From contig CM039463.1 of NCBI GenBank assembly GCA_022414725.1, positions 35,977,261 through 36,041,260 of the forward strand: a stretch of 64,000 nt of DNA, written 5' to 3'. Numbering within the stretch: position 1 is the first letter of the stretch; each line of letters opens with the position of its first letter. Under the pieces are notes generated by a model. The model saw only the letters and a program-made list of their open reading frames with translations, searched no databases and had not been told where the DNA came from. The DNA comes from Microglena sp. YARC. Taxonomy: Eukaryota; Chlorophyta; Chlorophyceae; Chlamydomonadales; Chlamydomonadaceae. The position numbers and the translations under genes are program-made. This document shows, piece by piece, positions 1 to 64,000 of the stretch.

Positions 1-900
1 CACAGCTACTGTGTTCTAAAATATTAGTTTTTTTATGCATATATATTAAATTAAAATATTAGTTTTATATGCATATATATTAAATTAAAAACGAATATTA
101 GTTTAACAAGAGGCAGCGGCTTACCTAACATACTAATTGACGTATGCAATATTAATATCATCTTAAAATCAACATTACATATGATGATATGAATATTAGT
201 TATGCAAGAGGAAATGGCGCACCTAACAAGCCCCCTCCCCAAGCCACAGCTACAGTGTTCTGAAATATTTATATTATTTGAACATATTTTAACATTAAAT
301 ACGGATATTAGTTACGCAATAGGCAGCGTCTCACCCAACAAGCTAATTTACTTATGCAATATTAATATTATATTATAATCAACATTATATATGATGATAT
401 GAAAACTAGTTATGCAAGAGGCAGTGGCGCACCTGACAAGCCCCCTGCCCCCCTCCCCCAGCCACAGCTACAGTGTTCTGGAATATTAATATTATTTTAA
501 CATATATTAACATTAAATACAGATATTAGTTACGCAGAAGGCAGCGGCTGAACTAACAAGCCCCCTCCCCCAGCCACAGCTACAGTGTTCTGGAATATTA
601 ATATCATTTTAACATATAGTAACATTAAATACGGATATTAGTTACGCAAAAGGCAGCGGCTGAACTAACAATCCCCCTCCCCCAGCCACAGCTACAGTGT
701 TCTGAACTATTAATATAATAATATTATATTAACATATATAAACATTAAATACAAATATTAGGTACGCAACAGGCAGGGGCTCACCTAACATATATTGATA
801 TACAGATTCTACAATTAATATGATACGAATATCATTACAAAATATGAATATAAGTTATGCAACAGGCAGTGGCGCACCTAACAATCCTCCCCCCTCAGCC
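1..900. repeat. AT-rich tandem repeat, about 112-bp and 215-bp units
   Basis: The block CCACAGCTACAGTGTTCT recurs at about 244, 462, 574, 686 and 898 (spacing 218, 112, 112, 212), joined by AT-rich spacers and GGCAG(T/C)GGC blocks. No gene is seen. Confidence 0.8.
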
Positions 901-929
901 ACAGCTAGTGTGTTCTGCACCTGCAGTCT

Positions 930-2135
930 TGTCTTCATTACATCAAGGGGGCACACCACAGTGGCTGTCACGGCACCTGCATAGGATGGGACAGGGGGGC
1001 CTTGTGACAGGCTGGCGTTGTACATCAAGGGGGGGAACTACAGTGGCTGTCACGGCACCTGCACAGGATGGGACAGGGGGGCCTTGTGACAGGCTGGCGA
1101 TGTACATGGAGGGGGCACACAACAGTTGCGGTCACGGCACCTGCACAGGATGGGACAGGGGGGCCTTGTGACAGGCTGGCGTTGTACATCAAGGGGGAAA
1201 ACCACAGTGGCTGTCACGGCACCTGCATAGGATGGGACAGGGGGGCCTTGTGACAGGCTGGCGTTGTACATCAAGGGGGGAAACTACAGTGGCTGTCACG
1301 GCACCTGCACAGGATGGGACAGGGGGGCCTTGTGACAGGCTGGCGATGTACATGGAGGGGGCACACAACAGTTGCGGTCACGGCACCTGCACAGGAGGGG
1401 ACAGGGGGGGCTCGTGACAGGCTGGCATTGTACATCAAGGGGGAAAACCACAGTGGCTGTCACGGCACCTGCACAGGAGGGGACAGGGGGGCCTTGTGAC
1501 AGGCTGGCGTTGTACATCAAGGGGGGAAACTACAGTGGCTGTCACGGCACCTGCACAGGAGGGGACAGGGGGGCCTTGTGACAGGCTGGCGATGTACATG
1601 GAGGGGGCACACAACAGTTGCGGTCACTGCACCTGCACAGGAGGGGACAGGGGGGCCTTGTGACAGGCTGGCGTTGTACATCAAGGGGGAAAACCACAGT
1701 GGCTGTCACGGCACCTGCACAGGAGGGGACAGGGGGGCCTTGTGACAGGCTGGCGTTGTTCATCAAGGGGGAAAACTACAGTGGCTGTCACGGCACCTGC
1801 ACAGGATGGGACAGGGGGGCCTTGTGACAGGCTGGCGTTGTACATCAAGGGGGAAAACTACAGTGGCTGTCACGGCACCTGCACAGGAGGGGACAGGGGG
1901 GCCTTGTGACAGGCTGGCATTGTACATCAAGGGGGCACACTACAGTTGCTGTCACGGCACCTGTACATGATGGGACAGGGGGGCCTTGTGACAGGCTGGC
2001 ATTGTACATCAAGGGGGCACACTACAGTTGCTGTCACGGCACCTGTACATGATGGGACAGGGGGGCCTTGTGACAGGCTGGCATTGTTCATCAGGGGGGC
2101 ACACTTCAGTTGCTGTCATGCCACCTGCACAGCAA
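930..2135. repeat. 82-bp satellite, about 15 copies, with 246-bp higher order
   Basis: The block GACAGGGGGGCCTTGTGACA recurs every 82 bp. Within it the variant GATGTACATGGAGGGGGCAC appears every 246 bp (near 1099, 1345 and 1591), so three-unit blocks were themselves copied. Short open frames here follow from the repeat and are not genes. Confidence 0.9.
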
Positions 2136-2324
2136 GGGTTAAGGGGGCATTTCACCACCAACTTCCAACTTTTCCGAATTTAAACGTGCTCAAAATATGT
2201 CCTGATTTTGTGGGTGTGTGTGTGGGTGGCGTGAATGTGTGTGTATGGAGGGTGTGTGTGCGTGTGTGCGAGTGCTTGATGCGTCTTACAACATCCTTTT
2301 CAGTTATTATTCAGCCCTGATTTC

Positions 2325-2950
2325 AGGGCTGCACACACCTGAGATGAGACCTGGAAGAAAAGTGACGTACGCGGACGCACACCTGGGATTTAACCAGAAA
2401 GAAAAGTGACGTACGCGGGCACATACCTGGAATTTAACCTGAAAGAAAAGTGATGTACGCACTACGCAGGCAACCATGTTTTTGTTTTGCTTAAGATTAT
2501 GTTTCATTCCCACGATTAAACGGAATGATTTAATGATATACAATTAGGGTAAAAGAAAAATTAAAACACACCTGAGATGAGACCAGGCAGTACAGTGATG
2601 TACGCGGGCAACAATGTGCTTGTTTTGCTTTTATTTAATCAATTATAAGATTTTTTATTCCCACGATTAAACGGACTATTTTAATGATATACAATAAGGG
2701 TAAAAGAAAAATTAAAAGCACACGCCTGAGATGAGACCTGACAGTACAGTGATGTACGCGGGCAACAATGTCTTTGCTTTGCTTTTATATAATTAATTAA
2801 AAGATTTTGCTTTATTCCCACGATATACAGATGAATTGTAAAGATATACAATTAGGATAAAATAAAAATAAAAAACACAAACCTGAGATGAGAGTTGACA
2901 GTACAGTGAAGTACACAGGCAATACTTATTTTGTTTTGCTTCATATTTTG
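2325..2950. repeat. Diverged relatives of the 44-bp satellite
   Basis: Blocks of CACACCTGAGATGAGACCTG with AGTGATGTACGCGGG recur at about 2330, 2385, 2425, 2570, 2720 and 2880, separated by AT-rich sequence with CCCACGATTAAACGGA. They look like an older, broken-up form of the array at 3150. Confidence 0.7.
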
Positions 2951-3147
2951 TTTTACTCCCACGATTAAACAGAATAATACTATTAGAATGAATGCTAGAT
3001 ATTTTGTTTTACTCCCACGATTAAACAGAATAATTATAATAATTAAATACTATTAGAATGAATGCTAATATATGTTAATATATTGAATGCTTCACACACA
3101 CACCAATTAGAATGAATGCTTATATATGCTCATATAGAAAATTAAAA

Positions 3148-3592
3148 CACACACCTGAGATGAGACCTGACAGTACAGTGAAGTACACGGGCACACACCT
3201 GAGATGAAACCTGACAGTACAGTGATGTACACGGGCACACACCTGAGATGAGACCTGACAGTACAGTGAAGTACACGGGCACACACCTGAGATGAGACCT
3301 GACAGTACAGTGATGTACACGGGCACACACCTGAGATGAGACCTGACAGTACAGTGAAGTACACGGGCACACACCTGAGATGAGACCTGACAGTACAGTG
3401 ATGTACATGGGCACACACCTGAGATGAGACCTGACAGTGCAGTGAAGTACACGGGCACACACCTGAGATGAGACCTGACTGTACAGTGATGTACACGGGC
3501 ACACACCTGAGATGAGACCTGACAGTACAGTGATGTACACGGGCACACACCTGAGATGAGACCTGACAGTACAGTGATGTACGCAGGCGTAG
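3148..3592. repeat. 44-bp satellite, 10 copies
   Basis: The unit contains ACACACCTGAGATGAGACCT and GACAGTACAGTGATGTACAC. On the minus strand it follows the last EF-hand exon directly and contains two donor-like CAG|GT sites per unit. Its 132-bp triple period keeps all frames open. Confidence 0.9.
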
Positions 3593-6500
3593 GCACTTTC
3601 GGTCTACTTGCAGTCAAGAAGAAAAGGTCAGGATGATGGCGACAGTTCTGAAAGATCGTTGTCGCGTCGCCAGCTGTCCACAGGGTCCCTCGAAGCAGCT
3701 CCTCGTACTCTACTGTACCGCTCTTGTCTGTGTCCAACTGCTCCAGCAGGCGGTCAGCTTCTTCCAGCGAAACCGCTTTTCCTACAAGGGTGTGAAGTGT
3801 GGTGTGTGGTGTGTTGGGTGTTGGGTGTGGGGTTGGGTGTTGGGTGTGGGTGTTGGGTGTGGGTGTTGGGTGTGGGTGTTGGGTGTAGGGTGCGGTGTGT
3901 GTTGTGCGGAGTGTGGTGTGTGTGGGCAGTGTGTGGGCGGAGTGTGGCGTGTGGTGTGTGGTGTGTGGTGTGTGGTGTGTGTGGTGTGTTGGGTGTGTTG
4001 TGTGTTGTGTGTTGTGTGGGGTTGGGTGTTGGGTGTGGGTGTGGGGTGTGGGTGTGGGGTGTGGGGTGTGGGGTGTGGGGTGTGGGTGTGGATTGTGGTG
4101 TGTGGACGGTGTGTGGTGTGTGGTGTGTTGGGTGTGGATTGTGGGGTTGGGTGTAATCATTTATTCATCTATTTAATCATCTATTTATTAATTAATTAAT
4201 TTATTTATTTATTGATTCCTTTATTTATTTGTTTGAGTATCTCCATAGGTGCCTAAGTCAGACCCTGAGTGATACGGATGGATTGAGCCTATGCCCTCAA
4301 GTCCAAAAACAAAGATTTTTTGCTAATAAGTTGCCCAACCACATCAGTTCAACACGCAAATACTCGGATTTGGGTTTTCTCAAATGGTGGGGACCAGGTC
4401 AAGTGAAACATGCTAATTTGTTACTATGGGGTTCCCTAAGTCGATACGGGTTTTACGTAGGAAGTGATACGGAGCCTATCGCGACCGAAACGAGCCATTT
4501 AAAAAGAACACTGGGTAAAAATGTTGTGTAACGTCTTTCCCTACCAGTAGTTATTACGGAAGGTCTTGGAAGGCAGTACACAGGCAGTACAGTTGAGTAC
4601 GGACCCCCAAAACACTGATTATTTACATTTCGTGGGTGTCCTAAGTCTAGGTCAGAGTTGCACAGCCTATATTGAAACATTTTGGGCCTCGGTTTTGCAC
4701 TATCTCAAGATATAGCGTGCATAACAACTTCATCTTTTTTTTCGAAAATTCAAAATTCAAAATTCAAATATGTTTTGAAAATAAATTAAAAAAACATGTT
4801 TTTTATTTGTCTTCAAACATCCACATCTGAACTCAGTTTTTGATTTGGGGTAGATCATTGAAAACACACCCTAATCCTGAGCCATGGTGTGGTAGGCCAC
4901 AGGGAGGTGAAATCTTGAGATGTACAGCTATTTCAGTAGATTCCGAGGCCAAGGCTGAAGCGCAGCCTCCGACCTTGTAATAGGGGTTCGATAAGCCTTT
5001 CGTCCCGAGGTACCTTTCTTCGGAATAGCTCGCGCGGCCTCGTATCTGACGCGATCTGGATTTGTATCACTAATTATCGCACATCTGATGTACTGCCACC
5101 GGCCTGCCGAACAAGGCTGCTCGCGACCAGATGCGAACGCGCACGAAAAGTAGCTGCGCACATAGCTGACATCGTCGCGAACAATATGAGCCTGACAGAA
5201 TTCGATTCCGAGCAGTTTGGGCCATGTACGGCTCTGTATCACATTCTTGTATCGACTTAGGGCGTATCGACTTAGGCACCTATGGAGATATCGACTTAGG
5301 GCGTATCGACTTAGGCACCTATGGAGATATACCACTAGCCCACCTAGCACACTATTTTGTTTTCTTCATTTATTATTTATTTATGTATTTATTTATGTAT
5401 TTAAATATTTATTTATTTATGTATTTATTTATTTATTTAATTAAAAAAAAAAAAAAAAAAAATTTATGTATTTATACCACCAGCTCACCTAGCACGCCCG
5501 AGATGTAGAGCTGCAACTCTTTTGCAGTGATGTGTCCGTCCTTCTCTCCCTGGCCATCAATTTCTTGAAACAGATTTGTAAGGAACTTCTCTCGGTGGCG
5601 CACAAATACCTGTGACACAAGATGGCCCCATACAATCGTTTTACCGACGGGGGCCCTGAGTTCATGCTACCGTGATAATTTAATTCTACAATGACTATAG
5701 AATTAGCACAAGCACTGTGTTTGTGGACCACGGCACAGGGTACTACAAAACGTACTTCTTGGCGGAGCCCCACCTTCTGGGGGGCGGGAGCCCCCAGTGT
5801 TACCCATTTGTCCGTTCGTCCATCCATCCATCCATCCATCCATCCATCCATCCATCCATCCATCCATCCGTCTGACCGCAATGAAGCCCGACACGTCAGC
5901 CAACGGTCTCGTAACTAACTCGCTTCCGTTGCCACCTGTCGCTCCCTCGCGATCAATCTCCGCCATTTTTTATTGTCGCAGGCGACGCTGCATAGAACTT
6001 GTTTACATGACAGCACGTAAGCTTCTGGAGCACATCTACGTGAACCACGTTAAAAAAAGTATTTAGCCCGGAGACCCAAATTATTGTACCAGGCACTGCG
6101 TGCTACCTTGATAATTTAATTCAACAATGATTACAGAAGTAGCACAATAAATGTGAGTGTGGACTGCCACTCAGGCAAGGGTACTACAAAAGTACAAAAC
6201 GTACGTTTTTTGGCGGAGCCCCCCCTCCTGGGGGGCGGGAGCCCCTAGATTCCCGTTGTCCATTTGTGCGACCCACCGTCTGTCTGTCTGTCCGTCCGTC
6301 CGTCCGTCCGTCTGTCCGTCCGACCCACCGACCGACCAACCAACCGACAAACGAAGCCTGACACGCCAGCCAACTGTTTCATAACTAACTGGCTTTGGTC
6401 AGCTCCATCGTTGCCACCTATTGTTCCGTTGCCAACACACTCCGCCGATAGTCCGCATCGCTTGCGACGCTGCATAGGACTTGTAACATGACAGCACGTA

Positions 6501-9500
6501 CGTAGGTGTGTGTGTTATGGGGGGGGGGGGAGAGGTCAGGGCACGTAAGTAGGTGTGTGTGTTATGGGGTGGGGGGGGAGAGGTCAGGGTACGTAGGTGT
6601 GTGTGTGTGTGTGTGTGTTATGGGGGGGGGGGGGGAGAGGTCAGGGGTACGTAGGTGTGTGTGTGTGTTATGGGGGGGGGGGGGGGGGGGGGGGAGAGGT
6701 CAGGGTACGTAGGTGTGTGTGTGTGTGTGTTATGGAGGGGAGGGGGGGGGGGGGGGGGGTAGGTAGGTGTGTGTGCGTGTGTGTTATGGGGAGGGTAGGT
6801 AGGTCGCATGACAGCACGTAATCTTTTGGATCCCATCTACGTGAACCACGTTGGAAACGAGTTCTATGCAGCGTCGCCTGCGACGCTAAACAATGGCGGA
6901 GAGTGATCGCGAGGGTGCAACAGGTGGCAACGGAAGCGAGTTAGTTACGAGACCGTTGGCTGACGTGCCGGGCTTCATCACGGTCAGACGGATGGACGGA
7001 CAAATGGGTAACACTGTGGGCTCCGCCAAAAAAGCATTCAGCCTGAAGACCCTAATTTACATGCTAGGCACTGCTAGGGCGTAACTTGTAACGATCTTGT
7101 CCATGACCTCACCAGGGATCAGCCCGTCCACGTTCATCTGCCTCTCCACTATCGGGTAGGTAATCCTCAGTGCAACATGAAGGCCCACACTGACCCACAT
7201 CTACATGTTTCTCGTAACCCCAAATGGCAAAATATAGTACCCTGCAAGCCAGGGCACCTTGAAGCAGACACTGAAGCCAGCTAGTTCCATGATCACTGGC
7301 TGACTCGACAGGCTTCGTCTCAGTCGCATTAACAAACAAGCAAACAAACAAACAAACAAACAAACAAACAAAACCCCAAAACAATGATGCAGGTGCAGAG
7401 CTGTCCTCAATATTTACTGCACACATGAGCACTACACACAAGGTGGCAGTCTCCACCAATACCAACAACGCACCTGGAACTCACAGCTTCACACATACAC
7501 CCACATGTGCACACACACGCAACCAACGCCACCAACACCACCAACAGCAACGACCCACCCACCTGGAACTCATCGAAAGAAATATGTTCGTCGCCATTCG
7601 TGTCGACAGCAGTCACAAGCTCAACACACACAAGGTGGCTGTCTCCATCAATACCAACAACCCAACTAGGACTCACAGCTTCACACACACACACACATGT
7701 GCAAGCACACTCCACCAACAGCAACAACAGGAACAACCCACCCACCTGGAACTCATCAAACGAAATGTGTTTGTCGCCATTAGTGTCGACAGCAGGAATG
7801 AGCTCAACACACACAAGGTGGCTGTCTCCACCAATACCAACAATCCACCTGCGACTCACAGCTTCACACACACATCCACATTTGCAAGCACACTCCACCA
7901 AAACCACCAACAGCAACAACCTGGAACTGATCGAACAAAATGTGTCCGTCGCCATTCGTGTCGGCAGCAGTCATAAGCACTACACACACAAGGTGGCTGT
8001 TTCCATCAACTCCAGCAAGCCACCTGACACTCACAGCTTCACACACACACACACACACATGTGCACGCACATGCCACCAACACCACCAACAGCAACAACA
8101 GTAACAACCCACCCATTTGGAACTCATCAAAGAAGATGTGTTCGTCGCCATTAGTGTCAGCAGCAGTTGCGTGCTCATCACACACAAGGTGGCTGTCTTC
8201 ACCAAGACCAACAACTGACCTCGGACCCACACCCACACCCACACCCACATGCGCACGCACACGCCACCAACACCACCAACAGCAACAACCCACCCACGAA
8301 ATGTGTTCGTCGCCATTAGTGTAGGCAGATGTCAGGAGCTCAACACACACAAGGTGGCTGTTTCCACCAATACCAACAACTCACACCCACATCCACATGT
8401 GCACGCACTAGCACACGCCACCACCACCACCACCACCAACAGCAACAACCCACCCACCTGGAACTCATTGAACGAAATGTGTTCGTCCCCATTAATGTCA
8501 GCAGCAGTCACAAGTTCAACACACACAAGGTAGCCGTTTTCACCAACGTCAACAGCGCACCTGCGACTCACAGCTTCACACACACACCCACATGTGCATG
8601 CACACACCACCAACTGCAACAACAGCAACAACCCACCCACCTGGAACTCTTTGAACGAAATGTGTTCGTCGCCATTCGTATCGGCAGCAGTCACAAGCTC
8701 AACACACACAAGGTGGTTGTCTCCACCAATACCAACAACGCACCTGCCACTCACAGCTTCACACATACACCCACATGCGCACGCACACGCCACCAACGCC
8801 ACCAACAGCAACAACCCTCCCACCTGGACCTCATCAAATGAAATGTGCTCGTCACCATTATTGTCAGCAGCAGACATGAGTTATGCCCACAAGGTGTCAG
8901 ACTACTCCCAACAACTCACACCCACATCTACATGTGCACGCACACGCCACCAACAGCAACAACAGAAACAACACACCCACCTGGAACTCATTGAACGAAA
9001 TATGTTGAGCGCCATTAGTGTGGGCAGCAGTGACGAGCTCAACACACACAAAATGGCTGTCTCCACCATCTCCAACAAGGCACCTGAAACTCACAGCTCC
9101 AAACCCACATGTGTACCCACACGCCACCAACACCAGCAACAGCAACAACCCACCCAACTGGAACTCATCGAACGAAATGTGTTCGTCGCCATTTGTGTCA
9201 GCAGCAGGCATGAGTTCTACGCACAAGGTGTCAGTCTTCACTAATCCCAACAACTCACACCCACACCCACATGTGCACGCACTAGCACACGCCACCAACA
9301 CCACCAATAGAAACAACCCACCCACCTGGAACTCATCGAACGAAATGTGTTGGTCGCCATTAGTGTCGGCAGCAGACATGAGTTCTACGCACAAGGTGTC
9401 GGTCTTCACCAATCCCAGACGCCCCTCCCTGGCAGCAGCATGCAACTCAGCCAGAGAAATCTGCCCGCTACAGTCTGTGTCCAGTCTGGCGAACATGTGC

Positions 9501-9532
9501 TTGATCTCGGAGTCAGACAGTTGGAAGGTCAT
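3563..9532 (-). CDS. Four-EF-hand calcium-binding protein, 3 exons, 3' end uncertain
   Basis: Calcium-sensor type protein; partner and location unknown. Exon 1 (9532-9326, 69 codons) begins at an ATG and holds two EF-hands. Loop 1 is [12 protein letters not shown] (residues 18-29) and loop 2 is [12 protein letters not shown] (56-67), both with canonical acidic positions 1, 3, 5 and 12. The exon ends CAG|GTGGG in phase 0. Exon 2 (5609-5489, acceptor CACAG, donor CTAG|GTGAG) encodes a third hand whose loop is two residues longer than usual. It ends in phase 1, which fits exon 3 (from 3781, acceptor TTGTAG) and its hand [12 protein letters not shown]. Two EF-hand pairs joined by [15 protein letters not shown] resemble the regulatory half of calcium-regulated mitochondrial carriers, but no carrier domain is visible. 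The 3' end is unclear: the frame stays open through a 44-bp satellite to about 3120, with possible donors at 3562 and 3550. Intron 1 (9325-5610) is filled with copies of the exon 1 end. Confidence 0.7.
3790..4225. repeat. TG-rich simple repeat and ATTT tract
   Basis: Irregular GGTGTG/GGGTGT repeats to about 4155 lie in the last intron of the EF-hand gene, followed by (ATTT)n. Confidence 0.9.
4226..4930. other. Unique-looking sequence, no gene seen
   Basis: The segment begins with a CCATAGGTGCCTAAGTC block that is inverted relative to 5258-5335. It is then mainly AT-rich with no exon I can support. It lies inside intron 2 of the EF-hand gene. Confidence 0.4.
4935..5252 (+). other. Open segment with protein-like composition
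   Basis: After TTTCAG near 4935 a plus-strand frame stays open about 105 codons to a TAG, including [20 protein letters not shown]. The minus strand is open over much of the same stretch, so I cannot decide which strand, if either, is coding. No family is recognised. It ends where the CGACTTAGG repeat begins. Confidence 0.2.
5242..5485. repeat. ATCGACTTAGG repeats and (ATTT)n/(A)n
   Basis: Two copies of a 39-bp unit with GGGCGTATCGACTTAGGCAC are followed by an ATTTATTT tract and an A run of about 19. Confidence 0.8.
5760..6002 (-). repeat. Dispersed hairpin element (family A)
   Basis: Complete copy: CTATGCAGCGTCGC start, ATGGCGGAGA, GTTAGTTACGAGACCGTTGG, GTCAGACGG, and a GGGGGCTCCGCC end. 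Here the middle is expanded by (CCAT)n. It belongs to a larger block repeated next door at 6080-6484. Confidence 0.8.
6211..6484 (-). repeat. Dispersed hairpin element (family A)
   Basis: Same element as at 5760, with the middle expanded as (CCGT)n and a perfect GCGTCGC/GCGATGC-type stem near one end. Confidence 0.8.
6500..6805. repeat. GTGT/poly-G minisatellite
   Basis: Five units of GTAGGTGTGTGTGT-TATGG-(G)n-AGAGGTCAGGG, with G runs up to about 22. Confidence 0.9.
6861..7033 (+). repeat. Dispersed hairpin element (family A)
   Basis: Short plus-strand copy with the GCGTCGCCTGCGACGC stem. The right end lacks the GGAGCC hairpin. Confidence 0.8.
7330..7375. repeat. (AAAC)n microsatellite
   Basis: About ten AAAC repeats, downstream (on the minus strand) of the EF-hand copies. 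Confidence 0.9.
7425..9325 (-). repeat. Tandem array of duplicated EF-hand exon ends in intron 1
   Basis: About ten further copies of the 3' half of exon 1 follow it at roughly 180-190 bp spacing. Each joins about 100 bp of exon-like sequence ([19 protein letters not shown] type) to about 85 bp of GTTGTTG/GTGTG-rich intron. Donor sides lie near 9156, 8982, 8827, 8639, 8459, 8297, 8119, 7921, 7742 and 7560. Several are damaged. The copy at 9156 has TT instead of GT, the one at 8982 has His and Ala in calcium positions, the one at 8297 lost the exon end, and the one at 8119 lost the donor GT. Others (8639, 8459, 7742, 7560) keep a full loop and CAG|GTGGG. Decayed duplicates are more likely than used exons, since the duplicated part lacks the first EF-hand and an obvious phase-0 acceptor. 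Confidence 0.85.
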
Positions 9533-9929
9533 GGTTTCGGCTGTGGTCTCTGTTCTGGTTTCGAAAGGGTGGGGCGTGGTTTCAGGGTCCTGAGAGAGGT
9601 CAGGGGGGAATGGGTGTGTGTGGAGATGAGTGGGTGGGTGGTTAGGTGAATGTATGTGGGTGGGTGGTTACATGCATGTAGGTGGATGCATGGACCGATT
9701 CATGGGTGAGAGTGTGTGTGTGTATGTGAACCCCTCCAACCAACCCCTCATCCAACCCCATCCAGCCTCATCCAATCCCCCATCCACCCATCTCCCATCT
9801 CCCTACTCATCCATCCCAAACCTACTCATGGCTCCATTCTACCCCATCTCTTGCTACCCTACACTATCTTACCAACCTTACGTTAAGTTGAGCCCTAGTT
9901 TCGGTTATAAACCCAAGGTGGGGCGAGGT

Positions 9930-10111
9930 GGGGTCTTAAGGCACCTATCCCCCGCTGTTTACTGTTTCTGGTGCTGCCGACGCTGCTGGTGCTGTTACTA
10001 CTGCTGGTGCTGGAGCTGGTGCTGCAGATACTAGAGGTACGGCATCCGCAGACGATGCGCTTTACAAAGCGTATCGCAGTGTAACCGGACTTGGATTCGA
10101 CGTTGGACCGA
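9930..10111 (+). other. Possible C-terminal coding remnant
   Basis: Between a TAA near 9937 and a TAA near 10109 one plus-strand frame is open. It contains an Ala/Gly/Thr-rich stretch (GAADAAGAVTTAGAGAGAA) followed by DDALYKAYRSVTGLGFDVGP. The second half looks like ordinary protein. The overlapping minus-strand frame is also open, so coding is uncertain. Confidence 0.2.
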
Positions 10112-10498
10112 GAGTATAATATAAGAATAAGAAACGAGGCAAAGGTGGAAGAAGGGATGGGTGGGTGTGAGGTCGAGCGGGCGTAGGAGCCCGCGGGAGA
10201 GTGGGAGTTTGAGGTTTTTGGTGACAGGGGGCGCAACAGTGGAATATTCCGGCCCTGTTTAACCGAGCGCGCTCATGCTTGGCATATCAGTCTGTTTTTT
10301 AGATTTGGAGGCAGTAGGGGCGATAGCAGGAATCTACGAGCAGCTGTAGGAGATGGGTTTGATCAGCTGGCCTGATGATGCGAGTTAGGTATGAAGGAAA
10401 CCGATTCTGCGTCAGCATGACAGCTACGTGGTTGTACAGGTCAGTACAACGTCAGCGATAGTAACGTTATCGCGAGGGGTGGCCTCCGCGAAGGGGCT

Positions 10499-10558
10499 TA
10501 TATAAAAGCGACTCGCGAGCTACCGGTACACGTGCCCCGGTTTATCTTGCGCAAGATA
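10499..10558 (+). promoter_or_regulatory. TATA-box-like element and 16-bp palindrome
   Basis: TATATAAAAG (10499-10508) stands alone in GC-richer sequence, followed at +44 by the perfect palindrome TATCTTGCGCAAGATA (10543-10558). The spacing would suit a start near 10530. No open frame of note follows before the dispersed repeat at 10623, so it may belong to a non-coding transcript, a lost gene or a mobile element. Confidence 0.3.
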
Positions 10559-10622
10559 ACTTGGTGCGTGTATAATGCACACACAGTACCGCAACCCTAA
10601 ATATTTAATATATATAAATATC

Positions 10623-10739
10623 TGTATTTGTACAGTCCAGGGGTCACCAAATAGGCTAACGGGACTTGCCCAACCTGAATTTATTAAATGATAAGAAACA
10701 GGAATGGCAGTTAAAAAAACAAGCACTAGTGAACTGAAC
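10623..10739 (+). repeat. Dispersed element (family B), 3' part lost
   Basis: Carries CAGTCCAGGGGT, GGGACTTGCCCAACC and AGCACTAGTGAACTGAAC. It is cut by the CAGGGT-ended element that starts at 10740. Confidence 0.75.
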
Positions 10740-10845
10740 CAGGGTTGTCCAGGACGCTGGGTCCTCCATCGCAGAAGCTACGTCGAAGGGTCCGTTGCGT
10801 CGCAGACACAGCTTCAGTAGGTCGGTTGCATCTCACTTCAATACC
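10740..10845 (+). mobile_element. hAT-like MITE, left part only
   Basis: Starts CAGGGTTGTCCAGGACGC and matches 36285 for about 100 bp. The right half is replaced by the 10-bp satellite. Confidence 0.6.
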
Positions 10846-11115
10846 ATGTGTCTCACTGCGTCTCACTGCGTCCCACTGCTTCTCACTGCATCACACTGCG
10901 TCCCACTGCGTCTCACTGCGTCCCACTGCGTCTCACTGCCTCCCACTGCCTCCCACTGCGTCTCACTGCGTCTCACTGCGTCCCACTGTGTCCCACTGCG
11001 TCTCACTGCGTCCCACTGCGTCCCACTACGTCCCACTGCGTCCCACTGCGTCTCACTGCGTCCCACTGCGTCCCACCGCGTCCCACCGCGTCCCACTGCG
11101 TCGCACTGCGTCACA
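10840..11115. repeat. 10-bp satellite (CCCACTGCGT/CTCACTGCGT)
   Basis: About 27 units. All three plus frames stay open because the triple period is 30 bp, so the resulting frames are not genes. Confidence 0.95.
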
Positions 11116-11910
11116 GGCCCTGCCAGAGTGTCTATGAGCCACTTAGTTTGAAGTTAACTAGTTGTATGCTCTTCAGTCCCTATTATGTTGCTGTATCATT
11201 TTTGTAATTCTTGGTGGTTTCGGGGCTTACGGCCCCTTCAGACCCCGAATTGAGCATGCGGTGTATGAGCAACTTCCTGGAAGGCCCATTAGTTTTTCCT
11301 ACTGGGCCCAAAGTTGAAATATGCCTATCAATATATTCCGAGCAGAGGAATTACCGTACGTGCCTTAAGTATTGGCAAGATTGAGTATTGGCAAATGTCA
11401 TTCCCCCCCTAAAAGTGGGTCTCAGAAATGCATGGCATAACTAACTTGGCCTAAAGGGGTCTATGGATTTGACTGTCTCAAGCTCGGACCTGAAATCCAG
11501 TTGGCAAAGGGTCTTATGTTATTTTTATATTTCCTTGTGACATGTTCACCAAGTAGTCTGCCCAAGCTTGCTGTAAAACCATGGAACAATTCAAATCAGG
11601 AGCATTAAACTTGCTAGGGCTTAGTAGCTAGACCGGTACATGGCTCCAGCCAGCCAATACTTATAATAAGGGACGTACGACATATGACATGAATATTTGC
11701 TATTTATTGCGCATCTTTTATTTTTCGGAGTACTTCATTTAGGGACAGAGGAAGGAAGGGGTGGGGGTGGGGGTGGGAGGAGGGGGGGTCTTTTTGTTGA
11801 TAACTTTTTACTTAGGTATCTGCAGGTATCCAAATACAATTTTGATACCACCCATCACATAATTAGGCCTTGGTCTATTGTCACCGCTTAGGACCTCGTG
11901 GAATAAGTAC

Positions 11911-12261
11911 CAGGGTACTTCAAACGGGCCCCATGGGTTGAGTCCTGGGGCGCACCCTAATTCGGTAGGTTGCGTCCAGGGACGCACCCGATTCGGTAGG
12001 TTGCGTCTTGGGTACCAATCTACGCCACAGGCTGCGTGCTACACGCAACAGAACCCGTAGCCCACGGCAATGGAGTGGTGGTGGGTCAATCAACTGATGG
12101 GTGAGACGCAACCAACATCCTGAACCTGCGTCTGCGACGCAACCAACATACTGAACCTGCGTCCGGGACGCGACGGACCCTCCCATGTTGCGTCTGCGAC
12201 GCAACGGACCCTCCCCATGTTGCGTCCTGCGTCGCAGGACGCTGCGTCCTGCACTACCCTG
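11911..12261. mobile_element. hAT-like MITE with perfect 8-bp target duplication
   Basis: Ends CAGGGTACTTC...GCACTACCCTG. Flanked on both sides by ATAAGTAC (11903-11910 and 12262-12269). The interior is built of GTTGCGTC/GACGCAAC modules, several forming hairpins. It encodes no transposase. Confidence 0.85.
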
Positions 12262-12269
12262 ATAAGTAC

Positions 12270-13015
12270 CTGGATGGGCTCGTACATGTTTTTGACATAG
12301 CCCTCCCTTCTGGGGGGCGGGAGCCCCCAGCCTGGCATCCTGGCAGGGTTACCCGGGGGGGTTAAGCTAGGGCCAGATCTGGTTACACGTTTTGGCATGT
12401 CTCTAAGCCGGTGCGCAGCCAACAGTAACACGATTATTTTTTATAGGCCTTCAGTCGACAGCTTCGTGGTGAAGTTCCGCACAAAATATTTGTGTTACCT
12501 TCGGCTGCACACCACGAAAACATGGCCTCGACATGCCCCAAATAGACGAAAATCGGGCAAAAAGGTTACACTTTCCCACTTTTTTTCGAGCCAAAACTTG
12601 AAGCTCGACTTCAAAACACCCTTAGCCATGATGCAAAACATTTTTGAAAAAGACAAACCTTCCCGTTCTGGGTTTCAGATAGGATTTGGCAAAGATCATA
12701 TAATTTGACCCAAAATGTGCCCTAAATGGCACATTTCTTATGTTTTAAGAGTCTCATCCAAGTTGGCAACATAATTCAAGTTGCAGATCACTAGATTGCA
12801 CCCTCCCAGAAGATTCTACCCAGGTGAATTTGGTGTAGAAGTTGAGGAGGCCACCCATTTGACATACACAAGCACCATGCCAGCCATTTCCAGCCCTTAC
12901 AGGCTGGCATACCGACCCGCAGCAGTCGGAACGAGAGGCAGGATCACGCAGTTTCTGACAATTCAACTTCAGGCGATATGATAGATGGCACAATTTGATG
13001 GCGATTGATTGATTC
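12270..13015. other. Mostly unique sequence, no gene supported
   Basis: A GGGGGGCGGGAGCCCCC scrap of family A lies at 12312-12330. The remainder has no splice-bounded frame I trust. Confidence 0.4.
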
Positions 13016-13035
13016 CCTGGCTTGATCTGTGCTCT

Positions 13036-13215
13036 GTTGAGTTCGCGGCAGTCACTCACGTACGATCGTGTACCCTCGGAAGTTTCGAGCAACTTTCGCC
13101 ACAGACCACGGCAGGATGCAAAAATACGATGTAAACTCCGGAAATTGCTTTGCGTTTCCTTTTGGTTTTCACGGAGACATCGGAACTGGAAGAACCAGTT
13201 TCGGAGCTTACCCCC
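13036..13215 (-). repeat. Dispersed repeat, inverted copy of 51262-51468
   Basis: The reverse complement matches 51262-51468 through GTGACTGCCGC, TTCCGAGGGTACA, GGTCTGTGGCG and AACTGGT. It abuts a family A element in both orientation and position. Confidence 0.7.
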
Positions 13216-13383
13216 CCCGGGGTTACCCACTTGTCCGTTTGTCCGACTGACCGACAAATTGAAGCCTGACACGTCAGCCAACTGTCTCATAACTAACAGG
13301 CTTCGGTCAGCTACATCGTCGCCACCTGTCGTTCCAACACTCTCCGCCAATTTTCCGCGTCGCTTGCGACGCTGCATAGCCCT
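13216..13383 (-). repeat. Dispersed hairpin element (family A)
   Basis: Copy with the GCGTCGCTTGCGACGC stem. The GGAGCC end is replaced by CCCCGGGG. Confidence 0.75.
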
Positions 13384-13788
13384 CTGCAGCATAGGATTTT
13401 TTTATCTGCCCTCTCTCTTTCCCTCAAGCACAACGTTCCTTCATAGGTGGCATCCCAACTCAGCACCCATCATCGCTACCCGCGTATTCCGACCCTTCAT
13501 AGCCATATTGTGACTGAATGGACACAATAGCTCAGTACCCCCGTTACTAAAACCTATTAGTCCGACTCACCCAGTACGACGCACGAGCCCCAGGGCCGAC
13601 CTCCAGGGGACCCGCCAGGGCACCCTACTATTTCAAGCTACCATTTTCAACCGAACGGTTGTGAGAGTTCAAACATTCAAATCCGAAATTCGAGCTCGCT
13701 ATCCAGTCCTTCTCCACAATCAAAAACAAAACTGATCCTCTCCGCCTTCCTCATCTTTATCGCCTCCTGCCGAACTACTTTGTCCATC

Positions 13789-16700
13789 ATGAACCCCCCC
13801 ATTGCTTCCATTTTTACCGCCTCCAGCAGAGCACCCGCGAAGAAAGCTCCCGCGAAGAGAGCACCAGCGAAGAAAAAAGAAGATGAGGTAGACCTGTCCG
13901 GATCTGGAGCTATCTCCGACGGTTCCGACGCTCACTCCGACTCCGACGGTTCTGACTTTTCGGAGGAGGCCGACGGTTCTGATGCGAACTCCGATGACGG
14001 ATCCGATTTCTCGGAGGAGAAGAAGACTGCGAAGAAGAACAAGACGGTAGGAGCAGTGGTAGGAGCCCCCCCCTCCCCCCCCCCACCACCACCACCACCA
14101 CCACACACACACAACATATCCTCTAATGGTATCTTGGTGGCCCTTGGCTTCACTGCTCCATCGGGCAGCTCGCCGATATACTGCCAAGTACCATTTCAGA
14201 GTCCTGGTTTTTGTAGGTTTCTGGGCAGCCGTCGACCCCACTGCTCTATCGGGCAGCTTGCCGATGTTCTGCCATGTACCGTCTCTTTGTTCAGTTTCTT
14301 ACACTATTTTGTTCCTTCCTGCTCATTGTAAGAACTCTTGAACATAATAGCACCATCACATACAACCACCACACGACGAGGAAGGACAAGATTGAAGGAG
14401 CCCCCAACACCAACACCAACACCAACACCAACACCCCTTCACCCCACCCCACCAACACCAACACCAACACCAACACCAGCACCAGCACCAACACCAACAC
14501 CAACACCAACACCCCACCACACCACCAACACCAACACCACACCAAACCACACCACACCACACCACACACACATACCCACACCCACTTACCACACCAAACC
14601 ACACCACACCACACATACCCACTGCGGCCCCACCAACACCAACCCCGCCACTACTACCACAACATAATAGTACAAACACATACAACCACCAAACAACACA
14701 TAACAACACACCATCAACACATACAACCACAGCACAACACATAAGAACACACCACCAACACATACAACCCCCTTGCAACACGCACCAAAACGTACAACCA
14801 CAACACAACACATAATAACACACCACCAACACGTAACAACACCACACAACGCATAAAAACACACCACTAATACATACAACAACAACACAACACATTACAA
14901 CACAACACCAAAACATACAACCACAATACCACATACTAACACACCACCAACACATGCAACCCCCTTGCAACACACCACCAACACATACAACCACTATACA
15001 ACTCATAACAACATACCACCAACACATGCAACCCCCTTGCAACACACCACCAACACATACAACTACTATACAACACATAACAACATGCCACCAACACATA
15101 AAACCCCCTTGCAACACACCACTAACACATACAACCACCATAAAACACATAACAACACACCACCAACACATGCAACCCCCTTGCAACACACCACCAACAC
15201 ATACAGCCACCATAAAACACATAACAACACACCACCAACACATGCAACCCCCTTGCAACACACCACCAACACGTACAACCACCATACAATACATAACAAC
15301 ACACCGCCAACACATACAACCCCCTTGCAACACACCACCAACACATACAACCACCATACAACACATAACAACATACCACCAACACATAAAAACCCCTTAC
15401 AACACACCACTAACACATACAACCACCATACAACACATAACAACACACCACCAATACATGCAACCCCCTTGCAACACACCACCAACACATACAGCCACCA
15501 TAAAACACATAACAACACACCACCAACACATGCAACCCCCTTGCAACACACCACCAACACATACAATCACCATACAACACATAACAACACACCACCAACA
15601 CATGCAACCCCCTTGCAACACACCACCAACACATACAACCACCATACAACACATAACAACACACCACCAACACATACAACCCCCTTGCAACACACCACCA
15701 ACACATACAACCCCCTTGCAACACACCACCAACACATACAACCCCCTTGCAACACACCACCAACACATAAAACCACCATACAACACATAACAACACACCA
15801 CCAACACATACAACCACAGTAAAACACATAATAGCACACCACCAACACATAAATGTCCCTTGCAACACACCACCAACACATGACAACACACCACCAACAC
15901 ATACAACCACCACACAGCACATAATAGCGCAACATCAACACAAGCAACCCCCTTGGAACACACCACCTACAAATACAACCACCACACAACACATAACAAC
16001 ACACCACCACAACCCAACTCCTCCCCATGCACCCATACCCACACCCACACACCACACCAAATCGACCACACCACACCACCCACACCCACTACCGCCCCCA
16101 CCAACACCCCAACCCAAACTCCTCCCCATGCACCCATACCCACACCCACACACCACACCAAACCGACCCCACCACACCACACACACCCTCTACCGCCCCC
16201 ACCAACACCCCCACCCAAACTCCTCCCCATGCACCCATACCCACACCCACACACCACACCAAATCGACCACACCACACCACCCACACCCACTACCGCCCC
16301 CACCAACACCCCAACCCAAACTCCTCCCCATGCACCCATACCCACACCCACACACCACACCAAACCGACCCCACCACACCACACACACCCTCTACCGCCC
16401 CCACCAACACCCCACCCCAACTCCTCCCATGCACCCATACCACACCCACACACCACACCAAACCGTCCATACCACACCACACACACCCTCTACCGCCCCC
16501 ACCAACACCCCACCCCAACTCCTCCCCATGCACCCATACCCACACCCACACACCACACCAAACCGTCCATACCACACCACACACACACACTACCGCCCCC
16601 ACCAACACCCCCACCCCAACTCCTCCCCATGCGTAGCAACCCCTGAAAGTGAGTGCCACCAAACACATGCTAGCACACCACCAACACATACAACCACCAC

Positions 16701-19700
16701 ACAACACACACCAACACACACAACCACAACCCAACACAACCTATCACACCACCACCCCACCCCAACTCCTCCCCATGCGTAGCAACCCCTGAAAGTCTGT
16801 GCCACCAAACACATGCTAGCACACCACCAACACATACAACCACCACACAACACACACCAACACACACAACCACAACCCAACACAACCTATCACACCACCA
16901 CCCCACCCCAACTCCTCCCCATGCGTAGCAACCCCTGAAAGTGAGTGCCACCAAACACATGCTAGCACCAACACGTGCAACCACCACACAACACATAACA
17001 ACACAGCACCACCAACTCCCACAACCACAACCCAACACATAATATCACAACATCAACACAATCCAACTCCTCCCCATGCACCCATACCCACACCCACACA
17101 CCACACCAAACCGACCACACCACACCACACACACCCACTACCGCCCCCACCAACACACACACCCCAACCCCTCCCCATGCGTAGCAACCCCTGAAAGTGA
17201 GCGGCACTAAACGAGGCAAACCAGCCCAAGCAGCCGAGCCCAAGCAACCTGACGCAAAGCGCTTGTGTGGAGCTAGCCGTGAGAAGCTCATCGAGATGGT
17301 TGAGACTTTACAGGTACTCCTTGTTTGAAATATTTTCAGTTTACTCACAGTGGGTTCGATGTCAGTTAGGATTTGGCCCATAATTCTGTACATTTGGATT
17401 TAATTCTGTTTCTCATTGAGCTGGTTGAGACTTTACAGGTACCTTGTTTGTACTGAAACTTCGTGGTCAACATGGTCGCCGACTTGACTTGACCACAAAT
17501 CCTGACTGACATTGAACCAACTGTGAGTCAACTGCACAGCAACTTAATTTGACTGACTCACAGTTGGTTCAATGTCAGTCAGGATTTGACCGACTTGACT
17601 TGACCACGAAGTCGCTGTGCAGTTGACTCACAGTTGGTTCAATGTCAGTCAGGATTTGACCGACTTGACTTGACCACGAAGTCGCTGTGCATTTGACTCA
17701 CAGTTGGTTCAATGTCAGTCAGGATTTGACCAACTTGACTTGACCACGAAGTCGCTGTGCAGTTGACTCACAGTTGGTTCAATGTCAGCCAGGATTTGAC
17801 CGACTTGACTTGACCACGAAGTCGCTGTGCAGTTGACTCACAGTTGGTTCAATGTCAGTCAGGATTTGACCGACTTGACTTGACCACAAAGTCGCTGTGC
17901 AGTTGACTCACAGTTGGTTCAATGTCAGTTAGGATTTGGCCCACAATTTTGTATATTTGGATTTAATTCTGTTTCTCATTGAGCTGGTTGAGACTTTACA
18001 GGTACCCCTTGTTTGGACTCTTTTCAGTTGACCTACAGTCGGTTCGATATCATTTAGAATTTGGCCCATCTGTCTGTACGTTTGTATTTCAATTCTGTTT
18101 CTCAATGTGAGGGTGGAGACTTTACAGGTGCTCCTTGTTTGGACTCTTTTCAGTTGCCTTCAAGTCGATTCGATATCGGTTCAGATTGGGACCATAATTA
18201 TATAGTTGTTAAAAGTCTTATTCATTGAGGTCCCACGGCGCAAAGCAGCTTGGGCAAACCGATGCCGTGAGGAGCTCATTGAGATGGTTGAAACTTCACA
18301 GGTACCCCTTGTTTGGTCTTTTTTTAGTTGACTCACAGTCGGTTAGGTGTCAGTTAGGATTTGGCCCATACTTCTGTACATTTTCCTTTAATTTCTGTTT
18401 CTCGTTGAGAGGATTTAGGCTTTGCAGGTTCTCCATGGTGGAACTCTTTTCAGTTGACCCACAGTCGGTTAGGTATCGGTTAGGATTTTGACCATATAAA
18501 TAGTGGTCAGAATTCTGTTTCTCAATGAGGTGTTTAAGATTTTATAGGTGCCTTATTTTGCCTCTTTTCAGTTGACACACAGTCGGTTCGGTATCATTTA
18601 GAATTTGTCCCATCTTTCTGTAAATAGCAGTTTAAATTCTTATTCATTGAGGTCTAACGGCGCAAAGCAGCTTATGCAACCCGGTGCAAAGCGCTTGTGT
18701 GGAGCTAGCCGTGAGAAGCACAATGAGATGGTTGAGACTTGAAAGGTACCTTGTTTGGACTCTTTTCAGTTGACCCGAAGGTGGTTCGGTATTGGTTAAG
18801 ATTTGGAGCGTAATTCTGTAAATAGTGGTTTAAATTCTTATTCATTGAGGTCCCACGGCGCAAAGCAGCCAAGCAACCCGGTGCAAAGCGCTTGTGTGGA
18901 GCTAGCCGTGAGGAGCTCATTGAGATGGTTGAGACTTGACGGGTACTCCTTGTTTGAACTCGTTTCAGTTGACTCACAGTCGGTTAGGCATCAATTAGGA
19001 TTTGGCCCATAATCCTGTACATCTTGGTTTAAATTCTAGTCCATTAAGGCCCCACGGCGCAAAGCAGCCTAGCAACCCGATGCAAAGCGCTTGTGTGGAG
19101 CTAGCCGCGAGGAGCTCATTGAGATGGTTGAGACTCTACAGGTACCTTGTTTGGACTCTTTTCAGTTGACTCACAGTCGGTTGGATATCAGTTAGGATTT
19201 GGCCCATAATTCTGTACATCTTGGTTTAAATGCTGTTTCTCATTGAGCTGGTTGAGACGTTACAGATACTCATTTTTTGACTCTTTTCAGTTGACTCGAA
19301 GGTGGTTGAATATCAGTTAGGATTTGGCCCATAATTCCGTACATCTTGGATTAAATTCTGTTTCTCATTGAGCTGGTTGAGAAGTTACTGGTTCTCAATG
19401 TTTGGACTCTTTTCAGTTGACTCACAGTCGGTTAGGTATCGGTTAGGATTTTGACCATAATTCTGTAAATAGTGGTTTAAATTCTGTTTCATGGAGGTCC
19501 CATGGTGCAAAGTAGCTTGGGCAACCCGATGCAAAGCGCTTGTGTGGAGTTAGCCGTGAGGAGCTCATTGAGATGGTTGAGACTTGAAAGGTACCTTGTT
19601 TGGACTCTTTTCAGTTGACCCGAAGGTGGTTCGGTATCGGTTAGGATTTGGAGCGTAATTCTGTAAATAGTGGTTACAATTCTGTTTCATTGAGGTCCTA

Positions 19701-22700
19701 CGGCGCAAAGTAGCCCGATGCAAAGCGCTTGTGTGGAGCTAGCCGTGAGGAGCTCATTGAGATGGTTGAGACTCTACAGGTACCTTGTTTGGACTCTTTT
19801 CACTTGACTCAAAGGTGGTTCGGTATTGGTTGGGATTTGGAGCGTAATTCTGTAAATAGTGGTTTAAATTCCTATTCATTGAGGTCCCACGGCGCAAAGC
19901 AGCTTGGTCAACCCGATGCAAAGCGCTTGTGTGGAGCTAGCCGTGAGGAGCTCATCGAGATGGTTGAGACTTGAAAGGTACTCCATGTTAGGACTCTTTT
20001 CAGTTGACTCACAGTTGGTTAGGTATTGGTTAGGATTCGGCCCATAACTCTGTAAATGTTGGTTTAAATTCTGTGAAGTATATAAATTTTATTCTTTAAA
20101 TTCTGTGAAGTATATAAATTGTATTCTTTAAATTCTGTTCTCATTGGCATGGTTGAGACTTGACAGGTATCTTGTTTGAACTATTTTCAGTTGAATCAGA
20201 GTCGGTTGGATATCAGTTAGGATTTGGCCCATAACTCTATAAATAGTGGGTAAAATTCTGTTCCATTGGGGTCCCACGGCGCAAAGCGCTTGTGTGGAGC
20301 TAGCACCAACACCAATCCAACCACACTGACCCCAACCCCACCACACCGACACCAACCCCACCACACCGACACCAATCCCACCACACCGACACCGACCCCA
20401 CCACACTGACCCCAACCCCACCACACCGACACAAACCCCACCACACAGACACCAACCCCACCACACAGACACCAACCCCACCACACAGACACCAACCCCA
20501 CCACACAGACACCAACCCCACCACACCAACACCAACACCACCACACCGACAGTCAAGGAGAAATTCTGAACCTCACAAGGAAAAACTGCTCCTGTACCAA
20601 TTACCACGTATCACTGTGAACCACCTAACTGCCATTGCCAGTAGGGTGTGTACAGCTATCAGATAACAGGTACAGCCTGAGAGACCATTGTGGTGTGTAC
20701 AGCTACCAGATAACAGGTACAGCCTGAGAGACCATTGTGGTGTGTACAGCTACCTGATAACAGGTACAGCCTGAGAGACCATTGTGGTGTGTACAGCTAC
20801 CAGATAACAGGTACAGCCTGAGAGACCATTGTGGTGTGTACAGCTACCAGATAACAGGTACAGCCTGAGAGACCATTGTGGTGTGTACAGCTACCAGATA
20901 ACAGGTACAGCCTGAGAGACCATTGCGGTGTGTACAGCTACCAGATAACAGGTACAGCCTGAGAGACCATTGTGGTGTGTACAGCTACCAGATAACAGGT
21001 ACAGCCTGAGAGACCATTGCGGTGTGTACAGCTACCAGATAACAGGTACAGCCTGAGAGACCATTGTGGTGTGTACAGCTACCAGATAACAGGTACAGCC
21101 TGAGAGACCATTGCGGTGTGTACAGCTACCAGATAACAGGTACAGCCTGAGAGACCATTGTGGTGTGTACAGCTACCAGATAACAGGTATAGCCTGAGAG
21201 ACCATTGCGGTGTGTACAGCTACCAGATAACAGGTACAGCGTGAGAGACCGTTGTGGTGTGTACAGCTACCAGATAACAGGTACAGCCTGAGAGACCATT
21301 GTGGTGTGTACAGCTACCAGATAACAGGTACAGCCTGAGAGACCATTGTGGTGTGTACAGCTACCAGATAACAGGTACAGCCTGAGAGACCATTGTGGTG
21401 TGTACAGCTACCAGATAACAGGTACAGCCTCAGAGACCATTGCGGTGTGTACAGCTACCAGATAACAGGTACAGCCTCAGAGACCATTGCGGTGTGTACA
21501 GCTACCAGATAACAGGTACAGCCTGAGAGACCATTGTGGTGTGTACAGCTACCAGATAACAGGTACAGCCGGAGAGACCATTGTGGTGTGTACAGCTACC
21601 AGATAACAGGTACAGCCTGAGAGACCATTGTGGAGTGTACAGCTACCAGATAACAGGTACAGCCTGAGAGACCATTGCGGTGTGTACAGCTACCAGATAA
21701 CAGGTACAGCCTGAGAGACCATTGCGGTGTGTACAATGACCTGTTTGATCTGAAGGCCAAGCATATGCATGTGTTCTTCGGTCAACCACTCGCCACCACC
21801 ACCACACCACTCGAGGCACCTTCCCCCGCTCCCCACCCCCACCGCACCACACCGACACCACACCATGCACCTTTCCCCACTTCCCCCCATCGCACCAACC
21901 CCCCCCCCCCCACCCACCCATCCACCCACCCACCCACATACACACACACCAACCCCAACACACCGACACCATGCACCTTTCCCCACTCCCACCCCCATCG
22001 CACCGACCCCCCCCCACCCACCCACACACCCACACACACACCAACCCCAACACACCGACACCATGCACCTTCCCCACTCCCACCCCCACCCAACCGACAC
22101 CAACCCCACCACACAATACCAACACCAATCCCACCACACCGACACCAACACCAACACACCGACACCAACACCAACACACCGACACCAACACCACCACACC
22201 GACACCAACACCACCACACCAACACCAACACCACCGCACCGACACCAACCCCACCCCACCAACACCAACCCCACCACACCAACACCAATCCCACCCCACC
22301 AACACAAACCCCACCACACCTACACAAACCCCACCACACCAACACCAACCCCACCACACCATCACCAATCCATTTATCTGCCATGACCAGGAGAGGGTCC
22401 GTAGCTTGGACTCCAATCTGACGGCCAAGCATAAGAATGTGGTCTTTGGCCAACCACTCCCCACCACCACACTACACCACGCACCTTCCCCCACTCCCAC
22501 CCCACCACACTGACACCACTTCCACCACACCATCACCAACCCCACCCCACCTTCACCAATCCACTTATCTGCCATGACAAGTAGAGGGTGTGTAGCTTGG
22601 ACTCCAATCTGACGGCCAAGCAAAGGAATGTGGTCTTTGGCCAACCACTCGCCACCACCACCACACTACACCACGCACCTTCCCCCACTTCCACCCCCAC

Positions 22701-25700
22701 CCCATCGACACAAACCCCACCCCACCAACACAAACCCCGCCACACCAACACCAATCCACTTATCTACCATGCCTAGGAGAGGGTGCGTAGCTTGGAGTCT
22801 GAACTGAAGGCAAAGCCTAGGACTGTGATCTTTGGCCAACACCTCGCCGCCACCACCACACCACGCACCTTCCCCCACCACCACCCCACCGACACCAACC
22901 TCACCGCACCAACACCAATCTACTTATCTGCCATGTCTAGGAGAGGGTGCGTAGCTTGGAGTCTGAACTGAAGGCAAAGCCTACGAGTGTGGTCTTTGGT
23001 CAACCACTTGCCACCACCACCACACCACGCACCTTCTCCCACCCCACCACACCACACCGACACCAACCTCACCCCATCAACACCAATCTACTTATCTACC
23101 ATGCCTAGGAGAGGGTGCGTACCTTGGAGTCTGAACTGAAGGCAAAGCCTACGAGTGTTGTCTTTGGTCAACCACTCGCCACCACCACCACACCACGCAC
23201 CTTCTCCCACCCCACCACACCACACCGACACCAACCTCACCGCACCAACACCAATCTACTTATCTGCCATGTCTAAGAGATGGTGCGTAGCTTGGAGTCT
23301 GAGCTGAAGGCAAAGCCTAGGACTGTGGTCTTTGGCCAACCCCTCGCCGCCACCACCACACCACGCACCCTCCCCCACCCCCACCACACCGACTCCGACA
23401 CCAACCTCACCACACCAACACTAATCCACTTTTCTACCATGTCTAGGAGAGGGTGCGCAGCTTGGAGTCTGAACTGAAGGCAAAGCCTAAGAGTGTGGTC
23501 TTTGGTCAACCACTCGCCGCCCCTCCCGGACAGTCGGCTGAGCAGGCAAGTCCATCTATGTATCTACACCTTCTAACACCTTCCTACATCTTCCTATACC
23601 TTCCTGATTCTCTACACCTTCAGACACCTTCCTGAATATCCACACCTTCCTACACCTTCCTACACCTTCCTACATATTCCTGATTCTCTACATCTTCCTA
23701 CACCTTCCTGATTATCCACACACCCCTACACCTTCCTGATTCTCTACACGTTCCTACACCTTCCTGATTCTCTACACCTTCCCAAACCTTCCTACACCTT
23801 CCTGATTCTCTACATCTTCCTACACCTTCCTGATTATTCACACCCCCCTACACCTTCCTGATTCTCTACACCTTCCAAAACCTTCCTACACCTTCCTGAT
23901 TCTCTACACCTTCCAAAACCTTCCTACACTTTCCTGATTCTCTACACCTTCCAAAACCTTCCTACACCTTCCTACACCTTCCTGATTCTCTACACCTTCC
24001 AACGCCTTCCTACACCTTCCGGATTCTCTACATCTTCCAACACCTTCCTACACCTTCCTGATTCTCTACACCTTCCTACACCTTCCTGATTCTCTACACC
24101 TTCCAACGCCTTCCTACACCTTCCTGATTCTCTACACCTTCCAACACCTTCCTACACCTTCCTGATTCTCTACACCTTCCAACACCTTCCTACACCTTCC
24201 TGATTCTCTACACCTTCCAACACCTTCCTACACCTTCCTGATTCTCTACACCTTCCAACACCTTCCTACACCTTCCTGATTCTCTACACCATCCAAAACC
24301 TTCCTACACCTTCCTGATTCTACACACCTTCCTACACCTTCCTGATTCTCTACACCTTCCTGATTCTCTACACCTTCCTGATTCTCTACACCTTCCTGAT
24401 TCTCTACACCTTCCAAAACCTTCCTACACCTTCCTGATTCTCTACACCTTCCAACACCTTCCTACACCTTCCTGATTCTCTACACCATCCAAAACCTTCC
24501 TACACCTTCCTGATTCTACACACCTTCCTACACCTTCCTGATTCTCTACACCTTCCAACACCTTCCTGATTCTCTACACCTTCCTGATTCTCTACACCTT
24601 CCAAAACCTTCCTACACCTTCCTGATTCTACACACCTTCCTACACCTTCCTGATTCTCTACACCTTTTTACACCTTTCAACACCAATGTTGCTTCCATCG
24701 TAGGTTGCCAAAGCCGTTGAACTGCTTTCCAAAGTCGCCCTCAAGGGTATCAACTCCCAGCTGAAGTGGGAACCGTTATGCAAACGTAATGTCACGCAAA
24801 CCCACTGTAATGTAATGTAAAGTAATGCCATGTCATGTTGCATCCCTCTCAGGTCGCCAAAGCCGTCGAGCTGCTTGCCAAAGTCACCCTCAAGGGCATT
24901 ATCCCCCAACTGAAATGGAAACCATCATGCAAACGTATTATCATGTCATGTAACACCTTCAAACACCAATGTTGCTTCCTTCGTAGGTTCCCAAAGCCGC
25001 CGCGCTGCTTGCCAAAGTTGCGCTCAAGGGCATGAACTAACAGCTGAAGTGGAAACCGCCATGCAAACCCACTGTAATGTAATGCAAAGTAATGCCATGC
25101 TATGTCGCTTCCCTCTCAGGTCGCCAAAGCCATCGAGCTGCTTTACCAAGTCACCCTCAAGGGCATGAACTAACAGCTGAAATGGAAACCGCCCTGCAAA
25201 CCCACTGTAATGTCATGTACTACTCAAGTTCCTAGATATGCCCCCAGGCAAGTCATTCAATAGCTACTTGTAGCTGAAAACACTGTTAGCTACTATTTGT
25301 AGCTGAAAATATAAGCACTGTAGCTATACCTCCAGGCAAGTCATTCAAGAGCTACTTGTAGCTGGAAATATTGGTAGCTACTATTTGTAGCTGAAATAGA
25401 AGCACTGTAGCTATACCCCCAGGCAAGTCATTCAAGAGCTACTTGTAGCTGTCCGACTTGTAGCTGAAAATATAAGCACTATAGATATGCCCCCAGGCAA
25501 GTCATTCAAGAGCTACTTGTAGCTGAAAATACTGTTAGCTACTATTTGTAGCTGAAAATATAAGCACTATAGATATGCCCCCAGGCAAGTCATTCAAGAG
25601 CTACTTGTAGCTGAAAATACTGTTAGCTACTATTTGTAGCTGAAAATATAAGCACTATAGATATGCCCCCAGGCAAGTCATTCACGAGCTACTTGTAGCT

Positions 25701-28700
25701 GACAAGTCCTATGCAGCGTCGCAAGACGCGGAAAATTGGCGGAGTGTGTTGGCATCGGAACGAAAGGTGACAACGATGGAGCTGACCGAAGCGAGTTAGT
25801 TACGCGACCGTTGGCTGACGTGTCAGGCTTCAAGTTTTATTTTTATTTTTCGGTCGGACGGACAAATGGGTAAACATGGGGGCTCCCGCCCCCTTGAAGA
25901 GGGGGCTCCGCCAAAAACATAAGCACTGCAGACAATGGCTGTTGATGTGTGCTTAGTGGCTGTTGATGTGTATGTTGGTACAGTCTAGAGTTAGCCAATC
26001 AGGCTAAAGGGAGGTGCCCAACCTCGAATAATTCAGATACCTGTAGACCTCCAAGAGAGATTGTACAAATACCTGTAGACAATGCTTAGGCAGCGTCGCA
26101 AGCGACGCGGAAAATTGGCGGAGAGTGTTGGCTATCGGAACGGCACGTGAAAACGGAATGAAGTGGACCGAAGCCAGTTAGTTATGAGATACTTGACTGC
26201 TGTGTCAGGCTTTGTCTTGGTCGCATGTCGGTCGGTCACACAAATAAACAAACAGACAACGGGGGTGACCCTGGGGGATCACGCCCCCCTGAAGGGGGTG
26301 CTCTGCCAACTACCAGGAGAGACTATAAGAGATCAGGGTAGTACAAAGCGCGCGCAGCAGCGCGATTTTGCGCACGCTTTTTGAGCCCCACTGCGCGCTA
26401 CGCGCAGTTTTCTCGACCCCCTGTGGGCGCAGCCCGCACTTTTTGCGCTTTGCGCACAAGAAAGCGCTGACCAATTTGACGTTTGTGCGCTTTAAGCGCT
26501 GACCAATTTGACAAAATGTAGTACCCTGTAAGAGATACTAGTTTAGAGAATTTGATGGTTGGCCCCGGTGCAAGAAAACAGGCTGGTCCCCTCAACCTCA
26601 CGTCTTGTCACTTGTGTTATTTATTTATGTATGTATTTATTTATTTATTTATTTATTTTAGAGTCTTATCAGTGTGGCCCAGTTAAGGTTCGGTTGGTTG
26701 GATCCAGGGATTTTTATTTCCGCTGTATATAGCGATCGCTAGTTTTGATCCGGTTCTAGCGAAATTATGGCTATAAAAAAAGTAAAAACACAAGTTTTTT
26801 TTTTTGCCCTGTCTCCCTAGATAAATGGCCCCAAAAGCTTTAAAAAGCTAGAGAAAGCACTAAAACGCTGTCCCTGGAGGAGCCCTGAAACCATAAAGCT
26901 AGAAGAAACCCACCTTCAGATTTGAAAAAACAATCACTGGTTGGATCGTATGGTCTATCCAGCTGCGGCGTACAGGAGGGTTCCCTTAACACCATGTCCC
27001 TCCAGGCGTTATCTATTTTTAATGTAGTTTATTTCACTGTGTCTGCTCAATGTTTGGGTTGGTTGGTTGGGTTGGTTGGATAAAATGGTTTATTAAACTG
27101 CTTCTGCTCAATGCTTGGTTGGTTGGTTTGGTTGGATAATATAGTTTATTTTACTGGTTCTGCTCAATGTTTGGTTGGGTTGGTTGGATAATATGGTTTA
27201 TTAAACTGCTTCTGCTCAAAAATGCTTGGTTGGTTGGTTTGGTTAGGTTGGATAATATAGTTTATTTTACTGCTTCTGCTCAAAAATGCTTGGTTGGTTG
27301 GTTTGGTTTGGTTGGATAATACAGTTTATTTTACTGCTTCTGCTCAATGTTTGGTTGGGTTGGTTGGATAGTATGGTTTATCAAGCTGCGGCGTACACGC
27401 GGGTCCCCTTAACACCACGCCCCTCCAGGTGTTATCTTTTTTATGTGGTTTATTTTACTGCTTCTGATCAATGTTTGGTTGGGTTGGTTGGATAATATGT
27501 TTTATTTTACTGCTTCTGACCAATGTTTGGTTGGGTTGGTTGGATGATATGTTTTATTTTACTGCTTCTGACCAATGTTTGGTCGGGTTGGTTGGATAAT
27601 ATGTTTTATTTTACTGCTTCTGACCAATGTTTGGTTGGGTTGGTTGGATCATATGTTTTATTTTACTGCTTCTGACCAATGTTTGGTTGGGTTGGTTGGA
27701 TAATATGTTTTATTGTACTGCTTCTGACCAATGTTTGGTTGGGTTGGTTGGATCATATGTTTTATTTTACTGCTTCTGACCAATGTTTGGTTGGGTTGGT
27801 TGGATCATATGTTTTATTTTACTGCTTCTGACCAATGTTTGGTTGGGTTGGTTGGATTACATGGTTTATTTTACTGCTTCTGACCAATGTTTGGTTGGGT
27901 TGGTTGGATCATATGGTTTATTTATTGCTTCTGCTCGATGTTTGGTTGGGTTGGTTGGATAACTTGGTTTATTTATTGCTTCTGCTTAATGTTTGGTTGG
28001 GTTGGTTGGATAACATGGTTTATTTAATGCTTCTGCTCAATCTTCCCTTCCTTTTTCGGGCTACGCGTAGCAGCTTCTAGGCAGCTGACTTTCCGCCTCC
28101 CTGGGTCCAACCTGAAGCTAGGTAGTGCGTCTGGAAGCTGGCATGCCAGGCATTATAATGGTGTTGAAAGCTATGGGATTGACGCTGCAGCTTCTAGGCA
28201 GCTCCCTTTCTGCCTCCCTGGGTCCAACCTGAAGCTAGGTAGTGCGTCTGGAAGCTAGCATGCCAGGCATTATAATGGTGTTGAAAGCTATGGGATTGAC
28301 GCTGCAGCTTCTAGGCAGCTCCCTTTCTGCCTCCCTGGGTCCAACCTGAAGCTAGGTAGTGCGTCTGGAAGCTAGCATGCCAGGCATTCAAATGGTGTTG
28401 AAAGCTATGGGATTGACGCAGTTGCTGGCCAATGGAGCTGGCTGGAAGCTGCCACGAATAGCCCAAAAAAGAAACAGTACTTCTGATTTGAAAAGTCAAA
28501 TTGATCCGCCTACCTACCACACTGACAAGTTCGATGCAGCGTCGCCTGCAACGCTAAAAATTGGCGGAGAGTGATCGCGACGGAGCAACAGGTGGCAAGG
28601 GAAGCGAGTTAGTTACGCGACCGTTGGCTGACGTGTAAGGCTTCAAGTTTTTTGGTCAAACGGACAAATGGGTAACCCTGGAGGCTCCCGCCCCCTTGAA

Positions 28701-29900
28701 GAGGGGGGCTCCGCCAAAAACACCGCAGCACATTTGACTCCTGTAGGGCACCAAGATAATGCAACCATCATCATCACCACCACCATCACCACCACCATCA
28801 GCACATCACCATCACCACCACCACCACCACCATCATTATTCTCACCACATACTGAAAACACCGCAGCACATTAGACTCTCTTAGGGCTCCAAGATAATGC
28901 AACCATCAGCAGCAGCACCACCACCACCACCATCAGCACCACCATCAGCACATCACCATCACCACCACCACCACCAACAACAACATCATTATTCTCATCA
29001 CACACTGAAAACAGAATATCCCGTTCTTTCCCCAGGCAAGTCCTTCAAAAGCTATTTTTTCGTGCAATGCGAGTTTTTTTAATATCATCATCATCATCAT
29101 CACCACCACCATCAGCACCACCATCAGCACATCAGCACATCACCATCACCACCACCACCACCACCATCATTATTCTCATCGCATACTGAAAACAGCATAT
29201 CCCGTTCTTTCCCCAGGCAAGTCCTTCAAAAGCTATTTTTTTCGTGCATTGCGAGTTTTTTTAATATCATCATCATCATCATCACCACCACCATCAGCAC
29301 ATCACCATCACCATCACCACCACCATCATTATTCTCATCACATACTGAAAACAGCATATCCCTTTCTTTCCCCAGGCAAGTCCTTCAAAAGCTATTTTTT
29401 CGTCAACGCGATTTTTTTAATATCATCATCAGCAGCAGCAGCAGCAGCACCATAACCACCATCATCATATCACCACCACCACCACCACCACCACCATCAT
29501 TATTCTTATCACATACTGAAAACAGAAATCCCGTTATTTCCCCTGGCAAGTCCTTCAAAAGCTATTTGTTCGTGCGAGGCAATTTATGTAATATCATCGT
29601 CAGCATCATCAGCATCAGCACCATCAGCATCAGCATCATCAGCATCAGCATCATCAGCATCAGCATCATCACCACCATCAGCATCATCACATACTGAAAA
29701 CAGAATATCACGTTCTTCCCCACCCAGGCAAGTCCTTCAAAAGCACCAAGCTCAATGTGAACGACTTCCAGAACCTGTTGCCCGGCTACCCTTGTGGCAG
29801 AATCCGATATGGCAATTTGGGACTGACTGGGGAGAACGTCACTGTTCACTTCAACCATGATTCAGGGGAGGTGAAGTTTTCCGGCAAGTACGGTCTATGA
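13789..29900 (+). CDS. Unrecognised protein, acidic/basic N-terminus plus coiled coil, 5 exons
   Basis: I do not recognise this family. Exons are 13789-14046, 17185-17313, 23447-23545, 24704-24785 (or 24853-24934) and 29728-29900, with phases 0/0, 0/0, 0/0, 0/1 and then two bases to TGA. All fit, giving about 246 residues. Exon 1 has an AKKAPAKRAPAKKK basic stretch followed by three GSD-type acidic Ser/Asp repeats (DGSDFSEE), typical of nuclear proteins. Exons 2 and 3 join as REKLIEMVETLQ-ERVRSLESELKA, a short coiled coil. Exon 4 (VAKAVELLSKVALKG, KWEPLCK) and exon 5 (NDFQNLLPGYPCGRIRYG, VTVHFNHDSGEVKFSGKYGL) form a compact C-terminal part. Intron 3 starts with GC (CAG|GCAAGT). Exons 2, 3, 4 and 5 all have tandem copies in the introns. 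A nuclear location is inferred from composition only. Confidence 0.6.
14400..15960. repeat. CAACAC simple repeats and 72-bp satellite
   Basis: (CCAACA)n to about 14545 is followed by a CA-rich 72-bp unit (CACATGCAACCCCCTTGCAA) with about 13 regular copies from 14941. The unit is 24 codons long, so long frames are open on both strands; I treat them as artefacts. The array lies in intron 1 of the second gene. Confidence 0.9.
16010..17184. repeat. 101-bp C-rich satellite ending in exon 2 acceptor copies
   Basis: Units with CTCCTCCCCATGCACCCATA repeat every 101 bp. From about 16620 the units change to CTCCCCATGCGTAG|CAACCCCTGAAAGTGA, which is the acceptor and first codons of exon 2 (three copies near 16633, 16783 and 16927 before the real one at 17185). 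Confidence 0.8.
17415..20290 (+). repeat. Tandem copies of exon 2 (GASREELIEMVETLQ) in intron 2
   Basis: After exon 2, intron 2 carries roughly fifteen more copies of the exon end with its donor (GAGACT...CAG|GTAC), spaced by intron units of about 130-230 bp containing GTTTGGACTCTTTTCAGTTG. The longer copies (near 18655-18746, 18850-18942, 19048-19141, 19494-19590, 19690-19779, 19885-19978) include the KRLCGASREELIEMVET core. Copies ending ACTTGAAAG or ACTTGACGG carry an in-frame TGA. Two copies are intact and in phase 0 with an AG acceptor just upstream: 19073-19141 (23 codons, after CCTAG) and 19714-19779 (22 codons, after GTAG). Confidence 0.85.
17497..17940. repeat. 70-bp satellite, six copies, plus an inverted half unit
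   Basis: CAGTTGGTTCAATGTCAG recurs at 17561, 17631, 17701, 17771, 17841 and 17911. The block 17497-17539 is the reverse complement of most of a unit, so a long hairpin can form at the left edge. Confidence 0.9.
20310..20545. repeat. CCAACCCCACCACACAGACA minisatellite
   Basis: About 12 units of roughly 20 bp in intron 2 of the second gene. Related CA-rich sequence recurs at 21780-22370. Confidence 0.9.
20645..21730. repeat. 47-bp satellite, about 23 copies
   Basis: The unit contains TGTACAGCTACCAGATAACA and GGTACAGCCTGAGAGACCAT, with a donor-like AACAG|GTACAG in every copy. The last copy runs directly into a decayed exon 3 copy (21730). Confidence 0.95.
21724..23446 (+). repeat. Tandem copies of exon 3 (RVRSLxSxL...FGQPLA) upstream of the real exon
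   Basis: Seven diverged copies lie near 21730-21793, 22386-22460, 22574-22655, 22773-22848, 22943-23010, 23109-23182 and 23279-23345. They are separated by CACCAACACC-rich intron. Most have a CCATG(A/C)C(A/T)AG acceptor followed by GAGAGGGT and the codons for RVRSLDSNL or RVRSLESELKAKP, ending at FGQPLA. None continues into AAPPGQSAEQ with a donor. Only the last copy (23447-23545) does, so I take that one as the exon. Confidence 0.8.
23550..24670. repeat. CACCTTCC/TTCCTGATTCTCTACA satellite
   Basis: Pyrimidine-rich units of about 35-40 bp fill intron 3 of the second gene between its GC donor and exon 4. Confidence 0.95.
24704..25199 (+). repeat. Four tandem copies of exon 4
   Basis: The copies start at 24704, 24853, 24987 and 25120, each after an AG acceptor. 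The first two are both 82 bp with an open frame (VAKAVELL type) and end CAAAC|GT. Either can be exon 4, but using both in series would break the frame. The third and fourth have an in-frame TAA (GGCATGAACTAA) and CAAACCC in place of the donor, so they are dead. Confidence 0.8.
25225..25700 (+). repeat. Array carrying the exon 5 acceptor (CCCCAG|GCAAGT)
   Basis: Six units of about 90-110 bp begin with GCCCCCAGGCAAGTCATTCA and continue with GAGCTACTTGTAGCTG. The start matches the acceptor and first codons of exon 5 at 29721-29740 (CACCCAG|GCAAGTCCTTC). The copies turn into stop codons after about six residues. They lie directly downstream of the exon 4 copies and 4 kb from the real exon 5. Confidence 0.65.
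25704..25917 (+). repeat. Dispersed hairpin element (family A)
   Basis: Complete copy ending in GCTCCCGCCCCC/GAGGGGGCTCC inverted arms. The CGTCGC stem is short by one base. Confidence 0.85.
26083..26310 (+). repeat. Dispersed hairpin element (family A)
   Basis: Complete but diverged copy, about 170 bp after the previous one. An AAAC-like tract sits in the middle. Confidence 0.8.
26334..26528. mobile_element. hAT-like MITE, perfect 12-bp ends and 8-bp duplication
   Basis: Ends CAGGGTAGTACA and TGTAGTACCCTG are exact inverted repeats. TAAGAGAT flanks both sides (26326-26333 and 26529-26536). The interior is GCGC-rich, with AAGCGCTGACCAATTTGAC repeated twice. There is no coding capacity. CAGGG ends plus an 8-bp duplication are the hAT signature. 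Confidence 0.9.
27040..28045. repeat. 52-bp satellite
   Basis: GGTTGGGTTGGTTGGAT plus TTTATTTTACTGCTTCTG recur every 52 bp, about 17 copies with shorter early units. Confidence 0.95.
28071..28437. repeat. 117-bp satellite, three copies plus a tail
   Basis: CAGCTTCTAGGCAGCT starts at 28071, 28188 and 28305. The final partial unit leads into an open stretch (MPGIQMVLKAMGL, AGWKLPRIAQKRN) that could be an old exon. A related block occurs at 45285-45358. Confidence 0.85.
28528..28720 (+). repeat. Dispersed hairpin element (family A)
   Basis: Compact copy ending in the GGAGGCTCCCGCCCCC/GGGGGGCTCC arms. Confidence 0.85.
28750..29720 (+). repeat. ATC/ACC trinucleotide repeats with decayed exon 5 starts
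   Basis: Runs of (CAT/CAC/ATC/AGC)n alternate with copies of the exon 5 acceptor region (TTCCCCAG|GCAAGTCCTTCAAAAGC) at about 29031, 29216, 29379 and 29548, each truncated after GKSFKSY. A block CTGAAAACAGAATATCCCG precedes each, and also the real exon 5. Confidence 0.8.
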
Positions 29901-29984
29901 CTGCACTATGGTTATGATGATGATGATGATGATGATGATGACATTTTTCCTGGTGCCTAACTGGACTCCAAATGTGCCATCGGC

Positions 29985-30590
29985 TTGACGGAATCAAAAG
30001 GAACATATGAACATCACTAGCATTATAGGCTTTAGGGTTTGTGGCGATTCAGGTGAGGTGACGATTTCCGGCAAGTACGGTCTCTGAGTGGACTGTGGTT
30101 ATGATGATGATGATGATGATGATGATGACTTTCAGAACCTGTTGCCCGGCTGCCTTTGTGGCAGAATCCGCTATGGCGAGCTGGGTCTGACAGGGGAGAA
30201 CGTTACGGTTCACTCTAATCATGATTCAGGCGAGGTGAAGTTTTCCGAAAAGTACAGTCTCTGAGTGGACTGTGGTTATGATGACGATGGTGATGATGAT
30301 GATGACTTCCAGAACCTGTTGCCTGGCTGCCCTTGTGGCAGAATCCGCTATGGCGAGTTAGGACTGACCAGGGAGAACGGCACTGTTCACTTTAATCATG
30401 ATTCAGGCGAGATAAAGTTTTCCGGGAAGTACGGTCTCTGGTTGGAATGTGGTTATGATGGTGATTTCCAGCAAGTCCGGTCTCTGAGTGCACTGTGGTT
30501 ATGATGGTGAATGCCATCCTGGCTGTAGACTTTAGGGTTTGTAGCGTTTCAGGCTAGGTGAAGTTTTCCGGCAAGTCTTTGAGTGCTCCC
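29985..30590 (+). pseudogene. Duplicate copies of terminal exon 5
   Basis: Two nearly full copies of the NDFQNLLPG...KYGL exon follow the real stop. The one at 30128-30264 has Ser and Glu changes and ends KYSL-stop. The one at 30301-30440 reads through the stop (KYGLWLECGYDG). Both are preceded by (GATGAT)n, which itself reads as an Asp run into DFQNLL. Two shorter pieces of the last codons lie near 30055-30090 and 30550-30585. They lack the KSFKSTK start and are probably decaying duplicates, though alternative 3' ends are possible. Confidence 0.7.
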
Positions 30591-30944
30591 TGTTTGTTTT
30601 GGTTTGATTTGATTACATGGCCTATCAGCCTCCAGGCTGCTCACCGTTTGTAGGCGGAGTAAACAGGCGTAGTGGTACAAGCTCTGGAACGACAGTGTTT
30701 CATTTTTCGACAACGCGTCGCCATTCTGTCGCCATTCCGTAGAATGCTACACCCCCCGGACCCCCGATATCGGGACGCGCTGCCCCCCCCCACCCACCCC
30801 CACCCCCACCCCCCGGCTCTGCGCTTCGCACTCCGCCATGCTTCGGCTACGCAACTATCCTTAAATCAGGGTTGAGTAGCCCAAGTAGCTACTCAACCTG
30901 GACTACAGAAATCTGAAATAAAAAACACAGTGGAACAACACTCC

Positions 30945-31405
30945 CTAGAGAACAGAGGGAGATCATATAGATAGATAGATAGATGTTTGTGTGTAGACAC
31001 TTAGAAGACGTGTCCAGACTTATGCATGACCAATACTGCCCCAACCAAGTAGGGAAGCTTTATGCTGTTTTTAGTGTCAGCTACCGTGCTGGCTGGTCTA
31101 CCAAAACATAGTGATAGAGAACAGAGGGATATCATATAGATAGATAGATAGATGTTTGTGTGTAGACAGTTAGAAGACGTGTCCAGACTTTTGTTTGATC
31201 AATACCAGGGTACTACCAAGCGCGCGCGGCAGCGCGGTGCCGCGCTGCCTTTTTGAGCCCCTGTGTGCGTTTTTTCAACCCCCTGTGGGCGCAGCGCGCA
31301 GTTTTTGCGCTTATTGCACTAAAAAGCGCTGACTAATCTGACTTTTGTGTGCTTTAAGCGCTGACCAATTTGGCAAGCACTGACCAATACTGCCCCAACC
31401 AAGTG
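30945..31405. repeat. Direct duplication of about 100 bp, second copy split by a MITE
   Basis: GAACAGAGGGAGATCATATA through CCCCAACCAAGT occurs at about 30950-31050 and again from 31118, with the second copy interrupted at 31206-31381. GATAGATAGATA microsatellites lie in both. Confidence 0.85.
31206..31381. mobile_element. hAT-like MITE with a sister empty site
   Basis: Begins CAGGGTACTACCAAGCGCGC, with the same interior as 26334; the right end has decayed to GCAAGCACTG. Flanks are ATCAATAC and ACCAATAC. The undisturbed duplicate at about 31030 reads ACCAATAC once. Confidence 0.8.
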
Positions 31406-31439
31406 TGCCCTCCTTTTTTTTTTTTTTTTACAATCCACT

Positions 31440-32600
31440 CTACTACCGTAAAGAAGGAGATTTGTTAGAAGGTTCTATACGCCTTCAATCGGTTAGGCCC
31501 AAATTGCCAGCGTCCGACCATATGCAGAGTACAATGCTTCCCCCGTTCCATAACCACGGAAATCAGGGTTCGAACTCCGACCGATTATGACATGCCCAAG
31601 TCTCTGCACTGACAGTTTAATGACTTGTCAAAGTCCAATTATTATACTGCTACTACCAAAATTTGGAGCAGGTACACCAACATCTTCTGTCTTCCTCTTC
31701 CTGGACCAGGTTCTGAGGTGTATGTTGCCAAAAAAACCACTGTTATAAAACTGTCCAGCTTCCCCGGCGCTGTTCAGTCTCGGCATTGGTTTTTGCTGGG
31801 TATGTAACAATATCCTTTCTCTCTTTTGTCGAGCTACTCAGTGTTATTCGACTTCATGCACACTTCGTAGTTTGCGCTGTTTTTTTAACCCCTTTCATGT
31901 CCTTTTTGGGTGGAGCCCCCATGTTTACCCATTTGTCCGTCCGACCGAAATAATGAAAAATGAAGTCTGACACGTCAGCCAACAGTCGCGTAACTAACTC
32001 GCTTGGGTCAGCTCCATCGTTGCCACCTTTTGTTCCATTGCCAACACACTCCGCCAATTTTCCGCGTCGCTTGCGACGCTGCGTAGGACTTGTTCTTTCG
32101 CTTTTTTGAGTTTACCTCCTAGACCAGGTCCTCAGGTGTATGTTGCCTAAACCCTCACTGATATAAAACCGTCCAGTTGCGCCGGCGCTGTACGGTTTTG
32201 GCATTGTCATGTAACAATATCCTCTTCCTCTCTCTGTATCGAGCTTCTTATATAACGAAGAATAATTGTTGCAAGGTTGTATACACCGGCTATTCGGCGT
32301 CTAACCGTCTGCAGAATATACTTCCCCCAGTGCGATAGCCACAGAAATAGGAGGGGGGGTAGAACTCAGGCCGATTATAGATGTGTCAATGTCTTTTCAA
32401 CGACAGTTTAAATACCAGTCAACGTTTAGACCCCGATCTTCCAACCATCCTTAAAAAGCTGCTACATGTAGCCCAAAGTTAAATAAGTGGCAAAAGCTGT
32501 TGTTCTAAAATTGGATGGTCGGCAGGCTGTGCTGCTGTCCTGTCTCGGCAATGATTTGCCGAGTTTATGTAACGAATCCTCTCTCTCTGTTGTTCTAGTG
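31440..32600. repeat. Three diverged units of a larger dispersed repeat
   Basis: Units with AGGTGTATGTTGCC, CGGCGCTGT and ATGTAACAATATCC occur near 31690-31830 and 32110-32240, and a third with ATGTAACGAATCC near 32515-32600. Inverted relatives occur at 47000-47440. Confidence 0.6.
31904..32093 (-). repeat. Dispersed hairpin element (family A)
   Basis: Copy with an intact GCGTCGCTTGCGACGC stem; the GGAGCC end is damaged. Confidence 0.8.
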
Positions 32601-33280
32601 CACAGTTGTTTCACTGCTAGATCATGAGCCCCTTGTAATCTTTCTTTCTTTCTATTGCAAGCACTTTCATGACATCAGGAACAGCAAAACAACAGCATCA
32701 ACGACAAATGATCCAGTTGGATGGGCGAAAGCAATTAAAAGCTGTCAGCGATAGCTGTCTGTTGTCTAAATGTCTCATTACTGTCTGGTATACCAGCCGG
32801 TCATTCCGTCCGGCTATACCCTAAACCTTGCCAACTTTCCGATGGCTGTGCTCTCTCTCTCTTAGGAGTCGTCCACATCTCTTTATGTTCTTTGTGTTCT
32901 TTCCCTTCGATCAGTGCCCGTGCTACGTTGACAAAAACAGTTTGGCGCATTTGAAATCAGGGGTTCCTGACTCTGTGGACTGGGCTGTCCCCCTTAACTC
33001 CGTCAAGACCCGGGCATATTTAGAGTCCAGTAGGGCACCAGAAAAAAATCCATGGCATGCATGGCAGTAGATCATTGCCTGCGCAGCCACCTTCCGCCTA
33101 CCTCCTCCCACTTTTGGCCTTTCAACACCTTCCTCCTTTCGCCCTCCTCCTTACGCCATCCTCCTTTCACTCTTGACAAATCGTCATCTACCATTATCCA
33201 TTCTCCATATCCAGGATCACCATCTACCATCTCCCAAGCATCATGGCCCACGTTCTGTTGAAAACTTCTTGGTGGGCCAA

Positions 33281-34065
33281 CCACCTCCTGCATGAATGAT
33301 CAGAACACACTGGTGTACATGGTGGAAGCATGGTGGAAATTGTGTACATGGTGAAAACATAGCGTACATTGAAGAAAAATCTTGGTGGGCCATTCACCTC
33401 CTGCATGAATAATCAGAACACGCTGGTGTACGTAGTGGAACCATGGTGGAAATTGTGTACATGGTGAAAACATATTGTACATTAAGGGGAATTCTTGGTG
33501 GGCCATCAACCTCCTGCATGAATAATCAGAACACGCTGGTGTAAATATTGGAAACATGGTGGAAATTGTGTACATGGTGAAAACATAGTGTACATTGAGG
33601 GGAATTCTTGGTGGGCCATCCACCTCCTGCATGAATAATCAGAACATGCTGATGTACATGGTGGATATATGGTGGAAATTGTGTACATGGTGAAAACATG
33701 GTGTACATTGAAGAAAATTATTGGTGGGCCATCAACCTCCTGCATGAATAATCAGAACACGCTGGTGTACATGGTGGGGAAATGATGGAAATGGTGTACA
33801 TGGTAGAAGCATGGTGTACATGGTGGGGAAATGATGGAAATGGTGTACATGGTAGAAGCATAGTGTACATGGTGGGGAAATGATGGAAATGGTGTACATG
33901 GTAGAAGCATAGTGTACATGGTGGGGAAATGATGGAAATGGTGTACATGGTGAAAGCATGGTGTACATGTGATGGTAAAAACAACGTGTACATGGTGGAA
34001 ACATGGTGGAAACTTCTTGGTGCGTGGGCCATCCATCTCCTGCATGAATCATCAGAACACGCGGG
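33281..34065. repeat. 113-bp satellite with a nested 49-bp satellite
   Basis: CCTCCTGCATGAAT recurs about every 113 bp (33284, 33397, 33510, 33623, 33737). Between 33770 and 33960 a 49-bp sub-unit (CATGGTGGGGAAATGATGGA) was amplified separately (33770, 33819, 33868). Confidence 0.9.
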
Positions 34066-34085
34066 TGACCTATGCGTGTATTTCG

Positions 34086-34195
34086 TACAGTCCAGGGGTA
34101 GCCGAAGAGGTTCAAGGGACTTGCCCAACCTTACAAACAGGAAATGCGGTTTAAAAAACAAGCACTTGTGAACTGATCCCAAACAAATCGTAAAC
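34086..34195 (+). repeat. Dispersed element (family B)
   Basis: CAGTCCAGGGGTAGCC, GGGACTTGCCCAACC, AACAAGCACTTGTGAACTGA, then AAACAAATCGTAAACGACGG. Confidence 0.8.
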
Positions 34196-34281
34196 GACGG
34201 GGGGTGGAGTTCGTGATATGCGGATAATTTAACATTGCAGGGTGACCTGCAAGGAGAGTGGCATGTAAGAGGTGGCCTGTA

Positions 34282-34392
34282 TGTATATTACAGTCCAGGG
34301 CTGGGCCAGTAGGCTTAAGGGACTTGCCCAACCGTGATAGGGAGGGCTTAAAAATGAAAAGCATTGATGAACTGTGTGTAGAACTGAACCCC
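34282..34392 (+). repeat. Dispersed element (family B)
   Basis: A second copy 90 bp further on, with GGGACTTGCCCAACCG and AAAGCATTGATGAACTG. Confidence 0.8.
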
Positions 34393-34486
34393 AGTAAGAG
34401 GTGACATGTAAGAACTCGCAATGATCCCTAGTGGATCCCTCATGGATAACACCTCAGATAAGTAGATATCGCATTCCCTTAGCATA

Positions 34487-35192
34487 TTAGTCGAGACTTT
34501 TTTGCATTGTGCGATCCTCGGCCAGGCAAAGATTAAACGGTTGAGTATCCCATTTAGAGATCTGCGACAGCGGTCCACTGATGAGTGGAAGGTGGACCAC
34601 GACTACCAGGAAACCACCCTCGTGATCATAGTATTCAACAATTCGTTTAGCCTTCGTCCCATCCAGGGTACCTCCATTGACCAAATTGGCCAGCGCTTTA
34701 GCGCACTTGAAAAAATAAAAACCTCGCATTGTAGTGAAAAAAACGCAAAATTGCTTGCTGCGCCCACAGGGGGTTGCAAAAAACTGCGCGAAACGCGGAG
34801 TGGGGCTCAAAAAGGCAGCGCGCCAGCGCGCATGAGCGCGCGCTTTGAAGTACCTAGGTCCTATCGGACTCAAGCAAGCCTGCAACATATTCAACTTTTG
34901 ACCGGCCAACATCAGATAACCTGGCATTACAACTTACGGAGGCTGGTTGCTCAACAATTGGTAACAATGTGGATCCTTTTTCACCCTTTGCCATCGAGCC
35001 ATCATTCACAGTGCTTTCTGAAGTCTCTCGACTTCTCAATTTGGAAGAAGTGAAACCAGTCGAGAGACATACCAATATTGCTGGAGTGGGGGAGCTTTGC
35101 AAAGGGGAGCTCCTGAAAGAAGAGGGCGGGGCAGAGATTTTGGGGGAAACGCCACGGAGGCTAGGCGAATTGTTGAATAGCACCAGGTAGCA
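34487..35192 (-). pseudogene. Reading frame interrupted by a hAT-like MITE
   Basis: On the minus strand a frame runs from after a TAA near 35196 to about 34858 (Ser/Pro-rich, then SDVGRSKVEYVAGLLESDR). It is cut by the element 34664-34857, whose inner sequence brings an in-frame TAG. Beyond the element the same frame resumes as AKRIVEYYDHEGGFLVVVVH and ends at a TAA near 34487. Allowing for one copy of the 8-bp target duplication, the two parts are in phase. I recognise no family, and no start codon or acceptor is convincing, so the ancestral gene could itself be a transposon fragment. Confidence 0.35.
34664..34857. mobile_element. hAT-like MITE inside a reading frame
   Basis: Inverted relative to 26334, with CAGGGTACCTCCA at the left and TTTGAAGTACCTAG at the right. 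Target duplication is GTCCCATC/GTCCTATC (7 of 8). It splits the frame described at 34487-35192. Confidence 0.8.
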
Positions 35193-36139
35193 TTATGAGA
35201 ACAGTTCGGTCAAATTGCCCAAATAGATGTATTGTTTTTTTGCCGAGCTGTCAGGTTTGTTGAAATATTGACACATGCGGGAGCTTTCATATTCATTGAC
35301 GCCTGTTGAAAGATAGGTGTGAGCCAAATGCTGGCGTTAGCTAAGCCGAAGGTCTGGCCGAAAGCTGGCGTCAGGTCCGTATGTTTGATGTGTGATGTGT
35401 GATTTGAAGCTGTTCGTCATTTGTAGACAGATTCCTAGGAAGCTGCCGTGTAACTCGGTTTCAGCTGTTTAGCTGCGTAGCACCTGTTACCGAAGCAAGC
35501 TTTTAGCTAGACGTATTCTGAGTTTATTTGTCGTGTAACCAACATCACCTAGCGGTCAGTTCTGGTATGCTGTGCTACCGGCCTACTTCTCCACCAACAT
35601 GCCCATCGTACAGTTTCCATATGTCCTGGCAGAAGGGCAATACCACGACATGGTGAACATGGTCGCACGCCTCGCAGGGTACTACACAATGCGCATGCTA
35701 AGTTACGTGTTGACCTATCCTGGTACCAGCTAACGCACGTAAGCTTTTGGAGCCCATTTACGTGAATCACGTACAAACAAAAAGTTAAGCCTTGAGACCC
35801 AAAGTTAAGTGCCAGGTAAGAGGCAAGCCTGAAGAGCCAAAGGCACGTGCCAGCAACTTACCTGAAGACCCCAATCTACGTTTTCATGCAACCCAAAATG
35901 GAAACATTAAGTTCCTTCACCTGACGCCCCTTTGGCGTATGCATCCTGCTCGTATGCCCTTGGCGTATGCATCCTGGGTCCTGCTCTAGGGGGTTTAATA
36001 CCTACGCCACCAAAACGGTGGTTGGGAGTTTGGTTTGTTTGTCCTCGACACACCCCTGATGTTATGGGTTTTTTTGCTTTGTGGGTGCTTTTTCTTTTTG
36101 TTTAAAGCACAGAGTCTCATACACCCTCGCGGTGTCAAG

Positions 36140-36250
36140 TAGACTTTAACATGTAATGTAATGTAATGTCATGTAATGTAATGTAATGTAATGTAATGTA
36201 ATGTAATGTAATGTCATGTCATGTCATGTAATGTAATGTAATGTAATGCA
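36140..36250. repeat. (ATGTA)n microsatellite
   Basis: About 20 units of ATGTA or ATGTC. Confidence 0.95.
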
Positions 36251-36284
36251 TAAATTGTGCTTTGGCGTATAACACATCTACAAC

Positions 36285-36488
36285 CAGGGTTGTTCAGGAC
36301 GCTACGTCCTCCATCGCAGGACGCAAAGTAGGGAGGGTCTGTTGCGTCGCGGACGCAGCTTCAGTGGGTTGGTTGCGTCGCATGACACAGGCTATTGGTC
36401 GGTTGCGGGTTGATTACGTCTCAGGACGCAGGCTATGCCATTGGTTGCGTCTCAGGCAGAATAGCTGGGGTCCACCTGAAGTACCCTG
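36285..36488. mobile_element. hAT-like MITE
   Basis: CAGGGTTGTTCAGGACGC at the left, CACCTGAAGTACCCTG at the right; flanks TCTACAAC and TCAACAAC (7 of 8). Interior of GTTGCGTC/GGACGCA modules like 11911. Confidence 0.85.
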
Positions 36489-36878
36489 TCAACAACCCAT
36501 GAGTTGATAAGTGGAATAGGTAAGTGGAATAATCCCGGAAGGTCGCATCCCCCCAGTGTTTTAACTATTCTCATTTTGCGTTAAAAGATTGGCGCGTTGA
36601 CCGCTGCGAGTATCTCACCACTCTTGAAGTGTATAAGCTGATAGGTTATGGGCCCATCACGCTAACCACTGCGTATGGGTTGACCCAGAATAGAGAAAGG
36701 GAGTTGCCTAGAAGCTGTCAAGTACTCAAGTATAGCCCTGAGCCCCTCAAAAGAACCTAAGTAAGAAGTCAAGCTTTACTGGCTCCGCCACATCACATAT
36801 ACAGATATACTCCTTTCAGCAGGCTAGGGCGAGTGCAGGAATACCCACTCTTTGAGTCGAAAACCTCCTTGTAAAAGA

Positions 36879-37087
36879 AGTCCTATGCAGCGTCGCAAGC
36901 GACGCGGAAAATTGACGGAGTGTGTTGGCAACGGAACGAAAGGTGGCAACGATGGAGCTAACCGAAGCGAGTTAGTTATGCGACCGTTGCCTGAAGTGTC
37001 AGGCTTCAAGTTTTTTCCGGTCGGACAAACGGACAAATGGGTAAACGTGGGAGCTCCCGCCCCTTTGAAGAGGGGGCTCCCCCCAAA
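36879..37087 (+). repeat. Dispersed hairpin element (family A)
   Basis: Complete copy with a perfect GCGTCGCAAGCGACGC stem. Confidence 0.85.
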
Positions 37088-37129
37088 ACATCCAGATATC
37101 GGAGAGTTGTTTGGATGGGTGGGTCTCTG

Positions 37130-37300
37130 TACAGCAAACCCTGAATCCCAGCCCTAGCTGGCGCAGCGCCTCTCAGCGCCATTTTTTCGCTTTAGCCCCC
37201 TCTGGACCCCCCAGGGGTCCCGGGGCTGAAGCCCCAAGTCCCCCCCGTGTCTCTCTCCGCCGTCTGTCCGCTATCCATCTATCCATCTGTCCGTCTGTCC
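37130..37300. repeat. GC-rich repeat, inverted copy at 38045-38165
   Basis: Shares CCCTAGCTGGCGCAGCGCCT and the GGGGGTCC/GGGGACC blocks with 38045-38165 in opposite orientation. The second copy ends 140 bp before the BolA start codon. Confidence 0.7.
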
Positions 37301-38303
37301 GACAGCTGTCCAGGCGTTTGAACGATTCCGACCACCTTCGCACCCACAATTTTTGCTCATAGTTGAAGTGAGCATGACTAGAGTTATCAGCATCGCAGCG
37401 GCCAAAATCCTTCGCAAAAGTTGTTCAATGTTTGTAGCTCTATTCGGCTACGAGTAGCTACTTTCTCCACTACTTCCGAATCTCCCTGCCGGTGACTGCT
37501 AAAGCGATTTTCCGTGTCGCTTGCGACACGCTCTTAGAACTTGTCCTTCTCTCGGTCGTGATGTCTCCTACTGCCCCCTACACAAATTCCCTCTCGGTAT
37601 CCCAATTCGTGCTGTTCACGGATCCCGTGGTATGGACGGGACCGCCTGCTTTAATGCTGCAGCAAGCCTTCGGAAGGCAGATGAAGGCTTGGTAGCTCAG
37701 TGCGATGGCCCATGCAGGGTTGGCCAACAGCTCTGGAATACAGTGGTGTTGGCCACTTGGCCCTGCTGCACGGCAGAGTGGAAGGCCTAGACTCAGAACA
37801 TCATCTATCGCAGCCAGAACAGCATCTCTCACGGCACAGTGGAAGGCCCGGATCCAGAACAGCATCTCTCGCAGCCAGAACAGCACCTCCACAGGTATTC
37901 CAAGCATGGGCAAGGGAGAGATCGTCACACTAGTACACGACCAATGTGCACGCTCGTCGCAGAACTCATTCCCTCGCTAGTTCAGCTGTCTGCGAAAAGT
38001 TCAGCTGCCTGCGATAACTAGTAAAGCTGTCTACGACCACGTTCAAATCTCTCTCGGCGTCGAGAGGCGCTGCGCCAGCTAGGGTTGTGGTTCAGGGTTT
38101 GGATCTTCCTGCGTACGGCGATACGGGGGGCCTCGAGCGGTCCCCTGCGGACCCCCCGTGCGGTACACATCGTAGTAGACGATGCCTGCCAGACAATCCT
38201 CCTCCTCCTACACAACCCCAACCCACACCGCATAAACGTCGCCCCTCTGCAAACCCATCTAAACTACTCGCTTTACTCGCTCCATTAGAAGCAAAGCAGA
38301 AAT

Positions 38304-38659
38304 ATGTCAGCCGTCCTCCTGAACAAATCGATGCGCTTGAGCGCGCCTAGGGCTGTGAGTGCGGTGGGCAGCAGGTCGATGCCGATGCGCGCTCGCGTTG
38401 CTGCCCCCCCTGCCTCCAACAGGCGGGACCGAGTTATTCGCAGAATCCAGGTTGGTGCGGAGAGGGAGGGGAGCGTCGAGAGAGGGTGGCGATGGCTGGG
38501 TGGTGTGTGTGTGTGTGTGTGTAGGGTGGGGGTGTGGGGTGGGGTGTAAGGGGGGGGCAGGGGGAAGAAAGAGAGTGTGTGCCAATAGGGTAGGTGTGGG
38601 GGCAGGAAGATTTTAGGAAGAGTAGGAGATCATGTAAGTCCAGGGTGTGGTGTGTGTGT

Positions 38660-38702
<43 letters not shown>

Positions 38703-41700
38703 CGGGGGGGAGGGGGGGGGGCTATAGGAGAGCAGGAGTGTGGGGGGGGGGGAGTGGAGTTGGGGACGGTGCACAGTGAATCAGGGTTGTGCGTGTGTAA
38801 TGGGGGGAGGGGTGGGGATTGGGTGGGGTAATATGTTTTGTTGGGGTGGGTGGAGTTGGGCACGGTGAGCCTTGTAGTAGGGTTGTGTGTATGTAATAGG
38901 GTGGAATTGGGTGGGGGAGTGTGGTTGGTGGGGTGGGGAGGGGAGATGAATATGTAGCACAGGAAATTTACAGAAGGTCTCTGGTACTTTTTCTGCACCC
39001 TAAATAATATTGTAGAATTTGAATTACCACTGTAGCACAAACCCAGGGCCCACGTCGGTTAAACGATTGTTTGGGGCTCATTTTATCAGTGCTTTTTCTT
39101 TTTATGCCCTTCCTATACGGTTGGGCAAGTCCCTTAAGCCTATTTGGCCTACCCCTGGACTGTAACATACATACACATACCAACATTCCCTACGGCACTC
39201 TTCCCACCCACAATGCATTTTTGTAAGCCAAATAAAAGAGTGCCGTAGACCCCCCGAGTTTGCTGTGTAGTGAGCTAGTTGGTGTTTGTGTGTGTTTAGT
39301 GTGTTGTGGGTGTTAGTGTGTGTGTGTGTGTTTGTGTGTGTTTAGTGTTAGATTTTGTGTGGTGTGTGTGTGGGGGGGTGGGATAGGAGGGGGACCAGGT
39401 GTGTGTGTGTTTCGGTGGGGAGGGCCACCAACCTGGTGGGTGAGGGAGGTGGAGGGGGAGGAATGATGTGTGTGTGTGTGTGTGTTTTGGGGGGGGGGGG
39501 GGGGGGGGGGGGGGGGAGGGGTGAGTGGGGAGTGGGATAAAAGGGGTGAAAGTGAAAGGGGGGAGGAGAGGGGAAAAAGGGTGAGGGGTGGGTGGAAGGG
39601 CAGCGGTGGCGCATGCTGTTTTTAACTCTGACTAGTGGGGTGATCTGGACCACTTTTGTTCGTGATCTGAACCACAAGGGTGATCTGGACCTTTTTATTT
39701 TGTGATCTGGACCGCTTTGTTTTTTGTGCAATGCGTCACCATTCCATCGCTGCATGGCTTCGCATGGGTCGGGTTAAAATACCCCCCCCAGGCTCTGCGC
39801 TTCACACACCTCAGGGTTTGGCCTTCTAGATGGTGGTGGTGTGGTGGGGGGGGGGCTGCGCGTCGCACCGTGTCGCACAGCGGTCGCACCGAGTCGCTCA
39901 TTTTGCGACGCATCGCACACAAAAAAATGTGATCTGGTCCCCTGCATGTAGTAATGTATGAAGAACACGAGGGAACCCTGTCCCCCTATTCTCTCCCTCC
40001 TGTCCAAGTGGGTACCCCACCCCCCTATTCTTTCCCTCCTGTCCGAGTGGGTACCCGCCCCCCCTATTCTTTCCCTCCTGTCCGAGTGGGTACCCGCGCC
40101 CCGCTATTCTTTCCCTCCTGTCCAAGTGGGTACCCCGCCCCCTATTCTCTCTCTCCTGTCCAAGTGGGGTACCCCGCCCCCTATTCTCTCCCTCCTGTCC
40201 AAGTGGGTACCCTGCCCCCTATTCTCTCCTCCTGTCCAAGTGGGTACCCCGCCCCCCCTATTCTTTCCCTCCTGTCCAAGTGGGTACCCCGCCCCCCTAT
40301 TCTTTCCCTCCTGTCCAAGTGGGTACCGCCCCCTATTCTCTCCCTCATGTCCAAGTGGGTACCCCGCCCCCTAATCTCTCCTCATGTCCAAATGGGTACC
40401 TGCCCCCCTATTCTCTCCCTCCTGTCCAAGTGGGTACCCCGCCCCCTATTCTCTCCCTCCTGTCCAAGTGGGTACCCGCCCACCTATTCTTTCCCTCCTG
40501 TCCAAGTGGGTACCGCCCCCCCTATTCTCTCCCTCATGTCCAAGTGGGTACCCCGCCCCCCCTATTCTCTCCCTCCTGTCCAAGTGGGTACCCCCCCCCC
40601 CCCCACCCCCCTAATCTCTCCCTCCTGTCCAAGTGGGTACCCCGCCCCTAATATCTCCTCCGGTCACCCCACCTACCCTCCCCCTCACACACACACCGCA
40701 CATCAGATCCCCCCCCCCCCCCCCCCCCCATACACAGACACACAGACACACGCTACACAACACACATCAGACCCCCCACCCCACCCCACCCAAAACACAC
40801 ACACACGTTCACACACTTTCACACACTCCCCCCCCCCTCTCCTGCCAGGTTGGTGGCCCACCCCCCAGCGGAGGCCATGGCCACCAGCACGAAGCCGTCC
40901 AAGCCAACCAAATGACCTTGGAGCTGATCAGCAGCATGACTGGCAAGATCAAGACTGCCCTGGAGACTACACACACACACGTACCCTCTCTCTCCCACAC
41001 ACAAGCCCTTACCCCCCAAACATTCACACACACTCTCCCCCCAACTCCCCACCAGGTTAGCGGCCCTCCCCGCAGTGGAGGCCATGGCCACCAGCATGAA
41101 TCAGTCCTAGCCAACTATATAACAATATTCCTCTACTTCCCTCCCCCCCATCCTTACCCTCACACACACTCCCGACCCTTTTTTCTAGGTTGGTGGCCCT
41201 CCCCCCAGTAGAGGCCATGGCCACCAGCAGCATGACATGCAAGATCAAGACTGCCCTGGAGACTAGGGAGGTTATCCTACACCCCCCACACCCACCCACC
41301 CACACTCTCACCTTCCCCTTCCCCTTCCCCTTCCCCCCCCCCCTCACCCACCAGGTTGGCCGGCCCTCCCCCCAGTGGAGGCCATGGCCACCAGCTCAAA
41401 GCCGTCCAAGCCAACTATATAACAATATTCCCTCTACTTCCTCTCCCCCCCATCCTTTCCCTCACATGAGGACTGATTCATGCTGGTGGCCCTCCCCCCA
41501 GTGGAGGCCATGGCCACCAGCATGAATCAGTCCAAGCCAACTATTTAACAATATTCCTCTACTTCCCCTCCCCCATCCTTACCCCCTCACACACTCCAAC
41601 CCTTTTTTCTAGGTTGGTAGCCCTCCCCCAGTGGAGGCCATAGCCACCAGCATGAATCAGTCCAAGCCAACCAAGTGACTTCGGAGCTGATCAGCAGCAT

Positions 41701-44700
41701 GACTGGCCCCCACCCTCCCCACCCACCCACCTCACCTCTTTTCCCCACTCCAAACTCTAAACCCTCTTCCTCCACCCCTCCACACACCCTTCCCCCTCTC
41801 ACCCGCCAGGTCCCCCTCCCCACCCCCACCCCACCCCCACCCCCTCACCTATTTTCCCCCACTCCAAACACTTAACCCTCTTCCCTCCCATCCCTCCACA
41901 CCCTTTCCCCCTCTCACCCACAAGTTCGGCGGCCCTCCCCCCCTCCTCCCCTCCCCCTCCCCCTTTTTCTTCTCTCCACACTCTGAACCCTTTCCCCCTC
42001 TCACACAACAGGTTGGTGGCCCTCCCCCCAGCGGAGGACATGGCCACCAGCACGAAGCTGTTCAAGCCAACCAAATGACCTTGGAGCTGATCAGCAGCAT
42101 GACAGGCAAGATCAAGGCTGCCCTAGAGACCGAGGAGGTAATCATCAGTGATGCCTATGGAGATGCCCAGCATGTGTCCATTGATGTGGTCTCTGCCTTG
42201 TTCGAGGGCAAGAACTCTATGACACGCCAAAGAATGGTGTACAAGGTGGGTGGTGCAAGTATGGGTGGTGCAAGTATGGGTTTAGTTTTGTTCGAGGGCA
42301 AGAACTCTGTGACACAGTAACACACCAAAGAATGATGTACAAGGTGGGTGGTGCAAGTATGGGTGGTGCAAGTATGGGTTTAGTTTTGTTCGAGGGCAAG
42401 AACTCTGTGACACAGTAACACACCAAAGAATGATGTACAAGGTGGGTCGTGCAAGTATGGGTGGTGCTAGTTTGGGTTTAGTTTTGTTCGAGGGCAAGAA
42501 CTCTATGACACGCCAAAGAATGGTGGACAAGGTGGGTGGTGCAAGTATGGGTTTAGTTTTGTTCGAGGGCAAGAACTCTGTGACACACCAAAGAATGATG
42601 TACAAGGTGGGTGGTGCAAGTATGTGTGGTGTTATTATAACCACAATGTTATGATCTTACGGTTACCAACTTGTAAAAGGAGGAGATGCCCAGCATGTGT
42701 CCATTGATGTTGTGTTCGCCCTGTTTGAGGGACAGAACTCTATGACACGCCAAAGAATGGTGTACAAGGTGGGTGGTGCAAGTATGGGTGGGTTACTATA
42801 ACCAGAATGTTATTATCTTACTTTTTACCCCCCCCCCCCCACCCCACCCCACCCCCCCCACACACACACCCAAAAAGGTAACACCTGGATGGGCGTTGTT
42901 AAGGGGACGCTCCCGTACGCCGCAGCTGGGGAAAGTCACCATAGATACTTGTTCCTTGTTGCTTTTTGCCAACTTATGTACAGATGGGTACCCAGGGGGG
43001 TACTTTTTACCAACTTCTAGAAGTAGGGGATGCCCAGCATGTGTCCAATGATGTTGAGGAAGCCTTGTTTCTAAGGGAAAGAGAAAGGGAAGACTTTCTT
43101 TCCCGTCCTCATGAGGGAAAGAAGTCTATGACTGGCCAAAGAATGGTGTACAGGGTGGTTGGGTGGGTGGTGGGTGGGTGGTGGATACGTCATGGTTTTA
43201 GTAGTAGAGGTTTATGAAAGTAGTAGTAGAGGTTTATAAAAGTAGTGGTAGAGGTTTATAATAATAGTTGTAGAGGTTTATAAAAAGTAGTAGTAGAGGT
43301 TTATAAAAGTAGTAGTAGAGGTTTATAAAAAAGCAGTAGTAGAGGGTTATAAAAGTCGTAGTAGAGGTTTATAAAAAAGTAGTAGTAGAGGTTTATAAAA
43401 CAAGTAGTAGTAGAGTAGTTTTTTATAAAAGTAGTAGTAGAGGTTTATAAAAAAAGTAGTAGTAGAGGTTATAAAAGTAGTAGTAGAGGTTTAAAAGAGG
43501 TTTTTATAAAAAAAGTAGTAGTAGAGGTTTATAAAAAGTAGTAGTAGAGGTTTATAAAAGTAAGTAGTAGTAGTGTTTATAAAAAAGTAGTAGAGGTTTA
43601 TAAAAAGTAGTAGTAGAGGTTTATAAAAGTAGTAGTAGTAGAGTAGTTTATAAAAGTAGTAGTAGAGGTTTATAAAAAAGTAGTAGTAGAGGTTTATAAA
43701 AAGTAGTAGTCAGGGTTTAAAAAAAGTAGTAGTAGTAGAGGTTTATAAAAAAGTAGTAGTAGAGGTTTTATAAAAGTAGTAGTAGAGGTTTATAAAAAAG
43801 TAGTAGTAGAGGTTTATAAAAGTAGTAGTAGAGGTTTATAAAAAAAGTAGTAGTAGAGGTTTATAAAAGTAGTAGTAGAGGTTTATAAAAGTAGTAGTAG
43901 AGGTTTATAAAAAAGTAGTAGTAGAGGTTTATAAAAAAGTAGTAGTAGAGGTTTATAAAAAGTAGTAGTAGAGGTTTATAAAAGTAGTAGTAGAGGTTTA
44001 TAAAAAAGTAGTAGTAGAGGTTTTATAAAAAGTAGTAGTAGAGGTTTATAAAAAATTAAGTAGTAGTAGAGGTTTATAAAAGTAGTAGTAGAGGTTTATA
44101 AAAAAGTAGTAGTAGAGGTTTATAAAAGTAGTAGTAGAGGTTTATAAAAAAGTAGTAGTAGAGGTTTATAAAAGTAGTAGTAGAGGTTTATAAAAAGTAG
44201 TAGTAGAGGTTTATAAAGTAGTAGTAGAGGTTTATAAAAAAGTAGTAGTAGAGGTTTACGTTGAAAAAAGTAGTAGTAGAGGTTTATAAAGTAGTAGTAG
44301 AGGTTTATAAAAGTAGTAGTAGAGGTTTATAAAAAGTAGTAGTAGAGGTTATAAAAAAGTAGTAGTAGTTTATAAAAGTAGAGTATTTATAAAGTGTAGT
44401 AGAGGTTTATAAAGTATAGTAGAGGTTTATAAAGTAGTAGTAGACGAGGTCATAGTAGAGTTTATAAAAAAAGTAGTAGTAGAGGTTTATATAGTAGTAG
44501 TAGAGGTTTATAAAAGTAGTAGTAGAGGTTTATAAAGTAGGAGTAGAGGTTTATAAAAGTGTAGAGGTTTATAAAAGTAGTAGAGGTTTTTAGTAGAGGT
44601 TTATAAAAGTAGTAGTAGAGGTTTATAAAAATAGTTGTAGAGGTTTATAAAAAGTTGTAGTAGAGGTTTATAAAAGTAGTAGTAGAGGTTTATAAAAGAG

Positions 44701-46553
44701 TAGTAGAGGTTTATAAAAAGTCGTAGTAGAGGTTTATAAAAGTAGTAGTAGAGGTTTATAAAAAAGGAGTAGGAGAGGTTTATAAAAGTAGTAGTAGAGG
44801 TTTATAAAAGTAGTAGTAGAGGTTTATAAAAGTAGTAGTAGAGGTTTATAAAAGTAGTAGTAGAGGTTTATAAAAAAAATGTATTGTATGAATGTTATAT
44901 TATATTATATTGTAGTGGTGTATGTAGGTGTGGGATATGATCATTATAACATTACAAACGGGTTTATTGCTGTATTACATAATCGTTACGATAATTATAA
45001 TTGTAAATTATATGGTGTCCCCCATAGATCTGTTTGGAAATTGGAATTTCATACGCCCTGCCACGGTGCGTGAGGTTGGAAGGGAACCTCCCGTCCGCAT
45101 GCACCGGACATACTGGAGACTGGATATTATGTTAGGTTTTTGGTTTCGCAGACAGCAACTGCGTCTGAGCCTGGACTTCCACGCGACAGCACGGAAGGAA
45201 GATCTCTACCTCTTCCAAGGCGGCAGGTCTGAAATTCAGGAGCCTGTCAAGGGCTTAAACCACAGCTTTATTTTCAGCTACGAGCAGCAGCTTCTAGGCA
45301 GCTCCCCAGGCTCTCTCTTCATTCCAAACCTTAAGCAACATCATGCACCTAGAAGCTGATATCATCAGCTTTCCATTGCTCCTGGAATCTTTGAATTTGG
45401 TAGCGAGGCAGTCTTAGGGAGCAACCTTAAAGCTGCTGCTGTTAGCTGAGAAGAAATGGCGTAGGTGCAGCAGGTCTTAGGGAGCTGCCTAGAAGCTGCT
45501 GCTGGTAGGCGAAAAGAAAAGGCGTAGGTGCAGCAAGGCTTAGGGAGCTGCCTGGAAGCTGCTGCTGGTAGCCGAAAAGAAAAGGCATAGGTGCAGCAGG
45601 CAAGCATATAGGCAAGCCCCTTGTGGAGGTGCCTAGAAGCTACTGCTGGTAGCCGAAAACAAAAAGAGTTTGTGCAGCAAGAAAGCATACTGGCAAGCCC
45701 CTTTAAGAACTGCCTCGAAGCTGCTGCTGGTAGCTGAAAATAAAAAGTGTATGTGCAGCAAGCAAGCATACAGGCAAGCCCATTGAGTGTAGTTTGCTTT
45801 TCCATGGATTGAAGCACACATGCCTTACTCATGAAAATATGCCAAATGTCTGCACTAAACCTCAGTTTTTTTGCAGTATCAGAAAATGTAGATTGCTACC
45901 CCATGGATTGAAGCACACATACATTTATCAGGGAAACATGCCAAATGTGTGTACAAGCCATCTTAGAGGAGCTGCAGAGCTCTGTGGGTGGCTGGGTGAC
46001 TGGGTACAACAAGTATATATGTAAGTGTAAACAACAAACGTTTCCAACATCATATGCAAGTTGTGCACAGGCCATTTGGGATGAGCTGCAGAGCGCCGTG
46101 TGTGGAGATGCGTGGGTGGCTGGGCACAACATGTATGTTTGTATGCACACACAAAAAACTTTTACAACTAAATATGCAATTTGTGCACAGGCCATTTGGG
46201 AGGAGCTGCATAGTGCCGTCCATGCTGTGGATGCTATGTCCACCAAGACGCATTTTAAATTAATTGTATTTTGATTCTTTATTTTATGTATGTATGCATG
46301 TATGTATGCATGTATGTATGTGCGTAAAAACGTTTCCAACAACATATGCAATTTGTGCACAGGCCATCTGGAGGAGCTGCAGAGCACCGTGTGGGTGGGT
46401 GATTGGCTGGCTGGGTACAACAAGTATGTACGTACATACAAAAAACGTATCAACTAATATGCAATTTGTGCAGGCATCTGGGAGGAGCTGCAGAGTGCCG
46501 TCCATGCTGTGGATGCTATGTCCACCAAGACGCCAGAGGAAGCTGTCAAGTAG
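38304..46553 (+). CDS. BOLA: Plastid-targeted BolA-family protein, 3 exons
   Basis: BolA proteins partner monothiol glutaredoxins in iron-sulphur cluster handling. Exon 1 (38304-38450, 49 codons, CAG|GTTGGT) is rich in Ser, Ala, Arg and Met and lacks acids near the start, as in a plastid transit peptide. Exon 2 (42012-42245, 78 codons, acceptor AACAG, donor AAG|GTGGG) joins in phase 0. It holds the fold: helix LISSMTGKIKAALET, strand VIISDAYGDAQHVSIDVVS, then FEGKNSMTRQRMVYK. The last exon supplies AIWEELQSAVHAVDAMSTK and TPEEAVK-stop, about 153 residues in all. The usual RHR is RQR (Gln about 122). The last exon with the correct C-terminus (46474-46553, TAG) is out of frame by a small deletion at its start. 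The copy at 46191 is in frame but lacks TPEEAVK. Assembly error or real damage cannot be told apart here. Confidence 0.8.
38500..38960. repeat. GT/poly-G tract with a run of about 43 G
   Basis: 38660-38702 is uninterrupted G, within a GGGTGTGT-rich stretch in intron 1 of the BolA gene. Confidence 0.95.
39007..39172 (-). repeat. Dispersed element (family B), complete
   Basis: About 165 bp with all blocks: ACAGTCCAGGGGTAGGCC, GGGACTTGCCCAACCG, AGCACTGATAAAATGAG, AAACAATCGTTTAACCGACG and a GTGCTACAGTGGTAATTC end. Confidence 0.85.
39290..39610. repeat. GTGT/poly-G tract
   Basis: GTGTGT repeats with a G run of about 28 near 39490, inside BolA intron 1. Confidence 0.9.
39975..40660. repeat. About 39-bp satellite, about 17 copies
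   Basis: CCTCCTGTCCAAGTGGGTAC with CCGCCCCCTATTCT, 36-42 bp units, in BolA intron 1. The long plus frame across it is a repeat artefact. Confidence 0.95.
40849..41960 (+). repeat. Tandem copies of the 5' half of BolA exon 2
   Basis: At least six partial copies of the VGGPPPSGGHGHQ exon start lie upstream of the real exon 2, near 40849, 41056, 41190, 41355, 41488 and 41613; two more decayed acceptors lie near 41810 and 41930. Most keep an AG acceptor behind a C-rich tract. The first runs 40 codons, to ALET, before entering (CA)n. Others have internal deletions, such as 41190, which jumps from GGHGHQ to the GKIKTALET region. The spacers are C-rich and contain CACTC and CCTTTT tracts. Confidence 0.85.
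42279..43155 (+). repeat. Tandem copies of the 3' half of BolA exon 2
   Basis: Four short copies of FEGKNSxTxQRMxYK plus donor (AAG|GTGGGT) lie at about 42290-42345, 42389-42440, 42488-42531 and 42563-42605, each followed by GGTGCAAGTATGGG. Longer copies at 42686-42769 (QHVSIDVVFALFEGQNSMT) and 43028-43155 carry more of the exon. The last has an inserted Arg/Glu-rich stretch and is strongly diverged. Confidence 0.85.
43195..44875. repeat. About 23-bp AT-rich satellite, about 70 copies
   Basis: Unit GTAGTAGTAGAGGTTTATAA plus a variable A run, in BolA intron 2. Length differences come almost only from the A run. Confidence 0.95.
45280..45790. repeat. GAAGCTGCTGCTGGTAGC repeats
   Basis: Units of about 61 bp and then about 88 bp sharing GCTGCTGGTAGCCGAAAA. 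The first block resembles the 28071 satellite. They lie in BolA intron 2. Confidence 0.8.
45950..46470 (+). repeat. Tandem copies of the BolA last exon
   Basis: Copies begin after AG at about 45958, 46071, 46191 and 46363, preceding the one at 46474. They encode versions of AIWEELQSAV. Copies at 45958, 46071 and 46363 then switch to a VAGHNMY/AGYNKY-like sequence. The copy at 46191 continues correctly to HAVDAMSTKT before ending HFK. Each is preceded by AATATGCAATTTGTGCACAG, which serves as a plausible acceptor. Confidence 0.8.
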
Positions 46554-46556
46554 ATG

Positions 46557-48200
46557 ATAAACCTTTGTCTACAAGTTATGGACGAAGTATACCGTATGTG
46601 TAATGTGTAGTTCATGATACCGGCATAGGCTGGTGATAGGTCGTGGACCGGCACCTCACGCTGATTTAAGGGCGCCTACTCCCTCGTTCTGAATCCGTCA
46701 CATCACATATAATCCTTCCAGTCTAAGACTAGTGCTGGGAGATCCACACTTCCAGGCGAAAATCCGTATTCAAAAGACAAAAAATTTGGCTGGGTGCGAT
46801 GTTTAACTAGATAAACCTATATGCAAGTACATACTGAATCTTCATAAAGGTACAATATGTCTGGTTTGCTAAGGTTGTTAACTGTTTCTTTCGAAGCTTC
46901 GGGCATTGACATCTGTGTAAATAACTGATAATTGTAAAGAATGAGATTCCGGATATATCCACAAATCGGCAGATTCACAAACCAGAGCCTCCGCGAGGAG
47001 GGAGGTGTCAGCGGGACTCAGTTATTAAAGCACTGAGACTGTGAAGGAAGGAGAGACGAAGGACGACTTACAGGGGACAAGACGAACCCTAGGAGAAGAA
47101 CAGCACCTCCAGAATGGAGTCGGGGTTTAGAGTAAGGCGTACAGCAATACGCCGGACAGCAATATGACAGGGAAGGCAACAGACAGCTATCGCTGACATA
47201 AGGGTACAATACCGTGAAGCTGTGAATGAGTTCACTAACAGGAGTAGACATTGCTTACTTATTGAATTCGTCCCCTGCTAGGATCGAGCCAAGGACCATG
47301 CAAAATATGTATGGTATTTTTACTTAGTGAAACCGTGTAAGAAGTAGCAAAGCTGTTGCTGAGAGAGGGGATTCGTTACATAAACTCAGCAAAGCATCCC
47401 CGAGACAGGACAGCAGCGCAGCCTGCCTAACGATCAAATTTTATTATAGGGAAAAAAGGAAGCATGAGGGGTTTTGAGGCACTCCCACAAACCTGAAAAA
47501 AATTAGGAACAGTCAAAAAAAGGAAACGATCTAGAGGCGGAAAGGGGAGGGGAAAGAGGACGAATGCAAAGGTAGTCAATCCAGAGCACCAAGTCCAACA
47601 AACGCAAGAGAGGAAGGCCGAACTAAAAAGAACTAAAGACCACCCAAAGGCATGCGCTATGATCCTATGAGCACCTTAATATGCAGCTATAATGCCCTGA
47701 AAGGAAAAAAGCAAAAGTCAACCCAACGCATCCATCTTGCAGAAAAGGACCCGAGTGAGGAAGGAGAGCGGAAAGGGGAGGGATGCCAAGGTCCCCTGCT
47801 AGGATCGAGCCAGGCCCGGGGCCTTCCAGTATTTATTTAAGAAGTAGTAAAGCTCTTGCTGAGGTCGTGTAAGAGTTCATCAATATGTGTACGCAGTGCT
47901 TTTTGTAGAGTGGGATAGCGAGCAACAGAATCGGCAGTTGGCGTTGTTCATTTGTCGATCGAAAAATTGTGTATGGGACGCAGGCAGGGGACCAAGGAGC
48001 GGGGGAACCCTGCCAGACGCTAAGCCCTGGGTGCAAGCCAGAAAAACGTGCACTCGCGAGTGGTGGCGTGGGCTCGCGAGCCTGGTCTTCGCTCCCCCTT
48101 AGCACCCTTAGGGCGCACCGCTTAGGGCGCCTCTTGGGTCCCGATCATACGCGGTATGTTTGCGGTTTAGCAAACACACACACTCACACACACCCCTCGA
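46557..48200. other. No gene seen; parts are inverted copies of 31.7-32.9 kb
   Basis: 47130-47440 matches 32515-32790 in reverse (TGTCAGCGATAGCTGTCTGT; ATGTAACGAATCC). CCCCTGCTAGGATCGAGCC occurs at 47272 and 47792. The rest shows no supportable exon. Confidence 0.5.
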
Positions 48201-48227
48201 TCGATCGATCGATCGCGATCTGGAGAC

Positions 48228-48558
48228 AAAACTGAGTCGGAAAAGAAAGTAGGAGAAGAAATGACACTTTCAGGGTTTCAGATTTTGACAGCTGTCAAGA
48301 ACCCTTTACTGCGTCCATTCAACCAATAAATGATTCCCATTTTATCCCGGTTCAGCAAATGGTTCAGTGGTTGATCATTTCGCTGGACGGAAGAAGGTGC
48401 TGGGTTCGAATTCTTGCAGCCCCCCCCCCCCCCCCCCCACCTCCTTCGATCGCGTGCGATCTGGAGACAAAACCTGAGTCGGAAAAGAAAGTAGGATGAC
48501 AAATGACACTTTCAGGGTTTCAGATTTTGACAGCTGTCAAGAACCCTATACTGCGTCC
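48228..48558. repeat. Tandem duplication of about 90 bp with a (CGAT)n start
   Basis: GAGACAAAAC through GACAGCTGTCAAGAACCCT occurs twice, 240 bp apart, each after CGATC-rich sequence. Confidence 0.85.
48355..48420 (+). repeat. tRNA-like sequence (possible SINE head)
   Basis: TGGTTCAGTGGTTGATC resembles a pol III A box and GGGTTCGAATTC a B box, 40 bp apart. Stems do not close into a tRNA, so this is at best a tRNA-derived relic. Confidence 0.3.
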
Positions 48559-48561
48559 ACA

Positions 48562-48828
48562 AAAATGCCTCGGGCACACCGTGTAGTAATAACTGCCGAA
48601 ATTGTAAAAAAAAGTACCGAATTTATCCAAAGGGGAGCACTCTCTGAGAATGAAGCTGACGATGCTTTTCTTCTGCCTCTGGCGCTTCAAGCACCAGTGG
48701 CCAAAGTGAGGTGCGGCCGGATGTCCCAATACTATGGGGATAACCCAAATGGCGCCAAGATGCGAGGCAGGGCAACAAAAAATATATGTTCCGAATCAAC
48801 AGAGGCTAGGAAGTTGGATTTTTTTTAA
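48562..48828 (+). CDS. Possible small ORF, 88 codons
   Basis: An ATG at 48564 opens a frame beginning MPRAHRVVITAEIVKKSTEF and ending in TAA at the start of a dispersed repeat. Composition is protein-like and there is no internal repeat. The 5' flank is a local duplicate (48470-48558 repeats 48228-48318). No family is recognised, and it may be chance. Confidence 0.2.
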   Translation, partial: KMPRAHRVVITAEIVKKSTEFIQRGALSENEADDAFLLPLALQAPVAKVRCGRMSQYYGDNPNGAKMRGRATKNICSESTEARKLDFF

Positions 48829-48831
48829 CAT

Positions 48832-49015
48832 GTGAAAGGACTTTCACCCCAGGAGGTGGGTCTCCCGAAACTTACCAGCGACCCGGAGGATTCAGTTCGA
48901 ATGGCGTTGCCCCTCCTACAATATGCCAAGTACCGGTAGGCGCAATTTGGGGTCGTCGGTGAGAGATACCAACCCTCGACCAAACGAACATTCACCACTA
49001 CTCCTGTTGATGGCA
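48832..49015 (+). repeat. Dispersed element (family G)
   Basis: Begins ATGTGAAAGGACTTTCACCC and has GGAGGTGGGTCTCCCG, AGGATTCAG and CGACCAAACGAA. Relatives are at 50795, 60078 and, inverted, 63090. Confidence 0.75.
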
Positions 49016-49326
49016 ACTCTGGCGAGGGACGGAAACAGGTATTCGGGGCAAACTTGTGGCAGCCTGGGCCGATTTTAGGTAGCTGACAGATCAGCGAAGA
49101 AGCCCGATTTCGCATATTATTTTAGCTCGCTGGTATTTCATCAGAGAATAACAGGAGGAAAACAAAATGTCACGCACGGACAGGAGGGCAAAAAAAGAAG
49201 TCTCCCGGTCGGGGTGGGTTGGTGGTGGTGGTGGGTGGTGGGTGGGTGGGTGGGGGGGGGGGGGTCTTGACTATCTCCCCACATTCGAAAGTGGTACCAA
49301 TAATTCGGAAATTATAATATCAACTA

Positions 49327-49743
49327 TCAGATTGTGCATGGCTTGTTCTGTAACAAATAATCTGACCCCAGGAACTTGCCTAGCCTAGCTGTAACCCAGC
49401 CCATTGCATAAAATAACTCAGTCGGCGATAGCGTACTTCGAATATAGTCACTTAGATGGATCGATTTAGTCCAGATTGCTAGATTCACAGCTGTCAATGG
49501 CTGGTAGGTCTTGATCGTATAATTCCTTCTTCCGTTTCGGACCCATAAAATAGTCCTTGTTAGATGGTTGGAGCGCGAAGGGGGAGGTACCCCGAATTAA
49601 GGTACTCCAAATGACTCCGGACCGGGATCACAAATTTCCTTCGCATCCCTGATCCCTAAACCACTTCCAGTAATAAACCCCAGACAGGCAATGCTGAACT
49701 TATTGCCTATTGACTCCTCCTGATCATACAGGAAATCAATCAT
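49327..49743 (-). pseudogene. Protein-like frame with one internal stop
   Basis: From an ATG at 49743 the minus strand reads 48 codons (starting MIDFLYDQEESIGNKF) to a TAA at 49597. The same frame then stays open another 89 codons (containing IKTYQPLTAVNLAIWTK) to a TGA at 49329. One stop in about 139 codons of ordinary base composition is unusual. The sequence is not repetitive. I recognise no family; it may be a degraded gene or an exon with a splice boundary near GGAGTACC. Confidence 0.3.
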
Positions 49744-50410
49744 ATCATAAAGCAATATCTAAATAGGTACATAAAGCAGAGTTGAGTCACAAATCCCAGA
49801 ATAAGCTAATACAGCTATGAAAAGCTGATTAAGCTAATTAAGCTGGTTGTGGTGTTAATCAGTTACAGTGCATATATTCAGTGTGGCCAGTTTACTAAGG
49901 TTGGATAAATACAGTTGGGTGATCAAGCATACAAAACAAAACTTTCAAGCGAAGTGCCCCTAGACTGTAAGAAGTGGTGTGTTTGCTAAAAAAACATGGA
50001 CTATGTGTTTTTGTTGTTGCGGATACGAGTTGTTTCGACTGATTCCCATCTCATATTTTGGTGCCCCCCCCCCCCCCCCCCCCCCCAAAAAAAAATATAT
50101 ATATATAATTGTTATTATATCTATGACAGTAAAGCTGTTTACCACCTTTTCAGCTGTTTACCACCTGTTAAGCTGTCAACCACCTTTTAAGCTGTTTACC
50201 ACCTTTTAAGCTGTTTACCACCTTTTAAGCTGTTTACCACCTGTTATCTTATTATGCCATGCAACTTTGCTACACAATCATACATGCTCAAAATGTGAAA
50301 CATCAGGAAGGGCTTCATATTGACCTTCATATTTACTGTCCCGTCCGAATTGTTTTGTGTTGTATTGTATCCCGCATTGTATTTTTATGCCGTATCCAAC
50401 ACCCCTGAAT

Positions 50411-50575
50411 GTATGTATGTTACAATCCAGGGGTAGGCCAAATAGGCTAAAGGGATTTGCCAATGTAAGGAAGGGCTTAAAAATAAAAAGGCCTGATGAA
50501 CTGAACCACAAACAATCATATTACCGACGGGGGGCCTGAGTTCGTGCTACAGTGATCATTTAATTATAACCCCTG
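50411..50575 (+). repeat. Dispersed element (family B), complete
   Basis: Preceded by (TATG)n. All blocks present, ending GTTCGTGCTACAGTGATCAT. Confidence 0.85.
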
Positions 50576-50599
50576 CTTTTAAGCCGCCTTTGAAAAAGT

Positions 50600-51260
50600 T
50601 AGTCATGATAATACCTAGATAATATAATTAATGTTATATTAATTATTATCCTATATTTATTCTTATATTTATGGGAATACCTAAAACCATTATACTTTCC
50701 GAATGTTTACCAGACACAATTTATTAGAAGCGTGAAGGCATCACACCTCCTCCATTGACGATTGGCAATTCTTACATAATTGTTAGGAGAGTTTTTTTGT
50801 CATGTAAGGAGTTTCACCCAAGGAGGGGGTCTTCTGACACAAACCAGGGGCACCGGGGGTTCAGGTGTCCACTCCTACATAACGAACATTCACCACTACC
50901 CCCACCATGGCAGGCAGGCTCCCTACCATGGTTGAAAAGGTGGAACCAAGGAGACATAACTATAACACTACCACCGGGGCAGAAATCCGACAGTACTTGC
51001 CTACAACGTTTGCTTGGTTTTAATGGATAGCCACACAATACCTCTCTCTGAACAACCCCCACCGGATTATCACCTAAGGTCCAGAGTAATGTCAAAAGCC
51101 ACCTGCCTGGTGCTGCGCAGGCTTTGACCCAAGGTGGACCCCCAAAGTGCGAGCGGAGCTACATTTCAAACGGCAAAGAGAACTACTCCGCCATAACCGA
51201 GCGTTTCTACCCTGGAAGGGATTCCGATGATCCGGATTTCGGAGCCACCTTTTGGTATCT
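50600..51260. other. No gene seen outside the dispersed repeat
   Basis: AT-rich to 50790, then the family G copy, then unique sequence without a splice-bounded frame. Confidence 0.4.
50795..50960 (+). repeat. Dispersed element (family G)
   Basis: GTAAGGAGTTTCACCCAAGG, TGACACAAACCAG and GGGGTTCAGG. The distal part diverges. Confidence 0.7.
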
Positions 51261-51261
51261 G

Positions 51262-51468
51262 TAAGTGAATCCGGGGGCGTTATATATGCTCCGGGGGGGC
51301 TCAGGCCAAGAACTGGTTATTTCAATTCCGATGTCTCCGTTAAGACCAAAAGCAAACGCAAAGTAATTTCCGAAGTTTACATCGTATTTTTCGCATCCTG
51401 CATGGTCTGTGGCGGAAAGCTTCCCGGAAGTTCCGAGGGTACAACGATTGTACGTAGGTGACTGCCGC
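51262..51468 (+). repeat. Dispersed repeat, inverted copy at 13036-13215
   Basis: Flanked by two copies of ATTTCGGAGCCACC (51237 and 51489), which could be a short direct duplication. Confidence 0.65.
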
Positions 51469-51639
51469 AAGCTCGGACGAATCCAGATTTCGGAGCCACC
51501 ATTTTGGTATCTTTAAAGTGAATATCTGCCTGATCTTGCCGTCGCAATCGTTTTGTTTGTGTTTAGTTTCTGTTTTGGCTTTGCCTAAGACTGTGCCCTG
51601 TGCCCTTATCCCATTGTCCCCTGGAACCCCCTGACGCGC

Positions 51640-54600
51640 CCCTGACCCCACCTGAACGCCCTGCTCCCCTTGACCCCCCTGACCTGACCTTTCACCTGAT
51701 CCCGCCGACCCCCCTGGCCCCCTGACCCCCTAAACCCAAATATCAATTTCCCCCTTAACCCATATCCCTTACCCCCCTATGCCCTGCCCCCCCCCCTCTT
51801 GCCCCCACCCCCCCCCCCCCCTCACCCCTCATCCTTCACCCCCACCCCTCTCACCCCTCACCCCCTCACCACACCACATCGCCTCACACCCCCTCACGCC
51901 CTCACCCACACCCTCACCCCTCACCCTGCACCCCTCACCTCACACCCTCACCCCTCACCCCTCACCCCTCACCCCTTCACCCTCACCCCCTCACACCCTC
52001 ACCGTTCAACGCCCTCACACCTACCCTCACCCGCGCCGCCTCACCCTCACCGAATCCGCACACCCGCACCCCGCACACCCCCTCTGACCCGCTCAGCCCT
52101 CACATCCTCACACCCTCAACCCCTCACACCCTCACACCCCGCCACACCTGTGTGTGTGTGTCTATCCCACAACCCCTCACACCCTCACACCCTCACAGCC
52201 CTTCACACCCGCAACCCCGGGCACACCACCCCTCACTCACCCACCCTACCATCCACCCACGCACCGCACCAAATACCACCACCACCACCCACCCCACGCA
52301 ACCACACCACCCCTGGCCACACCTCCTGACCACCCAACCTAGAGCCCACCACCCCTCACCCTCACCCCTCACCCCTCACCCCTCACCCCTCACCTCCCAG
52401 CAACCCTCACCCCTCAGCACCCTCCACCCTCACCCCCTCACACCTTACACCCTCACTCCCTCACTCCCGCCACCCCTCCCACCTCACTCCTCACCCCTCT
52501 CACCTCCTCCTCCCTCACCCCTCACATTGCCCTCCACCCTCATCCTCACCGCCCTCACCCTCCAACCTCACTCCCTCACCCCTTCACAACCTTCAATGCC
52601 CTCAAACGCCTGCACCCCTCACCCCTCACACTCACCCCACATCCCCTCACGCTCCACACCCCTCACCCTCACACCCTCACCCCTCACCCTCCCGTATGCG
52701 TCCTCACCCCTCACCCTCACGCCCTCACAGCCGCATACCCGCACAGGTCCGGCAGCCAACCCGCACACCGGGATCCCCGCATCCCGCACCTCACCCCCTC
52801 ACCCCTAGCCATCCCCTCACGCCCTCACCTCCTCACCGCCTCACCGCAGTCACGCCCCACAACGCCTCACCTCACCCCCTCACCCTCTACCCTCACCCCT
52901 CAAACACCCTCACGATCCTCACCGCCCTCCGCCTCAGCCCTCACCCCTCACGCCCTCACAACCTGCACCTCCCTGCACCCCTCAGATCCCTCACCCTCAA
53001 CCTCACTCCCTCACCCGCTTCACCCCTGCACTCCTACCTCATCCTCACATCCCTCACCCTCACTCCCTCATCGCCTCACCCCTCACCCTCACATCCCTCA
53101 CCTCACCCCTCACCCACACCCTCACCCCACACCCCTCACGCCTCACCTCCTCACCCCTCACCCTTCACCCTCACACCGGCAAATATAGGTCTATGATATT
53201 GCCGGCGAGCAGACACCGCAACCCGGTATCCTCGCACCCGCACCGCCGCGCCACCCGCACCCTCACCCCTCACCCCGCACCCCGCACGACCGCACACCGC
53301 ACCCCGCACGCCCGCACTCCCCTTCACCCCTCACCGCTGCCCTCACATCCTCACACACCTCACGTCCCCTCACCACCCGCTCAGCACCCCCACATGTCTG
53401 AGGTTTATCATGGTGTAGGCCCTCACACCGACTCACTCACCCTCCACATCCCTTCACACCCCGCACACGCCGCACACCAACCCCTTCATGCCAAGGCCAC
53501 CTGGCCATCCACCCCACCCAACCCAGCACCACCCCACCAACCACCCCCAGCCCGCACCACCACCACCCCGGGCCACCACCCCTGACCACCACCTCCTGAC
53601 CACCACCTACCGAGTTTCCCTCACCCTCACCCCTCACGAGCCCCCAAAACCTCACCCTTCACCCTCACTCCTCGACCCTTCAACACCCTTACCCCCTCAC
53701 ACCCTCACCCCTCACCCCTCACCTCACTCCTCACACCCTCACCCCTCACTACCCATCACCCGCTCTCGCCCCTCCCCCCTCCACCACCTCCCCCTCACCC
53801 CTCACACCCTCACCCCTCACCCTCCACTACCGTCCACTCCCTCACGCCCCTCACCTGCCCTGCACCTCGCTCACCCCCAACCACCTCACACACCAACAAC
53901 TCCGCCCACATCCCCTAACGCGCCCTGCAAACCCTCACACCATCACACACCTCACACTCACACCTTCACACCTCACGATGTTTGGCCTCACCCCTCACAC
54001 TCACACCTCACACCTCAACACCCTCACACCCTCCACCCCATCAACCCCCTCACCCCATCACCCCTCACACCTCACCCCCTCACCCTCTACCCCGCACGCC
54101 CGCACCCCGCCCCGCACCCGGACACCCACTCGCACCCCGGCAAGACCACGGAAACCGCCGCACTCCCTGCGATCCCTCACCCCTCACATCCTCACACACC
54201 TCACACCTCCCTCACACCCCACACCTTACACCCCCGACACCTCAGCAACACCCCACCACACCGCCCACACGCTCCCTCACGAACCCTCACCACCCCTTCA
54301 ACAGCCCTTTCACACCCGCACAATGTTGCAGCCTACCGCACGACCATCCCCGTTCACCACCCACGTCTACCATCGAACAACCACACACCAGCACCACCAC
54401 CCACCACCACTCGACCCCACCGGCCACCACCCCACGATCACCCTGGGCCACCCACTTTCTGACACACATCCTGACGCACCTACCCCTCCCACCACCCCTC
54501 ACGCCCTCTAACACCGTTGAGTCGTGCGTAGCCACACAACCCTCACCCTCACCCTCACCCCTCACCCTTCACCCTCACCCCTCACGCCTTCCCTCACCCC

Positions 54601-56900
54601 TCACCCCTCAACCCCTTCACACCCTCAACCTCATCCCCTCACCCTCATCCTCAACGACCTCACCCTCACCCTCTTCACGCCCCTCACCCCCTCGACGCCC
54701 ACGTCCTCCCCCTTCATCCCTCAACCCGTCACCCTTCACCCCTCACCCCTCACTCCCTCACCCCTCACCGCGCTCACCCCCTCACACCCCTCACCCTCAA
54801 ACGCGCCTGCAGCCCTCTACCCTCCCCCTCACGCGGACGCACCCCGCACCCCTGCACCCCTCAACCCCTCTCCCCTCAGCACTCGGAATGCCCGCTCGCC
54901 CCTCCACCGCACCCCGCACCCCCCACCCCCTCACCCCTCACCCCCTCACCTCACCCCTCACCCTCACCCCCTCACATCCTCGCACACCACTCACCTGCCC
55001 TCACACCGCCACTACCTTGATCTAGCCAGGCGCCCATATACACCTGCCACATCCCTCAAGCAACGCCCTAGCACGACCCCCACACCTCACACCCGTCACT
55101 ACCCTTTCACACCTCGCAAACGGGCGCTACACCACTCCCGCTTCAGCACCCCCTACCATCCACTCCCACTCACCATAAGTCACGCACCACAACCCACTCA
55201 CCAGCCCACCCCCACCTCACCACTCCTGGCCACCACACTGACCACCACTCTCCCCTGACCACACACTCCTCAACCACCACCGCCTCACCCCCTCACGCTC
55301 ACCCTCACCGCACTCCACCCCATCACCGCCCTCAAAGCCCTCAGCGCCTTACCCTTCCCCTACACCCCTCACCCCTCCAGACCCCTCACCCCTCACCCCT
55401 CTCCCCTTCATCCCCTCACGCCTCAACTGTGGCTCACCCTCACTCCCTCACCCCTCATCCGCTCACCCCTCACCCCCTCACCCCTCACCCCCACACATCT
55501 TCACAGCCCCACAGACTATAACAATCCCCACACACCCCACACACCCAACACCCACAGCCTCACAGTACCCTCACACCTCACAGCCCTCAGCACCCGACAC
55601 CTCACAACCGGCCACATAACCCTCACACCCTCACCACCCTCACACCTGCACCCGCTCCACCCCACCCACATGTCGGTCACCACACCTCACCGCCTCGACA
55701 ACCATGCAACACCCACCAACACCTCACCAACAACCAAGAACGCCCACCACACACCACCAACGCCCACGGCAACATCCCACCAACCCTACCACTCCCCACC
55801 ACCACCCACGCCACCACCAACCCACTACCCACCCACCACCCACCCACTACCCACCCACCACCGCACTACACCCACCCACCCACCACCGCCCACCCACACT
55901 AACACCGAGCACCACCACCCACTCACCCCTACTACCCACCACCACCCACACCACCGCCGCCCACACTCGCTGACCACCACCCTGAGCCACCACCACCTGC
56001 AGTCGTCCTCAGCCCCGTGTGCGCACGCCCTCATCCCACCACCCTGCACAACGTGAGACTGTCTCCCCTTCAGAATGTCTGAATGGGCCGACAGACGCAA
56101 CCTTCAACTGACTCACTCACCCACTATGCTCGAAGCGGGTCGGCGGTGTCAGCCTGTCTCTTCACTCTTGGCCTTGCCAGAGCTTAGAGTAACAGAGGCG
56201 TGGGGCGCAGACCATACGGCTCCGCACCGCCCTATGTCTTCACCCCTCTCATGACATCTCCCCTCACATTTACGACTGCAGCGCGAACTCCTGCCTCTAC
56301 GAGGAACCGATCACCCCTCACCCGCTCACCCCTACACCACCCTCACGCCCTCACCCGCCTCACCCCCACAGCTGTCCTCACCCTCACCCTCCCTCACGGA
56401 CCTCACCCCTCGCGGACCTCGCCCCGGCTCACCCCTCCACCCCTCATGCGCCCCTCACGCCCTCAGACACTCCGGTCAGCCGCCTAGCCCCTCATCCCCT
56501 CACGTCCAACCACAGATGTCTTCTCAAAAGTATGTGGGCATTTTTTGTAGTCTACTCTTTGCTACAAGTTGTGGTCGCGGGCGTAGGTAAGAAACACCTG
56601 ATAGCCTAGGGGATGGCGTTGAGAGAGCGTCCATGGGTTGTTTGTGGACCAAGAGTTGTCAAGTCGTGTAGTCTCGGTGGAATTCACGCGCTCCGTTCTA
56701 GGCTGTCGATATTGACGATCAGTAGGCGTCTGGTTAAGGCGTGCAGGTGAAGCCTCACCCTCACCCCTCCACCCCCTCAACGCGCCTTCACCCTCTCGAC
56801 CCCTCACGCCCTCACCCTCACCTCACAACCCTCACCCCACTCACCTCCCTCCACTCCCTCATCCCTCACCCTGTCACCCTCACCCCTCACCCCTCACTAC
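51640..56900. repeat. 5-kb strand-biased CCCTCAC satellite
   Basis: Irregular units of 6-9 bp (CCCTCACCCCTCAC) run with almost no G on this strand, interrupted by short CACCACC-rich patches and by a unique block near 56040-56280. The long open frames arise from the composition and are not genes. Confidence 0.95.
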
Positions 56901-56999
56901 CCTCACAGCGCCTCAATATTCCGTTCTTCATAATCGCCAATACTAGCACATTTGAAAACTAGCTAACGTGCAACAACCCGTACACTGAGTGGGCAAAGC

Positions 57000-57560
57000 C
57001 TTGCATCATGGTAAACTGAAATTGGTAACTGATCTACACTCATTGATGGAATGTTTTCTACAACATTGTTTGTCCCAGATTCTCTGTCATCCAGATTTGG
57101 CCAACTCGTGGGCCGGTGTGAACTTGTGAGTGCTATGCCTGCTCGGGCTATAGGCCTCAAAACCCCACTGCGCTGCCAGACCATCCCATCCCTCACTGCA
57201 CCTGGGCTGAGGGCTGCCGTGCTGTTTATTCACTCATAACGCTCAACTGCCATCTAGGCCGACGATGCACGGCTGGGCTGCCGTGCGATGTTTGGTGGCG
57301 ATTGTTGATGGCTTGGATTCCCGCAGGTCACTTTAGCTCGGGCATACGGTTCGGCCCGGGGAGGAGTGGTATACGTTGGCCCATGTAAATCCTCATGCTG
57401 CGATGGTATCTAGGCGAGATTAAATGGATGAAGAGAGATTAGACGGAAGGCAGCGCATAGATGGTTTGCAGAGCCCCCATCCACCCACTCCCACCACCCC
57501 CCCACCACTATACGCACCCAAGCACCACACCCACCACAACCCACCCAGACCATCACCACA
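57000..57560. other. Unique sequence before the gap, no gene supported
   Basis: Balanced composition after 56930. Both strands have short frames, and none has splice context I trust. Confidence 0.4.
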
Positions 57561-58560
57561 NNNNNNNNNNNNNNNNNNNNNNNNNNNNNNNNNNNNNNNN
57601 NNNNNNNNNNNNNNNNNNNNNNNNNNNNNNNNNNNNNNNNNNNNNNNNNNNNNNNNNNNNNNNNNNNNNNNNNNNNNNNNNNNNNNNNNNNNNNNNNNNN
57701 NNNNNNNNNNNNNNNNNNNNNNNNNNNNNNNNNNNNNNNNNNNNNNNNNNNNNNNNNNNNNNNNNNNNNNNNNNNNNNNNNNNNNNNNNNNNNNNNNNNN
57801 NNNNNNNNNNNNNNNNNNNNNNNNNNNNNNNNNNNNNNNNNNNNNNNNNNNNNNNNNNNNNNNNNNNNNNNNNNNNNNNNNNNNNNNNNNNNNNNNNNNN
57901 NNNNNNNNNNNNNNNNNNNNNNNNNNNNNNNNNNNNNNNNNNNNNNNNNNNNNNNNNNNNNNNNNNNNNNNNNNNNNNNNNNNNNNNNNNNNNNNNNNNN
58001 NNNNNNNNNNNNNNNNNNNNNNNNNNNNNNNNNNNNNNNNNNNNNNNNNNNNNNNNNNNNNNNNNNNNNNNNNNNNNNNNNNNNNNNNNNNNNNNNNNNN
58101 NNNNNNNNNNNNNNNNNNNNNNNNNNNNNNNNNNNNNNNNNNNNNNNNNNNNNNNNNNNNNNNNNNNNNNNNNNNNNNNNNNNNNNNNNNNNNNNNNNNN
58201 NNNNNNNNNNNNNNNNNNNNNNNNNNNNNNNNNNNNNNNNNNNNNNNNNNNNNNNNNNNNNNNNNNNNNNNNNNNNNNNNNNNNNNNNNNNNNNNNNNNN
58301 NNNNNNNNNNNNNNNNNNNNNNNNNNNNNNNNNNNNNNNNNNNNNNNNNNNNNNNNNNNNNNNNNNNNNNNNNNNNNNNNNNNNNNNNNNNNNNNNNNNN
58401 NNNNNNNNNNNNNNNNNNNNNNNNNNNNNNNNNNNNNNNNNNNNNNNNNNNNNNNNNNNNNNNNNNNNNNNNNNNNNNNNNNNNNNNNNNNNNNNNNNNN
58501 NNNNNNNNNNNNNNNNNNNNNNNNNNNNNNNNNNNNNNNNNNNNNNNNNNNNNNNNNNNN
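57561..58560. other. Assembly gap, 1,000 N
   Basis: Exactly 1,000 undetermined bases. Frames drawn across it are meaningless. Confidence 1.
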
Positions 58561-58829
58561 TGTTATATTATTGCTGATATCCTTCAGCAAAACAACATGT
58601 GGGGACGTGTGAGAGTATGGCTTGATGGCATGGTATGTGAGCCTAATCTATCGGCAGGCCACGCCCACGCTGGTCTCACAAGTAAGCCACACCACTCCAG
58701 CCATTATCTCGCAGGCTGCTAACCAATAACGGTATAAAGAGAAACGCGGTAGATAACGGTATTCTAGGGCAACCCCATGCATTTGTTGTACACCAGTATC
58801 ATCTGAATAGTAGCTTGCTTATTGTGGCA

Positions 58830-59135
58830 TGGGCAACTGTAATGATTAGTTTGTAACCATCTTTGAATATAGCCTTTTATGTGCATGCCGACCTGTGAAT
58901 GATCAGTATGTAACCATTGAATAGTAGCTTTGATTGTGCATGCGACTGTTATAAAGATCAGTTAACCATTTGAATAGTAGCTTGCTTTTATGTGGCATGC
59001 GACTGTAAATGATCAGTGTAACCATTTGAATAGTAGCTTTTATGTGGCATGCGACTGTAAATGATCAGTGTAACCATTTGAATAGTAGCTTTTATGTGGC
59101 GTGCGACTGTAAATGATCAGTGTAACCATTTGATG
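58830..59135. repeat. About 52-bp satellite, five to six copies
   Basis: TGTGGCATGCGACTGTAAAT and GATCAGTGTAACCATTTGAA. Earlier units carry small indels. Confidence 0.9.
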
Positions 59136-59418
59136 TTTCGATAGTCTACACAAAATAGTACCGATAGTAAAATCATTATAGTCTCATGCTAGTTTCATAG
59201 TTCCATTCATGTGCCACATATCGCCCAATCCAAATTTTTGTTTGGTCTTAACAATTCAGCGCTTGTGCTACTTAGCTTTGTTCAAACTGTCGTACAGAGA
59301 TAAGTGCACAAAACGTGCGAAAATCCTGGACTCTTAAACAAAAGTCCGATGTTGGCCAAGTGCAACTAAATACGCGACAGTGCAGCGACACACTGAAACT
59401 CACCCGAGCTGATCCATG

Positions 59419-59592
59419 TATGTATGTTGCCCCGTCCAGGGGTAGGCCCCCAATAAGGCTAATAAAGGGGACTTGCCCAACCGCTATAAGGAAGGCCGCA
59501 TTAACAAAAAAAGGCACTTATGAACGAACCCCAAACAATCGTATTGCCTACGGGGCCCTGAGTTCGTGCTACAGTGACCATTTAATTCTACA
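59419..59592 (+). repeat. Dispersed element (family B), complete
   Basis: Preceded by TGTATGTATG; slightly longer than the others through small insertions. Confidence 0.85.
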
Positions 59593-59649
59593 TTGATCCA
59601 TTTCGATTGAAGGTCCATTGCGCTGCAAAGTGTGCGAGAGGTCCCTGCG

Positions 59650-59678
59650 TATGACCAGAAGAGGGTCCGTTGCTTGAA
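59650..59678 (+). repeat. Fragment matching exon 3 start of the second gene
   Basis: ATGACCAGAAGAGGGTCCGT and TGCTTGAAC match the acceptor and first codons at 22383 (ATGACCAGGAGAGGGTCCGT, AGCTTGGAC). Confidence 0.5.
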
Positions 59679-59718
59679 CAGAACTAACGTTGGATATATT
59701 ATTGGTTGCGTCCCTCAG

Positions 59719-59798
59719 ATCAGCCAGAAGCTGGGGGTCCTCCTGCAGTATCTAAACACGACCTTGTTGGTGAACCAACGGGGACTGGAGTTGGGAAG
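59719..59798 (+). CDS. Orphan internal exon candidate
   Basis: An 80-bp stretch lies between a good acceptor (GCGTCCCTCAG) and a strong donor (GGAAG|GTGAGT). It is open in the frame reading ISQKLGVLLQYLNTTLL and NQRGLELG. I do not recognise the protein. No neighbouring exon could be found in phase, and the scaffold gap lies about 1.2 kb upstream. A relic of exon 3 of the second gene sits 40 bp before it. Confidence 0.4.
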
Positions 59799-60077
59799 GT
59801 GAGTAGCCAATAGGTTGGCTGAAAAAAACATGTAACAATCCAATCCCAATCGGGTTGTGCAACACACGAGTATACGCTATTCTTAGTTCGCGCCATTCTG
59901 TTTACGTTTTTACTGGTGATTTATTTTACAACTGAAGTCGGCAAGCATCTTAATTGTTGGCTGGAGCCAATCATAAAACTAAGTTCAAGTTCAATGTCGT
60001 GCCACCGCGAAACAAAACTGCATCAAAAATGGACATAAGTATGTGGCGTAGTAGTATTTATACAAACAATTTTTAGT

Positions 60078-60240
60078 TCATGAAAGGAATTCCACCCCAG
60101 GAGGTGGGTCTCCCGACACAAACTAGTGCCACCGAGGATTCAGGATGGTGTCGCCACTCCTACAAAAGAGTAGGCGCACTTTGGGTCCGCGGGAGATTAC
60201 GACCCACGACCAAACGAAAGTTGCCACGGACTACCCCAGG
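60078..60240 (+). repeat. Dispersed element (family G)
   Basis: TGAAAGGAATTCCACCCCAG, GGTCTCCCGACACAAACTAG, GAGGATTCAGGATGG and CACGACCAAACGAA. Confidence 0.8.
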
Positions 60241-60249
60241 TACCCCCCA

Positions 60250-61130
60250 TGTCCCACACCCGAGGAGCGGCTAGGTCTATCTGACACAAAGTCTGATGAG
60301 CAAATCCTCTGCCATACTGCGTTGCAGCCCACCACCAACTCTGCAAAAAAAAGTAATGATTAACGCCTATGGGGCGTGGGTACCGTACTGTTCTTAAAAT
60401 ATAAGGTCGCAAAAAATTTGACGGCTTTTTTTCGGAAGTTTTATTTATAAGGTTGGACGGTTTACATTGACTTTTTTTTAAATAGGACATAAATTGACGT
60501 TTACCACATTTGACGGTTTCCAATTTAATAAAATTGAGAGCAGTACGATATTGAGGGAGCCCCGTCTTTCAATTTTCAATTTTCAGGAGCCCCGTCTTGC
60601 CGGCAGTAGGGATGGGCTACTTACTCCCATCTCGACCAAAGCTTACCCATGACGGTTGACGACAACTGCCGACCCTAAGGCGCACCCGTGGGGATTCGAA
60701 CCCGGCACCTTCGTCGTTCAACGAGCTTAGCCATGGAGCCATTCGTTGAACGGGGATATCAACTCTGCCAAGTTTCTCAAGTTTGTTTTGAAGGATTTTC
60801 AACCTGGGCCGGGGAGAGAGTGTTTAAGCACAAAAATCTAGATTTTTGTGACCCCGTACATTTAAACAGCGCCACTGAAGAGTGAGGGTTCAGAAAGAAA
60901 GAAGGAAACAAGTCATGCAAAGTAGAAAGTTCCCGTTGGAAGGCATCCAGTAATCCAATGGCCCTCCAAGCCGACACCAAAATAAGGCCGAACGCGGTAG
61001 ACCGCACAACAACTGCTGCAGCCCATCCACATTTTTCTGCACCTGTAAAGGGCCCATGCAGCGCCCACCAACAACCGGCATCAGAATGGGCCATATGTCT
61101 CGGCCTGTTGAACTTTTGCCAGGCCAGGCT
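60250..61130. other. No gene seen
   Basis: Contains the tRNA-like relic at 60681 and a GGAGCCCCGTCTT block repeated at 60557 and 60587. No exon is supported. Confidence 0.4.
60681..60740 (-). repeat. tRNA-like relic (possible SINE head)
   Basis: On the minus strand TGGCTAAGCTCG fits an A box and GGTTCGAATCC is an exact B box. They are too close for a full tRNA (no room for an anticodon arm) and the acceptor stem does not pair, so not a working tRNA gene. Confidence 0.4.
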
Positions 61131-61139
61131 GCTGGGTCG

Positions 61140-61560
61140 AATTGGTTGGTCAGGGGTAAGTCTCGTGGTTGAGTGGTTGGTCAGGGGATAAGTCTCCGAG
61201 GTTTATTGATGCGGTCAGGGGGTAAGTCTCGTGATTGAGTGGTTTCAGGGGGGTAATAAGTCTCGCTGTTTATTGATTTGGTCCAGTGGGGGTAAGTCTC
61301 GGTGGTTGAGTGGTTGGTCAGGTGGTAAGTCTCGAGGTCAACCAGTGGGGGAGGCTCCCCCACAGAGAAGGCGGACCGATCATCCAACTGACCGACGCCG
61401 TCATAGGAAGTTGAACATGGTGGTCATGACCGTCAGAGCCGATCATCCACGACGCCCATCATAGAAATCACTGGTGGTCATCAGTGGACCGTCAGACCGA
61501 TCATCCACTGACGCCATCATAGGAAGTGAACATGGTGGTCATGACCGTCAGACCCAATAG
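61140..61560. repeat. GGTAAGTCTCG and GACCGTCAGACCGATC repeats
   Basis: Five units of about 50 bp with GGTAAGTCTCGNGGTTGAGT to 61345, then three units with CGATCATCCACTGACGCC to 61560. Confidence 0.8.
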
Positions 61561-61674
61561 TCAATCCTTCAAGCTCTCAACTTAGTCTTTCTAATCGGCG
61601 CTTGCTTTAGAATGGGCTGTAACATACACACAGATGCACTGATACCTCGTAACTTTATACCTTGTCTCATGATG

Positions 61675-62915
61675 CATGCATGTACGCTTGCTAGCTGCAA
61701 GGGAGCGTGTACATCACACATGCATGTACGCTTGCTAGCCTGCAGAGAGAGATCTAGTACATCACACAATGCATGCACATTTTGCTAGCCTGGCAAGGGA
61801 GCTTGTACATCACACATGCATGCACATTTGCTAGCTGCAAGGGAGCTTGTGCATTTCATGCACATTTGCTCGCCGTGGCTGCAGCATGCTAGGGAGGGAG
61901 CTTGTACATCACACATGCATGCACATTTGCTAGCTGCAAGGGAGCTTGTACATCACACATGCATGCACATTTGCTAGCTGCAAGGGAGCTTGTACATCAC
62001 ACATGCATGCACATTTGCTAGCTGCAAGGGAGCTTGTACATCACACATTCATGCACATTTGTTGGCTGCAAGGGAGCTTGTACATCACACATGCATGCAC
62101 ATTTGCTAGCTGCAAGGGAGCTTGTACATCACACATGCATGTACGCTTGCTAGCTGCAAGGGAGCGTGTACATCACACATGCATGTACGCTTGCTAGCTG
62201 CAAGGGAGCGTGTACATCACACATGCATGTACGCTTGCTAGCTGCAAGGGAGCGTGTATATCACACATGCATGTACGCTTGCTAGCTGCAAGGGAGCGTG
62301 TACATCACACATGCATGTACGCTTGCTAGCTGCAGGAGCGTGTAACATCACCACATGCATGTACGCTTGCTAGCTGGGCAAGGGAGGCGTGTACATTTGC
62401 AACACATGCATGTACGCTTGCTAGCTGCAAGGGAGCGTGTACATCACACATGCATGTACATTTTCTAGCTGCAAGGGAGCTTGTACATCACACATGCATG
62501 TACATTTTCTAGCTGGCAAGGGAGATCTAGTACATCACACATGCATGTAACATTTTCTAGCTGCCAAGGGAGCTTGTACATCAACACATGCATGTACGCT
62601 TGCTTGAGCTGCAAGGGAGCTTGTACATCACACATGCCATGTACATTTTGCTAGCTGGCAAGGGAGCTTGTACATCACACATGCATGTACGCTTTTTAGC
62701 TGCAATATATCTAGTACATCACACATGCATGTACATTTTCTAGCTGCAAGGGAGCTTGTACATCACACATGCATGTACGCTTGCTAGCTGCAAGGGAGCT
62801 TGTACATCACACATGCATGTACGCTTGCTAGCTGCAAGGGAGCTTGTACATCACACATGCATGTACGCTTGCTAGCTGCAAGGGAGCGTGTACATCACAC
62901 ATGCATGTACAACTC
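61675..62915. repeat. 44-bp satellite, about 28 copies
   Basis: Unit TGTACATCACACATGCATG plus TACGCTTGCTAGCTGCAAGG. ACATGCATGT and the CTTG/CAAG arms give each unit dyad symmetry. Unrelated to the 44-bp array at 3148. Confidence 0.95.
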
Positions 62916-63087
62916 CTCAATATCTGAAGTCCCCAAGTTACCAGGTTGTTGAATTAGTTGGGTCAGGGCCAGTGAGGGAGATGGTGATGCTCTTGCTTGT
63001 CTTCTTCAGCACACCAAAGCACTATCCTCATCATCACCAACATACATTGTCTCCATCACGACTTTATCTCCCTCCCCCCTTGACTGT

Positions 63088-63160
63088 CAAAGGCATCTGA
63101 ATCCTTGGTGTCGCTGGTTTGTGTCGGGAGAAAATCCTGGGGTGAAAATCCTTTCACAAC
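63088..63160 (-). repeat. Dispersed element (family G), fragment
   Basis: The reverse complement reads GTGAAAGGATTTTCACCCCA, GACACAAACCAGCGACACCA, AGGATTCAG. Confidence 0.75.
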
Positions 63161-63170
63161 TTCAACAACA

Positions 63171-63377
63171 AGTTCTATGCAGCATCCCATGTGACGCTGA
63201 AAAATGGCGGAGAGTGTTTCACACGAAGCAATTGGGTGGCAACGGGAAGCGAGTTAGTTATGAGACTGTTGGCTGACGTGTCAGGCTTCGTCTCGGTCAG
63301 ACGGATGGTCGGTCGGACGGACAATGGGTAACCCTAGGGGCTCCCGCCCCTTTGAAAAGGGGGCTCCGCCAACAAAA
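63171..63377 (+). repeat. Dispersed hairpin element (family A)
   Basis: Complete copy; the CGTCGC stem is mutated, the GCTCCCGCCCC/GGGGGCTCC end is intact. Confidence 0.8.
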
Positions 63378-63419
63378 AGAGGCTAGCCCACCTTCGTTTG
63401 GTAGAAAAAAAAATGTGCT

Positions 63420-64000
63420 TCATGCATACTCGTACAATCATCGCACACTCCAACATCACCACACACCAAGGCATATCCACCATAGACTAGATGAGCATCA
63501 TGAATATTCCTACAGTCATCACACACCTAACATCACCATGTACCCAACATCACCACACACCATACCTATCCCACCTTCGCGTAGATAAGCATCATGCATA
63601 CTCCTACAATCATCACACATCCAACATCACCACACACCAAGCTTATCCCACCTTAGCATAGATGAGCATCATGAATACTCCTGCAGTCACCCCCCACTAA
63701 CATCACACACATAACATCACCACACACCAAGCATTAACACCGTAGCATAGATAAGCATCATGCATACTCCTACAATCATCACACACCTAACATCACAACA
63801 CACCAAGCTTATCCCACCGTAGCATAGATGAGCATCATGAAAACACCTACAGCCACCCCCCATTAACATCACCAAACACATAACATCACCACAGACCAAG
63901 CCTTGAACACCTTAGCTATCCCACCTTAGCATAGATGCGCATCATCAATACTCCTACAGTCATCACACACCTAACATCTCCACACACCAAGCCTATCCCA
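63420..64000. repeat. AGCATCATG...CATCACACACC satellite running off the window
   Basis: Units of about 80-95 bp with GATGAGCATCATGAATACTC, ACCAAGC and TATCCCACC. Confidence 0.9.

Follow-up and report, generated by a model that had tools for sequence, protein, structure and literature searches.

Local tandem copies of exon edges in the introns of Microglena sp. YARC genes

Results

Overall organization of the locus

The window, the whole stretch of 64,000 nucleotides of genomic DNA analysed here, contains three genes with 11 modelled exons. Where an exon has copies, the one that is presumably spliced was chosen from the sequence, and it will be referred to as the functional copy.

The first gene is on the minus strand and encodes an EF-hand protein. 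The functional copy of its exon 1 (9326–9532, with the donor at 9326) was assigned from a Pfam match to an EF-hand pair and from the sequence at the exon edge. Exon 2 is located at 5489–5609 and the functional copy of exon 3 at 3563–3781.

The second gene is on the plus strand and has no match in Pfam above the cut-off. Exon 1 (13789–14046) was placed by its match to the EukProt protein P0121. The functional copies of the other exons are at 17185–17313 (exon 2, QPLKVSGTKRG...EMVETLQ), 23447–23545 (exon 3), 24704–24746 (exon 4, 43 bp) and 29728–29900 (exon 5, with the stop codon). P0121 is the same as the gene model over exons 1 to 4, except for the six residues that open exon 2, which were missing from the initial model and are supported by the sequence of the window. 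The donor of exon 4 is the reading of the gene model. P0121 continues past it, into sequence that matches one of the nearby copies of exon 4 in another frame. Exon 5 is absent from P0121 and was modelled from its reading frame alone.

The third gene, also on the plus strand, encodes a plastid-type BolA4 protein, which can be aligned end to end with 11 relatives (46–53% identity), six of them named as green algae. Exon 1 is located at 38304–38450, exon 2 at 42012–42245 (the only complete copy found), and the last exon, with the stop codon, at 46474–46553. The last exon was read in the frame required by the relatives; relative to exon 2 the modelled join (42245/46474) is off by one, and the junction given here is provisional.

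Outside the three genes, ten long open frames were searched against Pfam, without a match. The window has one gap of 1000 N. Dispersed repeats are present, and inverted repeats cover 6.5% of the sequence.

Copies of exon edges in the window

Local copies were identified with blastn for each exon separately, at E ≤ 1e-3 and with at least 12 exon bases. All three genes carry copies of their own exons, as the first-pass annotation of this sequence had claimed, with 80 direct copies and 1 inverted copy for 8 of the 11 exons. The claim does not hold for every exon, as blastn found no copies of EF-hand exon 2, exon 1 of the second gene and BolA exon 1. The direct copies are all located within 3 kb of their exon, and their identity to it is mostly 72–99%. 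With a stricter criterion, 10 of the 16 intron-facing exon edges in the window have a copy.

In the EF-hand gene, 11 copies of the end of exon 1 together with the start of the intron are found at 7419–9249 (minus strand), in agreement with the roughly 11 exon ends noted earlier at 7.4–9.5 kb. Most of them start from about base 116 of the exon, and the unit is about 183 bp. Another 14 copies (2331–3500, minus strand) contain the last 20–26 bp of exon 3, the donor and the start of the intron, and include a 44-bp array.

The copies of exons 2 to 5 of the second gene, also proposed earlier, are all on the plus strand. Three copies of the intron end and the start of exon 2 (16597–16956) have kept the acceptor AG and adjoin a 101-bp array, and the reported continuation of this array into exon 2 acceptor copies is seen. 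The end of exon 2 has 16 copies (17412–20304) with units of about 125–200 bp, 15 of which include the donor position and the start of the intron. The start of exon 3 has seven copies (21743–23351), six with the acceptor region. A 47-bp array adjoins the exon 3 copy at 21743, as described, and the proposed gradation of the array into that copy is not clear. Exon 5 has four copies of the intron end and its first 17 bp (28999–29562), and four copies of its later parts downstream of the exon (30046–30576), three of them with the 3′ flank.

Exon 4 of this gene is the only exon in the window with copies of its entire length. Three copies, with both flanks, are located at 24835–25201 (plus strand); they keep the acceptor AG and have GC in place of the donor GT in all three cases.

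The BolA gene shows the expected copies of both halves of exon 2 and of the last exon, again on the plus strand. Eight copies of the first half of exon 2 are found upstream (40833–41942, six with the acceptor AG) and seven of the second half downstream (42288–43162, six with the donor GT), and the intron end with the start of the last exon has three copies (46031–46390).

Most of the copies in the window cross the splice site into the intron, and therefore the duplicated unit consists of an exon edge plus intron. The start points recur within an exon, at base 116 for EF-hand exon 1, 103 or 56–61 for exon 2 of the second gene, and 187 or 148 for BolA exon 2. Among the copies that span an edge, the donor GT is retained in 40 of 48, a frequency similar to that of the adjacent bases. 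The acceptor AG is retained in 23 of 25, somewhat more often than most of the bases next to it. Tandem repeats in the window amount to 246 rows, with overlapping rows counted; among the 150 rows listed, many arrays contain no exon sequence.

Exon copies in other genes of the genome

The genome assembly has 568 Mb in 2390 contigs, contigs C1 to C5 being 195, 95, 63, 58 and 46 Mb. An independent sample of genes was obtained by searching it for the chaperonin family (PF00118), which gave 72 exon matches. Eight of the eleven clusters with at least four exon matches were used, on five contigs, and they were picked from their coordinates before the DNA was seen. The clusters at 79.8 and 85.2 Mb of C2 and at 96.5 Mb of C1 were left out, together with places having a single match, and in one cluster (L029) six of the seven matches were used. 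The exon ends are those of the profile matches; a few matches contain stops, and some may extend into a copy or intron.

Local copies are present in seven of these eight chaperonin genes and for 25 of their 43 exons, with 100 direct copies and 1 inverted copy, and the identity to the exon is 69–94% (mean 83%). When the same 43 exons were compared with one random non-self locus each, one exon had matches, three in number. Chance is an unlikely source of the copies, as there are next to no matches in inverted orientation or to unrelated loci. With the stricter criterion, 26 of the 70 intron-facing edges in the chaperonin genes have a copy, giving 36 of 86 edges in 11 genes together with the window. 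Two of three further BolA genes also have copies, located downstream of the exon and derived from exon ends (L004 and L005). No local exon copies were found in one chaperonin gene (L027) and one BolA gene (L006), so that the statement that every visible gene shows such copies is correct for the three genes of the window and too strong for the genome. The expectation that copies would be found at other loci of the same genome is borne out, and a local, recurrent process of tandem duplication acts at many genes, as had been proposed.

Three chaperonin pieces on small contigs (L032, L033 and L034) were compared with the sampled loci for differences in copy number between haplotypes, and no match was found. 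L033 has three copies of exon ends and arrays of its own. No local repeats were found in L032 and L034, and no exon copies in L032. These two pieces may come from another organism and were not used as a control; the signs of a foreign origin are the lack of matches, which is shared by L033, and for L032 a lower GC content.

In sixteen 10-kb stretches taken at round coordinates of the genome, local direct repeats cover 0–89% of the sequence (mean 39%) and inverted repeats 0–8%. Pfam searches with twenty open frames from the random loci identified a retroelement-type protease (L009), a helicase (L010), a RING finger (L017) and a piece of an acyltransferase (L012). The protease and the helicase are in the two stretches with the lowest coverage. 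Three further matches in these open frames were below the cut-off.

Polarity and sequence changes of the copies

The orientation of the copies was assessed with 96 chaperonin copies on the plus strand, after those touching the exon itself were dropped. All 43 copies of exon starts are located upstream of the exon and all 44 copies of exon ends downstream of it (87 of 87); the other copies are eight interior matches and one whole match. This strict polarity is expected when the two breakpoints of a tandem duplication are divided between exon and intron, and the copies are made in place by tandem duplication.

Mobile elements of the introner type, or template switching, might instead bring pieces of exons into introns, and the window does contain dispersed repeats (6.5% coverage in inverted orientation). 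The copies are, however, local, on the same strand as their exon and polar, and the exons match an unrelated locus in one of 43 tests. An introner or transposon origin is rejected on this locality and on the random-locus control, and we regard it as the least probable of the explanations considered.

The changes in the copies were analysed by codon position. At sites where the exon differs from copies that agree with each other, the counts at positions 1, 2 and 3 are 2, 3 and 13 in the window and 4, 5 and 23 in the chaperonin genes. For changes private to one copy, the counts are 50, 37 and 50 in the window and 81, 65 and 95 in the chaperonin genes. The pooled contrast between the two classes is strong (p = 1e-5). 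The pooled private changes (131, 102 and 145) are near even across the positions, though not perfectly so (p = 0.02). In most arrays, therefore, the functional exon appears to have drifted mainly at silent sites, as expected under purifying selection, and the copies appear to change like non-coding DNA. Most copies are likely to be neutral decoys.

There is one exception. The EF-hand array shows an excess of private changes at the third position (9, 11 and 21; p = 0.05), and its copies have largely open frames. The copies may differ in when they arose from the exon, or some of them may have been, or may still be, translated.

These data bear on the possibility that the copies are retained because they diversify the protein, as exons that are either mutually exclusive or added to the others. 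The splice dinucleotides retained in most window copies and the features of the EF-hand copies agree with such a role. On the other hand, 87 of the 96 chaperonin copies carry a single exon edge, the private changes are nearly even across codon positions, and the EF-hand copies themselves are often gapped relative to the exon, with three of the ten that reach the donor having lost the GT. Functional exon arrays are rejected on the codon-position test, save for the EF-hand array, and we consider them very unlikely.

An artefact of assembly, with repeated segments of reads misplaced beside the true exons, was considered as well. The window has a gap, and arrays are hard to assemble, so the copy numbers may be off. 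For most copies, however, the divergence from the exon is several to 30 percent, with neutral-like changes, the mutation spectrum is orderly and the polarity is strict. P0121 ends in residues read from one of the exon 4 decoys, and the assembly from which it was derived, which may or may not be the present one, thus holds that copy. The divergence and polarity lead us to reject the artefact, which we judge to be highly improbable.

Distribution of duplicated sequence within introns

The first-pass annotation had suggested that exon edges are the seed of the process. Splice junctions could start duplications, for example through R-loops or stalled co-transcriptional complexes, making the edges preferred units. 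The 36 of 86 intron-facing edges that have copies are in favor of such seeding, as is the share of intron sequence that is recognizably derived from the gene's own exons, 0.120 in the window and 0.113 in the chaperonin genes, or about 11–12%.

The coverage of introns by local duplicates, however, stays level with increasing distance from the exon. For the window it is 0.72 at 1–50 bp and 0.78–0.89 farther out, and in the chaperonin genes, in distance bins to 6 kb, it is 0.54, 0.53, 0.53, 0.50, 0.60, 0.50 and 0.67. The overall values are 0.82 and 0.54, respectively. Inside the exons, coverage is 0.34 close to the end of the match and declines to 0 at distances above 150 bp. The many arrays without exon sequence also speak against seeding.

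The observations were compared with a simulation in which duplications of 20–250 bp occur at any position of a gene with six exons. Duplications that lie within an exon, or that include an entire exon, are removed. For four starting intron lengths, this unseeded model gives intron coverages of 0.97, 0.83, 0.61 and 0.29. The shares of edges with copies are 0.77, 0.58, 0.36 and 0.16, and the exon-derived shares of the intron 0.364, 0.148, 0.063 and 0.020, in the same order. The observed edge shares, 10/16 and 26/70, are close to those of the simulation. At a coverage of 0.54, the simulation gives an exon-derived share of about 0.05, roughly half of that in the chaperonin genes. This excess is a point for seeding. 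It could reflect a mild preference for edges or a slower decay of exon-like copies, which may stay recognizable longer because the exon is conserved.

The flat coverage and the agreement of the edge shares indicate that exon edges seem to be mainly bystanders in a process that acts across the whole intron and is filtered by selection. Seeding by exon edges is rejected as the main cause on these two results; we consider it unlikely, though a mild preference may exist.

The introns of the window contain more arrays than three stretches taken to be intergenic, where local repeat coverage is 8%, 18.5% and 6% compared with 82% in introns, and this difference would agree with seeding. Three other stretches of the window without a recognized gene have coverages of 97%, 82% and 46% (0–2, 51.5–56.5 and 58.6–64 kb). 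When segments with the lengths of the exons were placed randomly in the three low stretches (2000 trials), a mean of 206 bp was covered (sd 146, maximum 894). The observed value is 773 bp, and since the maximum is higher, single placements can exceed it. The low repeat content of the three stretches is not predicted by plain slippage throughout the genome. If it holds under a confirmed annotation, the process would be coupled to introns or transcription.

Discussion

The probable explanation of these observations is that recurrent local tandem duplication, without a seed, fills the introns, and that units straddling one splice site survive as neutral decoys. The first step would be the formation of duplicated units, tens to a few hundred bases in length, which in the genes examined occur all along the introns and show no visible bias toward exon edges. 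Units that add sequence within an exon, or that add a whole exon, would then be selected against, and those straddling one edge would survive, as they leave one intact exon. The rarity of whole-exon copies is consistent with such selection against units that add an exon.

The spliceosome would pick the intact exon by exon definition, and decoys with perfect splice signals would be harmless. A decoy is presumably passed over because it has one splice site and no partner. The array of exon 4 of the second gene, the only whole-exon array in the window, fits exon definition in having lost the donor GT in three of three copies, which may be a single mutation. The changes seen in most arrays indicate that the copies then drift as non-coding DNA, with the functional exon under purifying selection. 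The net outcome would be growth of the intron. As for the molecular cause, replication slippage and unequal exchange would both fit the present data.

A further reading is that the introns are self-made. A duplication process coupled to introns or transcription would keep copying exon edges, new introns would be born in the same way, and splicing would be nearly indifferent to perfect decoys. We hold this to be possible and rather less than probable. When the two junctions of each of eight introns were compared, BolA intron 1 showed a match of 10 bp. A match of 11 bp occurs in one of 56 non-cognate pairs, so that the 10-bp match is no proof of intron birth by duplication.

Tandem genomic duplication is known to give rise to single new introns, with cases in ATP2A1, potato RdRp, fission yeasts and Drosophila described in passages of PMC3443670, PMC4974935 and PMC2891723. 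As in the cases set out there, a stretch with a splice or proto-splice site is duplicated in place, a piece of exon ends up in an intron, and the protein is unchanged. Those passages concern single events that create a new intron, whereas here there are arrays of up to 16 copies in existing introns, at 36 of the 86 edges tested in 11 genes. The phenomenon is a known process, tandem genomic duplication, taken to an extreme across a genome, and is no novel type of element.

Other systems share some of these features. Intronic minisatellites and the expansion of introns by tandem repeats also have head-to-tail units on the same strand, in arrays that vary in copy number and are mostly non-coding. 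In contrast to them, about one ninth of the intron here can be recognized as sequence from the exons of the gene itself, and in much of this sequence the splice dinucleotides are intact. Arrays of mutually exclusive exons, of the Dscam type, likewise consist of tandem exon copies within one gene. Such exons are complete and have two splice sites, whereas nearly all copies here are half exons with one splice site, and most appear to drift neutrally. Introner elements are near-identical and dispersed over many genes, unlike the copies here, where one of 43 exons matches a random non-self locus. In an open-licence literature library, no paper was found on a genome with copies of exon edges in the introns of most genes.

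There is a practical warning in these results, as gene predictors can mistake decoys for exons, which appears to have happened in the EukProt model of the second gene (P0121). The findings also touch on two long-standing questions, how introns lengthen and how the spliceosome chooses among look-alike sites, both usually studied by single cases or minigenes. This one genome offers many natural experiments, as its housekeeping genes contain dozens of decoy donors and acceptors that are close to perfect and sit next to known functional sites.

Local repeat coverage

Local tandem repeats cover 82% of the introns in the window, versus 6–18.5% of the stretches read as intergenic (positions 9800–13700, 31000–38200 and 46700–51400). 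In other stretches that lack a recognised gene (0–2, 51.5–56.5 and 58.6–64 kb), the local coverage is 46–97%. A C-rich array of about 5 kb, with an extreme GC skew and no recognised gene, occupies positions 51500–56500. In addition, a dispersed repeat of roughly 200–250 bp (GCAGCGTCGC ... GGGGGCTCCGCC) was seen by eye at 25700–25915, 26080–26320 and 28530–28720, with occurrences on the opposite strand near 6.0 and 6.5 kb, also by eye.

Two pieces of small contigs that had been fetched for their chaperonin matches, L032 (from C2301) and L034 (from C93), contain chaperonin-like exons, and a search of both for local repeats found none. These pieces may derive from a different organism in the culture or the assembly.

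Exon copies and splice junctions

In the array of half-exon copies of the EF-hand gene, the changes confined to a single copy number 9, 11 and 21 at codon positions 1, 2 and 3, respectively, an excess at the third position. The other arrays of the window, when pooled, are unlike the EF-hand array, with 41, 26 and 29 such changes. The reading frame is open across much of the EF-hand array (7419–9249).

The last exon of the BolA4-type gene (at 46474) has one base fewer after the AG than the neighboring copies (region 46150–46553), and as a result its in-frame joining to exon 2 needs a shifted donor. The copy near 46190 could be joined in frame, but has a different tail at its end.

In gene 2, the gene modelled with five exons, the GC donor of exon 3 (23540–23556) and the acceptor of exon 5 (29722–29741) both read CAG/GCAAGTCC (slash, splice junction), and have 11 bases across the junction in common. 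The AG is retained in three of the four copies of the exon 5 acceptor, and these copies therefore resemble a GC donor as well. The terminal residues of P0121, the EukProt protein that matches exons 1–4 of this gene, correspond to a decoy copy of exon 4 (region 24835–25201) in a different frame. The ending of this protein is apparently a gene-prediction error due to the arrays.
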